The translations under genes and the position numbers were made by a program. A stretch of 64,000 bases of DNA, taken from contig PPXM03000001.1 of NCBI GenBank assembly GCA_003707065.3, positions 1,674,001 to 1,738,000 on the forward strand, given 5' to 3'. How positions within the stretch are numbered: the first letter of the stretch is position 1; the number at the start of each line of letters is the position of its first letter. Below the pieces are notes generated by a model. That model saw only the letters and a list, made by a program, of their open reading frames with translations, did not search any database and had not been told where the DNA came from. This document shows positions 1 to 64,000 of the stretch, piece by piece. The stretch comes from Trigonopsis variabilis. Lineage: Eukaryota > Ascomycota > Trigonopsidomycetes > Trigonopsidales > Trigonopsidaceae.

Positions 1-1320
1 GAGCTTCGAAGATAGTCATTGTCGTTTTTGAGGCTGTCGATGATTTCCTGCAGGTCTCGAATCTGCGCATCTTTCTCTCTTAGCAGCTCCTCTGCCTCGG
101 TGCTGCGAACGGCCTGGAGGTCTTGTTCGAGCGACTTGATGCGGTCCTGGAGCACCACGACCTTGTCGTCGTCGCCAACGCTTCTAGTCTGTCCTCCGGC
201 CTCCAAGCGCAGCTCCTGGAGCCGTTGGTTGAACAGCGCTTCGTTCTGGATCATGGTGCCTTCGAGCGTGGCGATTGTATCCCTGAATTCACTCCGCTTG
301 GCCTCAAAGTCGGCGATGGCGGATGACAGCCGGTTGTCTTTTTCGGCCAGGGCGTCTTTGAGGTCTTCAATCTCTTGCATCATCTCCCTTTCGAGCGCCA
401 CTCGCTGCTGGAACTCGGTATTGTGGTCTTTGGCCATCTGTTGGAACTTTGCCACGGCCGCAGTGGTTCCTGCAAGAACCTTTGACTGTCGTTGGAGCTC
501 GTTTTCCTTCTCTTCGAGCAGGGCTTTCATTTTACTGAGCAAATCGGTAGACTTTGTGAGATCTTGCTGGATCCGGCTTGCCCTTATCTTATCGTCGTCG
601 CCACCAGGCGTGGCAAAAGCTCCGCTTTTTCTTACTCGGTTTGGGGTCCCTCCTGCCGGCGACTGGATCGTAGGCCGTCTGACTGGAGTGGACGACCGCA
701 TCGTTGACACTGACGACCGCCGCGATAAGGACTGGGGAGACTGGGGTATTGTTTGAGATTTTCGAGGCGACGCTGATCTTGACGGCTGGGAGGATCTGTT
801 GAGATCGACGATCTTGTCGAGATTGACAAAGAGTCCAGACAAGTCCCCGCATTCAAAGTAGGCAACACTATCGTTAGTATGAGCTATCTCACGCAGACTA
901 TCAGACGTAGACACTACACTGCACGAGATAAGAGGAACAGAAGACATTTCCACAATCTATCACACTGTATACGCATGAATCAGATGGTGGGCAGCACGAG
1001 ACCTTCCCTAGCACGAGTCCTGGCCGACGTCTGCACTGAACCCACGCATGCACTTACCCGTCGACTGATCCATTGTTTTTTCCTTTTCCAGTCCCTTCGC
1101 CGGTCAGCTCGAGGCCGCAGAACTGTCCTTTCTTGCCCAGAATCGACCCGATATAGCGGATGTAGCCATAGAAGCCGTTGGGAGCCTGGACGATATCGCC
1201 CAGGTGGACGGTCTGGGTGTCGTCGCACGCTTTCGACGGAGGCGCGACTGGGGCAGTAGGTGAAGCCTGACTCATCGACGAGAACGACAGGCGAGACGAC
1301 GCAGAGTAGGCTGCCGTCAT
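1..1320 (-). CDS. CAP-Gly domain, coiled-coil microtubule-binding protein (partial)
   Basis: Two exons: 1320-1058 and 867 to beyond position 1, so the C-terminus is missing. The CAP-Gly fold that binds EB1/tubulin tails starts about 30 residues in (LGDIVQAPNGFYGYIRYIG) and includes the signature GKNNGSVDG. A 190-nt intron (868-1057, GTAAGT donor, TACTAAC branch 3 nt before the AG) interrupts it. Splicing restores GSVDGVAYFEC, the expected CAP-Gly core. A Ser/Pro/Arg-rich linker follows, then a long heptad-like region rich in Glu, Lys, Gln and Leu. Known relatives are CLIP-170/Bik1/Tip1 plus-end trackers and dynactin p150/Ssm4; without the C-terminus I cannot choose. An internal ATG at 1275 is an alternative start. 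The CAP-Gly assignment is firm, the subfamily is not. Confidence 0.85.
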
Positions 1321-1940
1321 GCGTGGTAGAAGACAAAGGGCAACTTGACGAATGACGGCCACGTGACCGCGCGCGCAACAGTAAACAGTGAGATGAGGGC
1401 GTGGGAACGCAGGACGGAATGGGGGTAGGCAGGAATGTGTGATGACGAGGTGGAATTTGTGAGAAGTAGGCAAGCAGTGGTGGGAATAGTAGGGGTAGGG
1501 AAGGATAGTATCGAGAGGAGGGGCGAACCCGGACGAACTAGGGTGAGGAGAGCATGGGGTCGTGAGGTAAGGGGGTGTATTTGACTGTGGATCTAATGGT
1601 GGATCTAGTGGTGCATGCATGTATCTAGAGCTGGTGAGATCAGGTGAGAGAGTGTTCCATTCGTATGCCATGCTGAGGTGTGTTCCATCAACGGTATAGT
1701 CTCCTCCTGGGGAGAAACATGGTGATTTGGACTGATTTCTTGTAGACCATGACATATAACGACGATAATAACTACATAGATGCCCTTTTCCCCGCAAGAG
1801 GTATGTTGTTTTTTTTTCTGCTGTGGTCGACAAACGCATGCTCGTATGCATGCTCCGCACGCATACTTCACCCTACAACATTGACTCCATAATTATCATT
1901 TATATATACATCATTAACATAAGAGACCCGCTCTTTATCT
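1321..1940. other. Intergenic, promoter side of the CAP-Gly gene
   Basis: This lies between the 3' end of the Ser/Ala-rich gene and the start of the CAP-Gly gene, both on the minus strand. Open frames here have no family resemblance and read as chance. I see no RNA gene. Confidence 0.5.
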
Positions 1941-2783
1941 TCAAGCCATAATGGTGGCCGAACCTAGAATCAAACAAATCATGAGACCCCCAAGACTGAC
2001 TTTAGACAGACCGATCGTTGCCTGGGAGGTAAAAGTGCTAGACGAGGCTGAAGGAGCACTCGAGGCAGATGACACTCCCGAAGCTCTGGTTGCTAATGTC
2101 GACGCACTAGCTGACAGGGCTATCGATCCTCCTGAACTGACCGCAAAGGCAGCCGACTGAGCAGAGCCGGCCGCCGAAGAATAGGCAGGCTGAGAGATGA
2201 CTGACACGTTTGGAAGAGACGTAGCAGCGCCTGAAACGGCAGCTGAGCCCGTGTCGACCACCAGCGAGTGGGGAACAGAAGAAGTCAGCATGGAAAAGGC
2301 CCCAGCCTGTTCAGAGGCAGCAGCAGTGGCCTGCCCACTGGCACCACCAGCAACCTCGCTGGCACCTCCAGCTGCCTCGCTGGCCCCTCCAGCTGCCTCG
2401 CTGGCACCACCAGCCTCTGCAGTGGCAGCAGCAGTAGCCTCCTCGCCAGGTCCAGTAGCAGCCTGACTAGCACCGCCAGCAGCTTCACTTGCACCACCAG
2501 CCTCTGCAGTGGCAGCAGCGGTAGCCTCCTCGCTGGCTCCACCCTCTGCTTCTGCCGTTCCGGTAGCCCCACTGGCCCCATCTGCAGACACACTGGCTTC
2601 ACCCAATCCCACCGTCTGAGTAGCAGTGCTTCCCACTTGTTCCAACGACGACTCTCCTCCTGCAGACACGCTGTCGGCAACAGCTCCACTTTGGCCCTGG
2701 CTGAGACCGTCAAACACTTGGCTGGTCGTGGCTGCGGCGGCATCGCCAGCTCCTTGTTGTCCTGCTTGTTGTACTTCGCTCAT
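1941..2783 (-). CDS. Ser/Ala/Gly-rich repeat protein with C-terminal hydrophobic segment
   Basis: Single exon, 280 residues, function unknown. The N-terminus (MSEVQQAGQQGAG) is polar and has no signal peptide. Residues about 80-150 are made of degenerate GGASEAA-type repeats, and an acidic Ala-rich block (EEATAAATAEAGGASEA) occurs twice. The second half is Ser/Ala-rich. The last about 18 residues are hydrophobic (LGGLMICLILGSATIMA) and run to the stop. The composition resembles fungal GPI-anchored wall proteins, but a GPI protein needs an N-terminal signal, and no upstream ATG or exon is visible. A tail-anchored membrane protein is the other reading. A TATA box sits 34 bp before the ATG, which supports the start and suggests a well-expressed gene. 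Coding status is likely; the role is open. Confidence 0.6.
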   Translation of the reverse strand: MSEVQQAGQQGAGDAAAATTSQVFDGLSQGQSGAVADSVSAGGESSLEQVGSTATQTVGLGEASVSADGASGATGTAEAEGGASEEATAAATAEAGGASEAAGGASQAATGPGEEATAAATAEAGGASEAAGGASEAAGGASEVAGGASGQATAAASEQAGAFSMLTSSVPHSLVVDTGSAAVSGAATSLPNVSVISQPAYSSAAGSAQSAAFAVSSGGSIALSASASTLATRASGVSSASSAPSASSSTFTSQATIGLSKVSLGGLMICLILGSATIMA

Positions 2784-2816
2784 TTCAACTGATGGCTTGA
2801 CTAGAGAGTCCCCGGG

Positions 2817-2824
2817 TTTATATA
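2817..2824 (-). promoter_or_regulatory. TATA box of the Ser/Ala-rich gene
   Basis: TATATAAA on the minus strand, 34 bp before the ATG at 2783. The spacing matches TATA boxes of other genes in the window. Confidence 0.6.
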
Positions 2825-3786
2825 TTATTGCTGGCTTGCGCGAGCGCGACTGGCCGGGAAAGGTACCAGCGTAGGGGACAAAACATCCTGCCCGTTTGGG
2901 AATAGGCCAGGGGCTCTGACCAACCAGGGCGCCCTAACCGGAACGGCGTAGGAGCTTTGACCTGCTCTCCTCCCCACCGTTACAGGCAAAGCCTATTTTT
3001 AACCCTCGTTGTCAAATCGGGAAAACAGCTGGTTTATAACTTTGGTCATCGATCTCTGTGTTGGCTGTGATGTCGTTTGTTGCCGTTGCCCCTGGCAGGC
3101 CTCCAAGAGTTAGAGGGCCGTCTGGCGTCGCTCGAGCGCGGTAAACACACCAAGCGCAGCGACCAAACAACAAAAAAGGCTGGTCAGACAGCACCTAAGA
3201 CGGTTCTACTACGCACCGTACGGGCGTTCTACAACGAAGATCCGAAGATCGTCGATGGTCTAAGCGCTTCTAGTTGTTTTCCTTGTGTCGATCTTGACCT
3301 CATTGGTGTCCTTTGTTAGGGGCTCAGCCCACGATCAGCCTCGACTGGCCTCGTTGGTCTGCCTTGTTGTGCCGGCTCCTGCTATGTATAGGTGCTCTTT
3401 TTTTAGATCCAAAGCCTACGAGGATGGTCGGGTCGACGCAATCCCTGCGTTTCGAGTCTGCAGCCCTGGAGTCGCACTATTCTTAGCACTCCTGGGTCCA
3501 TTCTTAGCACTCTGGGTCCCCTGTCTCGCGCTCTCGTGACTTCTGGCCTTTGCCGTCCACCGTAGCGCCTGTCAAACCATCCCTGTGACAGCCTCTTTTC
3601 CGATCGTGCTCGTTACCGATTGTTTGGTCCCTCGCTGCACTATTAATAGCGGTCGTTCCAATATTAGAACCGAGCGACAAGCCCAAGCTGGATCAAGCCC
3701 CAAGCTGTTCCATCCCTTGCTCCTGTAGCCCTCGACCTACGTCATAAGCTCCAATCCATGAGTGCCATGCTCTAATTATACACTTC
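2825..3786. other. Intergenic, no gene seen
   Basis: Upstream region of the Ser/Ala-rich gene and downstream region of the zinc-finger gene. The frames present are short and without recognisable motifs. No RNA gene or clear repeat was seen. Confidence 0.5.
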
Positions 3787-5904
3787 TCAAACAGGAAACG
3801 AAACAATCCGTTCGGGTCCTGTCTTTTTCTGCCGATAGTCCCACAGGATCTCGACGTAATCCTGGAAAGAGGCCTCCTTGCCTTGCTCCTTCTTGGCCGC
3901 CACCAGCCGCATAAACTCTTGCTGGAGACCCTGCTTGAAGTCCTTCTCCTCCAGCGCGGTCTCGCCGTCCGTGTACGACGCCAAGTCTACAATCAGCTCC
4001 ATGTCGCTGGGGACAATGTCCTTGAAGTGGACGTTCTTGCACCCGTCGTTGTTGCAGGTTCCCCCCGACGTCTCAAACATGCAAAAGGTGTGCTTGGGGT
4101 TGAGCTTGCTGCTATAGGTCAGTGAGCGCAGCCCGTCGTGGTGGACATAGGACGGGTAGTCGGGGCTGAAGCGAAAGGCTCGAAAGACCCGCAGGGGCGA
4201 GTCGTAGAAGCCTCGAAGGGGCTTGACAGCAAGGGGAGGGATGACCACGCTGCTTTCCCGAGGGCTTTCTTGAACGGCGTCCCTGGGGATGTGGGTTTTC
4301 GGTTCGTGCGAAGACTGTTCTGGGGCTGGCTTCGAGCGATCGATAGTGGTCCGCTTCTCTGTCTCTTGATGATGCCCATTAGGCTGGACAGGAGTTTGGA
4401 CAACAGGGTGAGGGGGAGAATAGGATCCGTCGTCGGGAACGGCAGGTGTCGCGTTTATAGAGGGGACGTTCGCGCTTATATAGGGGAAGGATGGCGGCGT
4501 GAATTCGGGTTCATATTCGTCAGTGTTTGCAGTGCTAACCTCGGTATCTAATTTGGGCTCATATTCGTCATTGGCCTCGGTAGTTAACTCGGGCTCGTAC
4601 TCGTCGTCTTGCTCGTTTGGTTCCACGGGAGCCGCAGGCTCGTACTCTTCTGGAGAAAGAGGAGCCGATCCGGGCTCGTAATCTTCATCACTCACGTCGT
4701 TATCGACCTGAGCTACCACATTAGGGACTCCTGCAATGTAAACCAAGCCAGATCGCCACGACTTACCGATGGGTTGTTGAGTAACGTGTGTCTTGACTGC
4801 ATCGTCAGTGGATCTAGCCGCCTCCTTTTCAGCCTGGATCTTCAAGGCCTCTTCAGTGGCAGCCGCCTCCTTTTCAGCCTGGGCCTTCAAGGCCTCTTCA
4901 GTGGCTCTGAGCTCTGACAAAAGGAGCGACCGTTTGTCATTGATCTCAGACAGAGCTCTTTCTCGCTCCAAAAGCAAGCTGCGCATCTTTTCCACCTCTT
5001 TTGTGTATTCGTCGAGATCGAACTGAGCGAGTTCCTCTTCGAGCCGCTTTCTTTTCTTGACGAGATCAGCCGAAGGGTGGGACGAGGGGAGGGCTGGAGA
5101 AGATGATTGAGAGGCAAGAGATGACTGAGAAGCAAGAGATGACTGAGAGGCAAGAGGCGAGTCTATAGCCTGGATGCGTTGCATTTTATCGGCATTTTCA
5201 GCCTTTAGACGCTTGATTGACTCCGAGATCCGCAAGATCTCGGCCTCTTTCTGCTGGAGTTCGATCAAGTGTCTCTTTGCCAAGGTATTCGTAGTGGTGA
5301 CGCTGTCAGCTGCTGCCAGAGCAGACGGAGCTTTCGAGCCTCGATCCTCCGCATCGCTCTGATCCGACCCGTCACTGAGATCGATCACCACGCGATTGGA
5401 GGTCGAGGCACCAAACTTGACTCGTTTCGAAGCAGGCTGGACAGGGATATTAGACGGTTTATGAATGGATTCTTTAGAGGATATCGAAGAAGACAGACTG
5501 GGGGGTTTGTCCACCAGGGTTCCGTCACTGGATCCTTTCAGACCTGAGGACGCCTTGACTCCGTCCTGGTTGGACAGAGCGGTGGGTATGGGACGAACTA
5601 AGGAGAAGACAAACTTTAGAAATAAAGGGTTAACATCGGACTCCTTGACCAGCCGATCATAGTCGTAGCCGGCGTCTAGCAGCTCTTTCATTGCATTCTG
5701 CGCAGCCTCCATCCGCTGCGACGCTGGAGTCAGTCTTGTCGGTCCACTATACGCACGACTGTCTTTCTTGAGCGCTGCAGGCTTGTTTACCGCACGCCCA
5801 GGAGGAGATCTACTTTTGGATTTCTCTCGGATCGATCGCAAGGCCGCCAATCGGACACTTTCAAGATACGCTGAATGGGATTCGTATCCATTAGGATCAG
5901 TCAT
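3787..5904 (-). CDS. Red1/ZFC3H1-like zinc-finger protein (nuclear RNA surveillance)
   Basis: 705 residues. The C-terminal about 130 residues carry the putative zinc-finger domain of fission yeast Red1 and human ZFC3H1: SPLRVFRAFRFSPDY, then a Ser-Leu-Thr-Tyr stretch, then a C-x8-C-x4-C-x3-H cluster ending in CNNDGCKNVHF. In those species the protein scaffolds the MTREC/PAXT complex that feeds transcripts to the nuclear exosome; that role here is inferred from the domain. The middle has a coiled coil (about residues 215-360), followed by several acidic repeats with the core DEYEP. The N-terminus is Ser/Arg-rich. An in-frame 36-nt GT...AG segment (4731-4766) could be a facultative intron, but its branch site is weak. 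The gene is divergent from myosin across about 1.1 kb. Confidence 0.75.
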   Translation of the reverse strand: MTDPNGYESHSAYLESVRLAALRSIREKSKSRSPPGRAVNKPAALKKDSRAYSGPTRLTPASQRMEAAQNAMKELLDAGYDYDRLVKESDVNPLFLKFVFSLVRPIPTALSNQDGVKASSGLKGSSDGTLVDKPPSLSSSISSKESIHKPSNIPVQPASKRVKFGASTSNRVVIDLSDGSDQSDAEDRGSKAPSALAAADSVTTTNTLAKRHLIELQQKEAEILRISESIKRLKAENADKMQRIQAIDSPLASQSSLASQSSLASQSSSPALPSSHPSADLVKKRKRLEEELAQFDLDEYTKEVEKMRSLLLERERALSEINDKRSLLLSELRATEEALKAQAEKEAAATEEALKIQAEKEAARSTDDAVKTHVTQQPIGKSWRSGLVYIAGVPNVVAQVDNDVSDEDYEPGSAPLSPEEYEPAAPVEPNEQDDEYEPELTTEANDEYEPKLDTEVSTANTDEYEPEFTPPSFPYISANVPSINATPAVPDDGSYSPPHPVVQTPVQPNGHHQETEKRTTIDRSKPAPEQSSHEPKTHIPRDAVQESPRESSVVIPPLAVKPLRGFYDSPLRVFRAFRFSPDYPSYVHHDGLRSLTYSSKLNPKHTFCMFETSGGTCNNDGCKNVHFKDIVPSDMELIVDLASYTDGETALEEKDFKQGLQQEFMRLVAAKKEQGKEASFQDYVEILWDYRQKKTGPERIVSFPV

Positions 5905-6996
5905 AAGTGAGAGAATGATGCTCTGCCAGCGTTACCGAGGGCGAGCGTTACCGAGTATGCTGGGATTAGGCGGCGACGAGAGGCAGCGAGAGGCAGCGAG
6001 AGGCAGCGAGAGCGAGGTGTCTGCTCTGGAGTGTAGGGAGGTGTCAAGCAAGCTAAATTAGTATTTTAGTCTAGGCTAGAGGGAGGTTGTGGGGGGAGAG
6101 TCAAGTGCAGTCAAGCAAAGAGCATGGCCTTGGGGGTATTGATTGCATTGGATATTGTTTGTTTCGACTGCATTTTATATTGATTGCGACTATAATCCCA
6201 ACTTTTCGTATTATTAAAGCAAGGAGTTCCATTAAAAGGGGTCTGACTATGTAGCAGAATCCAGTCTGTTTCAGATATCGATCCATTGATCAAGGACTGA
6301 CTCTACATACATGCGAGATACTACTGATATCTTGAGTGATGTGAATTGCAATACATGAAGAGGATATTATGGATCAGACAAGCAGTGCTGTGGGTCTGGC
6401 GTGGCACTTCCTGCTGGTGACACCGAGATGGACAAGATGTACCATTAACAAGATGATCCATGTCAGGTCTAGCAGGATCATACGGAACGACAAGGCAGAT
6501 TGCGGGACCACAAAAGTCAGAAGGCAGATCATGGGATCACATGAAGTCAGAAGAGCAGGAGTGGACGCGAGATCAGAATCGGAAAAGCTCACATAGCTGG
6601 ACGCACAGCTGGAGCACAGCGCCAGCCTGATCAGTCACCATCTCTGCTGCTCCATTCCTTGACAGCGTCGTGTCCCAAGAACCACGCGGATACCCTCCCT
6701 AGTTGGCAAAGTCCCAACTGCTACTCCTAAACCTCACATCCACCGTCCACCTCGTTACCTATAAGATGTCTTTCCTCCTACTTCCATCCTCATTCTCCTC
6801 CTATTCTCCCTTCTCCTCCCACCCTCGTTCTATTTCTCAGGGTTCTCTGGGTCTCACGCGTTGTTGTGGAGACGCCGCGTGTCACACGTAAACAACCACC
6901 GGGACCGACCTGGCGCTACAAACAACAACACCACCAACAAATCACCAGTGGGACCATTTTGGAACCAGGTTGTAAAGAGAGTGCGAGCGAGTGAAG
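5905..6996. other. Divergent intergenic region (zinc-finger gene / myosin)
   Basis: Shared upstream region. The last 230 bp before the myosin ATG is pyrimidine-rich on the plus strand (about 6770-6840), consistent with a 5' leader. Frames on both strands at 6101-6596 have no family features. Confidence 0.5.
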
Positions 6997-9900
6997 ATGA
7001 CGGTGGCGTCCCATGCCTCATCCTCAGAGAAAGAGCTAGTCTGGGTCCCCGACGATCACCTAGGATTCGTCAAGGTTCCCATCGTGGGCCAAGCACCAGA
7101 GGGAATCAAGGTCCGGCACAAGGACGGCGAGGTAGGTCCAGAGCAGCAGACGGTGGATCTAACCTTTGCAGGAGAAGGTGGTACCCGAAGACGACGTCGA
7201 TAAAGTGAATCCGGCAAAGTTCGACTGCTGCGATGACATGGCAGAGTTGACGTATTTGAACGAGGCGTCGGTGGTCTACAACTTGCGATGCAGATACGAA
7301 AAGAATTTGATCTACGTACGTACCTTGGGTCGCGGCTCGCTAACTTGCAGACGTACTCTGGTCTCTTCTTGGTCGCCGTGAACCCATACGAGAAACTAGA
7401 CATATATACCCAAGCCGACATCGAGCACTACCGGGGACACAAGGACCAGGTCCGCCCAAGGCCTCACATCTTTGCCATTAGCGACCTGGCGTACCGCAAC
7501 ATGCTCGAGATGAAGGAGAACCAGTCCATTCTGGTCACCGGAGAGTCTGGCGCCGGAAAGACCGAAAACACAAAGAAGGTCCTGCAGTACTTGGCGTCCG
7601 TGTCCCCGCAAAGCTCCACCAATCATTTTGAAGAGCAAATCACCAAGGCCAATCCGATCCTGGAAGCGTTTGGAAACGCCCAGACAGTCCGGAACAACAA
7701 CTCGTCGCGGTTTGGAAAATTCATTCGCATCGAATTCGAAACCGGCCAGATCATTGGAGCGTCCATCGACTGGTATCTGCTCGAAAAGTCGCGCGTCGTC
7801 ATCCAGAGCCCTCACGAACGAAACTACCACATTTTCTACCAGCTCCTGAGCCATTCCAACCGCTATCGAACCGAGTTTCTCCTCGACGGCGGCTACGAAA
7901 GCTACGACTACCTTCGCCACGGCAATGGCGTGATTCCTGGCGTCGACGACTCGCGAGAATTCAACCTGCTGCTGGAGGCGTTTAAAGTCATGAACTTTTC
8001 CGAAACCGACATCGCCGATATCCTCCGCGTGATTGCGTCCATTCTTCATCTCGGCAACATCCACGTCGTCAGCGACAGCGGCGAACAGGGGCGACTCAAA
8101 GACCACAAGGAGGCTGAGAAGCTGTGCCATGTAATGGGAATTCCCGTGGGTCCTTTGATCCAGGGGCTGGTGAAACCTAAGCGCAAGGCGGGGCGAGAAT
8201 GGCTGGTTCTAAGCCGGACCAAGGAGCAGATCAAGGCCAGTCTGGACGCTTTGGCCAAGAGTCTGTACGAGCGCCTGTTCAACCATGTTGTGACCAAGAT
8301 CAACGAGACAATCCAGGTCGAATCGCACCGCGACCCTACCTTTATCGGCGTGCTGGATATCGCCGGGTTTGAGATCTTCGACACCAACAGTTTTGAGCAA
8401 CTGTGCATCAACTACACAAACGAAAAGCTCCAGCAGTTCTTCAACCATCACATGTTTGTCTTGGAACAGGAGGAATACTCCAAGGAAAACATCGAGTGGC
8501 AGTTCATCGACTTTGGCCACGACCTGCAGCCGGTGATCGATCTGATCGAAAAGTCCAATCCAGTGGGCATTTTCTCCAGTCTCGACGAGGACTGCGTCAT
8601 GCCCAAGGCAAACGACGAGTCCTTCACCGATAAGCTTCACAACACCTGGGCCAAGTCCAGCACCAAGTACAAGCCGTCGCGGTTCAAGCAGGGCTTCTTG
8701 CTGGATCACTACGCAGGAACGGTGGAGTACTCGACGCATGGATGGCTCGAGAAGAATAAAGATCCGCTGAACGAGAATATCACGACGCTGCTGGCTGAGT
8801 CGTCGTTTGATATTATCGCCAATCTGTTCAGGACGCCTGAGACCAATACCGGCAGACGGCAAGGAATGTTTAGGACGGTTGCCCAGCGGCACAAGGAGCA
8901 GCTGACGAGTCTGATGGCGCAGCTGGATTCGACCCATCCCCATTTCGTCCGGTGTATCATTCCGAATAACCACAAAAAGCCCAAACAGTTTGACAATCTG
9001 CTGGTTTTGGAACAGCTGCGGTGCAATGGCGTCCTCGAAGGCATACGGATCAGCCGGACTGGCTTCCCCAACCGGCTGCTCTTCTCCGAATTCCGGTCCC
9101 GCTACCAGATGCTGCTAAAAGACCCTCCCAAAGGATTCGTCGACGGGCAACAGACCACCAGAGCCATTCTCGAGGAGCTGTCGCTCAACCCTGAGCTCTA
9201 CCGCATCGGCGAAACCAAGGTCTTTTTCCGAGCAGGAGTGCTGGCCAAGCTGGAAATCGAGCGCGAAGACAAGCTGCATAAACTGCTGACCATGTTCCAG
9301 TCGCTTTGTCGCGGCAAACTGACTCGGCGCAGACTCGAGCGCCAGCTGTTCCAGGTCGAGGCCTCCAAGATGATCTGCAAGAACATTCTGGCCTACAAAC
9401 GGCTTCAGCGAGACCCGTGGTGGCGCCTGATTAGCCAGGTCAAGCCTCTCATTGAAGATTCCGACCAGCCGGACCAGGTCGACAGCCAGGCCATGCTCGA
9501 ACTGGAAGAAAAGAACCAGAAAATGGAGCAGGAGCGAGAAAAGGCGCTCCAGGACCAGCAGACGCTAATGAGTCGAATCAAACATCTGGAGCAAACGCTC
9601 GAGAGCGAGCGGCAGCTGGCCTGGGACAAGGAAGAGATCCTGAAGCGGTCCAAACAGCGAGAAGCCGAGCTCGAGGAGCAGCTCAACTCGGCGCTGGACG
9701 ATCTTGACAAGCTCGAGTCGCAGTGTGACGAGCTACTGGTGGCCAAGAAGAAGATCGACAGCCGGTCAGAGCAGTGGCGCCAGGAGCTCGAAGAAGGAGC
9801 CAGTCTGATCAGCCACCTGGAAGCCGAGCGCGGCGAGCTAAGCGCCAAGATCGAGAAGCTCGAACAAGCGCTCGACGAGCGAGAGAAAGTCCAGCAGTCG

Positions 9901-12738
9901 CGGTCGACCGCCACCGAGGAGCTCAGCCAGGAAATCAGGCTCCTGCAGAGCTGTCTACAGTCTAAAGAGGCCAAGCTAATCGACTACGAGAAACGGCTGA
10001 TGCTTTCCGATAAACAGCTGGAGGAGCGTCTCAAGTCGATGACTCACGGGTACCAGATGGCGAGCAAGCGGTCTCGCGACTTGCTAAGGGAGAACCGGGA
10101 ACTACGGAACCAGATCTACCAGTTGACGCATTCGTCGACGGATTACGATGCATTGATTGCCAGGAAGCAAGCCGAGCTGGACCGGCTACTGGCGGAGAAC
10201 AAGATGTACGACGAGACGATCAAGCGCCTGAACGAGGAAAAGAGCGCGCTCGAGCTCAAGTTCCACACGGTTGCGCTCGAGCTCAAGTCGGCCAAACAGG
10301 AAATGAAGACGCTCCAGGAGAACTACTCGATCCTCCAGCAGGAGGCGGAAGCAGCCAAGCAAGCCCTGAACGAAAAGGCCCTGGCTGAAGGCAAAGACAA
10401 ACGGGTGTCGTTTGGCACGTACGAGGCCATCAAGCTAGAGCTCGAGAGTCTCCAAGAGCGGACGAACGAGGAGCGCAAACGGCGGCTGAACGACCTGGTG
10501 CAGGAGCGACAAAAGTACTCCAAGCTCAAGGTCAACCAAGAGACCCTCGAGCGCGACTACTCGAAGCTCGAGCGCGCGTTCAAGACCCACCAGTTCAACG
10601 AAGACGACTACAAGAAGCTGGCGTCAGAGCTGAACCAAAACTACCACAATAAGGTCGAGGAGATCAAGCTGCTCAAAGACCAGGCTGCCAACCTGGAGCT
10701 GGAGAAGCAGGAGGCGGTGCGCATCAAAGAGGTCACCGAAAGCCAGTTCAGCGCGCTGCAGGCGCAGGCATCGATTCTAGAAGACCGCGTCATCAAACTC
10801 GAGGCCGAGAAGAAGTTGGTTGCCAAGCAGGCCTCGGCAATGGATAATTCTAAAGCCCACGAGGCCGCCATCAAGGGCCTGGAGCAAGACAAGGCCAAAC
10901 TGGAGTCGGACATTCAACGGCTGCGGAGCTCGTTGAGATCAGAAGAGCAACAGAAAGGCGATCTGGCCAGCCAGCTGGCACGACTGAAGGAAAGCGGTGG
11001 CGACTCGTCGAGTGGAGAAGCCAGACGGTTACGGACGCGAATCCAGCAAGCAGAAGAAGAAGTCAACAGCTGGATCACCAAAAACGAGGCTGCGCTGCAA
11101 GAAATCAACCGGCTGACCAAGCAGAAGAACAAGCTGGGACTAGAAGTCGATGATCTCAAGGTCGAGCTGAGCAAGATGAAGTCAGGTCGAGACAGCCTGG
11201 GCACGCTGGAGGAGACCAACAAGATCCTGAAACAGGCCCACGAGGCCCTTCTAAGCGAGCTCGAGCAGGAACGGCGGCAGCGGGTGCAGAACGATAGAGA
11301 CCGCAAAGAAGCCTTGCAGGCCCACGAGGAGCTTGCGATTGAGTACGACGTCTTGAAGAGCCAGCTCGAGGCATTGCAGGTCTACAAGACCCGCTCAGAC
11401 GAGTATTTTGGCAAGCTGGAGTCGGCAGAGATGGCGGTCGTCAAGGCTTCGCGGGCAGAAGCCAGGGCCAACGAGAAGTACCAGCAGCTGGAGAAGGACT
11501 TGGATAGAATGGTGCGCGAGCGAAAGCAGGAGGAGCAGCTGGTCGTCGATCTCAAGACCGCAAAGGCCGATCTGGAAGAGCACGTTGCCGAGCTGAAGCG
11601 GACGATGCACCAGCAAGACAGTAACAACAAGCGTCTGCTCAAGGAGATCCAGGAGTATCGTTCCAGGCAGGGCGAGGACGATCTCGAGCACGGCGCGGAA
11701 CTGGAACAGGTGCGCCAGACGTATCTGGAACAAGTGGAACACCTCAAGAAGAAGCTCGAGAGCGAGCAGGGCCTCCTCAAGTCGCTGAGCAGCGAGAACG
11801 AGGACCTCAAGACCAAGTTCGAGCGGATCAATACCCAGCTGGACATGGAACAACTCAAGCACGCGTCGGTGGTGAAGGAGCGCGGCCATCTCCAGGATCA
11901 AATCACCAGCTTGCACAAACGGGTTGAGGAGGCCGAGGACCAAAAGGCAAACGCCCAGGCCAAGGTGGCATCGCTGGTCGGCCAGATCAAGTCGCTGAGC
12001 GCCACGATGGACGAAATCTCTACCGATCGCGACAAGATCCTGCGGGATAAGCACAACCTGGAGAAGCGGCTTGCCGAAATGGCCAAACAGGTGCATTCAT
12101 TCGACATTTCTTCTGCATCGGCGCCGTCTGCGCTGGAAAATAAAATCAGCGATCTCCAAAACTCGCTCGCTCACAAGGACGATCTCCTCGACGCCACCAA
12201 CGCGCGCCTGGAGCAGCTCGAGCAGTCGCTTGCCGGGTCGCAGCACGCGATGGACAAGGAGCGTCTGGCTTCAAAAGACCTGGCGCGCGAGAAACGGGAC
12301 CTGGAAAGCAAGATCCAGGATCTCGAGCTCAAGATCGTCGATCTCCAGGCCCAGCAGCGGCCCCAGTCTCCATCCAAGCGAGACTCGTCTGAATACTGGA
12401 AGAGCCGGTTTGCGGAGCTTGAGCGGCAGATGGAGGAGCAGGCTGCGGAGGTGAACGAGCGAGCAAAAGAGTCACGGACGGTCGAGCGGTCGCTGCGGGG
12501 GCTGGAGGCCCAGCTCGAGCAAAAGGCGCGGGAAGCAGCACGACTGAACGAGGACCTTGCGTCGTCGTCTGTGCGGGTGGACGACCTGGTCAACCAGATC
12601 AAGCAGCTCGAGGCTCTCGAGACCGAGCATCGGGTCGCCGTACGGCGCGCCGAGCGCGAGGCCAAGGACGCTCGCCAGCGGTCGCTTCTGCTTGAAAGGG
12701 AGTTGGAATCATGGCGGGCACGGAACGAAGAAGCATAG
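6997..12738 (+). CDS. Class II myosin heavy chain
   Basis: Three exons: 6997-7131, 7172-7315, 7351-12738 (1888 residues). The introns are 40 and 35 nt with CTAAC branch sites. The second intron is also open, so an unspliced reading would wrongly start the protein at 7288. Splicing gives the SH3-like N-terminus, then the motor: P-loop GESGAGKT at about 157-164, switch [11 protein letters not shown], switch [10 protein letters not shown], and the actin-binding region ending near residue 735. A short lever with one IQ-like stretch follows, then from about 800 to the stop a near-continuous coiled coil. This is conventional dimerising myosin II, the motor of the cytokinetic ring (Myo1 in budding yeast, Myo2/Myp2 in fission yeast). 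There is no globular cargo domain, so it is not class V. Confidence 0.96.
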
Positions 12739-13028
12739 AGTAAAGCATTAAGGGTGGGTAGCTAGTGTAATATACGAACTAGTGTAATATATAGTTAGCT
12801 TACAAACAGTGTAGCGGCGAATAAACAAGATACGTTAGCATAGAGTACATCAAACAGCTACTACAGTGGAGGGCGTCAAGGTGAATATCTATTCACGCTA
12901 GTATGTACCGTATGTCTTCTTAGTCTGTGTTACGAACACGTCACCATATACCTATTTCAAACATTGTCTATGTTACGAGCATATAACGCAATAATCACAT
13001 TTATCGTATTTTTACTCAGCCTAGACGA

Positions 13029-14077
13029 CTAGCTCGACAACTTCTGCTTGAGGAGATCCGTCAAGGTGATGGCGTCGGCAGCGAATTTCCGAATGCCCTC
13101 TGATAGCTTCTCGGTGGCCATCTGGTCCTCGTTGAGCAGGAATCGGAAGGTGGGCTCGTCGTTGATGTACGAGACCTTTTCGAGGTCGGACGAGGCGGCC
13201 GCTGAGGGGTCCAGTTTCTTGGGGACGGGGTCGGACGACTCCAAGAGCTGTTCGAGCAGAGCAGGGGAAATTGTCAGATAGTCGACACCAGCAAGTTCCT
13301 TGATTTCACCCACGTTGCGGAACGACGCGCCCATGACGATCGTCTTGTAGCCAAACTTCCGGTAGTACGTATAGATGCGCTTGACCGAAGACACACCCGG
13401 GTCGTCCTGGGCAGTGTAGTCTTTGCCGGTGTTCTTCTTGTACCAGTCGAGGATTCGGCCCACAAAAGGCGAGATCAACGTGACCTGGGCCTCAGCGCAA
13501 GCAACGGCCTGGACAAAGGAGAAGAGCAAGGTCAAGTTGCAGTGGATGCCGTACTTGGACTCGAGCTCTCGCGCGGCCAAGATCCCCTCGTAGGTCGAGG
13601 CAATCTTGATCAGAATCCGGTCCTTGGACACGCCCAGAGACTTGTACAGCTCGATGATCTCGAGGGCCTTCTTGATGGTTCCCTGGGTGTCGAACGACAA
13701 CCGGGCGTCGACCTCAGTCGAGACACGGCCAGGAATGATCTTTAGAATCTCTGAACCAAACTCGACCAACAGACGGTCAAGGGCAATGCTGGCCTGCTCT
13801 TCAAGAGACGAGCCCTGGCCGTCAGCACACGTCTTGCATCTAGACTTACATTTTTCTTTCCATACTCGACCGCAAGATCAATCAATTTGGCGTACTCGGG
13901 CTTCTTGGCGGCGGCGAGAATCAGGGACGGGTTGGTGGTGGCATCCTGGGGCTTGTATTTGGCAATAGCTAGACGGTATTAGCAACCCACCATGGAATTC
14001 TTCTTACATTCAAACTCTCCAGTGTCGGAGACGACGACAGTACCAGTTTTCTTGAGTAAATCCAGCGAAGTAGACAT
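13029..14077 (-). CDS. TAL1: Transaldolase
   Basis: Three exons: 14077-14008, 13968-13850, 13814-13029; 324 residues, normal for the family. The introns are 39 nt (GCTAAT branch) and 35 nt (GCTGAC branch). The spliced product reads through the N-terminal barrel strand ([15 protein letters not shown]) and carries the Schiff-base lysine at about residue 133 in ILIKIAST. The enzyme moves a dihydroxyacetone unit from sedoheptulose-7-phosphate to glyceraldehyde-3-phosphate in the cytosolic non-oxidative pentose phosphate pathway. A TATA box lies 35 bp before the ATG. It is divergent from the carboxylase gene at 15769. Confidence 0.97.
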
Positions 14078-14111
14078 GATGTCAGATGGTTGACCGGTTG
14101 GGTGACAACCA

Positions 14112-14119
14112 CTTATATA
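14112..14119 (-). promoter_or_regulatory. TATA box of TAL1
   Basis: TATATAAG on the minus strand, about 35 bp before the TAL1 ATG at 14077. Confidence 0.6.
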
Positions 14120-15732
14120 CTGTAGCGGCCGCGGTCGGGTAACAGTGGACCGAGTCGTGCTGGCGTAAACCAAAGGCCTGGTCGAACAGATCATTTCTGG
14201 ATAATTCTGGCGCCTAATGATGCGTTTCGGGCGGAATTTCCTGTGGATAGAGCGACGTGGATTACCATGTCGCATTAAGGACAATGGGACGAGTACCAGA
14301 TTTACTGCGGGATTGAAGGGTAGAGTAAACGTGGTACTGCTCAGGACATCACGGTGTGAAAGAGATTGTTGGTGTAAGTGAATATCTCTGAAAGTAGAGC
14401 CTACTGTGCTACTCATATTCACCCTGCCAGCTGCGTATCTAAATAGCACTGTCTAGATCGTCCATTTAAGGTGTTTTCTGACCCTCAAGCAGGTATCACA
14501 ATTACTCGTTCCCGAGCAGCCGCGTGCAAACCTGATACCGCAACCCAACCGCGAGCTTTAACTCTAACCACACTTCTTTTGTCCAACACACGTCTTTGGC
14601 TATGAATGTAGTCACTTGCAGTCCATGAAGCTGGCCCAAAATCCCTCTCTTACGTCATCTCGACCCGTCTTTCCCGGCGCCTTGCCTTAGCCGTGCTCCC
14701 CTGTAACTCCCAACAAACACGCCGCACGTCACTCGGCCAAAGTTAACTTTTAATCCCGCAATCGCGCAGCAAGCCCAAGAACATAGGGTGGAATTTGATC
14801 AAGACTGGACGAGTGATGGCTTTGATAATGGAAGGCGAGTTGTGAGATGAGGCTGAAGATCGTTGAGACGGATCATAGCTGTTGATGCTGTCTACTATCT
14901 TGTTTGATGGTATTAAGAGGTGGTCCCTGTTTGGAATCTCGAGGTCTCATATCAAGATAGTCCCGCTATACTTGGCCAAGAGAGATTCAATGATGATCTG
15001 GCTGTCTATCTCGCTTGAGGAGACCCAACGATAGTCTGGCTCTCTGTCTCACTTGAGACAATGATGATCTGGCTGTCTATGTCTTTTAAGGGCTTCAAGA
15101 CATTCTGCTCATGGCTGCAGTCCTACGAGTACCGCTCTCAAAAGAGCAGCAAGGTTTCTTTCATCCATCTCTTGAGAATGACATCCAACAAAAATCGCAG
15201 CCGCAAAGGAAGAAACTACTGACTCGTTGTGGAAACTGCAATATTCCTTGCCACGGCTTACCATTGCCTGATATAAGTTACTCAAGCTTTTGTATCCCAA
15301 GGGTTTCCAAAAAACCTCATTGTGCTATGTTTCGCACTCACTGGTATCGTCCTGGTATCGTCCCAGTATCATCTAGCACCGGATCGCTTCAACGCCCAGG
15401 GTGGCTTGAAACTACCATCGAATCGCAAAACAACAGCAAACATCATGAAAAGTCAATTTGCATGAAATCCCGGAAAGACTCTCAAACAACTCAAACAAGA
15501 AACTACCGTTTCGCTACTACGTCCCTCAAGCCTTGCACAAGCGTACGACCACTACGGCCACTACGGCCACCACGAACACTCAGGACCACTGGTCCCACAG
15601 GGTCTCGTCGTCCACCACCCACACACGTCTCTCGCCCTCGCCGGCCTTGGTCCAGGGTCATCGTGTGGGGTCACGCCCGACATCGACCCGGGTTACCCTG
15701 TCTTGCCCCGCATTTTGGCCATGGGCGAGGAA
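14120..15732. other. Divergent intergenic region (TAL1 / MCC alpha)
   Basis: About 1.6 kb. A 240-residue open frame at 15111-15833 overlaps the MCC promoter and first exon, has no family features and is Pro/Arg/Thr-rich; I treat it as chance. The region contains a three-copy 34-36 bp imperfect repeat (listed separately). Confidence 0.5.
14989..15090. repeat. Three imperfect 34-36 bp direct repeats
   Basis: Each copy carries a variant of GATCTGGCTGTCTATCTC followed by CTTGAG. Copies begin near 14989, 15024 and 15060. They lie in the TAL1/MCC intergenic region, where they could be regulatory or simply a local duplication. Confidence 0.6.
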
Positions 15733-15740
15733 ATATAAAT
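15733..15740 (+). promoter_or_regulatory. TATA box of the MCC alpha gene
   Basis: ATATAAAT, about 30-36 bp before the reconstructed ATG at 15769. This independently supports that start. Confidence 0.6.
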
Positions 15741-15768
15741 CCCCACGGCCTTAACCAGACGGCCAGCC

Positions 15769-17881
15769 ATGACTCGGTTAATTCGTCCGTTAAAATCACT
15801 ATGTGTTGCCAATCGAGTAAGTTTTTCGGATGATAGCCGCTGACGGGCAGGGTGAAATAACTCAGCGGGTGCTGAGGACCGCGACCCGGATGGGAATCGA
15901 AACAACCACCCTCTACACCGACGCCGATAAGAGTCTGCCGTCGTCCACTGCAAGCGACACAAGCAACTTGTGCCTGGGGCCCTCCAATGGCTACCTGGAC
16001 ATCGACAAGATCATCTCTACGGCCAAGGCCAACGGCTGCGACTCGATCCACCCCGGCTACGGCTTTCTCAGCGAGAATGTCGCCTTTGCGCGACGCATTC
16101 AGGAGGAGGGCTTGATTTTCGTCGGCCCCCCGGTCGCTGCCATCGAGGCTATGGGCAGCAAGAGCCGATCGAAGGAGATCATGGAGGAGGCCCAAGTGCC
16201 AGTGGTGCCTGGGTACCATGGCAAGAACCAAGACAATGCATTCTTAAAAGAGCAGGCCGACAAGATTGGATATCCAGTGCTTATCAAGGCTGTTCTTGGC
16301 GGCGGCGGCAAAGGCATGCGGATCGTCAAGGAAGAGAAGGATTTCGACGACCAGCTGGCCTCTGCGCGGTCCGAGGCAAAGTCCTCGTTCAACGACGACA
16401 ACGTTTTGATTGAGAAATACATCGAGACTCCCCGCCACGTCGAAGTCCAAGTGTTTGCTGACAAGCACGGTAACGTCGTTGCCCTGGGCGAGCGCGACTG
16501 CAGTGTCCAGCGACGCCATCAAAAGGTCTTGGAAGAGAGCCCTGCGCCTGGCCTTGATCCGTTGACGCGGAAATCGCTATGGGAAAAGGCCTGCGCTGCT
16601 GCCAAAGCGGTTGGATACGAAGGAGCTGGCACTGTCGAGTTTATCTTTGATAACGACACGGGCAAGTTCTACTTTATGGAGATGAACACGCGTCTGCAAG
16701 TCGAGCACCCGGTGACCGAGGCAGTCACCAACACCGACTTGGTCGAGTGGCAGCTCCTGGTGGCGGCTGGGTTCCCGCTGCCGCTGACCCAGGAGCAGAT
16801 CGAAATCACTGGCCACTCGATCGAGGCCCGAATCTACTGTGAGAACCCAGACAAGGACTTTCTGCCCTCGTCTGGCAAAATCATCCACCTCGAGCCGCCC
16901 ACGACCGGCAGCCCACGATTGGACTTTACGTTTACCCAGGGCTCTGTGGTGTCGCCCCTGTACGACCCCATGATTGGAAAGGTCATCGTCAAGGGCGACA
17001 ACCGCGACGAGGCGCTGGCCAAGCTGCGCATGGCCCTGGGCCAGCTGCAGATTGTCGGCCCCGAGACCAACATCGACTTTATTCGACGGATCCTGGCCAA
17101 CGAGAACTTCACAGGAGAAAATCCTCCTGGACTCGAGACTGGGTTCATCCCCAAGAACCGGGATACGCTGATCTTTGACGCCGACCATCCTCCTCCTCTC
17201 CCGCCTGCCCATGTCTTTGCCCAAGCCGCCATCGGCCGCGTTCTCCAAAACAACCTTCTCTCTCCCGTCAAGCCGAGCAACTTTGAGTCCATCCTCAAGG
17301 CCAACAGCTTCAACCCGTTCTTCAGGTCGTTTACGTTCAAAGACTATCGTGCCGGCACTGCAGCCAAGCCCATCGAGGTCTCAATCACGCAGTTAGAGCC
17401 TGAAACGTTCAACGTCACCGTCGACGGCGTCGATTTGGGCGCAGTTGGCGCCTCTGCCGCTCTTTCTCCTGCAGCATCGTCCTCCCTACGTCTCTTTACC
17501 AGCTTTGCCGACTGCCAGGGCCACAACAGCTTTGTCTACGACGCGAGCAGAGACCAGATCCACATCTTCTACGCCGAGAACCACTACATCCTCGACGTCA
17601 TCCAGCCCGCGTGGCTCAAGAAGGCGTTGGGCATAGTCGAACACGACCTGGGAAGCGCCGTCGTCAGCCCCATGCCCTGTAAGGTCACCAAGGTCCTGGT
17701 CGAGCCTGGCCAGACGGTCAAGAAGGGCGAGCCTCTGATCATCATCGAGAGCATGAAGATGGAGACCACGCTGCGCTCTCCCGTTGCCGGCGAGGCCGTC
17801 ATCAAGAAGATTATCCATAAACCCGGTGATATCATTAACCAAGGCGTTCTGCTGGTGGAGTTTGAAGAGGAAAGCGAGTAA
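15769..17881 (+). CDS. mccA: 3-methylcrotonyl-CoA carboxylase, biotin-containing alpha subunit
   Basis: Two exons: 15769-15816 and 15851-17881 (692 residues). The 34-nt intron (GTAAGT donor, GCTGAC branch, CAG) splits the ANRGEI motif at the start of the biotin carboxylase domain; without splicing the motif is lost. The start gives a short basic leader (MTRLIRPLKS) suited to mitochondrial import. The biotin carboxylase domain has the ATP-grasp glycine loop GGGGKGMRIV, the catalytic EMNTRLQVEHPVTE segment, and a C-terminal biotinyl domain with the acceptor lysine in ESMKMET near residue 649. With a beta subunit (not in this window) it carboxylates 3-methylcrotonyl-CoA in leucine breakdown. The related propionyl-CoA carboxylase alpha is the main alternative. 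Confidence 0.9.
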
Positions 17882-18279
17882 TGTGACGAGATGGTTGTAA
17901 TTACAAAATCAGCGCCTGTGTACAGCAGCATCGTAGCAACTGGAACAAAGCCAGCAAGTAGACTTGTCTAAAGAGAGAAATTTCTAAACAGGGAAAGCTC
18001 TAAAGAGGGAAAGCTCTCCACCGGCCAAGCTTCTCCGCTTGAGGAGAGCCGAAGGTGCTCCGTCTGCGGGGCGGTGGGCGGTCCTAAGCGCTCCTCTCGG
18101 CGTAGGCAAGGAGGGAGGCTTAAAGGAGAACACAGAGAGACAGCATGTTGGAGCTTTCACTCTCTGTAGGCTTGCTCTGTGTATGTACATCTAAGACAGA
18201 GTTCACTGCGACGCTTTCACTGCGTTATGGGCCCTGGTTACGTGGCCGGGTACGAGCTAGTCATAGTCGACTCATTTAT
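17882..18279. other. Convergent intergenic region with short repeats
   Basis: This is the 3' flank of both the carboxylase and the synthetase. It contains a short direct repeat of GGGAAAGCTCTAAAGA type at about 17990-18020 and several CTCTCC/GGAGAG inverted stretches that may form hairpins. No gene seen. Confidence 0.45.
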
Positions 18280-20199
18280 CTAACCTACAAGACCGTCTCT
18301 GGTCTTGCCAGAGACGTTCACAGCCACCTCTCCTGGGCGGCTCTCGGCACGCTGTCTAAGGATTTCAACGCCCATGTCTTTGAGATCAACCTTGCGGATC
18401 TTTCCCGAGGCTGTCTTTGGAAAGTCCTCGACGAACCACACGTAGGTGGGCACCATGTAGTGGCCCAGGTGCTTGCGGATCCATTCCTGGACGATGGCGA
18501 CGTCGAGCTGGTCGGAGCCAGAGATGTTTTCAGATGGAATGATAAATGCAGCAACCACTTCGCCGTACTTGGCGTCGGGAATGCCCACCACAGAAGCTTG
18601 GCTGATGAGAGGATGCTTGAAGAGAACGTTTTCGATTTCCAAAGGATGGATGTTCTCGCCGCCTCGGATGATCAGATCCTTGATTCGCCCCGTGATTTGA
18701 GCGTAGCCGTCGCTGTCAAACGAGGCCTCGTCGCCAGTCTGCATCCACACAACGCCGTCCTTGTCAGTGATCATAGCCTCGTTGGTCTTTTCAGGATCCT
18801 TGTAGTAGTATTTCTGGACCAGGTAGCCAGAGACCACCAGCTCGCCCCGCTGGCCAATGTCCAACGGCGTCAGCGACGCATCTCCAGGACTGACGATCTT
18901 GGCCTGGGTGTGGGCAAGCAGACTGCCAACGGTGGTCGTTCGTTTCTCGATCGGAGCGTCGCACCACGTCATGAACGACACCGGAGACGTCTCGGTCATT
19001 CCGTAGCAAATCGTCAGATCAGGCAGCCCAAAGTGGCTCTGGATCTTGGTCATCAGCTCCGAAGGCACACTAGATCCCGAAGCAATGCCGGTTCGAAGAT
19101 ATTCCAAACCGCCCTTTTTAATCTCCTCTTCTTTCTCCATCATGGCCACAAACATGGTCGGCACCCCATGGACTCCAGTGCACTTTTCCTCTCGGATGGC
19201 GCGCAAGGTCGCAACAGGATCAAAGCTGTCGGCAGCGTAGACGGCCAGAGCCCCGTGACTGAAGCAGGCATAGTTACCAAGAACCAGACCAAAGCAATGG
19301 AACATAGGAGGAGCAATACAGACGGCATCTTGGCCACCAGGGCGTTGTCGACCTTCGACCGGCAACGAATCGTGGGCTCGTAATTTCATCCGGTCTCCAA
19401 TCAAGTTGCCGTTGTTGAGCAACCCCGTATGGGTCAAGCACGCCAGCTTAGGCAAGCTGGTCGTGCCTGAGGTGAACTGCATATTGATAATATCGTCGGG
19501 CTTGAGGTCTTTAGGTAGCTCGACCTTGGCCAGCGCAGGCGAATCCTCAAACAACACCGAAAGCGAGTCAAACTCATGAAAAGACTCGAGTTTCCCTAGA
19601 TTTCCGGGCTTGTCTTCGATCAAAAAGATCTTTTTAAGATTCGGACAAGGAGGCTCCTCGTCGATATTGGCAATCCGCGGCACAATTTCCTCCAACAGGG
19701 GCAAGATCATCTTTCTTGTCTTGGTAGGGCCTCTACTGAGACTCTGCTGAGTGATAAACGCCGCTGCCTCTGACCTCTGAAGCGCAGAGATGGTCTGGAT
19801 ATGAGTGAATGCAGGGTTCAAGGGGACTAGAGGTGCTCCTAATTTCCCTAGGCCAATCTGGAGTGCAGGATACTGCCACACGTTTCCTGCCATGACGGCC
19901 ACTCTATCACCTGGCCGAATGCCTTGTAGGTACAAGTTCTTGGCCAGTCTGTCGGTCAAGTCATCCATCTCCTTATAAGTGAGACGGACTTTCTGGTGCA
20001 CCGACGACACCATTGGCAAATCTCCATACTTGGACACCAGCTCCTTGAAGAACTCGCCTAGACTTAGTCCCAAGCTCCCTCAGCGCTTCGTACCTGTAGT
20101 TTTTGTAATCAATGGCGGCTCCTTTGGTCCCACCAAATGGCTAGCCAAGCCCCGGCGCAATAGCACTTGCCCGCCAAACTTGAAAATCCGACGACCCAT
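18280..20199 (-). CDS. ACSF2-type acyl-CoA synthetase (AMP-forming)
   Basis: Two exons: 20199-20094 and 20057-18280 (627 residues). The 36-nt intron has an ACTAA branch site. The first exon supplies a basic, hydroxylated leader (MGRRIFKFGGQVLLRRG) that fits mitochondrial targeting; the family-typical TTGEF start of the catalytic domain spans the junction. ANL-superfamily motifs are present: the A3 loop TSGTTSLPK, YGMTETSPV, TGDEASFDSDGY, GRIKDLIIRGGENI and the catalytic lysine in PKTASGKIRK. It should activate a medium-chain or branched carboxylic acid to its CoA ester. The A3 loop departs from the usual TSGTTGxPKG. There is no PTS1 at the C-terminus. It converges with the MCC alpha gene. Confidence 0.9.
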
Positions 20200-20233
20200 G
20201 AGATCCCACCTCGTGCTCCTGCCCTCACTCTAC

Positions 20234-20239
20234 ATATAT
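20234..20239 (-). promoter_or_regulatory. TATA-like box of the acyl-CoA synthetase gene
   Basis: TATATG on the minus strand, 35-40 bp before the reconstructed ATG at 20199. It supports the upstream exon. Confidence 0.45.
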
Positions 20240-21402
20240 CGCCTGTGGGGTTGTGGGGTCATATTGTGGGGTAGGCCCATGACGGCGCTACCTCGGGCGC
20301 TAGGCTCGTCCAGAGACTCTAGCTAGAGTAATCACGTCACTAAATTATGTGTTTGTCCTTTCTAACCCGAATAATTTGTTCTGGGATACAGCGTGATGCC
20401 AAGGAACGCCTGCCTCGCCTCTGGCTGGACTGGCCGCCTGTGATGGCTCTTTTGAGCTCAGCAGAGCAGCAAAACGCAGCTATTGAGACCACAATTAAAG
20501 TCTTGTGCTTCCGGTCAACATTCTAGAGACAGAGCTTTACCTGGCTGTCAAGAAAAGCTCTGTGTTATCGTATAAAAAGAGCAGAGACGATGGTGGACCG
20601 GAACCGCGACGGAGGACAGTGCAAGGCATTGAAAAAGGATTCTGACCGGTGCGACATTAAACTGAAAGAGCAAGCACTGCGCATGACCACGTAGAACGAG
20701 CATTCATGCCACTCATCTTGCTAATGACTTGGCTCTATAATGGGCACAAAATGTCAGTTTGGGTAACGCTGTGCACGTGATGTGTATCGGTTCGGGTTGC
20801 CTGTCTGATACGGCTAAGCTGTCAAAGAGGGTGCAGACAAAGAGACCAGTATTGGATCTATCCACGATGCCCACCTCCAAGCCAGTAACGGACTCGCTGT
20901 CTATTTCCAGTTCATTAGACGACTATTAGAGACAAAGTCAGGCTATACACTAGAGTTCTGGTACAAATATATAGCAGTATAGGAAATAGATATGGAACAA
21001 ATGACAATAAAAGCTTGGTCGACTCTTGCTAGGACCTCTGGCATGGGTGCGCCGCCGAGCACGTAAAATCAGTATAGGATCTACGTCGAAATCTGATAGC
21101 GTAATTCTCATATCGACCCAGGTAAACACTCATTCTCGGGGTCCCAGCGAGTCTTGCTCATCGATAACGGAGAAGAAGGCGATAGCTTTTATTTTCTTCG
21201 CTTGGTTTCCGCTGCTTATCAGCGTTTTTCCTACTATCAGCCTATAGTCTTGATGCTGATTGCTGCGCGAAGCGTTACAATGGCGGTCACCAGGTACGGT
21301 ATCAGGACCCGCGCGCTTATCTTGACCAATGATAGGCTTTGCAGATAATCTCATTCTGTCCCCACGCGCCCATTCAGGTGACTCGGCTCTTATCTAGGGA
21401 GT
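20240..21402. other. Divergent intergenic region (synthetase / FMN-binding protein)
   Basis: About 1.2 kb with only short chance frames. No RNA gene recognised. Confidence 0.5.
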
Positions 21403-21410
21403 TATTTAAT
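21403..21410 (+). promoter_or_regulatory. TATA-like box of the FMN-binding protein gene
   Basis: TATTTAAT, 30-37 bp before the ATG at 21440, followed by a pyrimidine-rich stretch. Confidence 0.5.
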
Positions 21411-21439
21411 CTGCGTCCTTCCTCCTCTTCCCCCTAACC

Positions 21440-22108
21440 ATGTACGTTCCTCTTCAATTCGCCGAGAAAGATAGGGAAGTGTGCTACGATCTCATCCGAG
21501 AAAAGTGCCTGGGCAACCTGGTCACGTCCAACACGGGTCTAATGGCCTCTCCGATCCCATTCACCCTCGACACCTCCGATCCCGAGCGTCCTTTACTGAT
21601 TGCTCATCTGGCAAAGGGAAACTTGCAGGTGAAGGCCTTGCGCTCGGCTGAAGAAGTGCTCATCATCTTCCAGAACGAAGGCTCCTACATTACTCCCACC
21701 TGGTACCCGAGCAAGCACGAGAACCACAAGAAAGTGCCGACTTGGGACTACGCTGCTGTTCATGTCTGGGGCAAGCCTACCATAACTGACGATCGCGACA
21801 AAATTAGAGAGTTTGTTTCATTTCTATCTGACGACCGAGAAAAATCAAGACCAGTCCCATGGGCTGTGGATGAGACGGAGCCCAACCATCTCGAGGTTTT
21901 ATTAGGAAAGATCGTTGGGCTGACGATCGAGATTACAAAGGTCCAAGCCTCCTGGAAAATGTCCCAGAATGAGCTTGATCGAGATATCGAAGGAGTGTGC
22001 AAGGGCTTGACCGCAGAGAAGGGCGAGAAAGGCAAGGAGCTCGCATCGTTGATCATGCAGCGATCGGAGAAATATAAGTGCGCCCACGCCAAAGCCGCCC
22101 AAGCCTAG
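21440..22108 (+). CDS. PaiB-like putative FMN-binding protein
   Basis: Single exon, 222 residues, the usual size for the PaiB/FMN-binding family (split-barrel flavin reductase-like fold). Typical features are the N-terminal MYVPLQFAEKD, the GLMASPIPF strand after a conserved Asn-Thr-Gly, the HLAKGN motif, the SYITPTWYPSK segment and a central VPTWDYAAVHVWG, which is the family hallmark. In bacteria PaiB is linked to repression of protease and sporulation genes; fungal members are uncharacterised, so I infer only flavin binding. It is convergent with the Zn2Cys6 gene, 109 bp apart. Confidence 0.88.
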   Translation: MYVPLQFAEKDREVCYDLIREKCLGNLVTSNTGLMASPIPFTLDTSDPERPLLIAHLAKGNLQVKALRSAEEVLIIFQNEGSYITPTWYPSKHENHKKVPTWDYAAVHVWGKPTITDDRDKIREFVSFLSDDREKSRPVPWAVDETEPNHLEVLLGKIVGLTIEITKVQASWKMSQNELDRDIEGVCKGLTAEKGEKGKELASLIMQRSEKYKCAHAKAAQA

Positions 22109-22217
22109 AAAGAATGGTCACAGAGAATCATAGAAGGATGCATGTGACACCGGTGTATGATAAAAAGAACACGAGTTAGGTCTCGTAGACGGCATCGCCT
22201 GGCGCAAGCCTGGCCAT

Positions 22218-23833
22218 TCAAACGTCTGAAAAGCTAAAATTATCTGGTAGCAGACGCTCACTCGAACTCAGGATACTGTCCCATATGATACCGCGACCTC
22301 TTAGAAAGTCCAGCCCTTCGTCGGATTCTGCCAGCAGCGATCCAGGACTCGTCCTCCAGTTCCACATCAAATGGACCAGCTGACGGGTGACTCTAGCCTC
22401 CCCGTCACAAAAGCAAGCGTCTAAGCGGTCCAGTTGGTTGACCAGAGCCGCGTAGTGAGAACTATCATCCATACAACAGGCAAAGACAACAATAGGCCAA
22501 TAAACTAGAAACATTTTGCGGATAGGGTCGATTGAGAGGTTGCTCATGCACCGAATTCCCAGGCTGATTGCTCCCTGAATGATTGGAGAGTAGATTGTGG
22601 CAGAAGGGTCGACCAGCAGATTCATGAGGATCGTGGCGCAAGCCAGCTCCATTCCCATTCGATTGATCATGTCAACTTCAAACTGTAAATCATCTCTACC
22701 TCTGACAGCCGGGCGAGGATTGGTCTGGTCCTTATAGACCCCTTGCCACCAATCCAGCGCATCCTGATACTCGCTCAGCTTTTCAGAATCCCGGTCAGGG
22801 TCAAAGGTGCGGAATAATAGAGTCAGCTCGTGAATAAGGATGAAAAATTCAATAGGCAGCCCTGAGACTGAGGGAAAGATAATCGTTATCGTTGTTAGTG
22901 AAGAGGCAGAAATACCATAGATATTGTGTCTGGCTCCAAGATCAAGTAACTTCGACCCGGTGGATTGGACCTCGGTCCAATCGATGGTCGGGTTGTAGAC
23001 GCTTGACATTGTCAGCAAAAGATAGGACTCAATCATCATTGCAATGACAGATTTGTATCGAACGTGGTTCATGTTCTCGACAGAGCCAATCAGCATCTTG
23101 GCTCCCCCCAGATGATGGCGAACGGCAGACCCGGTTAGCGGGTTGATGGATTTCTCCACCAGGCCCAAGAAGAAGCTGACACAAGAGAGCCAAAGATAAG
23201 CGTCGGATGAAGAGTTCGACATGCTCTCGCGTAGAGTGACTATGCTCGAATCATAATAGCTCAGCATCCGTTCGCGTTGACTCGAGTCCCGCGTCGACAG
23301 CTTGTTTAGGGTATATGTCAGCAGGGCCCCCAACAAGGGGCGATTATGGATCGCCCCGTGAGCAAACTCGTCGACCATTCCATGATATATATACAGTCCT
23401 CTGAAATAGGTCTTTGAAAAGTGCCCAAAGATTGTCCATTCCTCATCATTAGCTATACTCGATCCAATAAATGAGCTCTTATAAATCGGTCGCTCGATCG
23501 GTTCTTTCTCAATTAGTCTGGGTAATAATGTAACTGCCGAATTTCCTCCTACTCCTTGGTTATAGACCACCTTTATCAACCCTCGTCGATCCGCAGTCAT
23601 TCGACTGACAACTCCAACCCCTTTTCCATTCTCGTCTTCCTCCTTTGTGCCCCCAACCGGCCATTCACACGGTTTATTATATCGCGCACAAGCTTCACAC
23701 ACTGGCCTCCTTTCGTCGCATTTCTTCTTCCGTCGCCGACCTGGATGAGTTAGCTTGATGCCTATCTTGGGCAGGAAAACTTACATGTTAAACAGCCTGA
23801 TCTGGTTCTAAGCTTCTTCCGTATAACTGTCAT
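22218..23833 (-). CDS. Zn2Cys6 transcription factor
   Basis: Two exons: 23833-23785 and 23740-22218 (523 residues). A 44-nt intron (GCTAAC branch) cuts the zinc cluster: exon 1 gives RSGCLTC, exon 2 gives RRRKKKCDERRPVCEACARY, and the final Cys follows in KPCEWP. The joined spacing C-x2-C-x6-C-x6-C-x2-C-x6-C is a standard binuclear cluster. The rest is alpha-helical, in the manner of the fungal-specific regulatory domain. An in-frame stop just upstream of the ATG supports the start. Target genes are unknown; its neighbours are the flavin protein and, across a long gap, the branched-chain dehydrogenase. Confidence 0.92.
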
Positions 23834-25773
23834 ATCCACTTTCAGTATTCTTCAGTGAAGTCTTCTATACCCGCAGTTCGAAGCTCATGAGGTTCCCTTA
23901 TCAGTGAGGAAGCGAGCGTAGCACAGGCATTCCAGAGCGCATACGGGCCGGGTAACCCAGCCCACGCAATTCTGTCTGTGCACCTTGCTCACCCCATAAC
24001 TATGATCACCTGGGCTTTGGCATCTGCGTTTGAAACGTTTCTTTCTACATGGTTTGTAATGCGTAAGCTCATGCCATTGTAAACATTATCTCTAAGCTTA
24101 ATCCTGAGCTCCCTCTATAGAGCCGCTTATGGCCGAACCCTTTGCACGGCTGATGCTCGAGATGTTTCTGTCTACAACTGATCTCGTAATCTATGGCCCA
24201 CAGCAGAACCCCACAGCTGGTTAGTATTTAGAGGTCTTGGCGTCATCATTTGAATAATTATTTTCAGGCTTGTCTAGTTATTTGTTGAGGAGCGACAGTC
24301 GTTATATTAGTGGGTCGTACGAGCCCTGGTCCCGTGGCTTCACGGTCGCAAGAAGGCTGATGATTGAGAGAGCAAACCAAAGCCTTTTTAGCTTCCTATT
24401 TCAACATTCAACAACTTGGATTAAAGGTCTTTGGACGGGTTGAGAGAAGTTTTGCTCGCAGAGATAGAGCCATAAACGCCTCTATTAGGAATGATACAGT
24501 GTGGGTGTCGATTGTTATTGACTGGTAGAGGATGCATGATATAAAATATTTTAGACGTGTATCTCACTGCTTCATAACTGTAGTAGTTCTATCGTTTATA
24601 CTGCACGTGTCTCTCTCTTCAAGGGACCACAGTCGACCGAGAGCGGCTTCTGAATGGCTGCGATGTAGAAAAAGTCAAATCACTAGACTTTTTAGAGTGA
24701 TTTCTTAACAAAAGGACCGATAAACACGACCAAGGAGCCGTAACGTGGACGCTACAATAGACTTACGACGGCAGCGTAAACGGGTATGCTGAGGTAGCAG
24801 GTACACCTAGTTAAGTAGCCTATTTTGATTACTTACTAATTCAAATTTCTTTCTGTTCTCTGATAGTCTCTGTTATATCTGTGGAAGATTCCTATAGGCA
24901 TAGGGCCCGTGGCGCCCAAAATTGGGCAAATTACCAAAAAGGAAGTCAGCTTTCACAAGGAGCCAAAAGTGTCGTTATTTCTGTTGGCTTAAGGTGCCGC
25001 TAGAACGGGCTTCCTATACGAATTATCGCAACTTATTCTCTTTTTTATTGCCTACAGTGTGTCTCCTTTGTTTCGGTGTCGAGTGGAGATAAATCAAGTA
25101 CGAATTCTGAGCGACAGTTTCCTGACTAGGTCACAACATGAAATAAGATTAAGAGCCAGATCCAACAACTTTATTGAGCTTTCTTCTTAGAGTAACGTGG
25201 TATTAGCCTCCTTATGATAAATATAGTTAATTTATCCCCCATATAGGGCAAGAATGCTGTCTAGCTTTCGTCCTACGCCTTCACAGCCAGAGCCTTCAAA
25301 AACATTTGACAGCTGTGACTTCTTATCCTTTCCAAGAAGCGGTGATTCTTGAGAATCTTGTACTCTTCTGTTGGTCGAAATTCAAAAACTCAATAAAGTC
25401 CTTGCCAGAAAAAGAACGATTCTCTCTCGAGTTTAGTCCTCCGTTGAGAGGATTCTCCTTTACACTTCACGTCTGAGTGTTTTTCATCGAGATTTTACTG
25501 CTCACTAACAAAAAGATAAGCATGGAAAAGAGTGGCGATTCAAGATGTCGTTGTCACAATCACAGGCACCATTGATTTTACTCTCATGGATGTCTCCTTC
25601 TCATCAAATATCCCAACAAAAGATCAAGCATTGTTCTGCTCATTCTTCATTCAGTTAAATACACCCAGACAAAATGGCACAGACTTTAACAATGTACATG
25701 CCATATAAACGTGCTTATGTAATACCCGACCCTCATATAGACAAAATACACATTTACGTTAATCATTTTCCCA
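23834..25773. other. AT-rich 1.9 kb region devoid of open frames
   Basis: No open frame of 60 codons or more on either strand, unlike the rest of the window. Base composition is visibly more AT-rich than the flanking genes. I could not identify terminal repeats, coding remnants or an RNA gene. It ends at the tRNA-Leu gene. Confidence 0.55.
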
Positions 25774-25863
25774 GGCGGGTTGACCGAGTGGTTAAGGTGG
25801 CAGACTTAAGTTTTAGGTAATCTGCTGGGTTCGCCCGCGCGAGTTCGAACCTCGCACCCGTCA
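25774..25863 (+). tRNA. tRNA-Leu(UAA) with a 9-nt intron
   Basis: A complete cloverleaf: acceptor stem GGCGGGT/ACCCGTC with one G-U pair, A box TGACCGAGTGG, anticodon stem GCAGA/TCTGC, long class II variable arm (TGGG TTCG CCCG), T arm GCGAG TTCGAAC CTCGC, discriminator A. The anticodon is TAA followed by G37. The loop holds nine extra bases (TTTTAGGTA), an intron at the canonical position after base 37. Five intron bases (TTAGG) can pair with CTTAA of the anticodon loop, as the splicing endonuclease prefers. A T5 terminator follows at 25867-25871. Confidence 0.95.
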
Positions 25864-25866
25864 TTA

Positions 25867-25871
25867 CTTTT
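25867..25871 (+). terminator. RNA polymerase III terminator of tRNA-Leu
   Basis: A run of five T residues 4 bp after the tRNA 3' end. Confidence 0.8.
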
Positions 25872-26037
25872 TGACGTCTATTCTTACAATTGTTTTATTT
25901 TTTATCAATCTAGTCTAGAAAGAATAGATTTATTTCCGTTGGACGGCTTGTCGGCTATTGACGGTTAGTGCTGGATGCCCCGCCCACCGTGCGACGGGCT
26001 TACCCCACACGAGGGCATCTCCACTTGTGCATCTTCC

Positions 26038-27267
26038 ATGCTTTGCAGAACGTCAAAAGGGTCTGTTAGAACTCTGTTTCGCAGTCGGCAGACTGCCTGT
26101 CGCCCTTTTAGAGCTACGTACCCGTCATTGAAAGCATTCTATAGCGAGAGCGCGCGGTTAGCGGAGTCAGGCAAGACCGATGAAGCCTTCAACAAGGTCA
26201 ACTATGGAGAAGCAGTCTTTCTAGCTGCCACTGCAGCGAAAGCCTTAAAGAACCCTGAACTGCCTGCTGAGATTCAAAAGGAAGGGGTAGCTAAGCCGAT
26301 GAATATCTGCAACGCAGTAAATGATGCTCTTCGGATTGCTATGGAGACAGATGAGAAAGCCATTCTGTTAGGAGAAGATGTTGCGTTTGGTGGAGTCTTT
26401 AGGTGTTCTGTTGGGCTACAGGAACGGTTTGGAGCCGATCGAGTGTTTAATACCCCGCTATGCGAGCAAGGCCTGGTAGGGTTTAGCATTGGTTATGCAG
26501 CCGAGGGCAATACGGCGATTGCCGAGATCCAGTTTGCTGATTATGTGTTCCCAGCCTTTGACCAGATCGTGAACGAAGCTGCCAAATATCGGTATCGGGC
26601 GGGGTCAACATTCGACGTTGGAGGATTGACGATTCGGATGCCATGTGGAGGTGTTGGCCACGGCGCGCTATATCATTCTCAGTCAAATGAGTCCTATTTT
26701 GCCCATTGCCCAGGATTGAAGGTGGTCATTCCTCGAAGTCCCATCCAGGCCAAAGGATTGCTCTTGGCCAGCATTCGAGACCCCAATCCCGTGATCTTCA
26801 TGGAGCCCAAGATCCTGTATAGAGCAAGCAGCGAGTATGTTCCGTTGGGAGATTACACCCTACCTTTGGGCAAGGCAGAGGTCCTGAGGACGGGAAGCGA
26901 CGTTACTATTGTCGGATACGGCGCCCAGCTATATAATATCTTCAAGGCTGCCGATTATGCTAAAGCCAGGTTGGGCGTTAGCTGCGAGATCATCGACCTT
27001 CGCACTGTGTCGCCCTGGGACCGTGAGACCGTGTTCGAGTCTGTGAAGAAGACAGGCCGCTGTGTCGTTGCTCACGAGGATCATTTGAACTGCAGCGTGG
27101 CTTCTGAGGTTACGGCCACAGTACAACAAGAATGCTTCTTGAACTTGGAAGCCCCAGTTCAACGTGTCACGGGATGGGACACTCACATTCCTTTGTCTTA
27201 TGAACAATTCATGCTTCCCGACGTGACTAGGCTTTTCCATGCTATTAAAAAGGTCGTTGAATTTTAG
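26038..27267 (+). CDS. Branched-chain 2-oxoacid dehydrogenase E1 beta subunit
   Basis: 409 residues from the ATG at 26038; an in-frame ATG at 25975 is also possible. I prefer 26038 because it opens with a basic, Ser/Arg-rich mitochondrial leader ([18 protein letters not shown]). The mature part has the thiamine-diphosphate/E1-beta core: [63 protein letters not shown] and the C-terminal transketolase-like domain with [16 protein letters not shown] and HSQSNE favour branched-chain over pyruvate dehydrogenase. The complex decarboxylates the ketoacids of leucine, isoleucine and valine in mitochondria. It lies 11 kb from the MCC alpha subunit of the same pathway. Confidence 0.93.
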
Positions 27268-27801
27268 GTGCGGGACCTACGGAGTCTGTATGCTACTATA
27301 GTGTCTCTTGGATATAATCTCGTAGACAGGTCGCTTTGGTCACCAGAGAGCCAGAAAGAGACAAATTTCAAAGCAACAAAGCTTGAACGCAGGGAACCAG
27401 AAAGACCAGCAAACCTGCCACTAAATATAACAAGTTTCACCGCTTTCCAAAAAGGCAGCTCCACAGCTACAACCGGCTTCACCGTCACGTGCCACGAACC
27501 CAGAGACTCTGCGAGCCTTGGCGGTTCTATCCTTCATAAAACAGACAGAAAACCAACTGACTAATAATAATAAATGTAGAGTAACTCGACTGATCTAACA
27601 AGTATTTTTCCGTAGCCACTGTCGCTTCAAAGGAGCTTGAGCGGCCATCACAGTGAGGAGACGCTTTTCGTCTCTTTTAGGCCATCGCCGGCCTGACTCA
27701 TTCTTCCCAACACAAATTTTCCTGGGCAGATCACTCGTTCTGTTGCTCATAGATCACCAGGCCCGCTGCATTTGAATTCTTTAAAGAGAAAGCGGGAAAA
27801 A
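27268..27801. other. Intergenic region between E1 beta and the second regulator
   Basis: A 534-bp spacer between same-strand genes. The 98-codon frame at 27268-27564 directly follows the E1-beta stop and has no recognisable features. Nothing else seen. Confidence 0.45.
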
Positions 27802-30432
27802 ATGGCGTCGAAGCCTATTCCTGACTCTTTACTGGGATCCGCCATAGCTGTGGGGGTCGGGGAGATGAGTCAGGAGGAGATTGCCGACCAAAGGAAACGG
27901 TTAGGACGGTCTGCCCCTCGATCACGGCATGGATGTGTGACTTGCAAGAAACGACGGGTTCGCTGTGATGAGACGAGGCCGATCTGTAAGAACTGCCAGC
28001 GGTTAGAGCGAGAGTGCTATTATCTGCCAGAACATATGTTGAAACGACGACGGACGAATAAATGCAACGCCAAGAACGACCTTGATGGATACGCCAGCTC
28101 GACTTTTAATGGTCTAGAGTCCCCTGTTCCGGGTGTCAAGAGTGTACATGGGCATGGGTCGTTTGATCAGACGGCCAGGCGGCCAACTCATGACCCCTAT
28201 TCAGGTTTGTCGCTTTCATCAAATGGATATGTGAGCACTTCGCATGCTATTGCCGACAAGCCAGTTCCTCTGGTTCCAATACCGGCTGATATCCACGGGG
28301 CACCAGAACTTGCCATTTTGCAACCGAACGAGCCCCATGAGATGCAGGTGACAAGTCTTAGCAAACGACGGCTTTCCAACTCATCATCCACCTTTTCTAT
28401 TTCCGAATTTCTCCAAATCGAAGACGGATCGAACTCTCCCAAACAACTAAAACTGGAGCCATCAAACGACGACATCTTCAACTGGCTGACTTCTCCAGGT
28501 CAACCCTTGCCGCATTCGCATCCTTTTCACGAGCCTCTTGCGGGACCTTCTCCGTTTACTGGCCCAAGATTCGACCCGCCGACTCACACGCGGGAACTTA
28601 ACCAGATCCCGTGGCATACCGGCTCCACCTTGAACTTCTCATCTACATCATTCCTCAATAACTCTAACGAGCTGCAATCAAACGGTCTAAAGAAGTCTCA
28701 GGCTAGCGTCGAGAAAGCTAGGCAGGCGCAGCCCAACTATCAGCAGCTGATCAACCGCAAGCCCTTCCTATTAAAATACTTTCTTCATTACGTTCAATTG
28801 CCTCTTTTATCCTCGATTGGCCATGACGGCTGGATCCAAGTCCGCGCGACATTGATCCGCCTCAGCAAGATCCAAGACGTGGTATCTCATGCTCTATGCG
28901 CTTTATCGGAGATCTACTACTTCCGATCACGGCCACCTGATTTGCCTCAACGCAAGGAAATCAAAAATCGCGCGTTCGACTTTTACACGTGGGCAAAAGA
29001 AGACGTGGGAAGGCGCGCGATAGACAACCTCTCTGTGTTGGACCCCAACGAAGCCCAGATTCTCCTCATTGCTATCTTCCTTTTGGCGTGTTTCGAGCTT
29101 ATTTGTAGAGAGCATACTCCCGATTTCGAGCATTCGCGTCTGTTGGACACTGTTCTACATTCAGGATTGAGGATAAGCGCTTTTTCTCGCCAGATTCTAT
29201 CGTGGCTTATCCTGCTGGACGCAAAGGCTGTGCATTTAGGTGGGAAAGGTATCATAGACAGCGATATCGTGGAAATGCTCAAAAGATTGACCTCTGAAGG
29301 TCTACGAGAAGATATCAGTATGCCAATTGAGATCAGCGCAGAAGAACTACAAGATCTTGACAAGGATCACCGCTCATCAGCGGCAAACGATCAATCATCG
29401 GTCGACGCTAGGTCTTCAACCGCAAATGGGGCAAGCAACGAGCACGTTTTCCCGAAAATTCCTCCTCACCTGGACAACTTGTCCAGTCACGTCCATGGGT
29501 CGTCTCGACGCCACAAAGCTGCCGATCTTGAGGTCAATAAGCCTGTCGACCACTCTGGTCTCCGCCGAATCATCTTTCGGTCTTTGCAGGAGCCCGCGCT
29601 AAAGTTCCATGTGGCCTCGCAGACGTGCTGTCGGCGCATTGCGCAACTGGACCGTCATCACCGGTCACGAGGCAGCCGTGAAGACGAGCAGGAAGTGATT
29701 GACCTTGCTGAAGATATCATTGCTGAGCTCAAACAGCTGTGGAACATGCGGCCTCAGGTGATGGACGCGTCGTACGAGGATCTGTGTGTCTACCTTCAGC
29801 CAAAGCTGGCAGCGCGGTTGCACGAGGCCATAAGGATCTACTTGAGCAACTTTTGGGTGCATTTCATCTATATCCATCGCGTTGTCTGGTGGCAGCAGCC
29901 TCTGTCGGTGGAGGCGCAGACGGCGATGGCTCAGATATGGCGCTTATTACAGCATGCTCGAGTTGCGCCGGATCCGTGCGATGGTGAACGGGTCGCAGAG
30001 CCGTTTTGTGGGTCTGCGCGGCCCAATAACAAAGGCCCTGAGCTCTCGCCCATTGAGGAGTCAGAGATGCCGCAGTTTGACAGCTCCATCCCCAACAGTG
30101 AACTGATGTGGCCCATGTTTATGTACGCAGCCGAGACGTCCGACCGCAGCCGGCAAAAGTGGGTTCTCCACCAGATGCGGTTGCTTGGACAGGTTGGGCG
30201 ATGGGACGAGCGCAACAAGCGGATGGCAGGAGGAAGCGGGTTGGATGGCGACGGTCCAGCGGTGGAAATGGAGCATGCGGTCGTGCCAAACGATATTGCT
30301 GTTCCTTATAATGCTGGCCGGACTGCTGATCTGCTCGAAGAGCTCATCCGACGGCAGAATCTGACCGAGACCAGGGTCGACGCCAAGTATCTGTCGCTCG
30401 AGATGTTTGGCATTGAGTTTAGCATCATATAA
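27802..30432 (+). CDS. Zn2Cys6 transcription factor, large
   Basis: Single exon, 876 residues from the first ATG at 27802. The zinc cluster lies at about residues 45-75: HGCVTCKKRRVRCDETRPIC then KNCQRLEREC, spacing C-x2-C-x6-C-x6-C-x2-C-x6-C, followed by a basic KRRRTNK linker. A Ser/Pro-rich low-complexity region runs to about 310, then a helical domain (YFLHYVQLPLL onwards) resembling the Fungal_trans_2 type found in Pro1/UGA3-like regulators. A hydrophobic helix, ILLIAIFLLACFEL, is typical of that domain. DNA targets are unknown. It follows the E1-beta gene on the same strand. Confidence 0.9.
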   Translation: MASKPIPDSLLGSAIAVGVGEMSQEEIADQRKRLGRSAPRSRHGCVTCKKRRVRCDETRPICKNCQRLERECYYLPEHMLKRRRTNKCNAKNDLDGYASSTFNGLESPVPGVKSVHGHGSFDQTARRPTHDPYSGLSLSSNGYVSTSHAIADKPVPLVPIPADIHGAPELAILQPNEPHEMQVTSLSKRRLSNSSSTFSISEFLQIEDGSNSPKQLKLEPSNDDIFNWLTSPGQPLPHSHPFHEPLAGPSPFTGPRFDPPTHTRELNQIPWHTGSTLNFSSTSFLNNSNELQSNGLKKSQASVEKARQAQPNYQQLINRKPFLLKYFLHYVQLPLLSSIGHDGWIQVRATLIRLSKIQDVVSHALCALSEIYYFRSRPPDLPQRKEIKNRAFDFYTWAKEDVGRRAIDNLSVLDPNEAQILLIAIFLLACFELICREHTPDFEHSRLLDTVLHSGLRISAFSRQILSWLILLDAKAVHLGGKGIIDSDIVEMLKRLTSEGLREDISMPIEISAEELQDLDKDHRSSAANDQSSVDARSSTANGASNEHVFPKIPPHLDNLSSHVHGSSRRHKAADLEVNKPVDHSGLRRIIFRSLQEPALKFHVASQTCCRRIAQLDRHHRSRGSREDEQEVIDLAEDIIAELKQLWNMRPQVMDASYEDLCVYLQPKLAARLHEAIRIYLSNFWVHFIYIHRVVWWQQPLSVEAQTAMAQIWRLLQHARVAPDPCDGERVAEPFCGSARPNNKGPELSPIEESEMPQFDSSIPNSELMWPMFMYAAETSDRSRQKWVLHQMRLLGQVGRWDERNKRMAGGSGLDGDGPAVEMEHAVVPNDIAVPYNAGRTADLLEELIRRQNLTETRVDAKYLSLEMFGIEFSII

Positions 30433-30986
30433 GTCGATTACCACTCTCGTTCGAGACGACTCGACCAAAGGAGGATGTTTGTATGCGTGGGAATGGGTTT
30501 ACGATGGAGGCGTGTCCGTGATGTACGATATTAGGAGCAAAAGTGAGTTTTTATTGGACACAGCGGGTATAGACGTACTATCACATCTGGGTAGACGCAC
30601 CACTGCATCTGCGTGCTACGGTGAGTTACGACGGTTTGTATGCAGGTACCAGGGAAACGCCCTCGTGAGACGGGTAAGGTGGGATAAGGGACAGGGAAAC
30701 ACCCTCGTGAGGCGCGTAAAGTGGGATGAGGAAGCGATAGAAGCGATAGAATTCTCCAGCGATCGTAGGCGTCTTGTTATCTTAACAGAGTGAGCGTTGT
30801 CGCGAGGCAAAAAGTCTAGATTGAGCAGTAAATTCTAGAAAGGCCGGCTTGGTTGCACTGACATCAGTGTGGTGGGGGGGGGGAGCACAAGCAACCAAAA
30901 CAGTTGCCTCAATTGCGGCTTGCTATCATCCTGGATAACGCTGAGAATTCACCTTCCAACCACCAAGAGAGAAAAATTCATTGAAA
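30433..30986. other. Intergenic region with a 42-bp duplication and G-run
   Basis: This is the upstream region of the lactonase gene. It contains the tandem duplication listed below and a run of about 10 G at 30874-30883. Frames here read through the repeat and look non-coding. Confidence 0.5.
30650..30733. repeat. 42-bp tandem duplication, two copies
   Basis: Copies start at 30650 and 30692, each opening with CAGGGAAAC and containing CCCTCGTGAG. They differ at several positions, so the event is not recent. Confidence 0.75.
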
Positions 30987-31901
30987 ATGCCAGGACATGT
31001 TGCACCGATAGTTTATCCTTTCAATGACGAGGGTCAGCTTGCGGAAGCGGTGGCAGAGTACGTGATTCAAGCTCAGAACGATGGACTGAAACGTCACAAC
31101 AAGTTCACCGTTGCGGTGAGTGGTGGATCGCTGGTTGGAGTCTTGAGGGATGGTCTATTAAAGAACGATCGGGTCCAGTGGAATAAGTGGTGAGTGAACG
31201 AAGCGTGACTAGGCTAACATGATAAATGGCGAATGGAGACGGGAGAAAAGAAGAATGCCAAGCGTCTTCTGTTCTTGCGTCTTTGTTATCGACGTTGCGT
31301 TTCTAGGCATATCTATTTTGCAGATGAACGGGTAGTGGATGCTAACAGTCCTGATAGCAATTACGGGCTCCTGCGACGGGAGCTTCTGGACCACTTGGAT
31401 CCCAGCAATCATCCCAAAGTCTATCCCATCAACGGCGAGTTGATTGGGACGAGTGAATCGGCGACTGAAGTGGCGGATGATTATGAAAAGACTCTGATTC
31501 AAGGGTTTGCAGCCAAGGAAACTGTCAAGGTGCCTATTTTTGATAGTATTCTTTTGGGATGCGGCCCTGACGGTCATACGTGTTCGTTGTTTCCCAACTC
31601 GCCTCTTCTGAGAGAGGAAGATGCTTGGGTGGGAGCGGTTGAAGATAGCCCCAAGCCGCCTCCTCAGCGGATCACTCTGACTCTGCCGGTTATCACACAT
31701 GGATTGAAGGTTGCGTTTGTTGCCATGGGCAGCGGCAAAGGGCCGATTCTGAGGGAGATCTTTGAGACTCCTGAAAAAGGGCTCCCGTGCAGTGTAGTCA
31801 ATGAACGATCTGTTGGACAGGTCTCGTGGTTTGTCGACGAGGCAGCCATCAAGGATGTCATTGTCAACAAGCGAGCGTGGAAATTCAATTCTACCCTGTA
31901 A
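30987..31901 (+). CDS. SOL: 6-phosphogluconolactonase
   Basis: Two exons: 30987-31189 and 31307-31901 (265 residues). The 117-nt intron (GTGAGT donor, CTAG acceptor) is one of only two long introns in the window. Its removal joins NKW to HIYFADERVV, the signature strand of the family. Other family motifs are FTVAVSGGS, DSNYGLLRRELL, LLGCGPDGHTCSLFP and the C-terminal VNERSVGQVSWFVD. It hydrolyses 6-phosphogluconolactone in the oxidative pentose phosphate pathway. The closest named relatives are Sol3/Sol4. The nearest CTAAC (31212-31217) is about 90 nt from the acceptor, so the branch site is unclear. Confidence 0.95.
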
Positions 31902-32799
31902 TTTGAACCGGTGCGGAAGGGGAGTGGTCGGCTAACCCTGTCTTGGGCGTGCTTAGTTTAGAATCATGAAGTGGCCAATAACCAGCCGTCTAAATGACCT
32001 GGTGGAAGGCAAGCGTGCCAAAAGTTGGGTGTATCGTTAACTCTATGAGTTGGGCGCAAGAAGTGGCCTTGTATGTTATTATCTAGTGCTTTTGCCTAAT
32101 ATGTCAAGATATAGGAGCTCGAGTACTACGTAGCCTCTAGTAAGTGTGTTTACCTGTATATGTCTAGCTCTGAAGAGCTCACCCAAGAGAACCATATCAG
32201 GATTCGGTGCCCAGCAGAGGACGGCAAGAGTCACGGGGCTGCTCTTTAAAATGACAGTCCTTGTGAAGGCTGTACTTGCAAAGGTTTTAGGGCCTGAATT
32301 GTGCTCATCCCTATTATTCCTAAAAGACAGCTGTCAACAGCTGCCACCATTCTCTGCAGATCTTTTACTAGTCGAAGGAATACAACGTTCCTCGAGTGTT
32401 ACAATCTCACTTGCAGCAGGCAGGCGTTTTGGTTGCCACGGTCTGCACAGGGGCATGGCAGTAACCCCATCCCTTCAATCCTCGTCCCTAGGTGCCAGTC
32501 GAGTCAAGAGCCGACTTATCTAGGACAGAGTTCTATTTCCACGGTGGCAAATCCATTGGATCATTCTCCTTCCATCAAGCCATACCAAGTCTTTTCCGTT
32601 CTCTCTTCATTTGAATCTCAGCCTCCTTCTCCCGATCGTCCTTCGACTAGTCAACCGACCCAGTCTTGTCCAGGCACGGCCCGTATGTTTGGCCTGCTGT
32701 TGTCGTTAGCTAACTCATCAAGACCACGAATCGTTTGCGGAATTTGAAGATCAGTACCGCCCCCCACATTTGAGAGCGTCGAATTCAAGAGAAACGACG
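31902..32799. other. Intergenic region upstream of PHO85
   Basis: About 0.9 kb between same-strand genes. Open frames at 32146-32747 overlap in two frames and show no family features. No repeats or RNA genes recognised. Confidence 0.5.
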
Positions 32800-33972
32800 A
32801 TGAATGGGAATTCGCAGTAAGTCCGATGGGATCGATCGAGAGTTAACATGCAGGTTTGAACGGTACGATAGGTTCTGATTTCTTTTATCTTGCTAACATT
32901 TGCTTTTAATAGACTAGAAGCTCTGGGTAAAGGTATGATGGACTGCGGTCCCACCAAAGGAGCATGCTAATATCTAGGAACCTACGCCACCGTTTACCGC
33001 GGGCGGAACTTCAACACCGGAGAAATTGTTGCATTAAAAGAAATTAACCTAGACAGTGAAGAAGGCACTCCATCGACGGCGATTCGGGAAATCTCGTTGA
33101 TGAAGGAGCTGCGACATGAGAATATTGTCTCGCTGTACGACGTCATCCATACCGAGAACAAGCTGAATCTTGTTTTCGAGTACATGGACCGGGATCTCAA
33201 GAATTACATGGATACGCTGGGAAACCACGGTGCTCTGGACCCAAAGACGGTCAAGAGCTTCATGTATCAGCTACTAAAAGGCATTGCGTTTTGCCACGAG
33301 AATCGAGTCCTCCACCGAGACCTGAAACCACAAAACCTTCTGATCAACAACCGGGGACGGCTGAAGCTGGCGGATTTCGGGCTGGCGAGGGCGTTTGGGA
33401 TCCCGGTCAACACCTTCTCAAACGAGGTCGTCACGCTCTGGTACCGGGCTCCCGACGTGCTCCTTGGCTCACGAACGTACTCGACGTCGATCGACATCTG
33501 GTCGGCCGGCTGTATTTTCGCTGAAATGACCAATGGCCGCCCGCTCTTGCCTGGGACCAACAACGAGGACCAGCTCCAGAAAATCTTCCGCTTACTGGGC
33601 ACGCCGTCTGAGAGAACGTGGCCTGGCATCTCGCAACTACCAAACTACAGCATCATCACCAACATGACGGTCTATCCTCCCCAGGATCTCCGGGCGATCT
33701 TCCCCCACCTCGATATCAACGCCATCGACCTGTTGGGAGCAATGTTACAGCTCCACCCCGATATGCGTATCAGCGCCCGCCAGGCCCTGGCCCATCCTTA
33801 TTTCGCAGAGTACCATGGATCGAATCGATCTTCCAGCAGCACCTCCCGCGTGCCCGGACAGGGCATGCCCAAGGTGGCGGGCAACAATGGGATTGGACTG
33901 TCGCTGCCGCCCCCTCCAGTAGGCCGCACAGGGTCTGGGGGGTCCCAGTATGGGACTACCGCTGGTGCCTAG
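32800..33972 (+). CDS. PHO85: Cyclin-dependent kinase Pho85 (four exons, 9-nt microexon)
   Basis: Exons: 32800-32816, 32854-32862, 32913-32932, 32978-33972; 346 residues. Exon 2 is only 9 nt and exon 3 only 20 nt. The joined N-terminus [24 protein letters not shown] matches Pho85/PhoA, so each short exon is required. Introns are 37, 50 and 45 nt with GTTAAC, GCTAAC and GCTAAT branch sites. Kinase motifs: PSTAIRE helix inside [38 protein letters not shown], and the APE-variant APDVLLGS that is diagnostic for Pho85. The C-terminal about 45 residues are a Ser/Gly/Pro tail. It partners Pcl-type cyclins in phosphate, glycogen and cell-cycle control. Confidence 0.96.
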
Positions 33973-36285
33973 GTGTCACCCCACCCTTGTCGCCGTCTCA
34001 TCGCACCCGCTGTCGAGAGCAAGGGGATGAAAAGCAAGACTGCTGTAGTGCTGACTGCTGGCTTGTCTACGATCTGTGCCTTGGGCACGTTTTGAAAGGA
34101 AAGAGATGTTATGTTTGAATTGACCGAGTGCTTAATTTTCTGGTTGCAAGGATGCTGACTGTGTATTGTAATAATCAGCAAGAGTATGACGCTTTGTTAT
34201 CTAGAACATGACGTTGTTATCAGAATAGGACACATGCACTCAGAATACGACATCTGCTATCAGAATGACACTTGTAGCCTGATTTGTATTGCCAGGACAA
34301 TGGCAGCCTGCCATGCCATGCTCCAACCTATGCGCCAGTCAATGAGTCAAGACCGTTTGTGACGTGAGCAAAGAGTAGTCTGGAAGACAAGTGGAACCAT
34401 TTCTGAAGCCTTGCGACAATGTCCAGAACCGTATTGTCTTTGATCTGTAGTGTAAGCATTTGTCATGTCGCCTGCGTGGCGATGACGTCTGTCCGCTACA
34501 ACATCAAGATGGACAGCAAGGAGAGCTCTTTGTCCCATAAGAGCCAGCACAGTTGTTCCATAGCTATTTTCAAATGATGGCTGTTATTCTGCAGCTTGGA
34601 TCATCCGTTTAAAAGTACAAACGAGCTGGTTTTGCGCGCAGGAGACCGCGCCGCAGGCAGGGCGGCAGAAAAAATTTCGTCCGGTTGGGACAAAGTCACA
34701 CTGACATCACTGTAAGGCCATTAGCGAGGACCAAGAGTGAGCGTGACCTTTAGGGGTGAGTGCTATTGGACCGCATGTCGTGGCTCTATCGAGCCCCAGG
34801 CTCTTCATATCATAATGAGAGTGTTGGAATTTAATTAAATCAAGCTCTTAAGCGAGAGCAGCGGGGGATGACGAGACAAAGTGTGGAGTGAAAATGACGA
34901 AATGTGGCCCTCGAGGGTGTGCGGAAAACGACGGATGGAACAAGAGAAAGAAAGGGGCCAAGGAAAGGACGAATAGAAGTAGAGGAGCCAAGGAGGGTGG
35001 ATTGTAGAGAATTGTCCATTCTCTATCGAATGCAAGCTTCGGAGGTTGCGGGAGCGGCTTTGGACAGCGTCACCCTATGAGCCTGAGCTTTGGAAGAGTC
35101 GAGTCGACGGGAGCCAAACCAAGACGCATGCTGGACTACCAAGGGGGCTAGAAGGGCTGTGGTGAAAGGCGTGTTTGTTTACGAGACGAGAGACTCGCGA
35201 GCAAAGGATAAGGCTAGATAAACAACCTTAGCCGTCTGACACCTTGCTCTCGCCGTCCATTGGTGATCAGCCGTATTCAGGGAAGCAAGCAGGGTCGCCT
35301 AACAAAGAAGACTGCGAGAGCCTAAACGGGAGGGGATGGTTCCCTAATCAGGCATTAGGAGGTCTAGTTTATGGTAGTTACTTTTGGTCATTTGACTGGT
35401 TTTTGTTTACTCGTTACCTCTTGGTGCTTGCCGTGGCTACCATCTTTGTCAGGCACGGCTGGGGAAGGAGTTGCTCTGGCCGGGTGACGAGCGTTAGAAA
35501 TCAGTCGGGTGGAGCAACAGGCCAAGACGGGAGCAAACGCAGCGGCAAAGAGAAAAGGAGGAGGAAAAAAAGGTAGAAATGAGTGAATTGACAGGAATTG
35601 ATATGGCTGAAAGGTTTTTGTGCCGGACAAGACTCTTGGAACCATTGTCTTTAGGTCCCGTTCCAGGTCATCGATCTCGAGCTTTCCGTCCAAGCCGAGT
35701 CATTCTACACCACGACGGGCTGTCAGCGGAAGCCAGGGGGTTCGATTGTATGCGACCGAGCAGCAACCGTAGAGAGCGTGCAAAAATGCTAGAAAATCCA
35801 AACAAGACAACGATCAGGCAGGCTTTGAGGGCACTCTCCAGTCTTCCGACGTTTCCGGGACGCCCAAGTATTTCCCAAACAGGAAGTGGACAAGTCGCTT
35901 AAACACATCCTCACCACTATGGAGCGACTCTTGGTTACCCGATTAGGCCTAGCGGGGACGTGGATTTAGGCTTGACGATGAGCATATGACTAGTGAGCCT
36001 CACCTGCCGATCATGGGATTGCGAGCGCCCAGGACGCCCGGAAGCGCTGCAAACCAGGCACCGGACAGCAAGAGGCGAATCGTTGGCCAACACGGCCGTT
36101 TAGTCGTCTCATGTTTGTTTGCAGGCCGCTGCCGGAGTTGTCCAGGGGTGCGGCGGGGCGAGGAGGTTGCGACGAGCGGCTCGGGCAAAAGACAGAAAGG
36201 GCTCTAAGCCTAAAGCGGAGCCAACGGCAACCGTCCCGTACGCAGACGTCATAGGACACGGGCCCGTAAGCCGATTCTGGGTGAG
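33973..36285. other. Long intergenic region upstream of the opsin-related gene
   Basis: About 2.3 kb between same-strand genes, with only short frames (for example 35244-35576) lacking features. TCAGAATnnGAC-like words recur at 34216-34268. Four AGGGG words are present on the plus strand, about what chance predicts. No RNA gene recognised. Confidence 0.5.
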
Positions 36286-36293
36286 TATTTAAG
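36286..36293 (+). promoter_or_regulatory. TATA-like box of the opsin-related gene
   Basis: TATTTAAG, about 60 bp before the ATG at 36353, a longer spacing than in other genes here. Confidence 0.45.
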
Positions 36294-36352
36294 AGGAGGC
36301 AGGCAGTCAGGTCTACATCGTTGTTAATACTCCTTCAGCCTAGTTTCTAATA

Positions 36353-37216
36353 ATGTCTATCGTCGACCGTCACGCAGATATCATTGGCGTCAACCCCGTC
36401 GCTTCCGACGTTACTATCCACCTTACCAACCATGGTTCTTACTGGTACTGGTCTGTCTTTTCTCTCTTTGCCTTGACCTTGCTTGCTGTCATTGTCTGGG
36501 CCTTCTTTGTCGCTCCTCGTCCCGACCGACTCTTCTTCTACTCGACCATCATCTCGTTGTTCATCATCACCTTCCAATACTTTACTCTTGCCTCCAACCT
36601 CGGAAAGACCGGTGTCCAGACCGAATTCAACCACTACCAGGGCGGCGGTATCCGTGAGGTGTTCTATGCCCGCTACATTGGCTGGTTCCTGTCTGCCCCC
36701 ACCTTGATCTTCAACTTGCACATCTTCTGCGGTGTCACTGCCTGGCCCACCATCCTCTTCTCCGTCGTCACCCAGTGTGTCATGGTCCTTGGTGGTCTTC
36801 TCGGTGCCGTTGTGTCGAGCAGCTACAAGTGGGGTTACTTTGCCTTTGGCGGTGCTGGCTTGATTGTGCTCATCTACCACCTTATCTTTGTCGTCCGTCT
36901 CGGTGCCAGCGAGCTCGGCTACGATGTCCACCTCCACTACTGCCTCTTCATCAGCTGGATGTTCCTCATGTACTTGCTCTACGCCGTCTGCTGGGGTCTC
37001 AGCGAGGGTGGTAATGTCATTGCCCCCGACTCTGAGGGTGTCTGGTATGGTGTCCTTGATATCTGCATGTACGTCATCCTCAACATCTATCTCCTTGCCA
37101 TGAGCGAGAAGCTCGACATTCTCAGCCGAATTGTCTTCTACGCCGGCTCTGTTCCCGGTGTCTCCAAGCGACAGCTTCCCCACGAGAAGGCTGCCTCTGG
37201 CGAGACTGCCGCTTAA
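36353..37216 (+). CDS. Opsin-related membrane protein (Hsp30/Yro2/Mrh1 family)
   Basis: Single exon, 287 residues, seven hydrophobic helices in the microbial-rhodopsin arrangement. Helix C keeps the ARY motif (REVFYARYIGWF), but the position of the proton acceptor Asp is Gly. Helix G has LDICMYVILNIY, with no Lys where retinal would attach. It is therefore a non-photoactive member such as S. cerevisiae Hsp30, Yro2 and Mrh1, plasma-membrane proteins induced by heat, acid or ethanol stress and linked to control of the proton ATPase. Codon choice is strongly biased to C-ending codons compared with its neighbours, suggesting high expression. The 2.3 kb upstream region is the longest gene-free promoter in the window. 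Confidence 0.92.
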   Translation: MSIVDRHADIIGVNPVASDVTIHLTNHGSYWYWSVFSLFALTLLAVIVWAFFVAPRPDRLFFYSTIISLFIITFQYFTLASNLGKTGVQTEFNHYQGGGIREVFYARYIGWFLSAPTLIFNLHIFCGVTAWPTILFSVVTQCVMVLGGLLGAVVSSSYKWGYFAFGGAGLIVLIYHLIFVVRLGASELGYDVHLHYCLFISWMFLMYLLYAVCWGLSEGGNVIAPDSEGVWYGVLDICMYVILNIYLLAMSEKLDILSRIVFYAGSVPGVSKRQLPHEKAASGETAA

Positions 37217-38870
37217 AAACCTTGTGTTGGGATTCCGCGTCCTGGGACAAACACTGCAAATACCTTTTAATTGCCGCTAATGACCTGTCTCCTACAATCG
37301 TTCATTTTATCATTCTCGGAGTCTCTCTTTGTGATGGCCCCTGGATTCTTCAAAAGATCATAGCATTGTGAAGAATATCTCATTCTTAATTTGTTTTTTT
37401 ATACGGGTATTAATGTGTAATGATGCTTATATGTCCTTGAATTTATGTGTATATCGCAATGCACTCTCTAGAAGGTCACGGCTTTCCTGTAGTCTTAGAG
37501 TTCGGAACCCTCACGGGACCCGTTTGTTGATTCTGGTACCTGCCTGAACAGGCATTTTTCTTTCTCCTTGGCCTTGCCATTGTTGTTTGGTGCTTCCCTT
37601 TTCGGTCGACCCGACTGTCCTGAAAAGGAATCGTGACAAATAGGGGAACGCAAGGCTAGCCTTGCAAGCTCGCTAAAACATCTCTCATTCCTGTTTATCA
37701 TTCCATTCCTGAGATGCAAACAAAACAGCAAACAGCAAACAAACAACGGAGTTAAACGGGACCGACAAGACTAATAGGGTTTGGAGATCGCCGTACGTGA
37801 GTGAGCGATTATTCAGCAGTGGTGTTGCGCTGTTTAGAAATAGGCTGGCTTTCTGGAGCAATGTTTGCCGAGCAGACAAGTCAGATGCAATGTCGACCGA
37901 TTGGGCTATGTTTATGGCATCTTATGGGCTGTCGAAGGAATCCGATGTTGGATTTCGATGTTCTGGTGAGAGAACAGGCTCTCATATATAAGAGCTTTAG
38001 TAACGTTGTCTCTATGGGATCATTGGTTAATTCCAGGCAGAGAAGGAGGCAGAGAAGGTCTAATGAGCGGCCATCATACCAGGTTGAGTGAGTGATTGCT
38101 TGCCAACAGGATCAAGAGGACGAGAATGTTTCTTGTTTACGCTACTAGCTGACATAATGATATAGTTGTTCTGACAGCTATAGTTTTTCTTGGATGATAC
38201 CGACATTAGGAGAATTTACAAGCCAGTATTTCGTCTAGAGTTTTTTTAAAAAAAAGAGACGTTATGGCCAGTCATACGACATACGTTTATGCTACACTTA
38301 TACTATTATACCTGCAAAAGGCTTGACAGAAGATAAGGCGGTCTAACAAGATCCATGCTAGTTTATACCATAGTATGATGTTAGATCTTTGCCTGTATAC
38401 CTTTCGCACGCTGTGTTGGCGTTATCACCTATATTACTCTCGTTACTTTGCTTAATTAGACGAACCCATACCCTCTACCCTGCTGAATCAGCTGTATCTG
38501 AGATATTAGAGTCATACCTCCCTTAAACCCTTTTCCTCTCTGCTCCCTTGACACACCGGGGAATATACCGAAATTCAAAGAGCTTCAATACTTGGAATTG
38601 ATCTTTAAGGTCTGTTACGATGGAGACTGCACTTCCTTACTTTGTAAATAACAACCTTTTGGCAATAGATGGTGCTGCTTCTGCTTCTTGGAATAAATAT
38701 GCTTGTAGCCTACACTATCTCTACCCATTCACCCATTCACACTGCTCTCCCTTCTGTTGCAGCTGCTGCCACTCCCTTCTGCAGTCGTTCTCAGAAAGGC
38801 CTGGCGCTACGCTCCCACGCTACTCCCCAAGTCGACCTTCGTCTACCTAGTAACGGTCTGCAAACTTCTC
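37217..38870. other. Intergenic region upstream of FRS1
   Basis: About 1.65 kb between same-strand genes. The frames at 37495-38091 and 38620-38908 are short, overlap one another and lack features. A CAGCAAACAGCAAACAAACAA stretch lies near 37728. No RNA gene recognised. Confidence 0.5.
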
Positions 38871-40751
38871 ATGCCTACCATCAGCGTCGACAAAGCCGAC
38901 CTCTTTAAAGCTTTAGAGTAGGTAGTCGAGGCGCTGCGTTTCTAATATCAGGCGGACCTATTCAACTGCTGAGTTTGATGAGTTATGCTTCCAGTTTGGA
39001 ATCGAGTTGGATGAAGACGTAAGGCAGTAGCAAGGATCGCACTGACGCTGCAGACGGAAGCCGAGCTTGTTGCTCAAGGGAGCAAAGAACGACCGCAGTT
39101 GAAGATTGAAGTGCCTGCGAACCGGTAAGACTAAGGATTGATGGGATTCTGACCAGACAGATATGATCTGCTGTGCATCGAGGGAATTTCGAGGGCTCTG
39201 AGGATCTTCTTGGGGATTGACAAGCTGCCCAAGTACCGGCTGACGCAGCCAGAGGCTGTGACGCAAATGATTGTGACTCCCGAATTGACAAACATTCGTC
39301 CCTATGTCACTGGGGCGATCCTGAGGGGTGTCACGTTTACTCCTAGACGATACGAATCGTTTATTGCTTTACAAGACAAGCTCCACTCGAACCTATGCAG
39401 AAACCGGACTCTGGTCGCCATTGGAACCCATGATATCAGTACCGTGGAGGGACCTTTCACCTATACGGCCTTGCCGCCTGAGGACTTTTCTTTTATCCCT
39501 CTCAACCAGTCGACGACCATGAATGGCAAGCAGCTGATGGAGTTTTATGAAAAAGACAAGCACATTGGCCGTTTTCTGCACATCATCCGGGACAGCCCCC
39601 TCTACCCCGTCATTCTCGATGCCAAGGGGAAAATCTGCTCCTTGCCTCCTATCATCAACTCTGAACACTCCAAAATCACGCTCGAGACCCGCGACGTGCT
39701 GATCGAATGCACGGCGACCGACAAGACCAAGGCTGAGGTCGTCGTCAACCAGATCGTCGCCATGTTCTCCGAATACTGCGACGAGCCCTTTACGGCGGAG
39801 CCTTTGGAGATCCTGTCTCCCCACAACGGCGAATCGAGGATCGTTCCTAAACTCGATACCCGGACGGTGCCGGTTTCGGCCGAGTACATCAACTCGTGCT
39901 GCGGGTTCTCGAAACCGAGCGACGAAATCGCTAAACTGTTGCTCCGCATGAGCTTGGATGCAACGGCGGCCGATGATCAGACGATCAACGTCTCTGTGCC
40001 CTGCACGCGCTCGGACGTCCTCCACCCCTGTGATATCATGGAAGATGCCGCCATCGGCTTTGGCTACGACAACCTGAACAAAATTAACTCCCGATCCATC
40101 GCAATCCCTCTCCCTATCAACTCCGTTGCCGACATCGTCCGAAGAGAAGCTGCCCAGTGCGGTTGGCTCGAGGTCATGGCCCTCACGCTGTGCTCGCGAG
40201 ATGAAAACTTCACCTTCCTCCGACGAAAAGACGTCGGAGACGCAGTCCATCTCGAAAACCCCAAAACGGCAGAGTACCAGGTCGTTCGAACCACGCTCCT
40301 CCCTGGCTTATTAAAGACCATCCGAGAAAACCGGGACCACAGGCTCCCCATGAAGGTCTTTGAGTCGGGCGATGTCGTCTTCAAAGACCTCAACGTCGAG
40401 CGCAAGGCCCGGAATCGCCGCCATTTCGCTGCTGTCTATGCAGGAAAGACGAGCGGGTTCGAAATCATCCACGGCCTGGTGGACCGACTGCTGTCGATGC
40501 TTCGCGTCCCCTTCTCTGGTAACGGCCCTGCTGAGGGTCGATGCTACTACGTCCGCGAAATGACAGGCTCAGAGCCTGAAGCCCAGACCTTCTTCTCCGG
40601 CCGGGCCGCCGAGATCTGGTTCAAGGCCGATCGCCTGGCTTCGCCGGTCAAAGTGGGAACCTTTGGCGTCTTCCACCCTGACGTGGTGACCAACTTTGCC
40701 ATCCCTTTTGCTGCCTCGAGTTTGGAGCTCGACGTCGAGGCTTTCTTGTAG
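38871..40751 (+). CDS. FRS1: Cytosolic phenylalanyl-tRNA synthetase beta subunit
   Basis: Four exons: 38871-38917, 38952-39018, 39054-39124, 39161-40751; 591 residues against about 595 in yeast. The introns are 34, 35 and 36 nt, with TCTAAT, ACTGAC and TCTGAC branch motifs. Splicing restores [28 protein letters not shown] and [16 protein letters not shown], all colinear with Frs1. The body has the B3/4 editing region, B5 domain and the catalytic-like C-terminal module ending [17 protein letters not shown]. It pairs with the alpha subunit to charge tRNA-Phe in the cytosol. Conserved leucines here use CTG, evidence that CTG is not reassigned. It converges with the Bre4-like gene 95 bp away. Confidence 0.97.
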
Positions 40752-40846
40752 ACGTTTACAGTTTAGAATACGATCAACCAGCGTAGCCGGCGCCGTCTAC
40801 GAGAACAACACCACCAACTCCATAAGCAATAAACACAGAATCCCTT

Positions 40847-43800
40847 CTATTTGGGCCTGATCTTGGGATCAAAGTAAGACGCCTCTCCCAGAATAACAAT
40901 GGCGTACCTGATCATGTCGTCCAGGCTCTCGACCATGTCTTGGGCGGCCGATCCAAACACGTTTCGGTTGACAATGACCCACCGCCGCTGTCTCTCGGAC
41001 TCGTTCTTGAATAGCGCCGGCATGTTTTCAATTTCCCGCGTCTTGTCGAGCAGCTTCTGTCGCGAGCTCGTCGACGAAGGCATATACCTTGGAACGGGGA
41101 GCTTGGCGCGGAAGGAGCAGCTGAGGATGTAGAGGACATACTGGAGAGAAGCCACCTGGTCTCGACGCAGAGACAGCAGCGTCTGGGTGTTCTTCTCGGC
41201 GCCGTCGTACGAGTAGACGCGGAAATAAGCTGAAGAGAGGCGGGCATCGACAAGACGACGGAAGAAGCGCTCGGCGCTGTTGAGCAGAGCATGATAGCCC
41301 GATCGATCAAACGTTCCCCGGAGACTGAGCTCGTGGTGGGCCATGTCGATCAGCTCGCGCACAGCAAAGATATCTAGGGTCAGTGAGAAGACTTGGGCGC
41401 TTACTAGAATAGATTCGAGCCTCTTGGATGTACTGCAGCTCGTCTGACAGCTCGGTGGGAAGGTCGTCGAGGTCACGGTAGAGATAGCGCGCTATAGTGT
41501 AGCGGTAGCTCATGTTGAGATGGGCCAGCACGCCTGCGATCGCCTTGCGCAGCTCGTGGCGGGCAATGAAGGGCCAGAGCGTCCAGTTTATAATGACCGC
41601 TGCCCACAACGCGATCATCAGGGCGAGCCCGCGGGTGGTGACGCCGACGACCGTGTTGGCCTTGCCGACGAGCTGGAGGGAGCAGATGGTGAACGTGACG
41701 CAGCCGGTGAGCCCAGAGCGCGGGTGGGTGGACGTGGTGTACCGGTACATGCACGGGTACATGAAGATGGCGCAAAAGACGCCAATGACGACGTGGTTCT
41801 GGTCGCGCGCGTTGAGGGCAAAGCCGGCCCATAGAGAGCCGATGATGATGAAGAAGCTGCGGGTCACCAGGTCCTCGAGGTTCCCAGACACCCGCGAGTG
41901 CATCATGATCAGCGCGAAGATGGCGGCCCACCACCCCTCGGAGGCATAGAACCAGCCGGTCGCCGACTCTGACGCCGGGACGTGGCCGGGGAGCGAGAGC
42001 ATGGTCGTCGAGATGACGGCCTTGATGGCGAATTTCGTTTCAAACGACTGCATTTTGTGCATCAGCGACCAGACCTTGTACCGCAGCGAAGACGAGTCGG
42101 CGTCGATGTCTTCAGCGTGGATGAGGTGGTGCTGGAACCCGCCGCGATCGACCTGCGACGTGTTTATCTTGTGCAGGCGGTCAAACACCTGGTCCACGGC
42201 CGCGTTGGTGTGGAAGTAGTGCCCGGCAATGTGGCCGCCGCGGTCGTGGATCGACTGGGGATTGCATCGGTGGAGAGCTTTGGACAGCGGGTACGAAGGC
42301 AGATGGAACGTCCACCTTCCCGAGCGGCCTTCGATGCCGTCGAGCACGAGCGCAAAGTTGGCCACCTTCTCGGCCGCCAGCCGGACGCTTTGGGCAAACG
42401 CGAGCAAATCGAGGAGATAGGGGCTTGATTCGTAGTCGATGCGGCTTTTGGCAAAGATGGTCGAGTCGACTTCGTCGTAGAGGCGGATTCGGGTGGCGAG
42501 GTAGGAGCGGGCGATCGCGAGCGAGCGATACTCGACCAGCACGGGCGTGAAGTCGTCCTGCTTGTAGGCGGGCAGCTTGTTTGGGCTCAGCTGGGCCAGC
42601 CTGGACATGCGCTCCTGGCCAGTGTAGAGCGTACAGGCCATGGAGCTGACCAGCCGGCGGAGCTCTGGAGCGAGCGACTTGTAGGCCAGCTCGTACAGGC
42701 TGTCGCCGTCCGGCTGGTACTTGATCTTGATCTGGTCGCTGGTGATCTGCTGCAGGCCGCGGAGAACGTCCTGCATTGCGTTTCGAAACAGGATAAAGTC
42801 CTGGGGCGAGATGGTCAAGAACGTGAGCTCGTTGCTAAGGTCTCGGTACGCTTCAGACAGGTCCGTGCCCGCTTCGTTCAGCTGGCGGTGGATCTCGTCG
42901 TGCTGGCACCCGTAGAAGTCGAAGGCCGCCAGGGCCGTGGAGAAGGAGTTCATCATCGCCGTGCTCAGCCGCCGCTGCATAAAGTCGGGGAAGACCGCCA
43001 GGTTGACGACCAGGCAGCACGCCAGGCCCATGATGTACGGGATCACAAAGTCCCAGAGCTTTGTTTTGGTGAGCGGGTGGAGCGTGGGGCTGTTATCGAC
43101 CAGCAGCATGTAGATCAGCGCGACGGACGCGGAAATGGACGGGTGGAACGAGCGGTTGTACCGCGCGCGCACCCACGAGAAGGCAAAGATCCCCACGATC
43201 TGGAAGGTGGCCAGGATTGCTCCGTAAGACCGGCGCGCAGGCTCAGTCGACCGCGAGACAAACAGCCCCAGCGTTCCCCACGCCATGCCGGTGGCGGTTG
43301 CGAGGATCGAGAGGAGCGTGTATTCGATCTGGCTTCCGGACGAGCGCCCAGGATGGTGCAGCAGGGCGGCCAGGCACCCAAAGGCGGGGTATCTTCCAAA
43401 CCAGGAGCGCACTGGCGTGACCAGGCACAGGATGTACAGGATGAAATAGCCCAGAAACGCCTTGAAGATCGTCATCCGCCGGTCGCTCTGCAGGACCGTC
43501 CTGAAAAAGCTCGCCGTCGACTGTGCCAGTCCGCCCGCCGTGCTCCTGAGGTCAAACCGCCGTCTCTGTCTTCGTAGCGACTTTTTGCGCTGCCTGTGGA
43601 GGGCAGCCAGCTCCTGCTCCCTGAACGGGCGGGTGTAGACTGCGTCGAAGAAGCCCGGGCGGAGATCGACGATGCCAAAGGTGTCGAGCTGGACGTCGGA
43701 CGAGACCTCGATCGAGACCCTCGAGTGGGACGCCATCGAGAGCGATCCTAGCCTCGGCGTCGAGCTTCGTCGCCGGTCGGTGGATGGGCCTCGACTGCTT

Positions 43801-43880
43801 GCTCGGGACGTGCGTCCCGACACGTCTGCGCTCTTGGGCATGGGCCATTTGCCGACCTCCAAGCGTTGCCGTATTGACAT
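40847..43880 (-). CDS. Bre4-like multi-pass membrane protein (ArAE/ALMT-like)
   Basis: Two exons: 43880-41405 and 41373-40847 (1000 residues). The intron is only 31 nt (GTAAGC donor, ACTGAC branch, CTAG acceptor); it joins EARIYS to FAVRELIDMAHHEL. Two clusters of about six membrane spans (roughly residues 135-330 and 620-770) flank a cytosolic helical region, the architecture of the fungal ArAE_2_N plus DUF2421 proteins. Named relatives are S. cerevisiae Bre4 (brefeldin A sensitivity) and fusaric-acid-resistance-like transporters. The substrate is unknown. The N-terminus is Ser/Arg-rich. Upstream in-frame codons exist, but the ATG at 43880 begins the conserved-looking part. Confidence 0.88.
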
Positions 43881-44354
43881 GTCTGCATGGACTAATTGTC
43901 GAGATCGGGGTGGGTAGGCGTTGCGCAGTTGGCAGCGCAGCAGCGCAGCAGCGCAGTAGCAGGCGTGAGATCGTGAGATGCCTGAGGTGCCTGAGATGCC
44001 ATGACGTACGAGCTGTTTGAATTGATTGGAATGTGTTTGTGGTGCGGAATAGCCATTACAGTGGTAATCGACCACTTGTGATGTCGAGTGTAAAGATGTG
44101 TCAAGTTCTAAGCAGCAGGGCCAAGTGATTGTGGCTAATGTAGGCTAACGTGGTTTAGTTGAGGCGAGTGAATTGTTTGGGCATGATCACAGACCGTTGG
44201 TTCCACTGTGGTCTGTCGAGAGATCGTGAGCCATGGTGACGATGCAAGTCATTGTTTGTCGACAGACCACTACAAATAGCCTGTAGTCGACATTCTTACC
44301 CAAGCAAGTCAGTTCTCAGAGTGCTGCTTGTATGTAAGTCGTCATTGCATTGAT

Positions 44355-44433
44355 GGTGCTGTTCGAGTGCTGCTAGGGTGCTGCTAGGGTGCTGGTCGAG
44401 TGCTGGTCGAGCGCTGGTCGAGCGCTGCTTGAC
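44355..44433. repeat. Tandem array of 10-11 bp GTGCTGGTCGA-type units
   Basis: About seven degenerate units alternating between GTGCTGCTAGG and GTGCTGGTCGA. Confidence 0.7.
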
Positions 44434-44762
44434 TGCGTCTAGATGACATTGCACCCTACGACGCAGCCACGAGTGACATGCAATGCACCTAGCTCACAGC
44501 AGCCCACAGCGGCACTACTAAAAGAGCGACATGTTAACTTACAGACGAGACAGCAGTAAACACCGTACATCAAGACGATATGCTGTCGCGGTAAACAACG
44601 CTCGTCACATTAGCGTCCGCAGCCTCCAAGTGACACTGACCATCATATCAACGTACATGAATACTCGTACAACTGAGACAACCATAGACCACAGAACGCA
44701 TTGTGCATTCAGACTAGAGATACGAGCAGAGGCTCCATACAGTCTACTACCTCCACCGTGTC

Positions 44763-44840
44763 TGTTGCTAGTGTGCCTTGTTGCTAGTGGGCCTTGTTGC
44801 TAGTGGGCCTTGTGCTAGTGGGCCTTGTTGCTAGTGTGCA
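44763..44840. repeat. Tandem array of 16-bp GTTGCTAGTGGGCCTT units
   Basis: Five near-identical copies, one with a small internal deletion. Confidence 0.8.
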
Positions 44841-44948
44841 TTCTCGATAGCATGGAGGTAGTAGACTCGTCATTTCCGCTAGCTCACCTTGAAGCCCACA
44901 ACAGCACTCCAGCTCAGGCACTCCAGCTCACGGCACTCCACTCAGCCG

Positions 44949-44957
44949 TCTATAAAT
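44949..44957 (+). promoter_or_regulatory. TATA box, probably of the cyclin gene
   Basis: CTATAAATA followed at once by a CTCTGCC array. It is about 65 bp before the ATG at 45018 and about 210 bp before the ATG at 45165. Confidence 0.5.
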
Positions 44958-44967
44958 ACAGGCCACG

Positions 44968-45005
44968 CTCTGCCCTCTGCCCTCTGCCCTCTGCCCTCTG
45001 CCCTC
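44968..45005. repeat. 7-bp CTCTGCC tandem array
   Basis: About 5.4 copies between the TATA box and the presumed leader of the cyclin gene. Confidence 0.8.
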
Positions 45006-45164
45006 CAGCCTGACTTGATGAGGCCTTCACGTGACGTAAACAAGCAGACGCGCCGACGGGAGCTTTTGGCCTCCATTCTTGACCCCGACCAAGCGCGACT
45101 ACAGTTTATAGTTTTGAACTTGGATGAGCAGCGTATAACTTGCATTACAAGACACAGGCTCTTC

Positions 45165-46509
45165 ATGGTGCGTGGACGCAGGACCCGGCTAACCCCAGCG
45201 CTATCACACTCGCAGTGCGTCCACTCAGGATGAAAATGCTCCGCCTGGACGATCCAAGGCCATTGACGAACCAGACCCGAAACCAGACAATAAGAAACGG
45301 CTTGCGCTGGGCGATGTGAGCAACGTCGTCAACAACAAGGAGCCTCGGGAGGCCAAAAAGTCGGCGCTCGAGTCCCTCCAGTCCAAAAACGCTCTTGCCC
45401 GCCGTCTGCAGGCCAAGCGGGCGCAGACCAGCGACATCAGCAAGCCGGCCAAGCGGCCGAGACTCGAGGCCAGCGAGGGCGCGAGCAGAAGCCAACGAGT
45501 GGTGGAGATCGACGAGCGCGTGGTGGAGATCGTCGAGCGAGCGACGAACCAGGAACCAGTGGACACGACGGCGACCACGGCGACGACCGAGCCGGAGAGC
45601 TATGAGGATCTAGACACCGAAGACGCGGGCGACCCGCTGATGGTGGCCGAGTACTCCCAAGACATCTTTGACTACATGGAGGTCGCCGAGCTGCGGGTGA
45701 TGCCCGATCCGGCCTACATGGACCACCAGCCGGGGCTGGAGTGGAACGTGCGGGAGATCCTGGTCGACTGGCTCGTCGAGGTGCACTACAAGTTCCGGCT
45801 CCTGCCCGAGACGCTGTTTCTGGCCGTCAACATCATCGACCGCTACCTGAGCGTGGCCGAGGTGGCGGTGGGCATGGTGCAGCTCGTGGGCGTGACCGCG
45901 CTCTTCATCGCGGCCAAGTACGAGGAGGTCTTCTCGCCGTCGATCCAGAACTTTGTCTACGTCACCGACGGCGCCTACGAGCAGATCCAGATCATCGCCA
46001 TGGAGCGCGCCATCCTGCGCCGGCTCGACTACGACCTGTCGTACCCAAACCCCATGAACTTTCTCCGCCGCAGCTCCAAGGCCGACAACTACGACGTCGG
46101 CACCCGCACGCTGGCCAAGTACCTGATCGAGATCTCGCTCATCGACCACCGCTTCCTGCCGTTCCGCCCCTCGCTGGTCGCCGCGGCGGCCATCTACCTC
46201 GCCCGGGTCATGATGGGCTCGCCCGAGTGGGACGCCACCCTCAGACACTACTCGGGCGGGTACTCGAAGGCCGACATGTCCCCCGTCCGCGTCCTCCTCA
46301 TCCGCTACCTCGCCCAGCGCGTCACCCACGAGGCCATGTTCAAGAAGTACGCCAGCAAGAAATACCTCAAGGTGTCCCTCCAGACGCGCTCGTGGATCCA
46401 GCGCCACTTTGTCAAGGAGTGGCGGGCGGGCGTATTTGACGAGGAGTATGCCACCCGCGAGGCCAGAGCCGAGGCGGATGCCGAGGTCAAGAGGATGTTT
46501 GGCTTATGA
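45165..46509 (+). CDS. B-type mitotic cyclin (fission yeast Cdc13/NimE type)
   Basis: The body is exon 45199-46509. I place the start at 45165, where the ATG directly abuts a 31-nt intron (45168-45198, GTGCGT donor, CTAAC branch, CCCAG), giving M + RYHTRSASTQDENA (437 residues). An in-frame ATG at 45018 would add 49 residues of poor coding character. The cyclin box shows DPLMVAEYSQDIFDYM, WLVEVHYKFRLLPETLFLAVNIIDRYLS, LFIAAKYEEVFSPS and YPNPMNFLRRSSKAD, all typical of mitotic B cyclins and close to Cdc13. A KxxLxxxxN-like N-terminal region may hold the destruction signal. It activates Cdk1 for mitosis. The start is uncertain, the identity firm. Confidence 0.92.
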
Positions 46510-46959
46510 GGCGACGCGAGGGGAGTCTCGTCTACTCGTCTACTTGAATCTACCAGTGCTTGGTCCTACGTCTCCATTTAGCGCTCTGTGTCGCGACATG
46601 GCCGCGCTCTTGCTGGTCAAAGAGGCTTCCTCGCTTCATTATGTACATTATGTGTTATGAGCTTCTAGTAGTCTAATATTAATTGCTTGGCTGGTACTTG
46701 TAGCCTAGAGCTTGAGTAGCGTGCTAGCGATCTAGATACCAGAGTAAGCTTGCTGTGAACACACGACTGGCTCTGCGCCAGCTCCTGCTCCGGTCCAGCG
46801 CCAGCTCCAGCTCCAGTTCCAGTTCCAGTTCCAGTTCCAGTTCCAGCTCCAGCGCCTGCTCCAGCTCCGCTCCAGCGCCTGCTCCAGCTCCGCTCCAGCG
46901 CCTGCTCCAGCTCCGCTCCAGCGCCTGCTCCAGCTCCTGCTCCAGCTCCGCTCCTGGCC
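46510..46959. other. Convergent intergenic region with CCAG-rich array
   Basis: This is the 3' flank shared by the cyclin and HIT genes. The distal half is the tandem array listed next. No gene. Confidence 0.5.
46795..46954. repeat. CCAGTT/CCAGCTC tandem array with 24-bp higher-order unit
   Basis: First about six 6-bp units (CCAGTT or CCAGCT), then about four 24-bp units built of GCTCCAGCGCCTGCTCCAGC and similar. It ends 5 bp before the HIT stop codon. Confidence 0.75.
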
Positions 46960-47436
46960 CTACAACAGACTCTGCGCCAGCTGCCGCCCAAGCAGCCGCC
47001 GAATCACCGGCGCCAGCGCCTGCACGACCTCTTCATCGAGATCCTCCCGCGCTCCTTTGGCGTAGTACGTGTACGAGCCCTGCGGCGGCTCGGTTCGCAC
47101 CACCAGGTGGAAGTGGACGTGGTCGACCACCTGACCGGCCAGCGGCCCGTTGTTCTGGACGATGTTGATGTCGTGGGCCCCAGTGGCCTCGAGCAGAGCA
47201 CCAGCCAGCCGCGGAAGCCACTGGCCCAGCTCTGCTGCCGTTGTCGAGGGGACGTCGGTGATGCGCCCGTGGTGGGCGCGGGGCACGAGGAGGACGTGGG
47301 CGGCAGACGACACCAAGGGCTGGATGTCAAAGAAGGCGAGGACGGCGGGAGTGGACAGGAGCACGGTGCCGGTGAGCTCTGGCGGGGGTCGTGCAGCGGT
47401 CGACCGTGCGATCTCGCAGAACGGGCAGGGGTCCAT
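46960..47436 (-). CDS. HIT-family nucleotide hydrolase (HINT-like)
   Basis: Single exon, 158 residues. It starts MDPCPFCEIARS and has the histidine triad DHVHFHLVVR preceded by INIVQNNGPLAGQVV, the classical HINT arrangement. Members hydrolyse purine nucleoside phosphoramidates such as AMP-lysine. The length is slightly above Hnt1 because of a C-terminal helix (EVVQALAPVIRRLLG). The upstream region is made of short tandem repeats. Confidence 0.92.
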   Translation of the reverse strand: MDPCPFCEIARSTAARPPPELTGTVLLSTPAVLAFFDIQPLVSSAAHVLLVPRAHHGRITDVPSTTAAELGQWLPRLAGALLEATGAHDINIVQNNGPLAGQVVDHVHFHLVVRTEPPQGSYTYYAKGAREDLDEEVVQALAPVIRRLLGRQLAQSLL

Positions 47437-47461
47437 AGTGGGAGGGTAGAGGGGAGGTAGA

Positions 47462-47508
47462 GTGGGAGGGCAGTGGGAGGGCAGTGGGAGGGCAGTGGGA
47501 GGGCAGGG
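47462..47508. repeat. 11-bp GTGGGAGGGCA tandem array
   Basis: Four perfect copies, with degenerate ones upstream, starting 25 bp before the HIT start codon. Confidence 0.8.
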
Positions 47509-47543
47509 GGATACAGGCTACAGAGTGGAGCAGAAGCAGCTAC

Positions 47544-47577
47544 AGCATACGGAGCATACGGAGCATACGGAGCATAC
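47544..47577. repeat. 9-bp AGCATACGG tandem array
   Basis: Nearly four copies between the KNR4 stop and the 11-bp array. Confidence 0.8.
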
Positions 47578-47598
47578 CCATGAACTATCCCATAATAA

Positions 47599-48807
47599 TT
47601 ACTCCTTATCTTGCTCCAATGGCACTGTCTCGGTGGGAGACTCGTCATCTACAATGTCGTCCAAGGTCTTGGTGTCGGCCTGCGCCAGATCGGCCTGCTG
47701 GATGCTTTCGTGGATCGACAGCTTCTCGAGCGTCTCGGGCACGGTGCTAGGGTCAGCAGCGGCCGCGGGCTCGGGGGCCTCTGCGGGCGCCTCGACTTGC
47801 TGCTCGACGATGGCGGGGGCAAACCCGTCTTCAGACTCCTTGCCCTTGTCGGACGGCTTGGGCTGGGGCTTTGCGGGCCCAGGCAGGGTCGGGCTGACCA
47901 GCGTTCCCGTCGGTTTGGGTTTGGGGGGGCGCGCGGTGGCCAGGGCCTTGTCGACGCGCTGCTTGAGCGCCTGGAGGTAGCTGGTGGGGCGGGCGTTGGA
48001 CAGATAGTGCAGGTCTTCGTTGATGGCGTCGATCTCCCAGTTGGGAGACTCGAGGTCGTCGGCAAAGAGGGCGAGAAAGTGCGTCCACGACGGCGCGACG
48101 ACGTACTTGCGGTCCTGGTCGTGGCCAAACAGAATCACCTGCCCCCAGCGCCCGTTGGGGCCCGGATTCAGGTCGATCGCGATGTTGTTGCCGCCAAAGT
48201 CCTTGGCCAGCGGGATCCAGGCCGGACTGGCGTAGACGCGCTCGACGGCGTCGTGGGGAACCGATCCCTGGCGCGCCTGGATGTCTCCGCGCCCAACCGT
48301 GCCCTTCTTGACTCCCGGCAGCGGATACACGGTCGACGGCCGCCCGTAGACGTCAGCAACCCGCCGCCACACGTTCCACTCCTCCTCGATTCCCTCCAAG
48401 TCCAGCAGCGCCAGCCCAAAAATCAGCCCCGTCGGCTTGCCCCCGCGCTCCTGCCCGTCGTGCACCATGTACGACGCCCGCACGTCCTGGGGCAGCGACG
48501 ACGAGATGTCGGCCTCGAGCTCGTTGAGATCCGCCGCAGTCACTCCGTCGCCGATCGCGTCTCCGAGCTCGGGATAGTGCTCGTCCAGCCATCGATCGAT
48601 CCTCGCCCACGACACGTCCACCGGCGGCGGAGGCGCGCCGGACGAGTAGTCGTCCAGCGCAATCGCGCCCGGCGCTGCCTGCGCCGACCGAAACCCTGGC
48701 GAATACGACGGCCCCGGGCTCTGGTTGGGGTCTGGCGACGCGTATCGATCCTTCGACGACAGGGAATGCCAAAACGAATGAATTGACGAAAGGAAGGGAT
48801 TCGACAT
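47599..48807 (-). CDS. KNR4: Knr4/Smi1 cell-wall assembly regulator
   Basis: Single exon, 402 residues from MSNPFLSSIHSFWHSL. The Smi1/Knr4 (SUKH-fold) domain spans about residues 60-280: WARIDRWLDEHYPEL, DVRASYMVHDGQERGGKPTGLIFGL, AWIPLAKDFGGNNIAIDLNPGPNG and GQVILFGHD. In yeast Knr4 links the cell-wall integrity MAPK Slt2 to beta-glucan synthesis. The C-terminal about 120 residues are an acidic, Pro/Ala-rich disordered tail as in the yeast protein. Upstream in-frame codons to 48900 were excluded because the family start motif is at 48807. Confidence 0.95.
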   Translation of the reverse strand: MSNPFLSSIHSFWHSLSSKDRYASPDPNQSPGPSYSPGFRSAQAAPGAIALDDYSSGAPPPPVDVSWARIDRWLDEHYPELGDAIGDGVTAADLNELEADISSSLPQDVRASYMVHDGQERGGKPTGLIFGLALLDLEGIEEEWNVWRRVADVYGRPSTVYPLPGVKKGTVGRGDIQARQGSVPHDAVERVYASPAWIPLAKDFGGNNIAIDLNPGPNGRWGQVILFGHDQDRKYVVAPSWTHFLALFADDLESPNWEIDAINEDLHYLSNARPTSYLQALKQRVDKALATARPPKPKPTGTLVSPTLPGPAKPQPKPSDKGKESEDGFAPAIVEQQVEAPAEAPEPAAAADPSTVPETLEKLSIHESIQQADLAQADTKTLDDIVDDESPTETVPLEQDKE

Positions 48808-49363
48808 TTGGGGAGGAGGAAAGAAGGGCGCGACGCCTGAAGCGACAACGCCAGCCCAAGCCCTCACGTGTTTGCGCCGGTGGGTTCTACGGTTGATCAT
48901 TTTTGTTCGGTAGCGATCGCTCGGCGGTCTGATTTTTTTGGTTTATTTGTTTTCCTTTGGCCTTTGCGTCTGGCTCTCTACGCGACAGGGGCACCCCGGT
49001 GAAAAATGGGTAGGGCTCCCCTTTCTATTCTGAATCGGTACTGCGCAGGTCATTCTAGGCCTTGCTAAACAGTAACGGCCCCGTGGTTCTAGAAGAACCC
49101 ACGCGAGTCCCCTAACTGGCGCTGCTTGACGACCAACTAGACTGCGTGGAGTAGGCTTGCGGCACGATGGGTATAGAGCGCCATGGTCTACGTTCCACGG
49201 TATATCATCAGTCATCAAAATTAATGATACATAGTACAATCAACTCGCCATCTCGCCACCGCTGGCCTTGTAAACAGTTCCTCCAGTAGCGCTATGCTGA
49301 TCTCGTCTTATTATAAGTGCTTCCTTGTTCTATCCATCCATTATTCCTTGCTACCCTCTTGTG
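48808..49363. other. Intergenic region upstream of KNR4
   Basis: A 556-bp spacer between same-strand genes; no gene, RNA or repeat recognised. Confidence 0.5.
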
Positions 49364-51193
49364 CTACCCCTCCTGGGCCCGCCTCATGGCCCGATTCTCT
49401 TGCATCTGCATGATCCTCTGGGCGACCGTAAACACAAGAATACAGGTCCCAATCACAAACGCCATGATGCCAAAGAACCACTTGAGTCCTCCGGCTCCCT
49501 CGCCAGGGACGTGCACGTTCATTCCAAACAGACCCGGCACCAGATTCAGCGGCACAAGCACGGTGCCCAGCAGCGTGACCTTGTTGAGGATCTTGGACAT
49601 GCGCTCGTTCGCCGTGACCGACTCGACCTGGAGCAGCGCCAGGTAGTTGGAGTGCGCCCGCGACAGAATCTTCTCGTAGGCACTGAGGTTCTGGTACATG
49701 GTGACCAAATGGTCCTGGATGTCGCCCAGATAGAGCCCAATGGCCCCGCGCGGCGCCATGTCCCAGTGCTCGTTGCACCGCTTGGCAAACATCTTGATCA
49801 CGTCGGCCTTGCCGCCGAGCAACCGCATCAGCGACATGACGGTCTTTCGCGCGTAGCCGATGCGGTTCAGCAGGCCGTGCATATCCGACTCGCGCGCCAA
49901 AAACACCGAGTCCTCGATCCCGTCGGCCTCCTTCTCGATGTCGTGGATCTCGGGCGCAAAGGAGTCCGTGATGTCGTCAATCAGCGCGTAGCAGATGAAA
50001 TCAGCACTCACGTTGACGTGGTCCTGCAGCTGCCGCACCCGGCGACGCACATTGGCAGGATGAGGCAGCGCCGTGTAGTGAAACGACAAGAGCCCGTCGC
50101 GGAAGACGATGATGTAGAAGTTCTCGAGCTCCAGGTACTCTTGCGACGCCTTGTTGCCGTCAAACGTATTGAAGCAGACAAAGTAGTACGTGCTGAACAG
50201 CTCGACCTTCTCGCGCGTCTCGCGCACGCGGATATCCTCGGCCGTCAGGGGATGGATCCCAAAAGCCTTGGACAGCATGCGCATCTCGCTGTCGGTGGGG
50301 TCCAGGCAGTCGAGCCACCACGCGCCCTTGCGCTCGTCCGACGAAAACAGGTCCCTGAACGTCGTGCCGTCGCCTGGCAGTGACGAAAAGTCGACGGCGT
50401 GGATCGTCTCGCCCAGGCCAGACGTGAAGAACGTGAACCGCTCGACGCCGCCGTCCTTGTCGGGCACGTACGAGCCCTGTCGAGGCCGCTGCTGGTTGAG
50501 CTTGGGCGCCATTTCGGGCGACTGCGACGTCGACGACGTCGGGGCGCTCGACTCGGTGGTCTGGTCGATGAATACTTTGGGCTCGATGCGCTCCTTGTCG
50601 CCTGGACCCAGCACGGGATGGGCAAACGTGTTTCGCCGGTGAAAGAGAAACGATTCCCGCCGCTCGGCCTGCGCGAAATCCTCCATTTCCGAGAAATCAA
50701 ACTCCTCCTTGTTTTCGTTGCCATGCGGGATGGGCAGACACACGTCCGTCTCTGGCTCCTCGTCCGAGTTCAGCTGCGACGGGTTCGAATGGCTCGAGAC
50801 TGAGCCGTTTCGACTCGACTGCCGGTCGTTGATCGAGCCCAGGAGCTTGCTGGGAGTGAACCTCTGGCGCTGCGACGCCCCTGAGAACCGCCGTCCCCGG
50901 CCCTGATACCGGTAGCCCGCCATCTCGTTGTTTTCCGCAGGCGCCCTCTCATCCTCGATTTGCACCTGCGCAGGAGGCAGCGCTGGACTATCCTCGCCGT
51001 CTGAATCCTGGATTGCAACCGAGCTGGGCGACTTGACCGTGATGAAGGGCGAGATGGGCGCAATGAGCTTCTTCTCGCTGCCTCGACCTTCCCCTGACTT
51101 TTTCATCTGACTCGCCGATCCCATACTCATACTATAAGCCCGGAGGTCATTTAGTTCCGTGTCGCTAACCGATCTGGATCTTGAAATGTTCAT
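49364..51193 (-). CDS. CorA-type Mg2+ transporter (Alr1/Mnr2 family)
   Basis: Single exon, 609 residues. A long Ser-rich cytosolic N-terminus (to about 230) precedes the CorA domain, which has WWLDCLDPTDSEMRML, AFGIHPLTAEDI, FYIIVFRDGLLSFHY and a long stalk helix. At the C-terminus are two membrane helices separated by the hallmark pore motif GMN (about residue 555, LFGMNVHVPG). Fungal Alr1/Alr2 act at the plasma membrane and Mnr2 at the vacuole; sequence alone does not tell which this is. The acidic linker after the first helix (PGEGAGG) fits both. Confidence 0.94.
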   Translation of the reverse strand: MNISRSRSVSDTELNDLRAYSMSMGSASQMKKSGEGRGSEKKLIAPISPFITVKSPSSVAIQDSDGEDSPALPPAQVQIEDERAPAENNEMAGYRYQGRGRRFSGASQRQRFTPSKLLGSINDRQSSRNGSVSSHSNPSQLNSDEEPETDVCLPIPHGNENKEEFDFSEMEDFAQAERRESFLFHRRNTFAHPVLGPGDKERIEPKVFIDQTTESSAPTSSTSQSPEMAPKLNQQRPRQGSYVPDKDGGVERFTFFTSGLGETIHAVDFSSLPGDGTTFRDLFSSDERKGAWWLDCLDPTDSEMRMLSKAFGIHPLTAEDIRVRETREKVELFSTYYFVCFNTFDGNKASQEYLELENFYIIVFRDGLLSFHYTALPHPANVRRRVRQLQDHVNVSADFICYALIDDITDSFAPEIHDIEKEADGIEDSVFLARESDMHGLLNRIGYARKTVMSLMRLLGGKADVIKMFAKRCNEHWDMAPRGAIGLYLGDIQDHLVTMYQNLSAYEKILSRAHSNYLALLQVESVTANERMSKILNKVTLLGTVLVPLNLVPGLFGMNVHVPGEGAGGLKWFFGIMAFVIGTCILVFTVAQRIMQMQENRAMRRAQEG

Positions 51194-51962
51194 CTGCCGT
51201 CAGCGTCTCCTTGGGTGCCCACGTACTCTGCTAAACCTCTATCTCCCTTCACTTGTTTTCGTTTTGTTTATACCAATGCACCTGGGCCCATTAAGGAGGC
51301 TTTTTACAGTCGTTTGCGAGAATGCGTCGCAAAAAGACGCCGGGGGTAACGGTGAAAGGGCCAACCAGATTGAAAAGCTTATTTAACGTCTCCGAGTGAA
51401 AGACGGGCCCAATCAATGATCAAAGGTGAATCCTAGTCTTTAGGCAAAAAGCACGGAAAGTTCGGCAGTTGACGACGATAGACTGATTAAGAGGGGTGGT
51501 GGGTTGTCAGGCAGAATTTTCCTCGGTCGTGGTCATCAGCGGCTCCCACGTGGGCTGGGGTGACGACCAAGTGTGCTGGGCGGATACCACCTGGCTGAGA
51601 CATACGGCCAGGGGACAGGCGCAGGGCAGACGCAGGGTGCAGGAGAGCGTGCTACTATGGGTGTTTGAGGGTGTTGACGATGCTATCGAGTGGTTTAACG
51701 ATGCTGATCGGGCGCTTTGAGGGTGCACTCGTGCTGTGAGTGTCTGTTGACAGCGCGGTGGCCTAGTGTGCGTACGGCTCGAATGAGCAGACGAGGCAGA
51801 CGTTATGACGCCACAGAGATGCGGATACCCATCTATCAATATCAAACAGAGTATAAACTAAAAGTATGGATGCCAATAGTTGTCCTAGCTCAAGTGACGA
51901 TGTCGGTCGAGGCAGGGGATGTTAAGGGAGGGGCGATCAGAGCCCAGAGAGAGCCAGACAGG
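51194..51962. other. Intergenic region upstream of the Mg2+ transporter
   Basis: About 0.77 kb between same-strand genes. Frames at 51496-51992 lack features. No RNA gene recognised. Confidence 0.5.
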
Positions 51963-53097
51963 TTACTTTGGAAGGGCAGGTTTGGATTTTGATTCGACGC
52001 TGGGGTTAGCAGAGTAGGAGGCGGCACTTACGACTTTGCCACGGCATAGACGAGGCCGGCGAGGAAGCCCAAGAAGATGGCCGAGACGGAGCCAAAGGTG
52101 ATGGGGTCGCCAAAGAAGAGGAGGCCCGACAGCGCGATGGGGAGCTTGTTGAGGGCGCCGACCATCGAGTAGGTCGTCGACGACGTCACGCGGATGCACC
52201 AGGCGGACGTGTAGGAGATGCCGACCGTGGAGACGCCTGAAAAGACGATGGCAAAGATGATCGAGTTGCGGTGGACGGGGGGGAAGTTCTGGAGCACGTT
52301 GGCGGCACTCCAGTCCTCAAACAAAAAGGTGGCCACCAGCAGGACGGGGATGGACAGCAGGTTGTTGTAGAACATGGTATCAAAGTCCTTGAAGTTGGTC
52401 ATCTTCATCCGGCGCCGCATGGTCAGCACATAGGCCGCGCTGGTCAGGCAGTTGACGAGCATCCAGATGTAGCCCGTGTTGAACTCGGGCTCGAGCGACC
52501 CGCTGACCTGGGCGCTGGTGCTCGAAAAGTCCGCCCACGCAGCCACCAGCGACGACACGACCATCAACACAAACGACAGCAGGGTCAGGCCCGTCACCTG
52601 GCCGCCCGACAGAAACTTTTCGCCGTAGGCAATCAGGATGATGGTCAGGTTCTTGAAGATCGTATAGACCGGGACAGACAGGAACTGGACCCTAGCGGTT
52701 AGCTTTCCCTAAACAGACACGCACGCCTTGGATCCGGTGTAGATCATGATCACGAGGAACAAGGAAATGGGAAACCCTAACAGTTAGCGCAGCGTTGCCT
52801 GCACTCACAGAGCTTGGCCTCCTGGCTGTTGTAGTCGCGAAAGTGGATGATCTTGAGCGTCTTCATGCCCTGGATGCACAGCAGACACACGAGCGACTGC
52901 ATCGCCAGCAGCAGAAAGTTGAGGTTGAAGCCATAGCCGGACAAGACAAATTTATTGGTCAAGGTCATCAGGATCGAGGCCACGCAGTAGCTGGCGATGG
53001 GCAGAACGGCGCTGATCTGGGGATTCGCGACGGGCGTGAACGCGCCACTGGCGCCCATTTCGGCGCGGAAATCGTCATCTGCCTTGGCTTTGGACAT
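51963..53097 (-). CDS. VRG4: GDP-mannose transporter of the Golgi
   Basis: Four exons: 53097-52809, 52776-52725, 52691-52032, 51999-51963 (345 residues). The three introns are 32, 33 and 32 nt, all with GCTAAC 3-4 nt before the AG. Exon 2 is 52 nt and the last exon only 37 nt. Splicing gives [33 protein letters not shown] and a C-terminus [14 protein letters not shown] with Lys residues that could serve in Golgi retrieval. About ten membrane helices are present. The nucleotide-sugar motif GALNKLP is intact, as is the FNLNFLLL region. It imports GDP-mannose into the Golgi for mannan and glycolipid synthesis. Its upstream region is a 41-bp minisatellite. Confidence 0.96.
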
Positions 53098-53175
53098 GGT
53101 CGAAGGTCAAGGGATAGAGCACCTCCTGTAACTGCGCGTAGTGGGTTGCCCGGGCGATCGATGTGACGGTGCTGC

Positions 53176-53655
53176 GAGCGTAGATGCTACAGTGACGAGG
53201 TAGACGACGAGCGTAGATGCTACGATGCGACAGTGACGAGGTAGACAGACGAGCGCAGATGCTACGATGCTACAGTGACGAGGTAGACGACGAGCGTAGA
53301 TGCTACGATGCGACAGTGACGAGGTAGACAGTACGAGTGTAGATGCTACGATGCGACAGTGACGAGGTAGACGACGAGCGTAGATGCTACGATGCGACAG
53401 TGACGAGGTAGACATTACGAGCGTAGATGCTACGATGCGACATTGACGGGCGTATATAACAGCGCAGATGCTACGATGCCACAGTGACGAGGAAGACAGT
53501 ACGAGTGTAGATGCTACGATGCCACAGTGACGAGGTAGACGACGAGCTTAGATGCTACGATGCGACAGTGACGAGCCTATATAACAGCGCAGATGCTACG
53601 ATGCTACATTGACGATAGACAGACGAGCTTAGATTCTACGATGCCACATTGACGA
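53176..53655. repeat. 41-43 bp minisatellite, about 12 copies
   Basis: Unit GTAGATGCTACGATGCGACAG followed by TGACGAGGTAGACGACGAGC. Copies differ by point changes and by 1-3 bp at the unit end; two carry TATATAAC in place of the GGTAGAC part. The unit holds a small inverted repeat GTAG-ATG-CTAC. Because the length varies, no frame stays open, so it is non-coding. It fills the region between the VRG4 start and the MTO1 stop. Confidence 0.9.
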
Positions 53656-53681
53656 GCGTATACACGCATAGAACAGGATAT

Positions 53682-55706
53682 TTACAATGGCTCTGGCCGC
53701 TTGTAGCCTCGGGCCGCCGCCAGGAGCTCGTAGCAGGCGGCTGCCGTGATTCCCTGGATCCGTCGCGCCTGCCCCAGCGTCTGGGGCTGGACCTGGCTCA
53801 GGCGCGCCTTGGCCTCCATCGAGATGTTGAGCTGGCTGTAGTCGATGTCGAGCGGCAGCCGGATCTCCTCGTCGGCCTGGAACGCGCGCACGAGCTTGTG
53901 CTGCTTTCTCATCCGGGGCTCGTAGCGCGCCTTGATGGCCACGTTCTCCATCAGGTGGTCGCCCATGTCGCGGTAGCGGCCGAGCTCGTCTGCAAAGGCG
54001 TCGACCATCTGGCGCAGCGTGACGTCCTGGTTGGCCAGAATGTCCCATCCCGAGCGGCTTTCGACCGGGTTGGAAAAGTCGAGGCCCAGCCGGGACCAGA
54101 AGCTGAGGGGTTTGCGCAGGCGCTTGAGACGAGCAGTCACCTCGTCCATCACTTGCTCGTCCTGCGCCAGCTTGCGCCAGCGAGGCAGGCCCACCACGCC
54201 CAGGTCGTAGCCCTTCTTGGTCAGGCGCAGGTCGGCGTTGTCGGAGCGGACCGAGAGCCGGAACTCGGAGCGGGTGGTGAACATGCGATAGGGCTCAGAC
54301 ACGCCTTTGGTGATGAGGTCGTCGACCAGCACGCCAATGTACGCTTCTGAGCGCGACAGCACCAGGGGGGGCGACCCCCGCGCGGCGAGGCCCGCATTGA
54401 TGCCCGCCAGGACGCCCTGCGACGCTGCCTCTTCGTAGCCAGTCGTGCCGTTGATCTGCCCCGCCAGATAGAGCCCCGCCACGGGCTTGGTTTCCAGCGT
54501 CGGCCGCAGCTGGCGGGGGTCGATGTGGTCGTACTCGACGCCGTAGCCCGGCTGGGTCATGACGCAGCGCTCGAGCCCGCGAATGCTCCGGAGCAGCTCG
54601 AGCTGGTGCTCGGCCGGGAGCGTGCACGACAGCCCGTTGGGATAGACGAGGTTGCTGTCGAGGCCCTCTGGCTCGAGCCAGACAATGTGGCGGTTTTTCT
54701 CGGGAAACTTGATGATCTTGGACTCGATCGACGGGCAGTAGCGAGGGCCGTTGACGGTCTCGCGGATATGCACGCTTTTCGACAGGTTCGCCCGCACAAT
54801 GGCGTGGCTCTGCGGGGTGGTGTAGGTGATGTGGCAGTCGATGCGACGGTCGGGGCCGTTGAGCACCTGCTCGTGCATGGCGCTGAACGGCCGGGGGTTT
54901 GGCTCGCTGGGCTGGATCTGCAGACCAGAAAAGTCGATCGAGTCGATCGCTATGCGAGGCGGCGTGCCTGTCTTGAGTCGCCCCAGTGCAAACCCGCACT
55001 CTTTGAGCGTCCGCGACAGCCCAAACGACGCAGACTCGCCTATGCGTCCCGCCGGCATCACCATCATGCCAATGTGGATCTCGCCCCCTAAAAACGTGCC
55101 CGTAGTCAGCACCACCTGAGTACACGGTATGACCTCGCCCGTGGCCAACACGACGCCCCGCACCCGTTTGCGCACCTCGCCGGTTGTGGGGTCGACGTGG
55201 GCCTCGACCACGAGGTCGTCCACCGAGCCTGTCTTGATCGCGAGGTTCTTGTACCCCGACAGCTCCTCCAACATGTACTGTTTGTACAGCGTCCGGTCGA
55301 TCTGCGCCCGGGGACCCCATCCTGCGGGCCCTTTGGACCGGTTCAGCATGCGAAAGTGGATTCCCGCCTTGTCTGCGACTCGCCCCATGACGCCGTCGAG
55401 CGCATCCACCTCCCGCACCAGCGCTCCTTTGCCGACGCCTCCAATGCTCGGGTTGCACGAGCAGGTGCCGATGCCGTCCATGCTGGGCGTGATCAGCAGC
55501 GTGCTGACTCCTGCCCGCGCTGCACCCGCGCACGCTTCTGCGCCAGCGTGGCCTCCGCCAATGACGACGACTCTGGGTTCAACGTGGGTGTCGTGGTGGT
55601 CGTGGGTGGTCGAAAGAAGCCTTTGCCCGAGGCTCGCTCGAATCGTGCATCGAATGGATCGAATGGATCGAATGGATCGAGTCGTGGATCGAGTCGTGCA
55701 TCTCAT
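53682..55706 (-). CDS. MTO1: Mitochondrial tRNA-modifying GTPase partner Mto1/MnmG
   Basis: Single exon, 674 residues from the ATG at 55706. The FAD-binding N-terminus is [21 protein letters not shown], followed by the redox/NAD motif [13 protein letters not shown] and the C-terminal [18 protein letters not shown], all hallmarks of MnmG/GidA. With Mss1 it installs the 5-carboxymethylaminomethyl-type group at wobble uridine 34 of mitochondrial tRNAs. The leader [20 protein letters not shown] is basic and amphipathic; part of it is encoded by three tandem 9-bp units (55651-55680). The longer upstream reading frame passes through a purine repeat and is not credible as protein. Confidence 0.95.
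55651..55680 (-). repeat. 9-bp tandem repeat inside the MTO1 presequence
   Basis: Three copies of CGAATGGAT on the plus strand, encoding repeated Ser-Ile-Arg in MTO1, flanked by diverged GATCGAGTCGTG copies. Confidence 0.8.
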
Positions 55707-55737
55707 CGAGACGATAAAATTTCTGTAACGGTGGGCC

Positions 55738-56022
55738 GATACGGTGGGAGGAATAGGAGGGTGGAGAGTAGAGGGGGGAGTGGATACGAGAGAGGAAGAG
55801 TGGATAGTAGAGAGGAAGAGTGGATACCAGAGAGGGAGTGGATAGTAGAGAGGGGGAGTGGATAATAGAGAGGAGGAAGTGGAACACAGAGAGGAGAGCG
55901 TGGATAGTAGAGCGGAGAGGGTGGAACACAGAGCGGTGGAACGTAGGGCGGAGGCACTGGAACGTAGGGCGGAAGATCTGGAACATAGGGAAGGGTACCT
56001 GGAACGTAGAGAAACGTAACCC
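55738..56022. repeat. Purine-rich degenerate tandem array, 16-19 bp unit
   Basis: About 15 diverged units of the form GAGTGGATAGTAGAGAG, shifting to GGTGGAACACAGAGCG and CTGGAACGTAGGGCGGA toward the right. It separates the MTO1 start from the TSC2 stop and is strongly purine-biased on the plus strand. Confidence 0.8.
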
Positions 56023-56117
56023 ACTCGTGAACTGGCGATATATGACAAGGTGTTTACATCTACGTCCACGCCCACTCCACCGTAAATGCATACTATACAT
56101 CACATCCATCACATCCA

Positions 56118-59100
56118 TCACGTGTAGCTGGTAAAGTCCACGCTTTTGAGCATCCCCTCCTCGTCCTCCTCCCCTCCCTGCTCCCCCTGCTCTCCCTGCT
56201 CCCGCTGTACCCGCTCGCGCAGCGCCAGGATCTGCTGCAGACGGTGGCTCCACGACGACATGAACCCCGGCGTGTTCCACACCACCGAAAACACAGACGC
56301 CGTCATGGCCAGCGTCCGCACAAAGCTCGCCAGCGACGCCTCCGACACCACCTTGGTCGTGCGCGAGCTCAGAATGACCGGGATGTTGGGCGCCGCCTCC
56401 ACCTTGACCCGGAAGAAGCCCCCGCCCCCCTCGTCCTCGTCCTCGCCGCGCAGATAGCTCTTGGACCGCGCCTGGGGCGAGATGACAATGTTGATAAAGT
56501 TGAACTGCGACGGGATCAGGTCGAACCGGTACGGCAGCTCCGAGTCGTTGAAGAAGACGTTGACGTAGTTGTTGCCAATGTGCCGCTTCTTGAGCGCGTA
56601 GGCCGGGTCGTGGGGGTCGTTGGGCATCATGGTCGTGGTGTGGAAGATCATCTGGTTGACCTTGTCGCTCCACGCGTACGCATACTCGCCGTCGACGTCG
56701 TTCTCGGTGTCGAGGCCCCCGGTGTAGACGCTGCGGTTCCCGCGCAGCTTCACCAGGTACCCCAGCCCGGCCACAAACCGGCTGTACTCGCGCGACCCCA
56801 CCGTGTTGCCCAGCACCTCCTTCTCGTCTGTCTGGCCCGGCCCAATGTAGACGACGCCGACCTTGTGCAGGTCGACGACGGGCGTGCGGTCGATGACGCC
56901 CACGGCGCGCGTGGAGGCGGGGTCGGTGGGCAGCGGCAGCGGATGGGCGTCCGAGCCAAAGTCCGACATGGCCAGGAACTGCAGGAGCCAGAAGCTGGGG
57001 TAGATCCACCTGGGGCCGGGCTGCTCGGCCACGTCGACCAGCTGGCTCAGCCGGCCCAGGTTGCGCTGGCGCCAGGGCAGCATGGCGTCGCCGGGGTGGA
57101 TCACAAACGACGACACGCCGCTGGGGCTGCGCATGACGACCTGGGTCTCGCCGGTCTCGGGCACGGTCTGGATCTCGACGATGGTGTTTTTGACGATCCA
57201 GAGCTTGCTCAGCGCGCCGGGGCGCACCAGCGCCGGCGCCGACGCCAGCTTGGACTCGACGTCGAGGTACGTGAACCGGTAGACCATGTCGATCATGGAC
57301 CAGCACGACAGGTACACCGGCTCGGCGGCGGTGGCGCCCTCGCACGTCAGCAGCAGATTGCGCATCAGGTACGGCGCGATGGCCTGGCGGTCGGCCGGCT
57401 TGAGCACCAAGAACCAGTTGGACAGCGCCGCGTAGCCAAGGTACTGGATATAGCTGGCGATCTGGCGCCACTCGGCGGCGTCGTGGCTGCGCGACGCCTC
57501 CATGTCGTGCGCGTGCGAGATGCACTTGAAGGCCATGCCAAACACCGGGCGGAACTCGTCGAGGTTGAAGTTGGACGCCAGGGCGGGCTGGGTCGCCAGC
57601 GAGTTGAGAAACTCGAGGATCGGCGCGCTCGAGCTCGAGTGGGTGATGCGCGTCTGGAACGCGGTGAGAATCGACAGCAGAAACTTCTTGATCGAGTTGG
57701 GCAGCTCGTAGCAGCACAGCGTGAGCGCGTTGATGCACGCCACCCGCGGCTTCTCCCACGACGCCAGCCCGGTCAGCAGCGTCTTGACGATCGTGTCCTG
57801 CTCCGGCTTGGAGTACCAAAAGTGGTACGCAATCATCGCCGGCATCGAGTTGGCAATGACCAGCAGCATGTCGGAGCGGCTGACGCTGGCGGGCAGGTCC
57901 GCCATGCCCAGCTTGACCGCGATCTGGTCGCACAGCACCGCGCACAGGTGCGGGATCGTGCTGCGGCAGGCCGAGAACAGGCGGATGTTGGCCAGGATCG
58001 ACGCCAGGTGGGTCAGGATGAACGAGTAGACCTCGTAGTGGTCGCCGTAGTCGACGATGCCGGTGATGATCTCGAGCACGGGCTCCATGTCGATCTGGCC
58101 GTAGCGCCCGGCGCGAGCGCCGCCGACGCCAGCCACGCCCAGAAACGGCGACGACTGGGTGGGGAAGGCGGTCTCAAACAGGTCCGGCGGCGGCGGGTAG
58201 CACCAGGCGATGTTGTGCTGCCGCTTGAGGCGCTCGGCGTCGTGGTACGACGGCGCCAGGCGCGAGATGGAGCTGGTGTCGAGGTCAGCCACCGCCGCGA
58301 GGTAGATGGATCCTTCGCCGTCGGCGCGGATGCGACACAGCAGCCGGCACGCCTCGAGGCGCGTGAGCACGTGCAGGTCGCGGTCGCCCAGGATGCGGCA
58401 CGAAAAGGCAAAGATGCGCTGGCAGACTGCGCCCGACAGGCGCAGGTACCGCACAAAACACACATTCAGCGCCCGCAGCGCCAGCTGCGACAGACACGGC
58501 TGCGAAAAGTCGTACTGGTCCTGCTTCTTGGCCTCGAGCGCCCGCGTCTCGAGGTCCTCGACCAGACTGGCGTAGTCCCGGCACCTGGCCTCGGCGATGA
58601 TGCGCACGTAGAAGGGCAGGAGCGTCTCGAGCACGACGGCGTCGGCGACGGTGCGGAAGGCAGCCCGCAGCCGCGACAGGTACTGGTCGAGCATGGCGCT
58701 GTCCGACACCTCGGTGATGATGTCGTAGCTCGTCACCAGCAGCTCGACGACCGCGACCTTGACGGGCGCGCCCAGGCGCGGGTTGGAGAAGATGACCGAG
58801 AGGAGGATGTCGAGGTGGAGGTCCCACCCGTTGAAGAAGGGGTTGGACAGGTTTTCCTGCGCGTAAAAGGCCACCACCGCCTGCGCGATCTCGTCGTCCA
58901 TCAGGGGCGCCAGCGTGAGAAAGAACGTGACCAGGCACTCGGTCGAGCCCGAGTACGCGCCCGCCGCGTAGATCTGGTACAGCGTGAGCACGGACTCGTG
59001 CAGGTGCGCCTTGATGGTGGCGATGCGCTCGTCGGCGCGGTCGACCGCGCCCGGCGACCGCAGGCAGCTGATGAGCCCGATCTTGTTGGCGCACGCCACC

Positions 59101-60266
59101 AGCACGTTCAGCGGCGACGCCAGCGTCTCCCAGTCGGCAAAGAAGATGTCGCTGACGAGCGCGGGCGTCTGGAGGATCGCGCAGACGCTGGCGCAGATCT
59201 CCTGCGCCACGCCGAGGCTGTCGCCCTCGAGCGGTTTGAGGTACGTGCCCATGAGCGCCGACAGCGGCAGGTCAAACGCCTTGTGGTTGTTTGGGTCGCG
59301 CACCAGGCGCAGCAGGAACCGCGTGGCGCCAATGAGGCAGAGGGACGAGTGCGAGTGCGGGTGGCGCAGCAGCTCCAGCAGGCAGTTGACGGTGAGGTTG
59401 GCCATGTGGCTCTGGGCCAGGAGCGCGATGCTGTGGCTGGCCTGCGCGCCCAGCGAGGCGTCGAGGGTGCTCGAGGCGCACAGCACCTCGATGACGGGCG
59501 TGAAGAAGGCGAGGGGGATGTTGCCAAACGTGATGATGGTGTCAAAGATGTTGAGCGACTCGTGGATGTCGCGCAGCGCGGCCGTCTGGTTGTCGAGCTT
59601 GACCAGGCACGACATGAGCTTGACGATCTCGGTTTCCTTGAACCAGCTGAAGTTGAACTTGAGCGCGCTGCCCAGGAAGACGAGCACGCGGTGCAGCTGC
59701 TCGCTGGCCCCGGGCGCGCTGTCGTCCGCGGACGCGTTGAAGAGCAAAAAGATCCAGTGGATCACAAAGTCCGTCAGCGACAGCGCGCCGTCGAGATTCA
59801 GCTCCGCCAGGTCGCGGCCGTTGCGGGTGATCAGAACGAGACAGTCGAGCTGGTCCTTGAAGTCGGCCAGCTCGGTGGTGTTGTAGGTGATGGAGGCGTA
59901 GTAGAGCGCGCGCTTGCCGGTCGACAGCGACTCGTGCTCGATGCACGACGCCATGAACTTGTAGGCGGTGTGGCGGGCGTCGGCAGGGAAGGCTGGCCCA
60001 ATCATGTCGGCGGCCGTCAGCCACAGCTCGACGATGCTGCTGATCACGTACTCGTCCATCAGCGCCGTCAGCTTCTCGAGCGCATCGACCCGCGCGGCCA
60101 GACTCGAGCCCTGCAGCTGGTTCAGCAGCTCGTCCAGCTTGATGTCGCCCCCGACAATGGTGCCCACAAACCCAGCCGAGGCCGTCGACGGGCTGGAGAG
60201 CCCAATGCCTTTGGCCAGCGAGCGCAAAACATCGGTTAACGACCCGCGCGCAGGGGTGTTTTTCAT
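56118..60266 (-). CDS. TSC2: Tuberin, Rheb GTPase-activating protein
   Basis: Single coding exon, 1382 residues. The N-terminal two thirds are helical HEAT-like repeats of the tuberin N-terminal type. The RapGAP domain lies at about 1130-1330: VVYIGPGQTDEKEVL, FHTTTMMPND and KKRHIGNNYVNVFFNDSE, where the Asn of IGNN is the catalytic thumb residue, then QFNFINIVISP. In animals and fission yeast Tsc1-Tsc2 turns off Rheb and so TORC1 under starvation; S. cerevisiae lacks it. A 32-nt GT...AG segment just before the ATG (60268-60299) is a probable 5' UTR intron. The GC-rich codon bias leaves a 1331-codon antisense frame open, which I reject as a gene. Confidence 0.95.
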   Translation of the reverse strand: MKNTPARGSLTDVLRSLAKGIGLSSPSTASAGFVGTIVGGDIKLDELLNQLQGSSLAARVDALEKLTALMDEYVISSIVELWLTAADMIGPAFPADARHTAYKFMASCIEHESLSTGKRALYYASITYNTTELADFKDQLDCLVLITRNGRDLAELNLDGALSLTDFVIHWIFLLFNASADDSAPGASEQLHRVLVFLGSALKFNFSWFKETEIVKLMSCLVKLDNQTAALRDIHESLNIFDTIITFGNIPLAFFTPVIEVLCASSTLDASLGAQASHSIALLAQSHMANLTVNCLLELLRHPHSHSSLCLIGATRFLLRLVRDPNNHKAFDLPLSALMGTYLKPLEGDSLGVAQEICASVCAILQTPALVSDIFFADWETLASPLNVLVACANKIGLISCLRSPGAVDRADERIATIKAHLHESVLTLYQIYAAGAYSGSTECLVTFFLTLAPLMDDEIAQAVVAFYAQENLSNPFFNGWDLHLDILLSVIFSNPRLGAPVKVAVVELLVTSYDIITEVSDSAMLDQYLSRLRAAFRTVADAVVLETLLPFYVRIIAEARCRDYASLVEDLETRALEAKKQDQYDFSQPCLSQLALRALNVCFVRYLRLSGAVCQRIFAFSCRILGDRDLHVLTRLEACRLLCRIRADGEGSIYLAAVADLDTSSISRLAPSYHDAERLKRQHNIAWCYPPPPDLFETAFPTQSSPFLGVAGVGGARAGRYGQIDMEPVLEIITGIVDYGDHYEVYSFILTHLASILANIRLFSACRSTIPHLCAVLCDQIAVKLGMADLPASVSRSDMLLVIANSMPAMIAYHFWYSKPEQDTIVKTLLTGLASWEKPRVACINALTLCCYELPNSIKKFLLSILTAFQTRITHSSSSAPILEFLNSLATQPALASNFNLDEFRPVFGMAFKCISHAHDMEASRSHDAAEWRQIASYIQYLGYAALSNWFLVLKPADRQAIAPYLMRNLLLTCEGATAAEPVYLSCWSMIDMVYRFTYLDVESKLASAPALVRPGALSKLWIVKNTIVEIQTVPETGETQVVMRSPSGVSSFVIHPGDAMLPWRQRNLGRLSQLVDVAEQPGPRWIYPSFWLLQFLAMSDFGSDAHPLPLPTDPASTRAVGVIDRTPVVDLHKVGVVYIGPGQTDEKEVLGNTVGSREYSRFVAGLGYLVKLRGNRSVYTGGLDTENDVDGEYAYAWSDKVNQMIFHTTTMMPNDPHDPAYALKKRHIGNNYVNVFFNDSELPYRFDLIPSQFNFINIVISPQARSKSYLRGEDEDEGGGGFFRVKVEAAPNIPVILSSRTTKVVSEASLASFVRTLAMTASVFSVVWNTPGFMSSWSHRLQQILALRERVQREQGEQGEQGGEEDEEGMLKSVDFTSYT

Positions 60267-60267
60267 C

Positions 60268-60299
60268 CTGCTGTCAGTCGCAGCAGCGCCGAGCCTTAC
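60268..60299 (-). other. Probable 32-nt 5' UTR intron of TSC2
   Basis: GTAAGG donor, ACTGAC branch motif 3 nt before the terminal AG, ending one base before the TSC2 ATG. Size and structure match the coding introns here. No ATG is seen in the short upstream stretch. Confidence 0.65.
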
Positions 60300-61603
60300 C
60301 TGCAGGGCGCTCTGGAACGCAGACAGTTGGTGCTAGACAGTTGTCGCTTGATAGCTGTAACGGTGTAGCTGCGACGGTGTAGCTGCGATCTGGTTTGTGA
60401 CTGATAAGCCGGGCGGAACAGGACAGTCGCACCCAGCGATATAATTGCGATTATGTAGTATTCGTGTTTCGAGGAGAAGTTGGAAGGGACGACGTTGGAG
60501 CGGGACGACGTTGGAGCGTCAGTCTACATGGAGACTTACCAGATTACTAATATTGCCAAGACAAGTAATTAATGGAAATAACTAGGAATGTTCTGCTTGT
60601 TTAGACTCGTCTGGTGCTTATCTTGAGTGTAGGCGAGTGCTAGGTTGGATATAGCCGTATCTCGGCGAGGCCGACGGCGCAGCTGGGAGACACAAGTTCA
60701 ACAAGCACATGAACATGCAGTGGATCAGTGGTGACTCGTGGCTGGGATGTATTGGCGGTTAGCAGGTCGTGAAGCTAAAGGCCTGGCGCACGAGTTGTAT
60801 GATTTGACGTCCGCTCTCGCATACATAGATAGTCAGAGTGGCTAGTAGCGCAAGGCTTTGGCAGTACACTCTAGGCTACCGTATGCGAGCCGTGTGTGCA
60901 AGCGAGGCCGTGTCTTGTGACAAGGCACTGCTTAGGTCAGAGACCAACGAGCTAAAAGCTTGCCCAGGATGTATGTGGGCCAACTTGAGCCACAAGTTGT
61001 ACTAGTAGAGGCAATGCTCATCCGCTGTGTTGAACACATACGATCAAGATAGCCGTAAGGTACATCTACAGCTGGACTTTAGCAAATGTTCACCTTTGCC
61101 CGTCTCCAAAGGAGCCGCACCTTGTACACGTGACTAGTGCGGATCTGCCTTGCCAGCAGTGCGCGAATGGTGTCAGATTCTGTAAGACGTATAAGGAGTC
61201 AGAGAGTTGGAGATGCTACTCCTGGTTTGTTAGTGCGACAGTCTATCTGCTGTGGCTACAATGAGGCTGCACTGAGCCACAGTGACTGTCTATTATCTGT
61301 GGCTGCCATACGTACATCGTCCGATCCAGCACTGCGTCTGTGGCTAGAGGTTCCACTGGAACAGACAACGGTCAGCCCGGCTTCAGCAAAGAACAAAATG
61401 GTTCGCCGGTTCGCCGGTTCGCCACTAGTGTCTGTGGCTACTTGTAACTTATATCAAAACAGCCTATAAACACCGCCCCAAAGAACTAGATAGCTGTATT
61501 AGACTATAAGCAACCGCCACAGTCTCGTTCTCTGTGGGATCGGAATATAATACATTAGCTAAAGCACTACTGTTACCACCATTTGCGTATTGTATAAATA
61601 CAG

Positions 61604-61819
61604 ATGGCGCTGACATTCTATCAAACTATCAGCTCTATAGTATACATGCCGCGAGCTCTTGCTGACCTCGTTCGCACTGCCATCGCACTGCTAGTCATCG
61701 CACTGCTAGTCATTGCACTGCTAGTCATTGCACTGCTAGTCAGCTTGAAGAGCCTAGAGGACTGGTTAACCCAGCTACCAGTGGCAGCCTGTGTGATCAG
61801 ACTATCTGGACGTCATTAG
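61604..61819 (+). CDS. Possible small hydrophobic protein built on a 15-bp repeat
   Basis: A 71-codon frame opening MALTFYQTISSIVYM. Four exact-frame 15-bp units encode repeated Ile-Ala-Leu-Leu-Val, making a membrane-helix-length hydrophobic run of about 20 residues, followed by a polar tail. TATAAATA lies only about 12 bp before the ATG, too close for a normal start, so this may be an untranslated or chance frame. I list it because the frame is preserved across all four units. Confidence 0.2.
   Translation: MALTFYQTISSIVYMPRALADLVRTAIALLVIALLVIALLVIALLVSLKSLEDWLTQLPVAACVIRLSGRH
61681..61740. repeat. 15-bp CATTGCACTGCTAGT tandem array, four copies
   Basis: Four copies differing only at CATC/CATT, with no indels. 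Confidence 0.85.
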
Positions 61820-62303
61820 TCTTGTAAATAAGCTTGTGCCGGTCAGCTACTGTTAATACCTTTGGACACAAAAGATATAAAGCTGCCAAGGACTGCCAAC
61901 TTGTTAAGACAGAATCTATACATACACTGACGATTCCTTGATTTAATCATGTCAGCTGGCATAGCTTGGGCATAAGACGAGCTCTTTAGGCTTTGTTTGA
62001 TGTTTCGTTGACGAGTCTTTGATGTCTGTCTCGGTAGTTTTACTCATAACTGTTCTTTCCACAGATAGAAGAAATCTACGCTGCAATATACTTCTCTGCC
62101 TGCTCCTAGAGCCGTCCACCGCTCATCTAGACACCCTGTATCCTGGATTACAAAGAACATCTAGAAACATGAAACATCTAGAAACACCAACAAAGTCCAA
62201 CAGAACGACCAACACTCCTACTACGCAGCCAAATCCAGAACAAAGGAACCAACAATGAGTAAAACAACCACAATTGCCACAACACCCTAACCACGCCATT
62301 CCC

Positions 62304-62414
62304 TTCTGTGCTCCTCTGTGCTCCCTCTGTGCTCCTCTGTGCTCCTCTGTGCTCCTCTGTGCTCCTCTGTGCTCCTCTGTGCTCCCTCTGTGCTCCCTCT
62401 GCGCTCCCTCTGTG
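62304..62414. repeat. 10/11-bp GCTCC(C)TCTGT tandem array
   Basis: About ten copies; units with two or three C residues alternate between 10 and 11 bp. It lies upstream of CSE1. Confidence 0.85.
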
Positions 62415-62439
62415 ACCCTGCTATAAACCTCCAGAACCG

Positions 62440-62488
62440 CCCGCTACGCTCTCCGCTACACTCTCCGCTACGCTCTCCGCTACGCTCA
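62440..62488. repeat. 11-bp TCCGCTACGCT tandem array
   Basis: Four copies, one with CTACACT, just upstream of the CSE1 leader. Confidence 0.8.
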
Positions 62489-62530
62489 TCTCTACCGTTG
62501 CCGCGGTAGCACGTAAACACATCTTTCACC

Positions 62531-64000
62531 ATGGCCGACCGACTGGTAAAACTCCTCGAAGCGTCCTTGGATTACCATCAATCGAATCTCGGTAAGTCCC
62601 CCGGCGGCGCCCCTGCTAAGATCAAGCCGAGCGCGAGCTGCGAAGCCTCGAAAAGACCCCTGGCTTCAGCACAGACCTCCTCACCGCCGTGGCCAATCCC
62701 CAGATCGCCCGCCCGGTCCGGCTGTCGGGCGCCATCTACTTCAAGAACCTGATCCGGCGCCGCTGGCGGGACGAGGAAGGGCACTACGGGCTTGCGCAGG
62801 GCGACGTCGACCTCATCAAGGCGTCCATTGTCACCTACATGATCCAGCTCGAGCCCAGTCTCCAGGCGCAGATCGGCGAGGCGATCAGCATCATGGCCGA
62901 GAGCGACTTCCCCGAGAACTGGCCCGGGCTTCTCGACGACCTGATTGCGCGGCTGTCGAGCGACGACTATGCGGTCAACAACGGCCTGCTGCTCATTGCC
63001 CACTCCATATTCAAGCGCTGGCGGCCGCTGTACCGGTCGAACGAGCTGTTCATCGAGATCAAGTTTGTCCTCGACAAGTTCGCCACGCCCTTCCTCCAGT
63101 TCTACCACCAGACCGACGAGAAAATCCAGGCCGACCCGCCTCTGCCCCAGCTGGACGCGCTGCTCGAGTCCCTGCTGCTGCTCAACAAGATCTTTTTCGA
63201 CCTGTCGTGCCAGGACCTGCCCGAGTTCTTCGAGGACCATCTCGACGACCTCATGGGCCTGTGCCACAAGTACCTGCTCTACACAAACCCCAAGCTCGAA
63301 GCGTCTGACGACGAGATATCGACCCTCGACAAGGTCAAGGCCGCCATCCTCGAGATCCTCCAGCTCTACACCCAGCGCTACGACGACGTCTTTGGCCGCC
63401 TCGTCCCCCAGTTTGTGCAGACCACGTGGAACCTGCTGGTCGAGCTGGGCCCCCAGCCCGTCTACGACCTGCTCGTGTCCAAGGCGCTCCAGTACCTGGC
63501 GTCGGTGGCCAAGAACAAGGCCCACGCGTCCATCTTCGAGGTCCCCGCCACGCTCAAGCTCGTGGTGGAAAAAGTCATTCTGCCCAACTGCGTCATCAGG
63601 CAATCGGACGAGGAGCTGTTTGAAGACGACCCGATCGAGTTTATCCGCCGCGATCTCGAAGGATCCGACTCGGACACCCGGCGGCGGGCGACGGGCGACT
63701 TTATCCGCGAGCTCAACGAAAACAACGAGCAGGCGGTCACCAGCATCATTCTCGACTGCATCAAGACCTTTCTCGCCCAGTACGCCGCCGACAAGGGCCG
63801 CCACTGGCGCCAGAAAGACACCGCCGTCTACCTGTTCTCGGCCGTCGCCGCCAAAGGCTCCGTCACCGCGGCAGGCCTCTCGTCGACGAACCTGCTGGTC
63901 GACATTGTCGACTTTTTTACCTCAAACATCGCCCCCGACCTCGTCACGCCCTCGACGCCGCCCATGCTCCGCGTCGACGCCGTCCGCTATATCCTGACCT
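62531..64000 (+). CDS. CSE1: Exportin-2 / importin-alpha re-exporter (partial)
   Basis: Exon 1 is 62531-62591; a 35-nt intron (62592-62626, GTAAGT donor, GCTAAG branch-like motif, AAG acceptor) follows; exon 2 runs from 62627 past the window end. The acceptor could instead be 6 nt earlier, in the same frame. The product is a HEAT-repeat karyopherin: ARPVRLSGAIYFKNLIRRRW, QIGEAISIMAESDFPENWPGLL, IFKRWRPLYRSNELF, DLPEFFEDHLDDLM and ELFEDDPIEFIRRDLEGSD, colinear with yeast Cse1. It returns importin alpha from nucleus to cytosol with RanGTP. About 478 of about 960 residues are present. Confidence 0.96.

Follow-up and report, generated by a model that had tools for sequence, protein, structure and literature searches.

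Very short introns of a compact yeast genome, with branch site and 3' splice site close together

It appears from the sequence that this yeast carries thousands of very short introns (the number is extrapolated), most commonly 33–38 nt long, in which the branch point lies almost at the intron end. Very probably these are genuine U2-type introns that have shrunk almost to the spliceosome's minimum and would be recognised across the intron with the usual factors.

Introns of the window

In the window (the whole 64,000-nt stretch of DNA that was analysed), 14 introns between positions 868 and 62626 have protein support: in 12 cases the junction lies inside a domain, with a Pfam stretch running across it, in one a motif is restored and in one the junction is at a domain edge. 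They are, in order:

868..1057, minus strand: 190-nt intron, CAP-Gly protein gene, ending in CTAAC, 3 nt and AG; called with flat priors; the spliced protein matches the CAP_GLY profile over 2–65 of 65 across the junction
7132..7171, plus strand: 40-nt intron, myosin gene; gene finder; junction within Myosin_N (profile 2–45 of 45)
7316..7350, plus strand: 35-nt intron, myosin gene; gene finder; Myosin_head starts at profile position 27 unspliced and 2 spliced
13815..13849, minus strand: 35-nt intron, transaldolase gene; gene finder; TAL_FSA starts at profile position 52 unspliced and 1 spliced
13969..14007, minus strand: 39-nt intron, transaldolase gene; gene finder; junction ~8 residues into TAL_FSA
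15817..15850, plus strand: 34-nt intron, methylcrotonoyl-CoA carboxylase alpha gene; direct reading; Biotin_carb_N scores 102.7 bits unspliced and 118.5 spliced (profile 2–110 of 110)
23741..23784, minus strand: 44-nt intron, Zn2Cys6 regulator gene; read by eye, splicing restoring CLTC/RRRKKKCDE; also a strict whole-genome pattern match
32933..32977, plus strand: 45-nt intron in the gene of a kinase that we take to be Pho85-like; gene finder; Pkinase start moves from profile position 10 to 5, only ~4 domain residues preceding the junction
38918..38951, plus strand: 34-nt intron, PheRS beta gene; gene finder; spliced N-terminus matches Myxozyma P0121, and PhetRS_B1 scores 106.6 bits against 23.5 unspliced
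39019..39053, plus strand: 35-nt intron, PheRS beta gene; gene finder; same N-terminus match (Myxozyma P0121) and PhetRS_B1 gain
39125..39160, plus strand: 36-nt intron, PheRS beta gene; an AG 2 nt beyond the branch A is passed over in favour of the following one, only this second AG holding the frame and matching homologues
52692..52724, minus strand: 33-nt intron, nucleotide-sugar transporter gene; gene finder; UAA transporter stretch 38–229 across the junction
52777..52808, minus strand: 32-nt intron, nucleotide-sugar transporter gene; gene finder; spliced domain search
62592..62626, plus strand: 35-nt intron, Cse1 exportin gene, branch motif CTAAG; gene finder; junction at residue 1 of IBN_N

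Ending the third PheRS intron at 39156 would break the frame, which fixes its end at 39160. The Cse1 intron is counted as having edge support only because the unspliced frame shows IBN_N too. In the kinase gene model, a 101-nt intron further upstream is uncertain. The gene finder failed to call two of the protein-supported introns (15817..15850 and 23741..23784), which counts against our preferred explanation. Five further introns in the window have candidate status only:

41374..41404, minus strand: candidate 31-nt intron, ArAE_2/FUSC transporter gene; called with flat priors, one open frame being restored by splicing
45168..45198, plus strand: candidate 31-nt intron immediately 3' of a cyclin start codon; pattern and open frame, the gene finder favouring a 61-nt version
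52000..52031, minus strand: candidate 32-nt intron, nucleotide-sugar transporter gene, close to its 3' end; strict whole-genome pattern match whose spliced frame reaches a stop, the gene finder favouring a 66-nt version
4713..4766, minus strand: candidate 54-nt intron; gene finder only
51194..51226, minus strand: candidate 33-nt intron at the start of a CorA gene, either ahead of it or inside it; motif only

Nine of the 14 supported introns fall in the 31–36 nt class (all nine at 32–36 nt), four in the 37–50 nt class and one is longer. An earlier note on this DNA had counted 14, 6 and 2 in the same classes; the shape of the profile is the same, and its observation of short introns is confirmed by the supported set together with the decoy-controlled counts given below.

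Introns in the wider sample

A home-made gene finder with flat priors on length and spacing was applied to the window, to 18 evenly spaced (rather than random) 10-kb stretches and to 10 splicing-factor loci of this 11.35-Mb fungal genome; L008 (all N) and L010 (overlapping the window) were excluded, and the stretches come from contigs C1 and C2 only, the other 13 contigs being left out. The program derives the weights for donor and branch from the scanned sequence itself and requires a branch motif ≤40 nt from the AG, so that introns lacking one are invisible to it. Its 136 calls were reduced to a clean set of 88 introns of ≤60 nt (63 from the stretches, 13 from the window and 12 from the splicing-factor loci) by dropping 42 calls longer than 60 nt and 6 with a spacing of 0 or >12. 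Scanning distances from single donors, with no gene model, gave too much noise to be of use.

The median length of the clean introns is 37 nt, slightly longer than the 35 nt of the 13 in the window, and 56/88 measure 33–38 nt. The distance from the 5' splice site to the branch A is 24–33 nt in 74/88, that from the branch A to the AG is 4–9 nt in 85/88, and the gap between motif and AG is 3–5 nt in 67/88. The branch motif is CTAAC, CTGAC or CTAAT in 75 introns (80 when CTGAT is counted too), and no polypyrimidine tract was found in the clean introns, whose longest pyrimidine run is 3.68 versus 3.55 in shuffled sequences. The earlier note's description of these motifs close to the AG with no tract is supported. 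The set shows the features of U2-type introns, namely GT–AG ends, a donor resembling GTAAGT and a branch motif of the CTRAY form; the acceptors are TAG (49), CAG (26), AAG (12) and GAG (1). Such introns are frequent: the evenly spaced stretches contain 63 clean ones per 180 kb, with an intron of ≤60 nt in 45/95 called genes there, and 54/118 complete gene models have a short intron. In-frame stops occur in 26/29 introns of multiple-of-three length and in 38/59 others (P = 0.012), an excess that we do not claim because the gene finder can miss stopless introns.

Pattern matching by itself gives many false matches. Across the whole genome there are 287 GTAAGT...CTAAC..AG pairs of 24–54 nt, and the pattern in reverse gives 93; at 50–85 nt the counts are 43 and 120, and the reversed pattern is therefore a rough baseline only. 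In the gene finder, 82 introns of 30–44 nt were called with the real branch motif and 12, 9 and 19 with three decoy motifs, a four- to nine-fold difference, in which the real motif has the advantage that its weights were trained on the same sequence. Similarly, a motif–AG gap of 3–8 nt was found in 100/136 called introns and in 16–29 with the decoys. Together with the measurements of the clean set, this decoy contrast and the whole-genome counts support the claim that minimal introns with no pyrimidine tract and a branch site by the AG are widespread. The short segments might instead not be introns at all but GT...AG strings that arose by chance in genes with frameshifts or assembly errors; the false matches and the 9–19 decoy introns would fit such an origin, as would the results for 20 introns drawn at random from the 63, in which 14 junctions could not be placed inside a domain and two pieces had no family match. 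However, 18 of these 20 pieces match Pfam, six junctions do lie within a domain, the real motif well exceeds the decoys, and in the window domains and conserved N-termini are restored exactly, all of which makes a chance origin very improbable.

No second large population of long introns was detected: there is no excess over the decoys at 61–100 nt (7 versus 14, 12 and 15) or above 100 nt (35 versus 40, 57 and 52). At least one long intron is real (868–1057).

As a rule, the AG used is the first that lies ≥4 nt from the branch A, and nearer AGs are passed over. In called introns of ≤60 nt, a branch A–AG distance of 2–3 nt is never used, while 4 nt occurs in 27 and 5 nt in 23. Six AGs lying 1–3 nt past the branch A are skipped and two, both at 1 nt, are used. 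These two count against our preferred explanation; we presume that they are false calls. The frame does not decide one of the six skipped cases, in which either AG keeps it.

Splicing factors and recognition of the introns

All the splicing proteins that were looked for (U2AF1, U2AF2, SF1, a Prp40-like protein, Slu7, Prp18, Cactin and RED) have been kept, which looks like ordinary splicing near the size limit. The U2AF1 gene is an open frame without a stop, its product sharing 66% identity with S. pombe U2AF23 (residues 1–199); the U2AF2 family model is matched from 8 to 509 of 510 with 281 bits, below the curated cut-off of 310 bits; the Prp40-like protein has four FF repeats, which fits Prp40. 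An altered U2AF dependence through a changed set of factors, as the earlier note had suggested, is not what the homologue search indicates, since U2AF1, U2AF2, SF1 and the Prp40-like protein were all found. Loss of U2AF1 is ruled out as a cause of the spacing by the presence of its gene. Loss of a second-step factor, considered because the branch lies so near the AG, is likewise ruled out, Slu7, Prp18 and Cactin being present. These three proteins are tied in published work to longer branch–AG distances, and their retention here counts against our preferred explanation. In other yeasts it is retention of U2AF1, rather than its absence, that accompanies a short branch–AG distance (PMC8496845, PMC4202332, PMC5499181); a causal link is unproven and the association is to be read as a correlation only, because exceptions are named, namely yeasts that keep U2AF1 yet have long branch–AG distances (PMC4202332).

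Another possibility is that the U2AF step itself has changed, with a U2AF2 that no longer binds RNA and with branch site and AG forming one composite element for SF1/U2 and U2AF1 alone. When U2AF2 was aligned with the human chains, RRM1 was seen to lack its RNP aromatics and RRM2 its RNP2 aromatic (RNP2 RRLVAVGAD, RNP1 DLGLVEF); the N-terminal tryptophan, presumably the residue contacting U2AF1, is invariant in the alignment and the C-terminal domain is retained. These features and the lack of a pyrimidine tract are what such a change would predict. However, RRM2 RNP1 retains its aromatics (RGFAFAEF), and in an alignment with twelve homologues Lipomyces, Orbilia and two Yarrowia rows have lost the RRM1 aromatics just as fully, and Aspergillus, Sodiomyces and S. 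japonicus have lost them in part, so that the loss is neither a special feature of this yeast nor tied to the short-intron style. RRM erosion is therefore ruled out as a special cause, and we consider a changed U2AF step unlikely.

The span from the 5' splice site to the branch raises a different question. In the human B complex the intron is held in helices of 17 nt and 14 nt, and the stated minimum is ~52 nt (PMC6692369). Here that span is ≤31 nt, the sum of the two helices, in 67/88 clean introns. A reshaped spliceosome, in which the U6/5' splice site and U2/branch helices are shorter or the B complex is more compact, permitting a span of 24–33 nt, is conceivable on this ground, although we would not bet on it: only 51/98 introns are that short in the strict whole-genome list, and introns of 25–36 nt are spliced in other eukaryotes, so that the human figure is no universal floor (PMC2483917). 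It is somewhat less probable still, and in our view rather doubtful, that early spliceosome geometry has been rebuilt genome-wide, the span being too short for both human helices in half to three quarters of several thousand introns and being accommodated by shorter pairings or a more compact B complex with the usual factors in place.

We therefore prefer ordinary recognition across a shrunken intron. In the binding order that we infer, set against the observed intron sequences, lengths, spacing, skipped AGs and factor genes, U1 would sit on the 5' splice site, SF1 and then U2 would occupy the CTRAY branch site, and U2AF1 would read the AG just past it; a pyrimidine tract would not be needed because the AG lies within reach of U2AF1 from the branch site. 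Prp40 may bridge both intron ends, and U2AF2 is probably a scaffold more than a tract binder. RED and Smu1 are required in human cells when the distance from 5' splice site to branch is short (PMC6692369), and the RED kept here may have a similar role.

Relationships and comparison with known systems

The best named matches of PheRS beta are from Lipomycetaceae (58–61% identity), and a one-gene PheRS tree places the yeast beside Tortispora in an open fork; judged from this tree, it may be related to the earliest-branching budding yeasts (the Lipomycetaceae/Tortispora region). A relative of the budding yeasts whose compact genome encodes U2AF1, SF1 and RED and has, by extrapolation, thousands of near-limit introns that retain a clear branch motif would be a natural test bed for how two large snRNPs are accommodated on 33 nt, one that would separate the limit set by the 5' splice site–branch distance from that set by the branch–AG distance. 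Reduced introns are described in PMC2483917 as either few and strongly signalled or short and weakly signalled, and this yeast fits neither class.

Yarrowia lipolytica also has a CTRAY-type branch site adjoining the AG without a pyrimidine tract (PMC2911113, PMC2483917), and the earlier note's comparison of the spacing was apt; the introns there, which it called usually long, have a reported median of 204 bp with a dominant peak at 41–60 (PMC2911113). The same source gives 1,119 introns in 15% of genes, two thirds of them >100 nt, whereas here the median is 37 nt, 54/118 complete gene models carry a short intron and nothing exceeds the decoys above 60 nt. The motif–AG interval reported for Yarrowia averages ~1 nt (PMC2911113) or is 2 nt (PMC2483917), against mostly 3–5 nt here. 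Compared with the combined branch/3' splice site introns of Yarrowia, this is the same 3' style in a different size class.

Lipomyces shares the CTRAY branch site and TAG ends, but the introns described there are 61–246 nt long, with 7–17 nt from branch element to acceptor triplet (PMC7138796). The basidiomycete Cryptococcus neoformans is likewise rich in introns <60 nt; there, however, 40–60 nt is the most efficiently spliced class and introns <40 nt are a small population (PMC11913375). Encephalitozoon and Trichomonas have introns of ~25–36 nt that keep a branch motif, fixed 4 nt from the AG in Trichomonas, but very few per genome, whereas thousands are expected here (PMC2483917, PMC12316389). 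The short introns of Paramecium, the B. natans nucleomorph and dicyemids are described as having no branch-point signature (PMC2483917), in contrast to the strong motif found here, and unlike the intron-poor lineages with a convergent strong 3' structure, this yeast has frequent introns. Tight branch–AG spacing together with U2AF1 is shared with other hemiascomycetes that keep this factor (PMC2483917, PMC4202332, PMC8496845, PMC5499181); the feature reported for them is the 3' half of the intron, whereas here the 5' half, from 5' splice site to branch, is very short too, and it is this that stands out.

Short introns in the window and their protein support

The earlier note had claimed ultra-short introns with the branch site fused to the AG and no polypyrimidine tract, perhaps with altered U2AF dependence. 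Introns were called with a home-made gene finder that needs a branch motif and whose priors were kept flat (intron length 18–500 nt, branch-to-AG 0–40 nt). It called 22 introns in the window (G000:C1:1674001-1738000), 14 of them no longer than 60 nt. Protein evidence backs 14 window introns, including two absent from the finder calls (in the methylcrotonoyl-CoA carboxylase and Zn2Cys6 genes). Splicing of introns of 34, 35 and 36 nt at the N-terminus of the phenylalanyl-tRNA synthetase beta subunit (PheRS beta) gives a continuous match to a Myxozyma sequence, and the B1 domain score rises from 23.5 to 106.6 bits once spliced. Domains also span junctions in the genes for myosin, transaldolase, a CAP-Gly protein, methylcrotonoyl-CoA carboxylase and a nucleotide-sugar transporter, and the Zn2Cys6 motif is restored by splicing, as judged by eye. 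The domain gain is small in the kinase gene; in Cse1 the junction lies at the extreme edge of the domain and the unspliced frame shows the same domain. Beyond the protein-backed 14, five further introns are candidates only. A probable case is:

Window 45168-45198: candidate intron beginning immediately past the cyclin start codon

The window genes are fungal. Best named matches of PheRS beta are from Lipomycetaceae (58–61% identity), and a one-gene tree of 29 rows puts the organism beside Tortispora, in an unresolved fork adjoining Lipomycetaceae and other ascomycetes. This single protein hints that the organism may be an early-branching member of the Saccharomycotina. The assembly comprises 11,351,025 bases in 15 contigs. 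GC content is 0.55 in the window, rising to about 0.60 at 40–64 kb, and 0.415–0.473 in 17 of 18 readable 10-kb stretches outside it, the exception being C2:50001-60000 on a second contig (0.562); the genome seems to contain GC-rich islands.

Genome-wide counts and controls

A strict pattern, GTAAGT-N(10-35)-CTAAC-N(1-6)-AG, was counted over the whole genome with its reversed form as control, and gave 287 matches versus 93. With N(36-66) the counts were 43 versus 120; since the control here exceeds the pattern, it should be taken as a rough baseline. Taken over 98 of the 100 matches listed, of 287 in total, length has a median of 40 nt, and the donor-to-CTAAC distance shows a sharp rise at 22 nt.

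The finder was also run on ten splicing-factor loci and on 18 stretches of 10 kb placed at even intervals along contigs C1 and C2, giving 136 called introns together with the window. The stretch C1:1310001-1320000 consists wholly of N and was excluded. At 30–44 nt, 82 introns were called with the real branch motif versus 12, 9 and 19 with three decoy motifs, a comparison that somewhat favours the real motif because its weights had been fitted to the sequence being scanned. Calls longer than 60 nt did not outnumber those with the decoys in this sample. Discarding 48 calls (length above 60 nt or branch-to-AG spacing outside 1–12) left a clean set of 88.

The 180 kb of stretches hold 63 clean introns, and 45 of their 95 called genes have an intron of at most 60 nt. 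Scaling from the two contigs, with the decoy share subtracted, suggests a rough genome total of some 3,000–3,500 introns. When 20 of these 63 introns were drawn at random, 18 pieces matched a Pfam family and 2 matched none. Six junctions fall within the reported domain match with a margin of at least about eight residues (mitochondrial carrier, Zn cluster, TsaD, Sec1, WSC and acetyl-CoA carboxylase); the other 14 fall outside reported stretches or near the start codon, or have a second stretch unreported. At least one clean short intron occurs in 54 of 118 complete gene models, where the first fifth of the coding sequence holds 42 of 79 introns and the first 30 coding bases hold 11. From the protein-backed window introns, the decoy-controlled counts and the genome-wide pattern, the short-intron observation is real and widespread.

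Anatomy of the introns and splicing factors

Median length in the clean set is 37 nt (31–36 nt in 40 of 88, 33–38 nt in 56, at most 45 nt in 79). From the first intron base to the branch A there are 24–33 nt in 74 of 88 (median 28). Close branch-AG spacing and the lack of a polypyrimidine tract were both borne out: 4–9 nt separate branch A and AG in 85 of 88 (median 5), and the mean longest pyrimidine run is 3.68 versus 3.55 in shuffles, with T content between branch and AG up to 39%. The branch motif is CTAAC in 34, CTGAC in 23, CTAAT in 18, CTGAT in 5 and another in 8. Among called introns of at most 60 nt, six pass over an AG that lies 1–3 nt beyond the branch A, and two, perhaps false calls, end at such an AG; usage sets in abruptly at 4 nt (27 introns). 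Either AG keeps the frame in one of the six; in the PheRS case frame and homology settle the choice. An in-frame stop occurs in 26 of the 29 clean introns of length divisible by three versus 38 of the 59 others (P = 0.012), as if stopless multiple-of-three introns were selected against, though finder bias is possible.

All splicing factors sought were found: U2AF1 (66% identity to S. pombe U2AF23), U2AF2 (L021:1495-2964, in a fetched locus; near-complete model coverage, 281 bits versus a curated cut-off of 310), SF1, a Prp40-like protein (four FF repeats in a single open frame, which fits Prp40), Slu7, Prp18, Cactin and RED (45 bits). The RNP aromatics of U2AF2 RRM1 are lost here. In the alignment the loss is equally full in Lipomyces, Orbilia and two Yarrowia rows, and partial in Aspergillus, Sodiomyces and S. 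japonicus; the residues are intact in two Mucoromycota, a basidiomycete and two animals. Since Lipomyces, Orbilia and Yarrowia share the loss, the proposed altered U2AF dependence receives no special support here.

Comparison with known systems

The close branch-AG half of the observation is already known in kind: PMC2483917 gives a spacing of 2 nt in Yarrowia and 3 to 8 in four other yeasts. Such spacing is said in PMC8496845, PMC4202332 and PMC5499181 to accompany U2AF1 presence, causation being unproven according to PMC4202332. The newer part is that a short 5' half is the norm throughout a yeast genome moderately rich in introns; among the matches listed in the open-licence literature, no report was found of a budding yeast whose introns are as a rule this short. 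PMC5499181 describes basal yeasts, for example Tortispora, as rich in introns compared with their group. For the human B complex PMC6692369 derives a minimum near 52 nt from a 17-nt U6/5'SS helix, a 14-nt U2/branch helix and about 21 nt of gap, whereas the 5'SS-branch distance here is at most 31 nt in 67 of 88 clean introns and in 51 of 98 strict-pattern introns (98 of the 100 listed, of 287). According to PMC2483917, signals are weak in lineages whose introns are very short and strong in intron-poor lineages; in contrast to the lineages described there, the introns here are at once short, numerous and marked by a strong branch motif.
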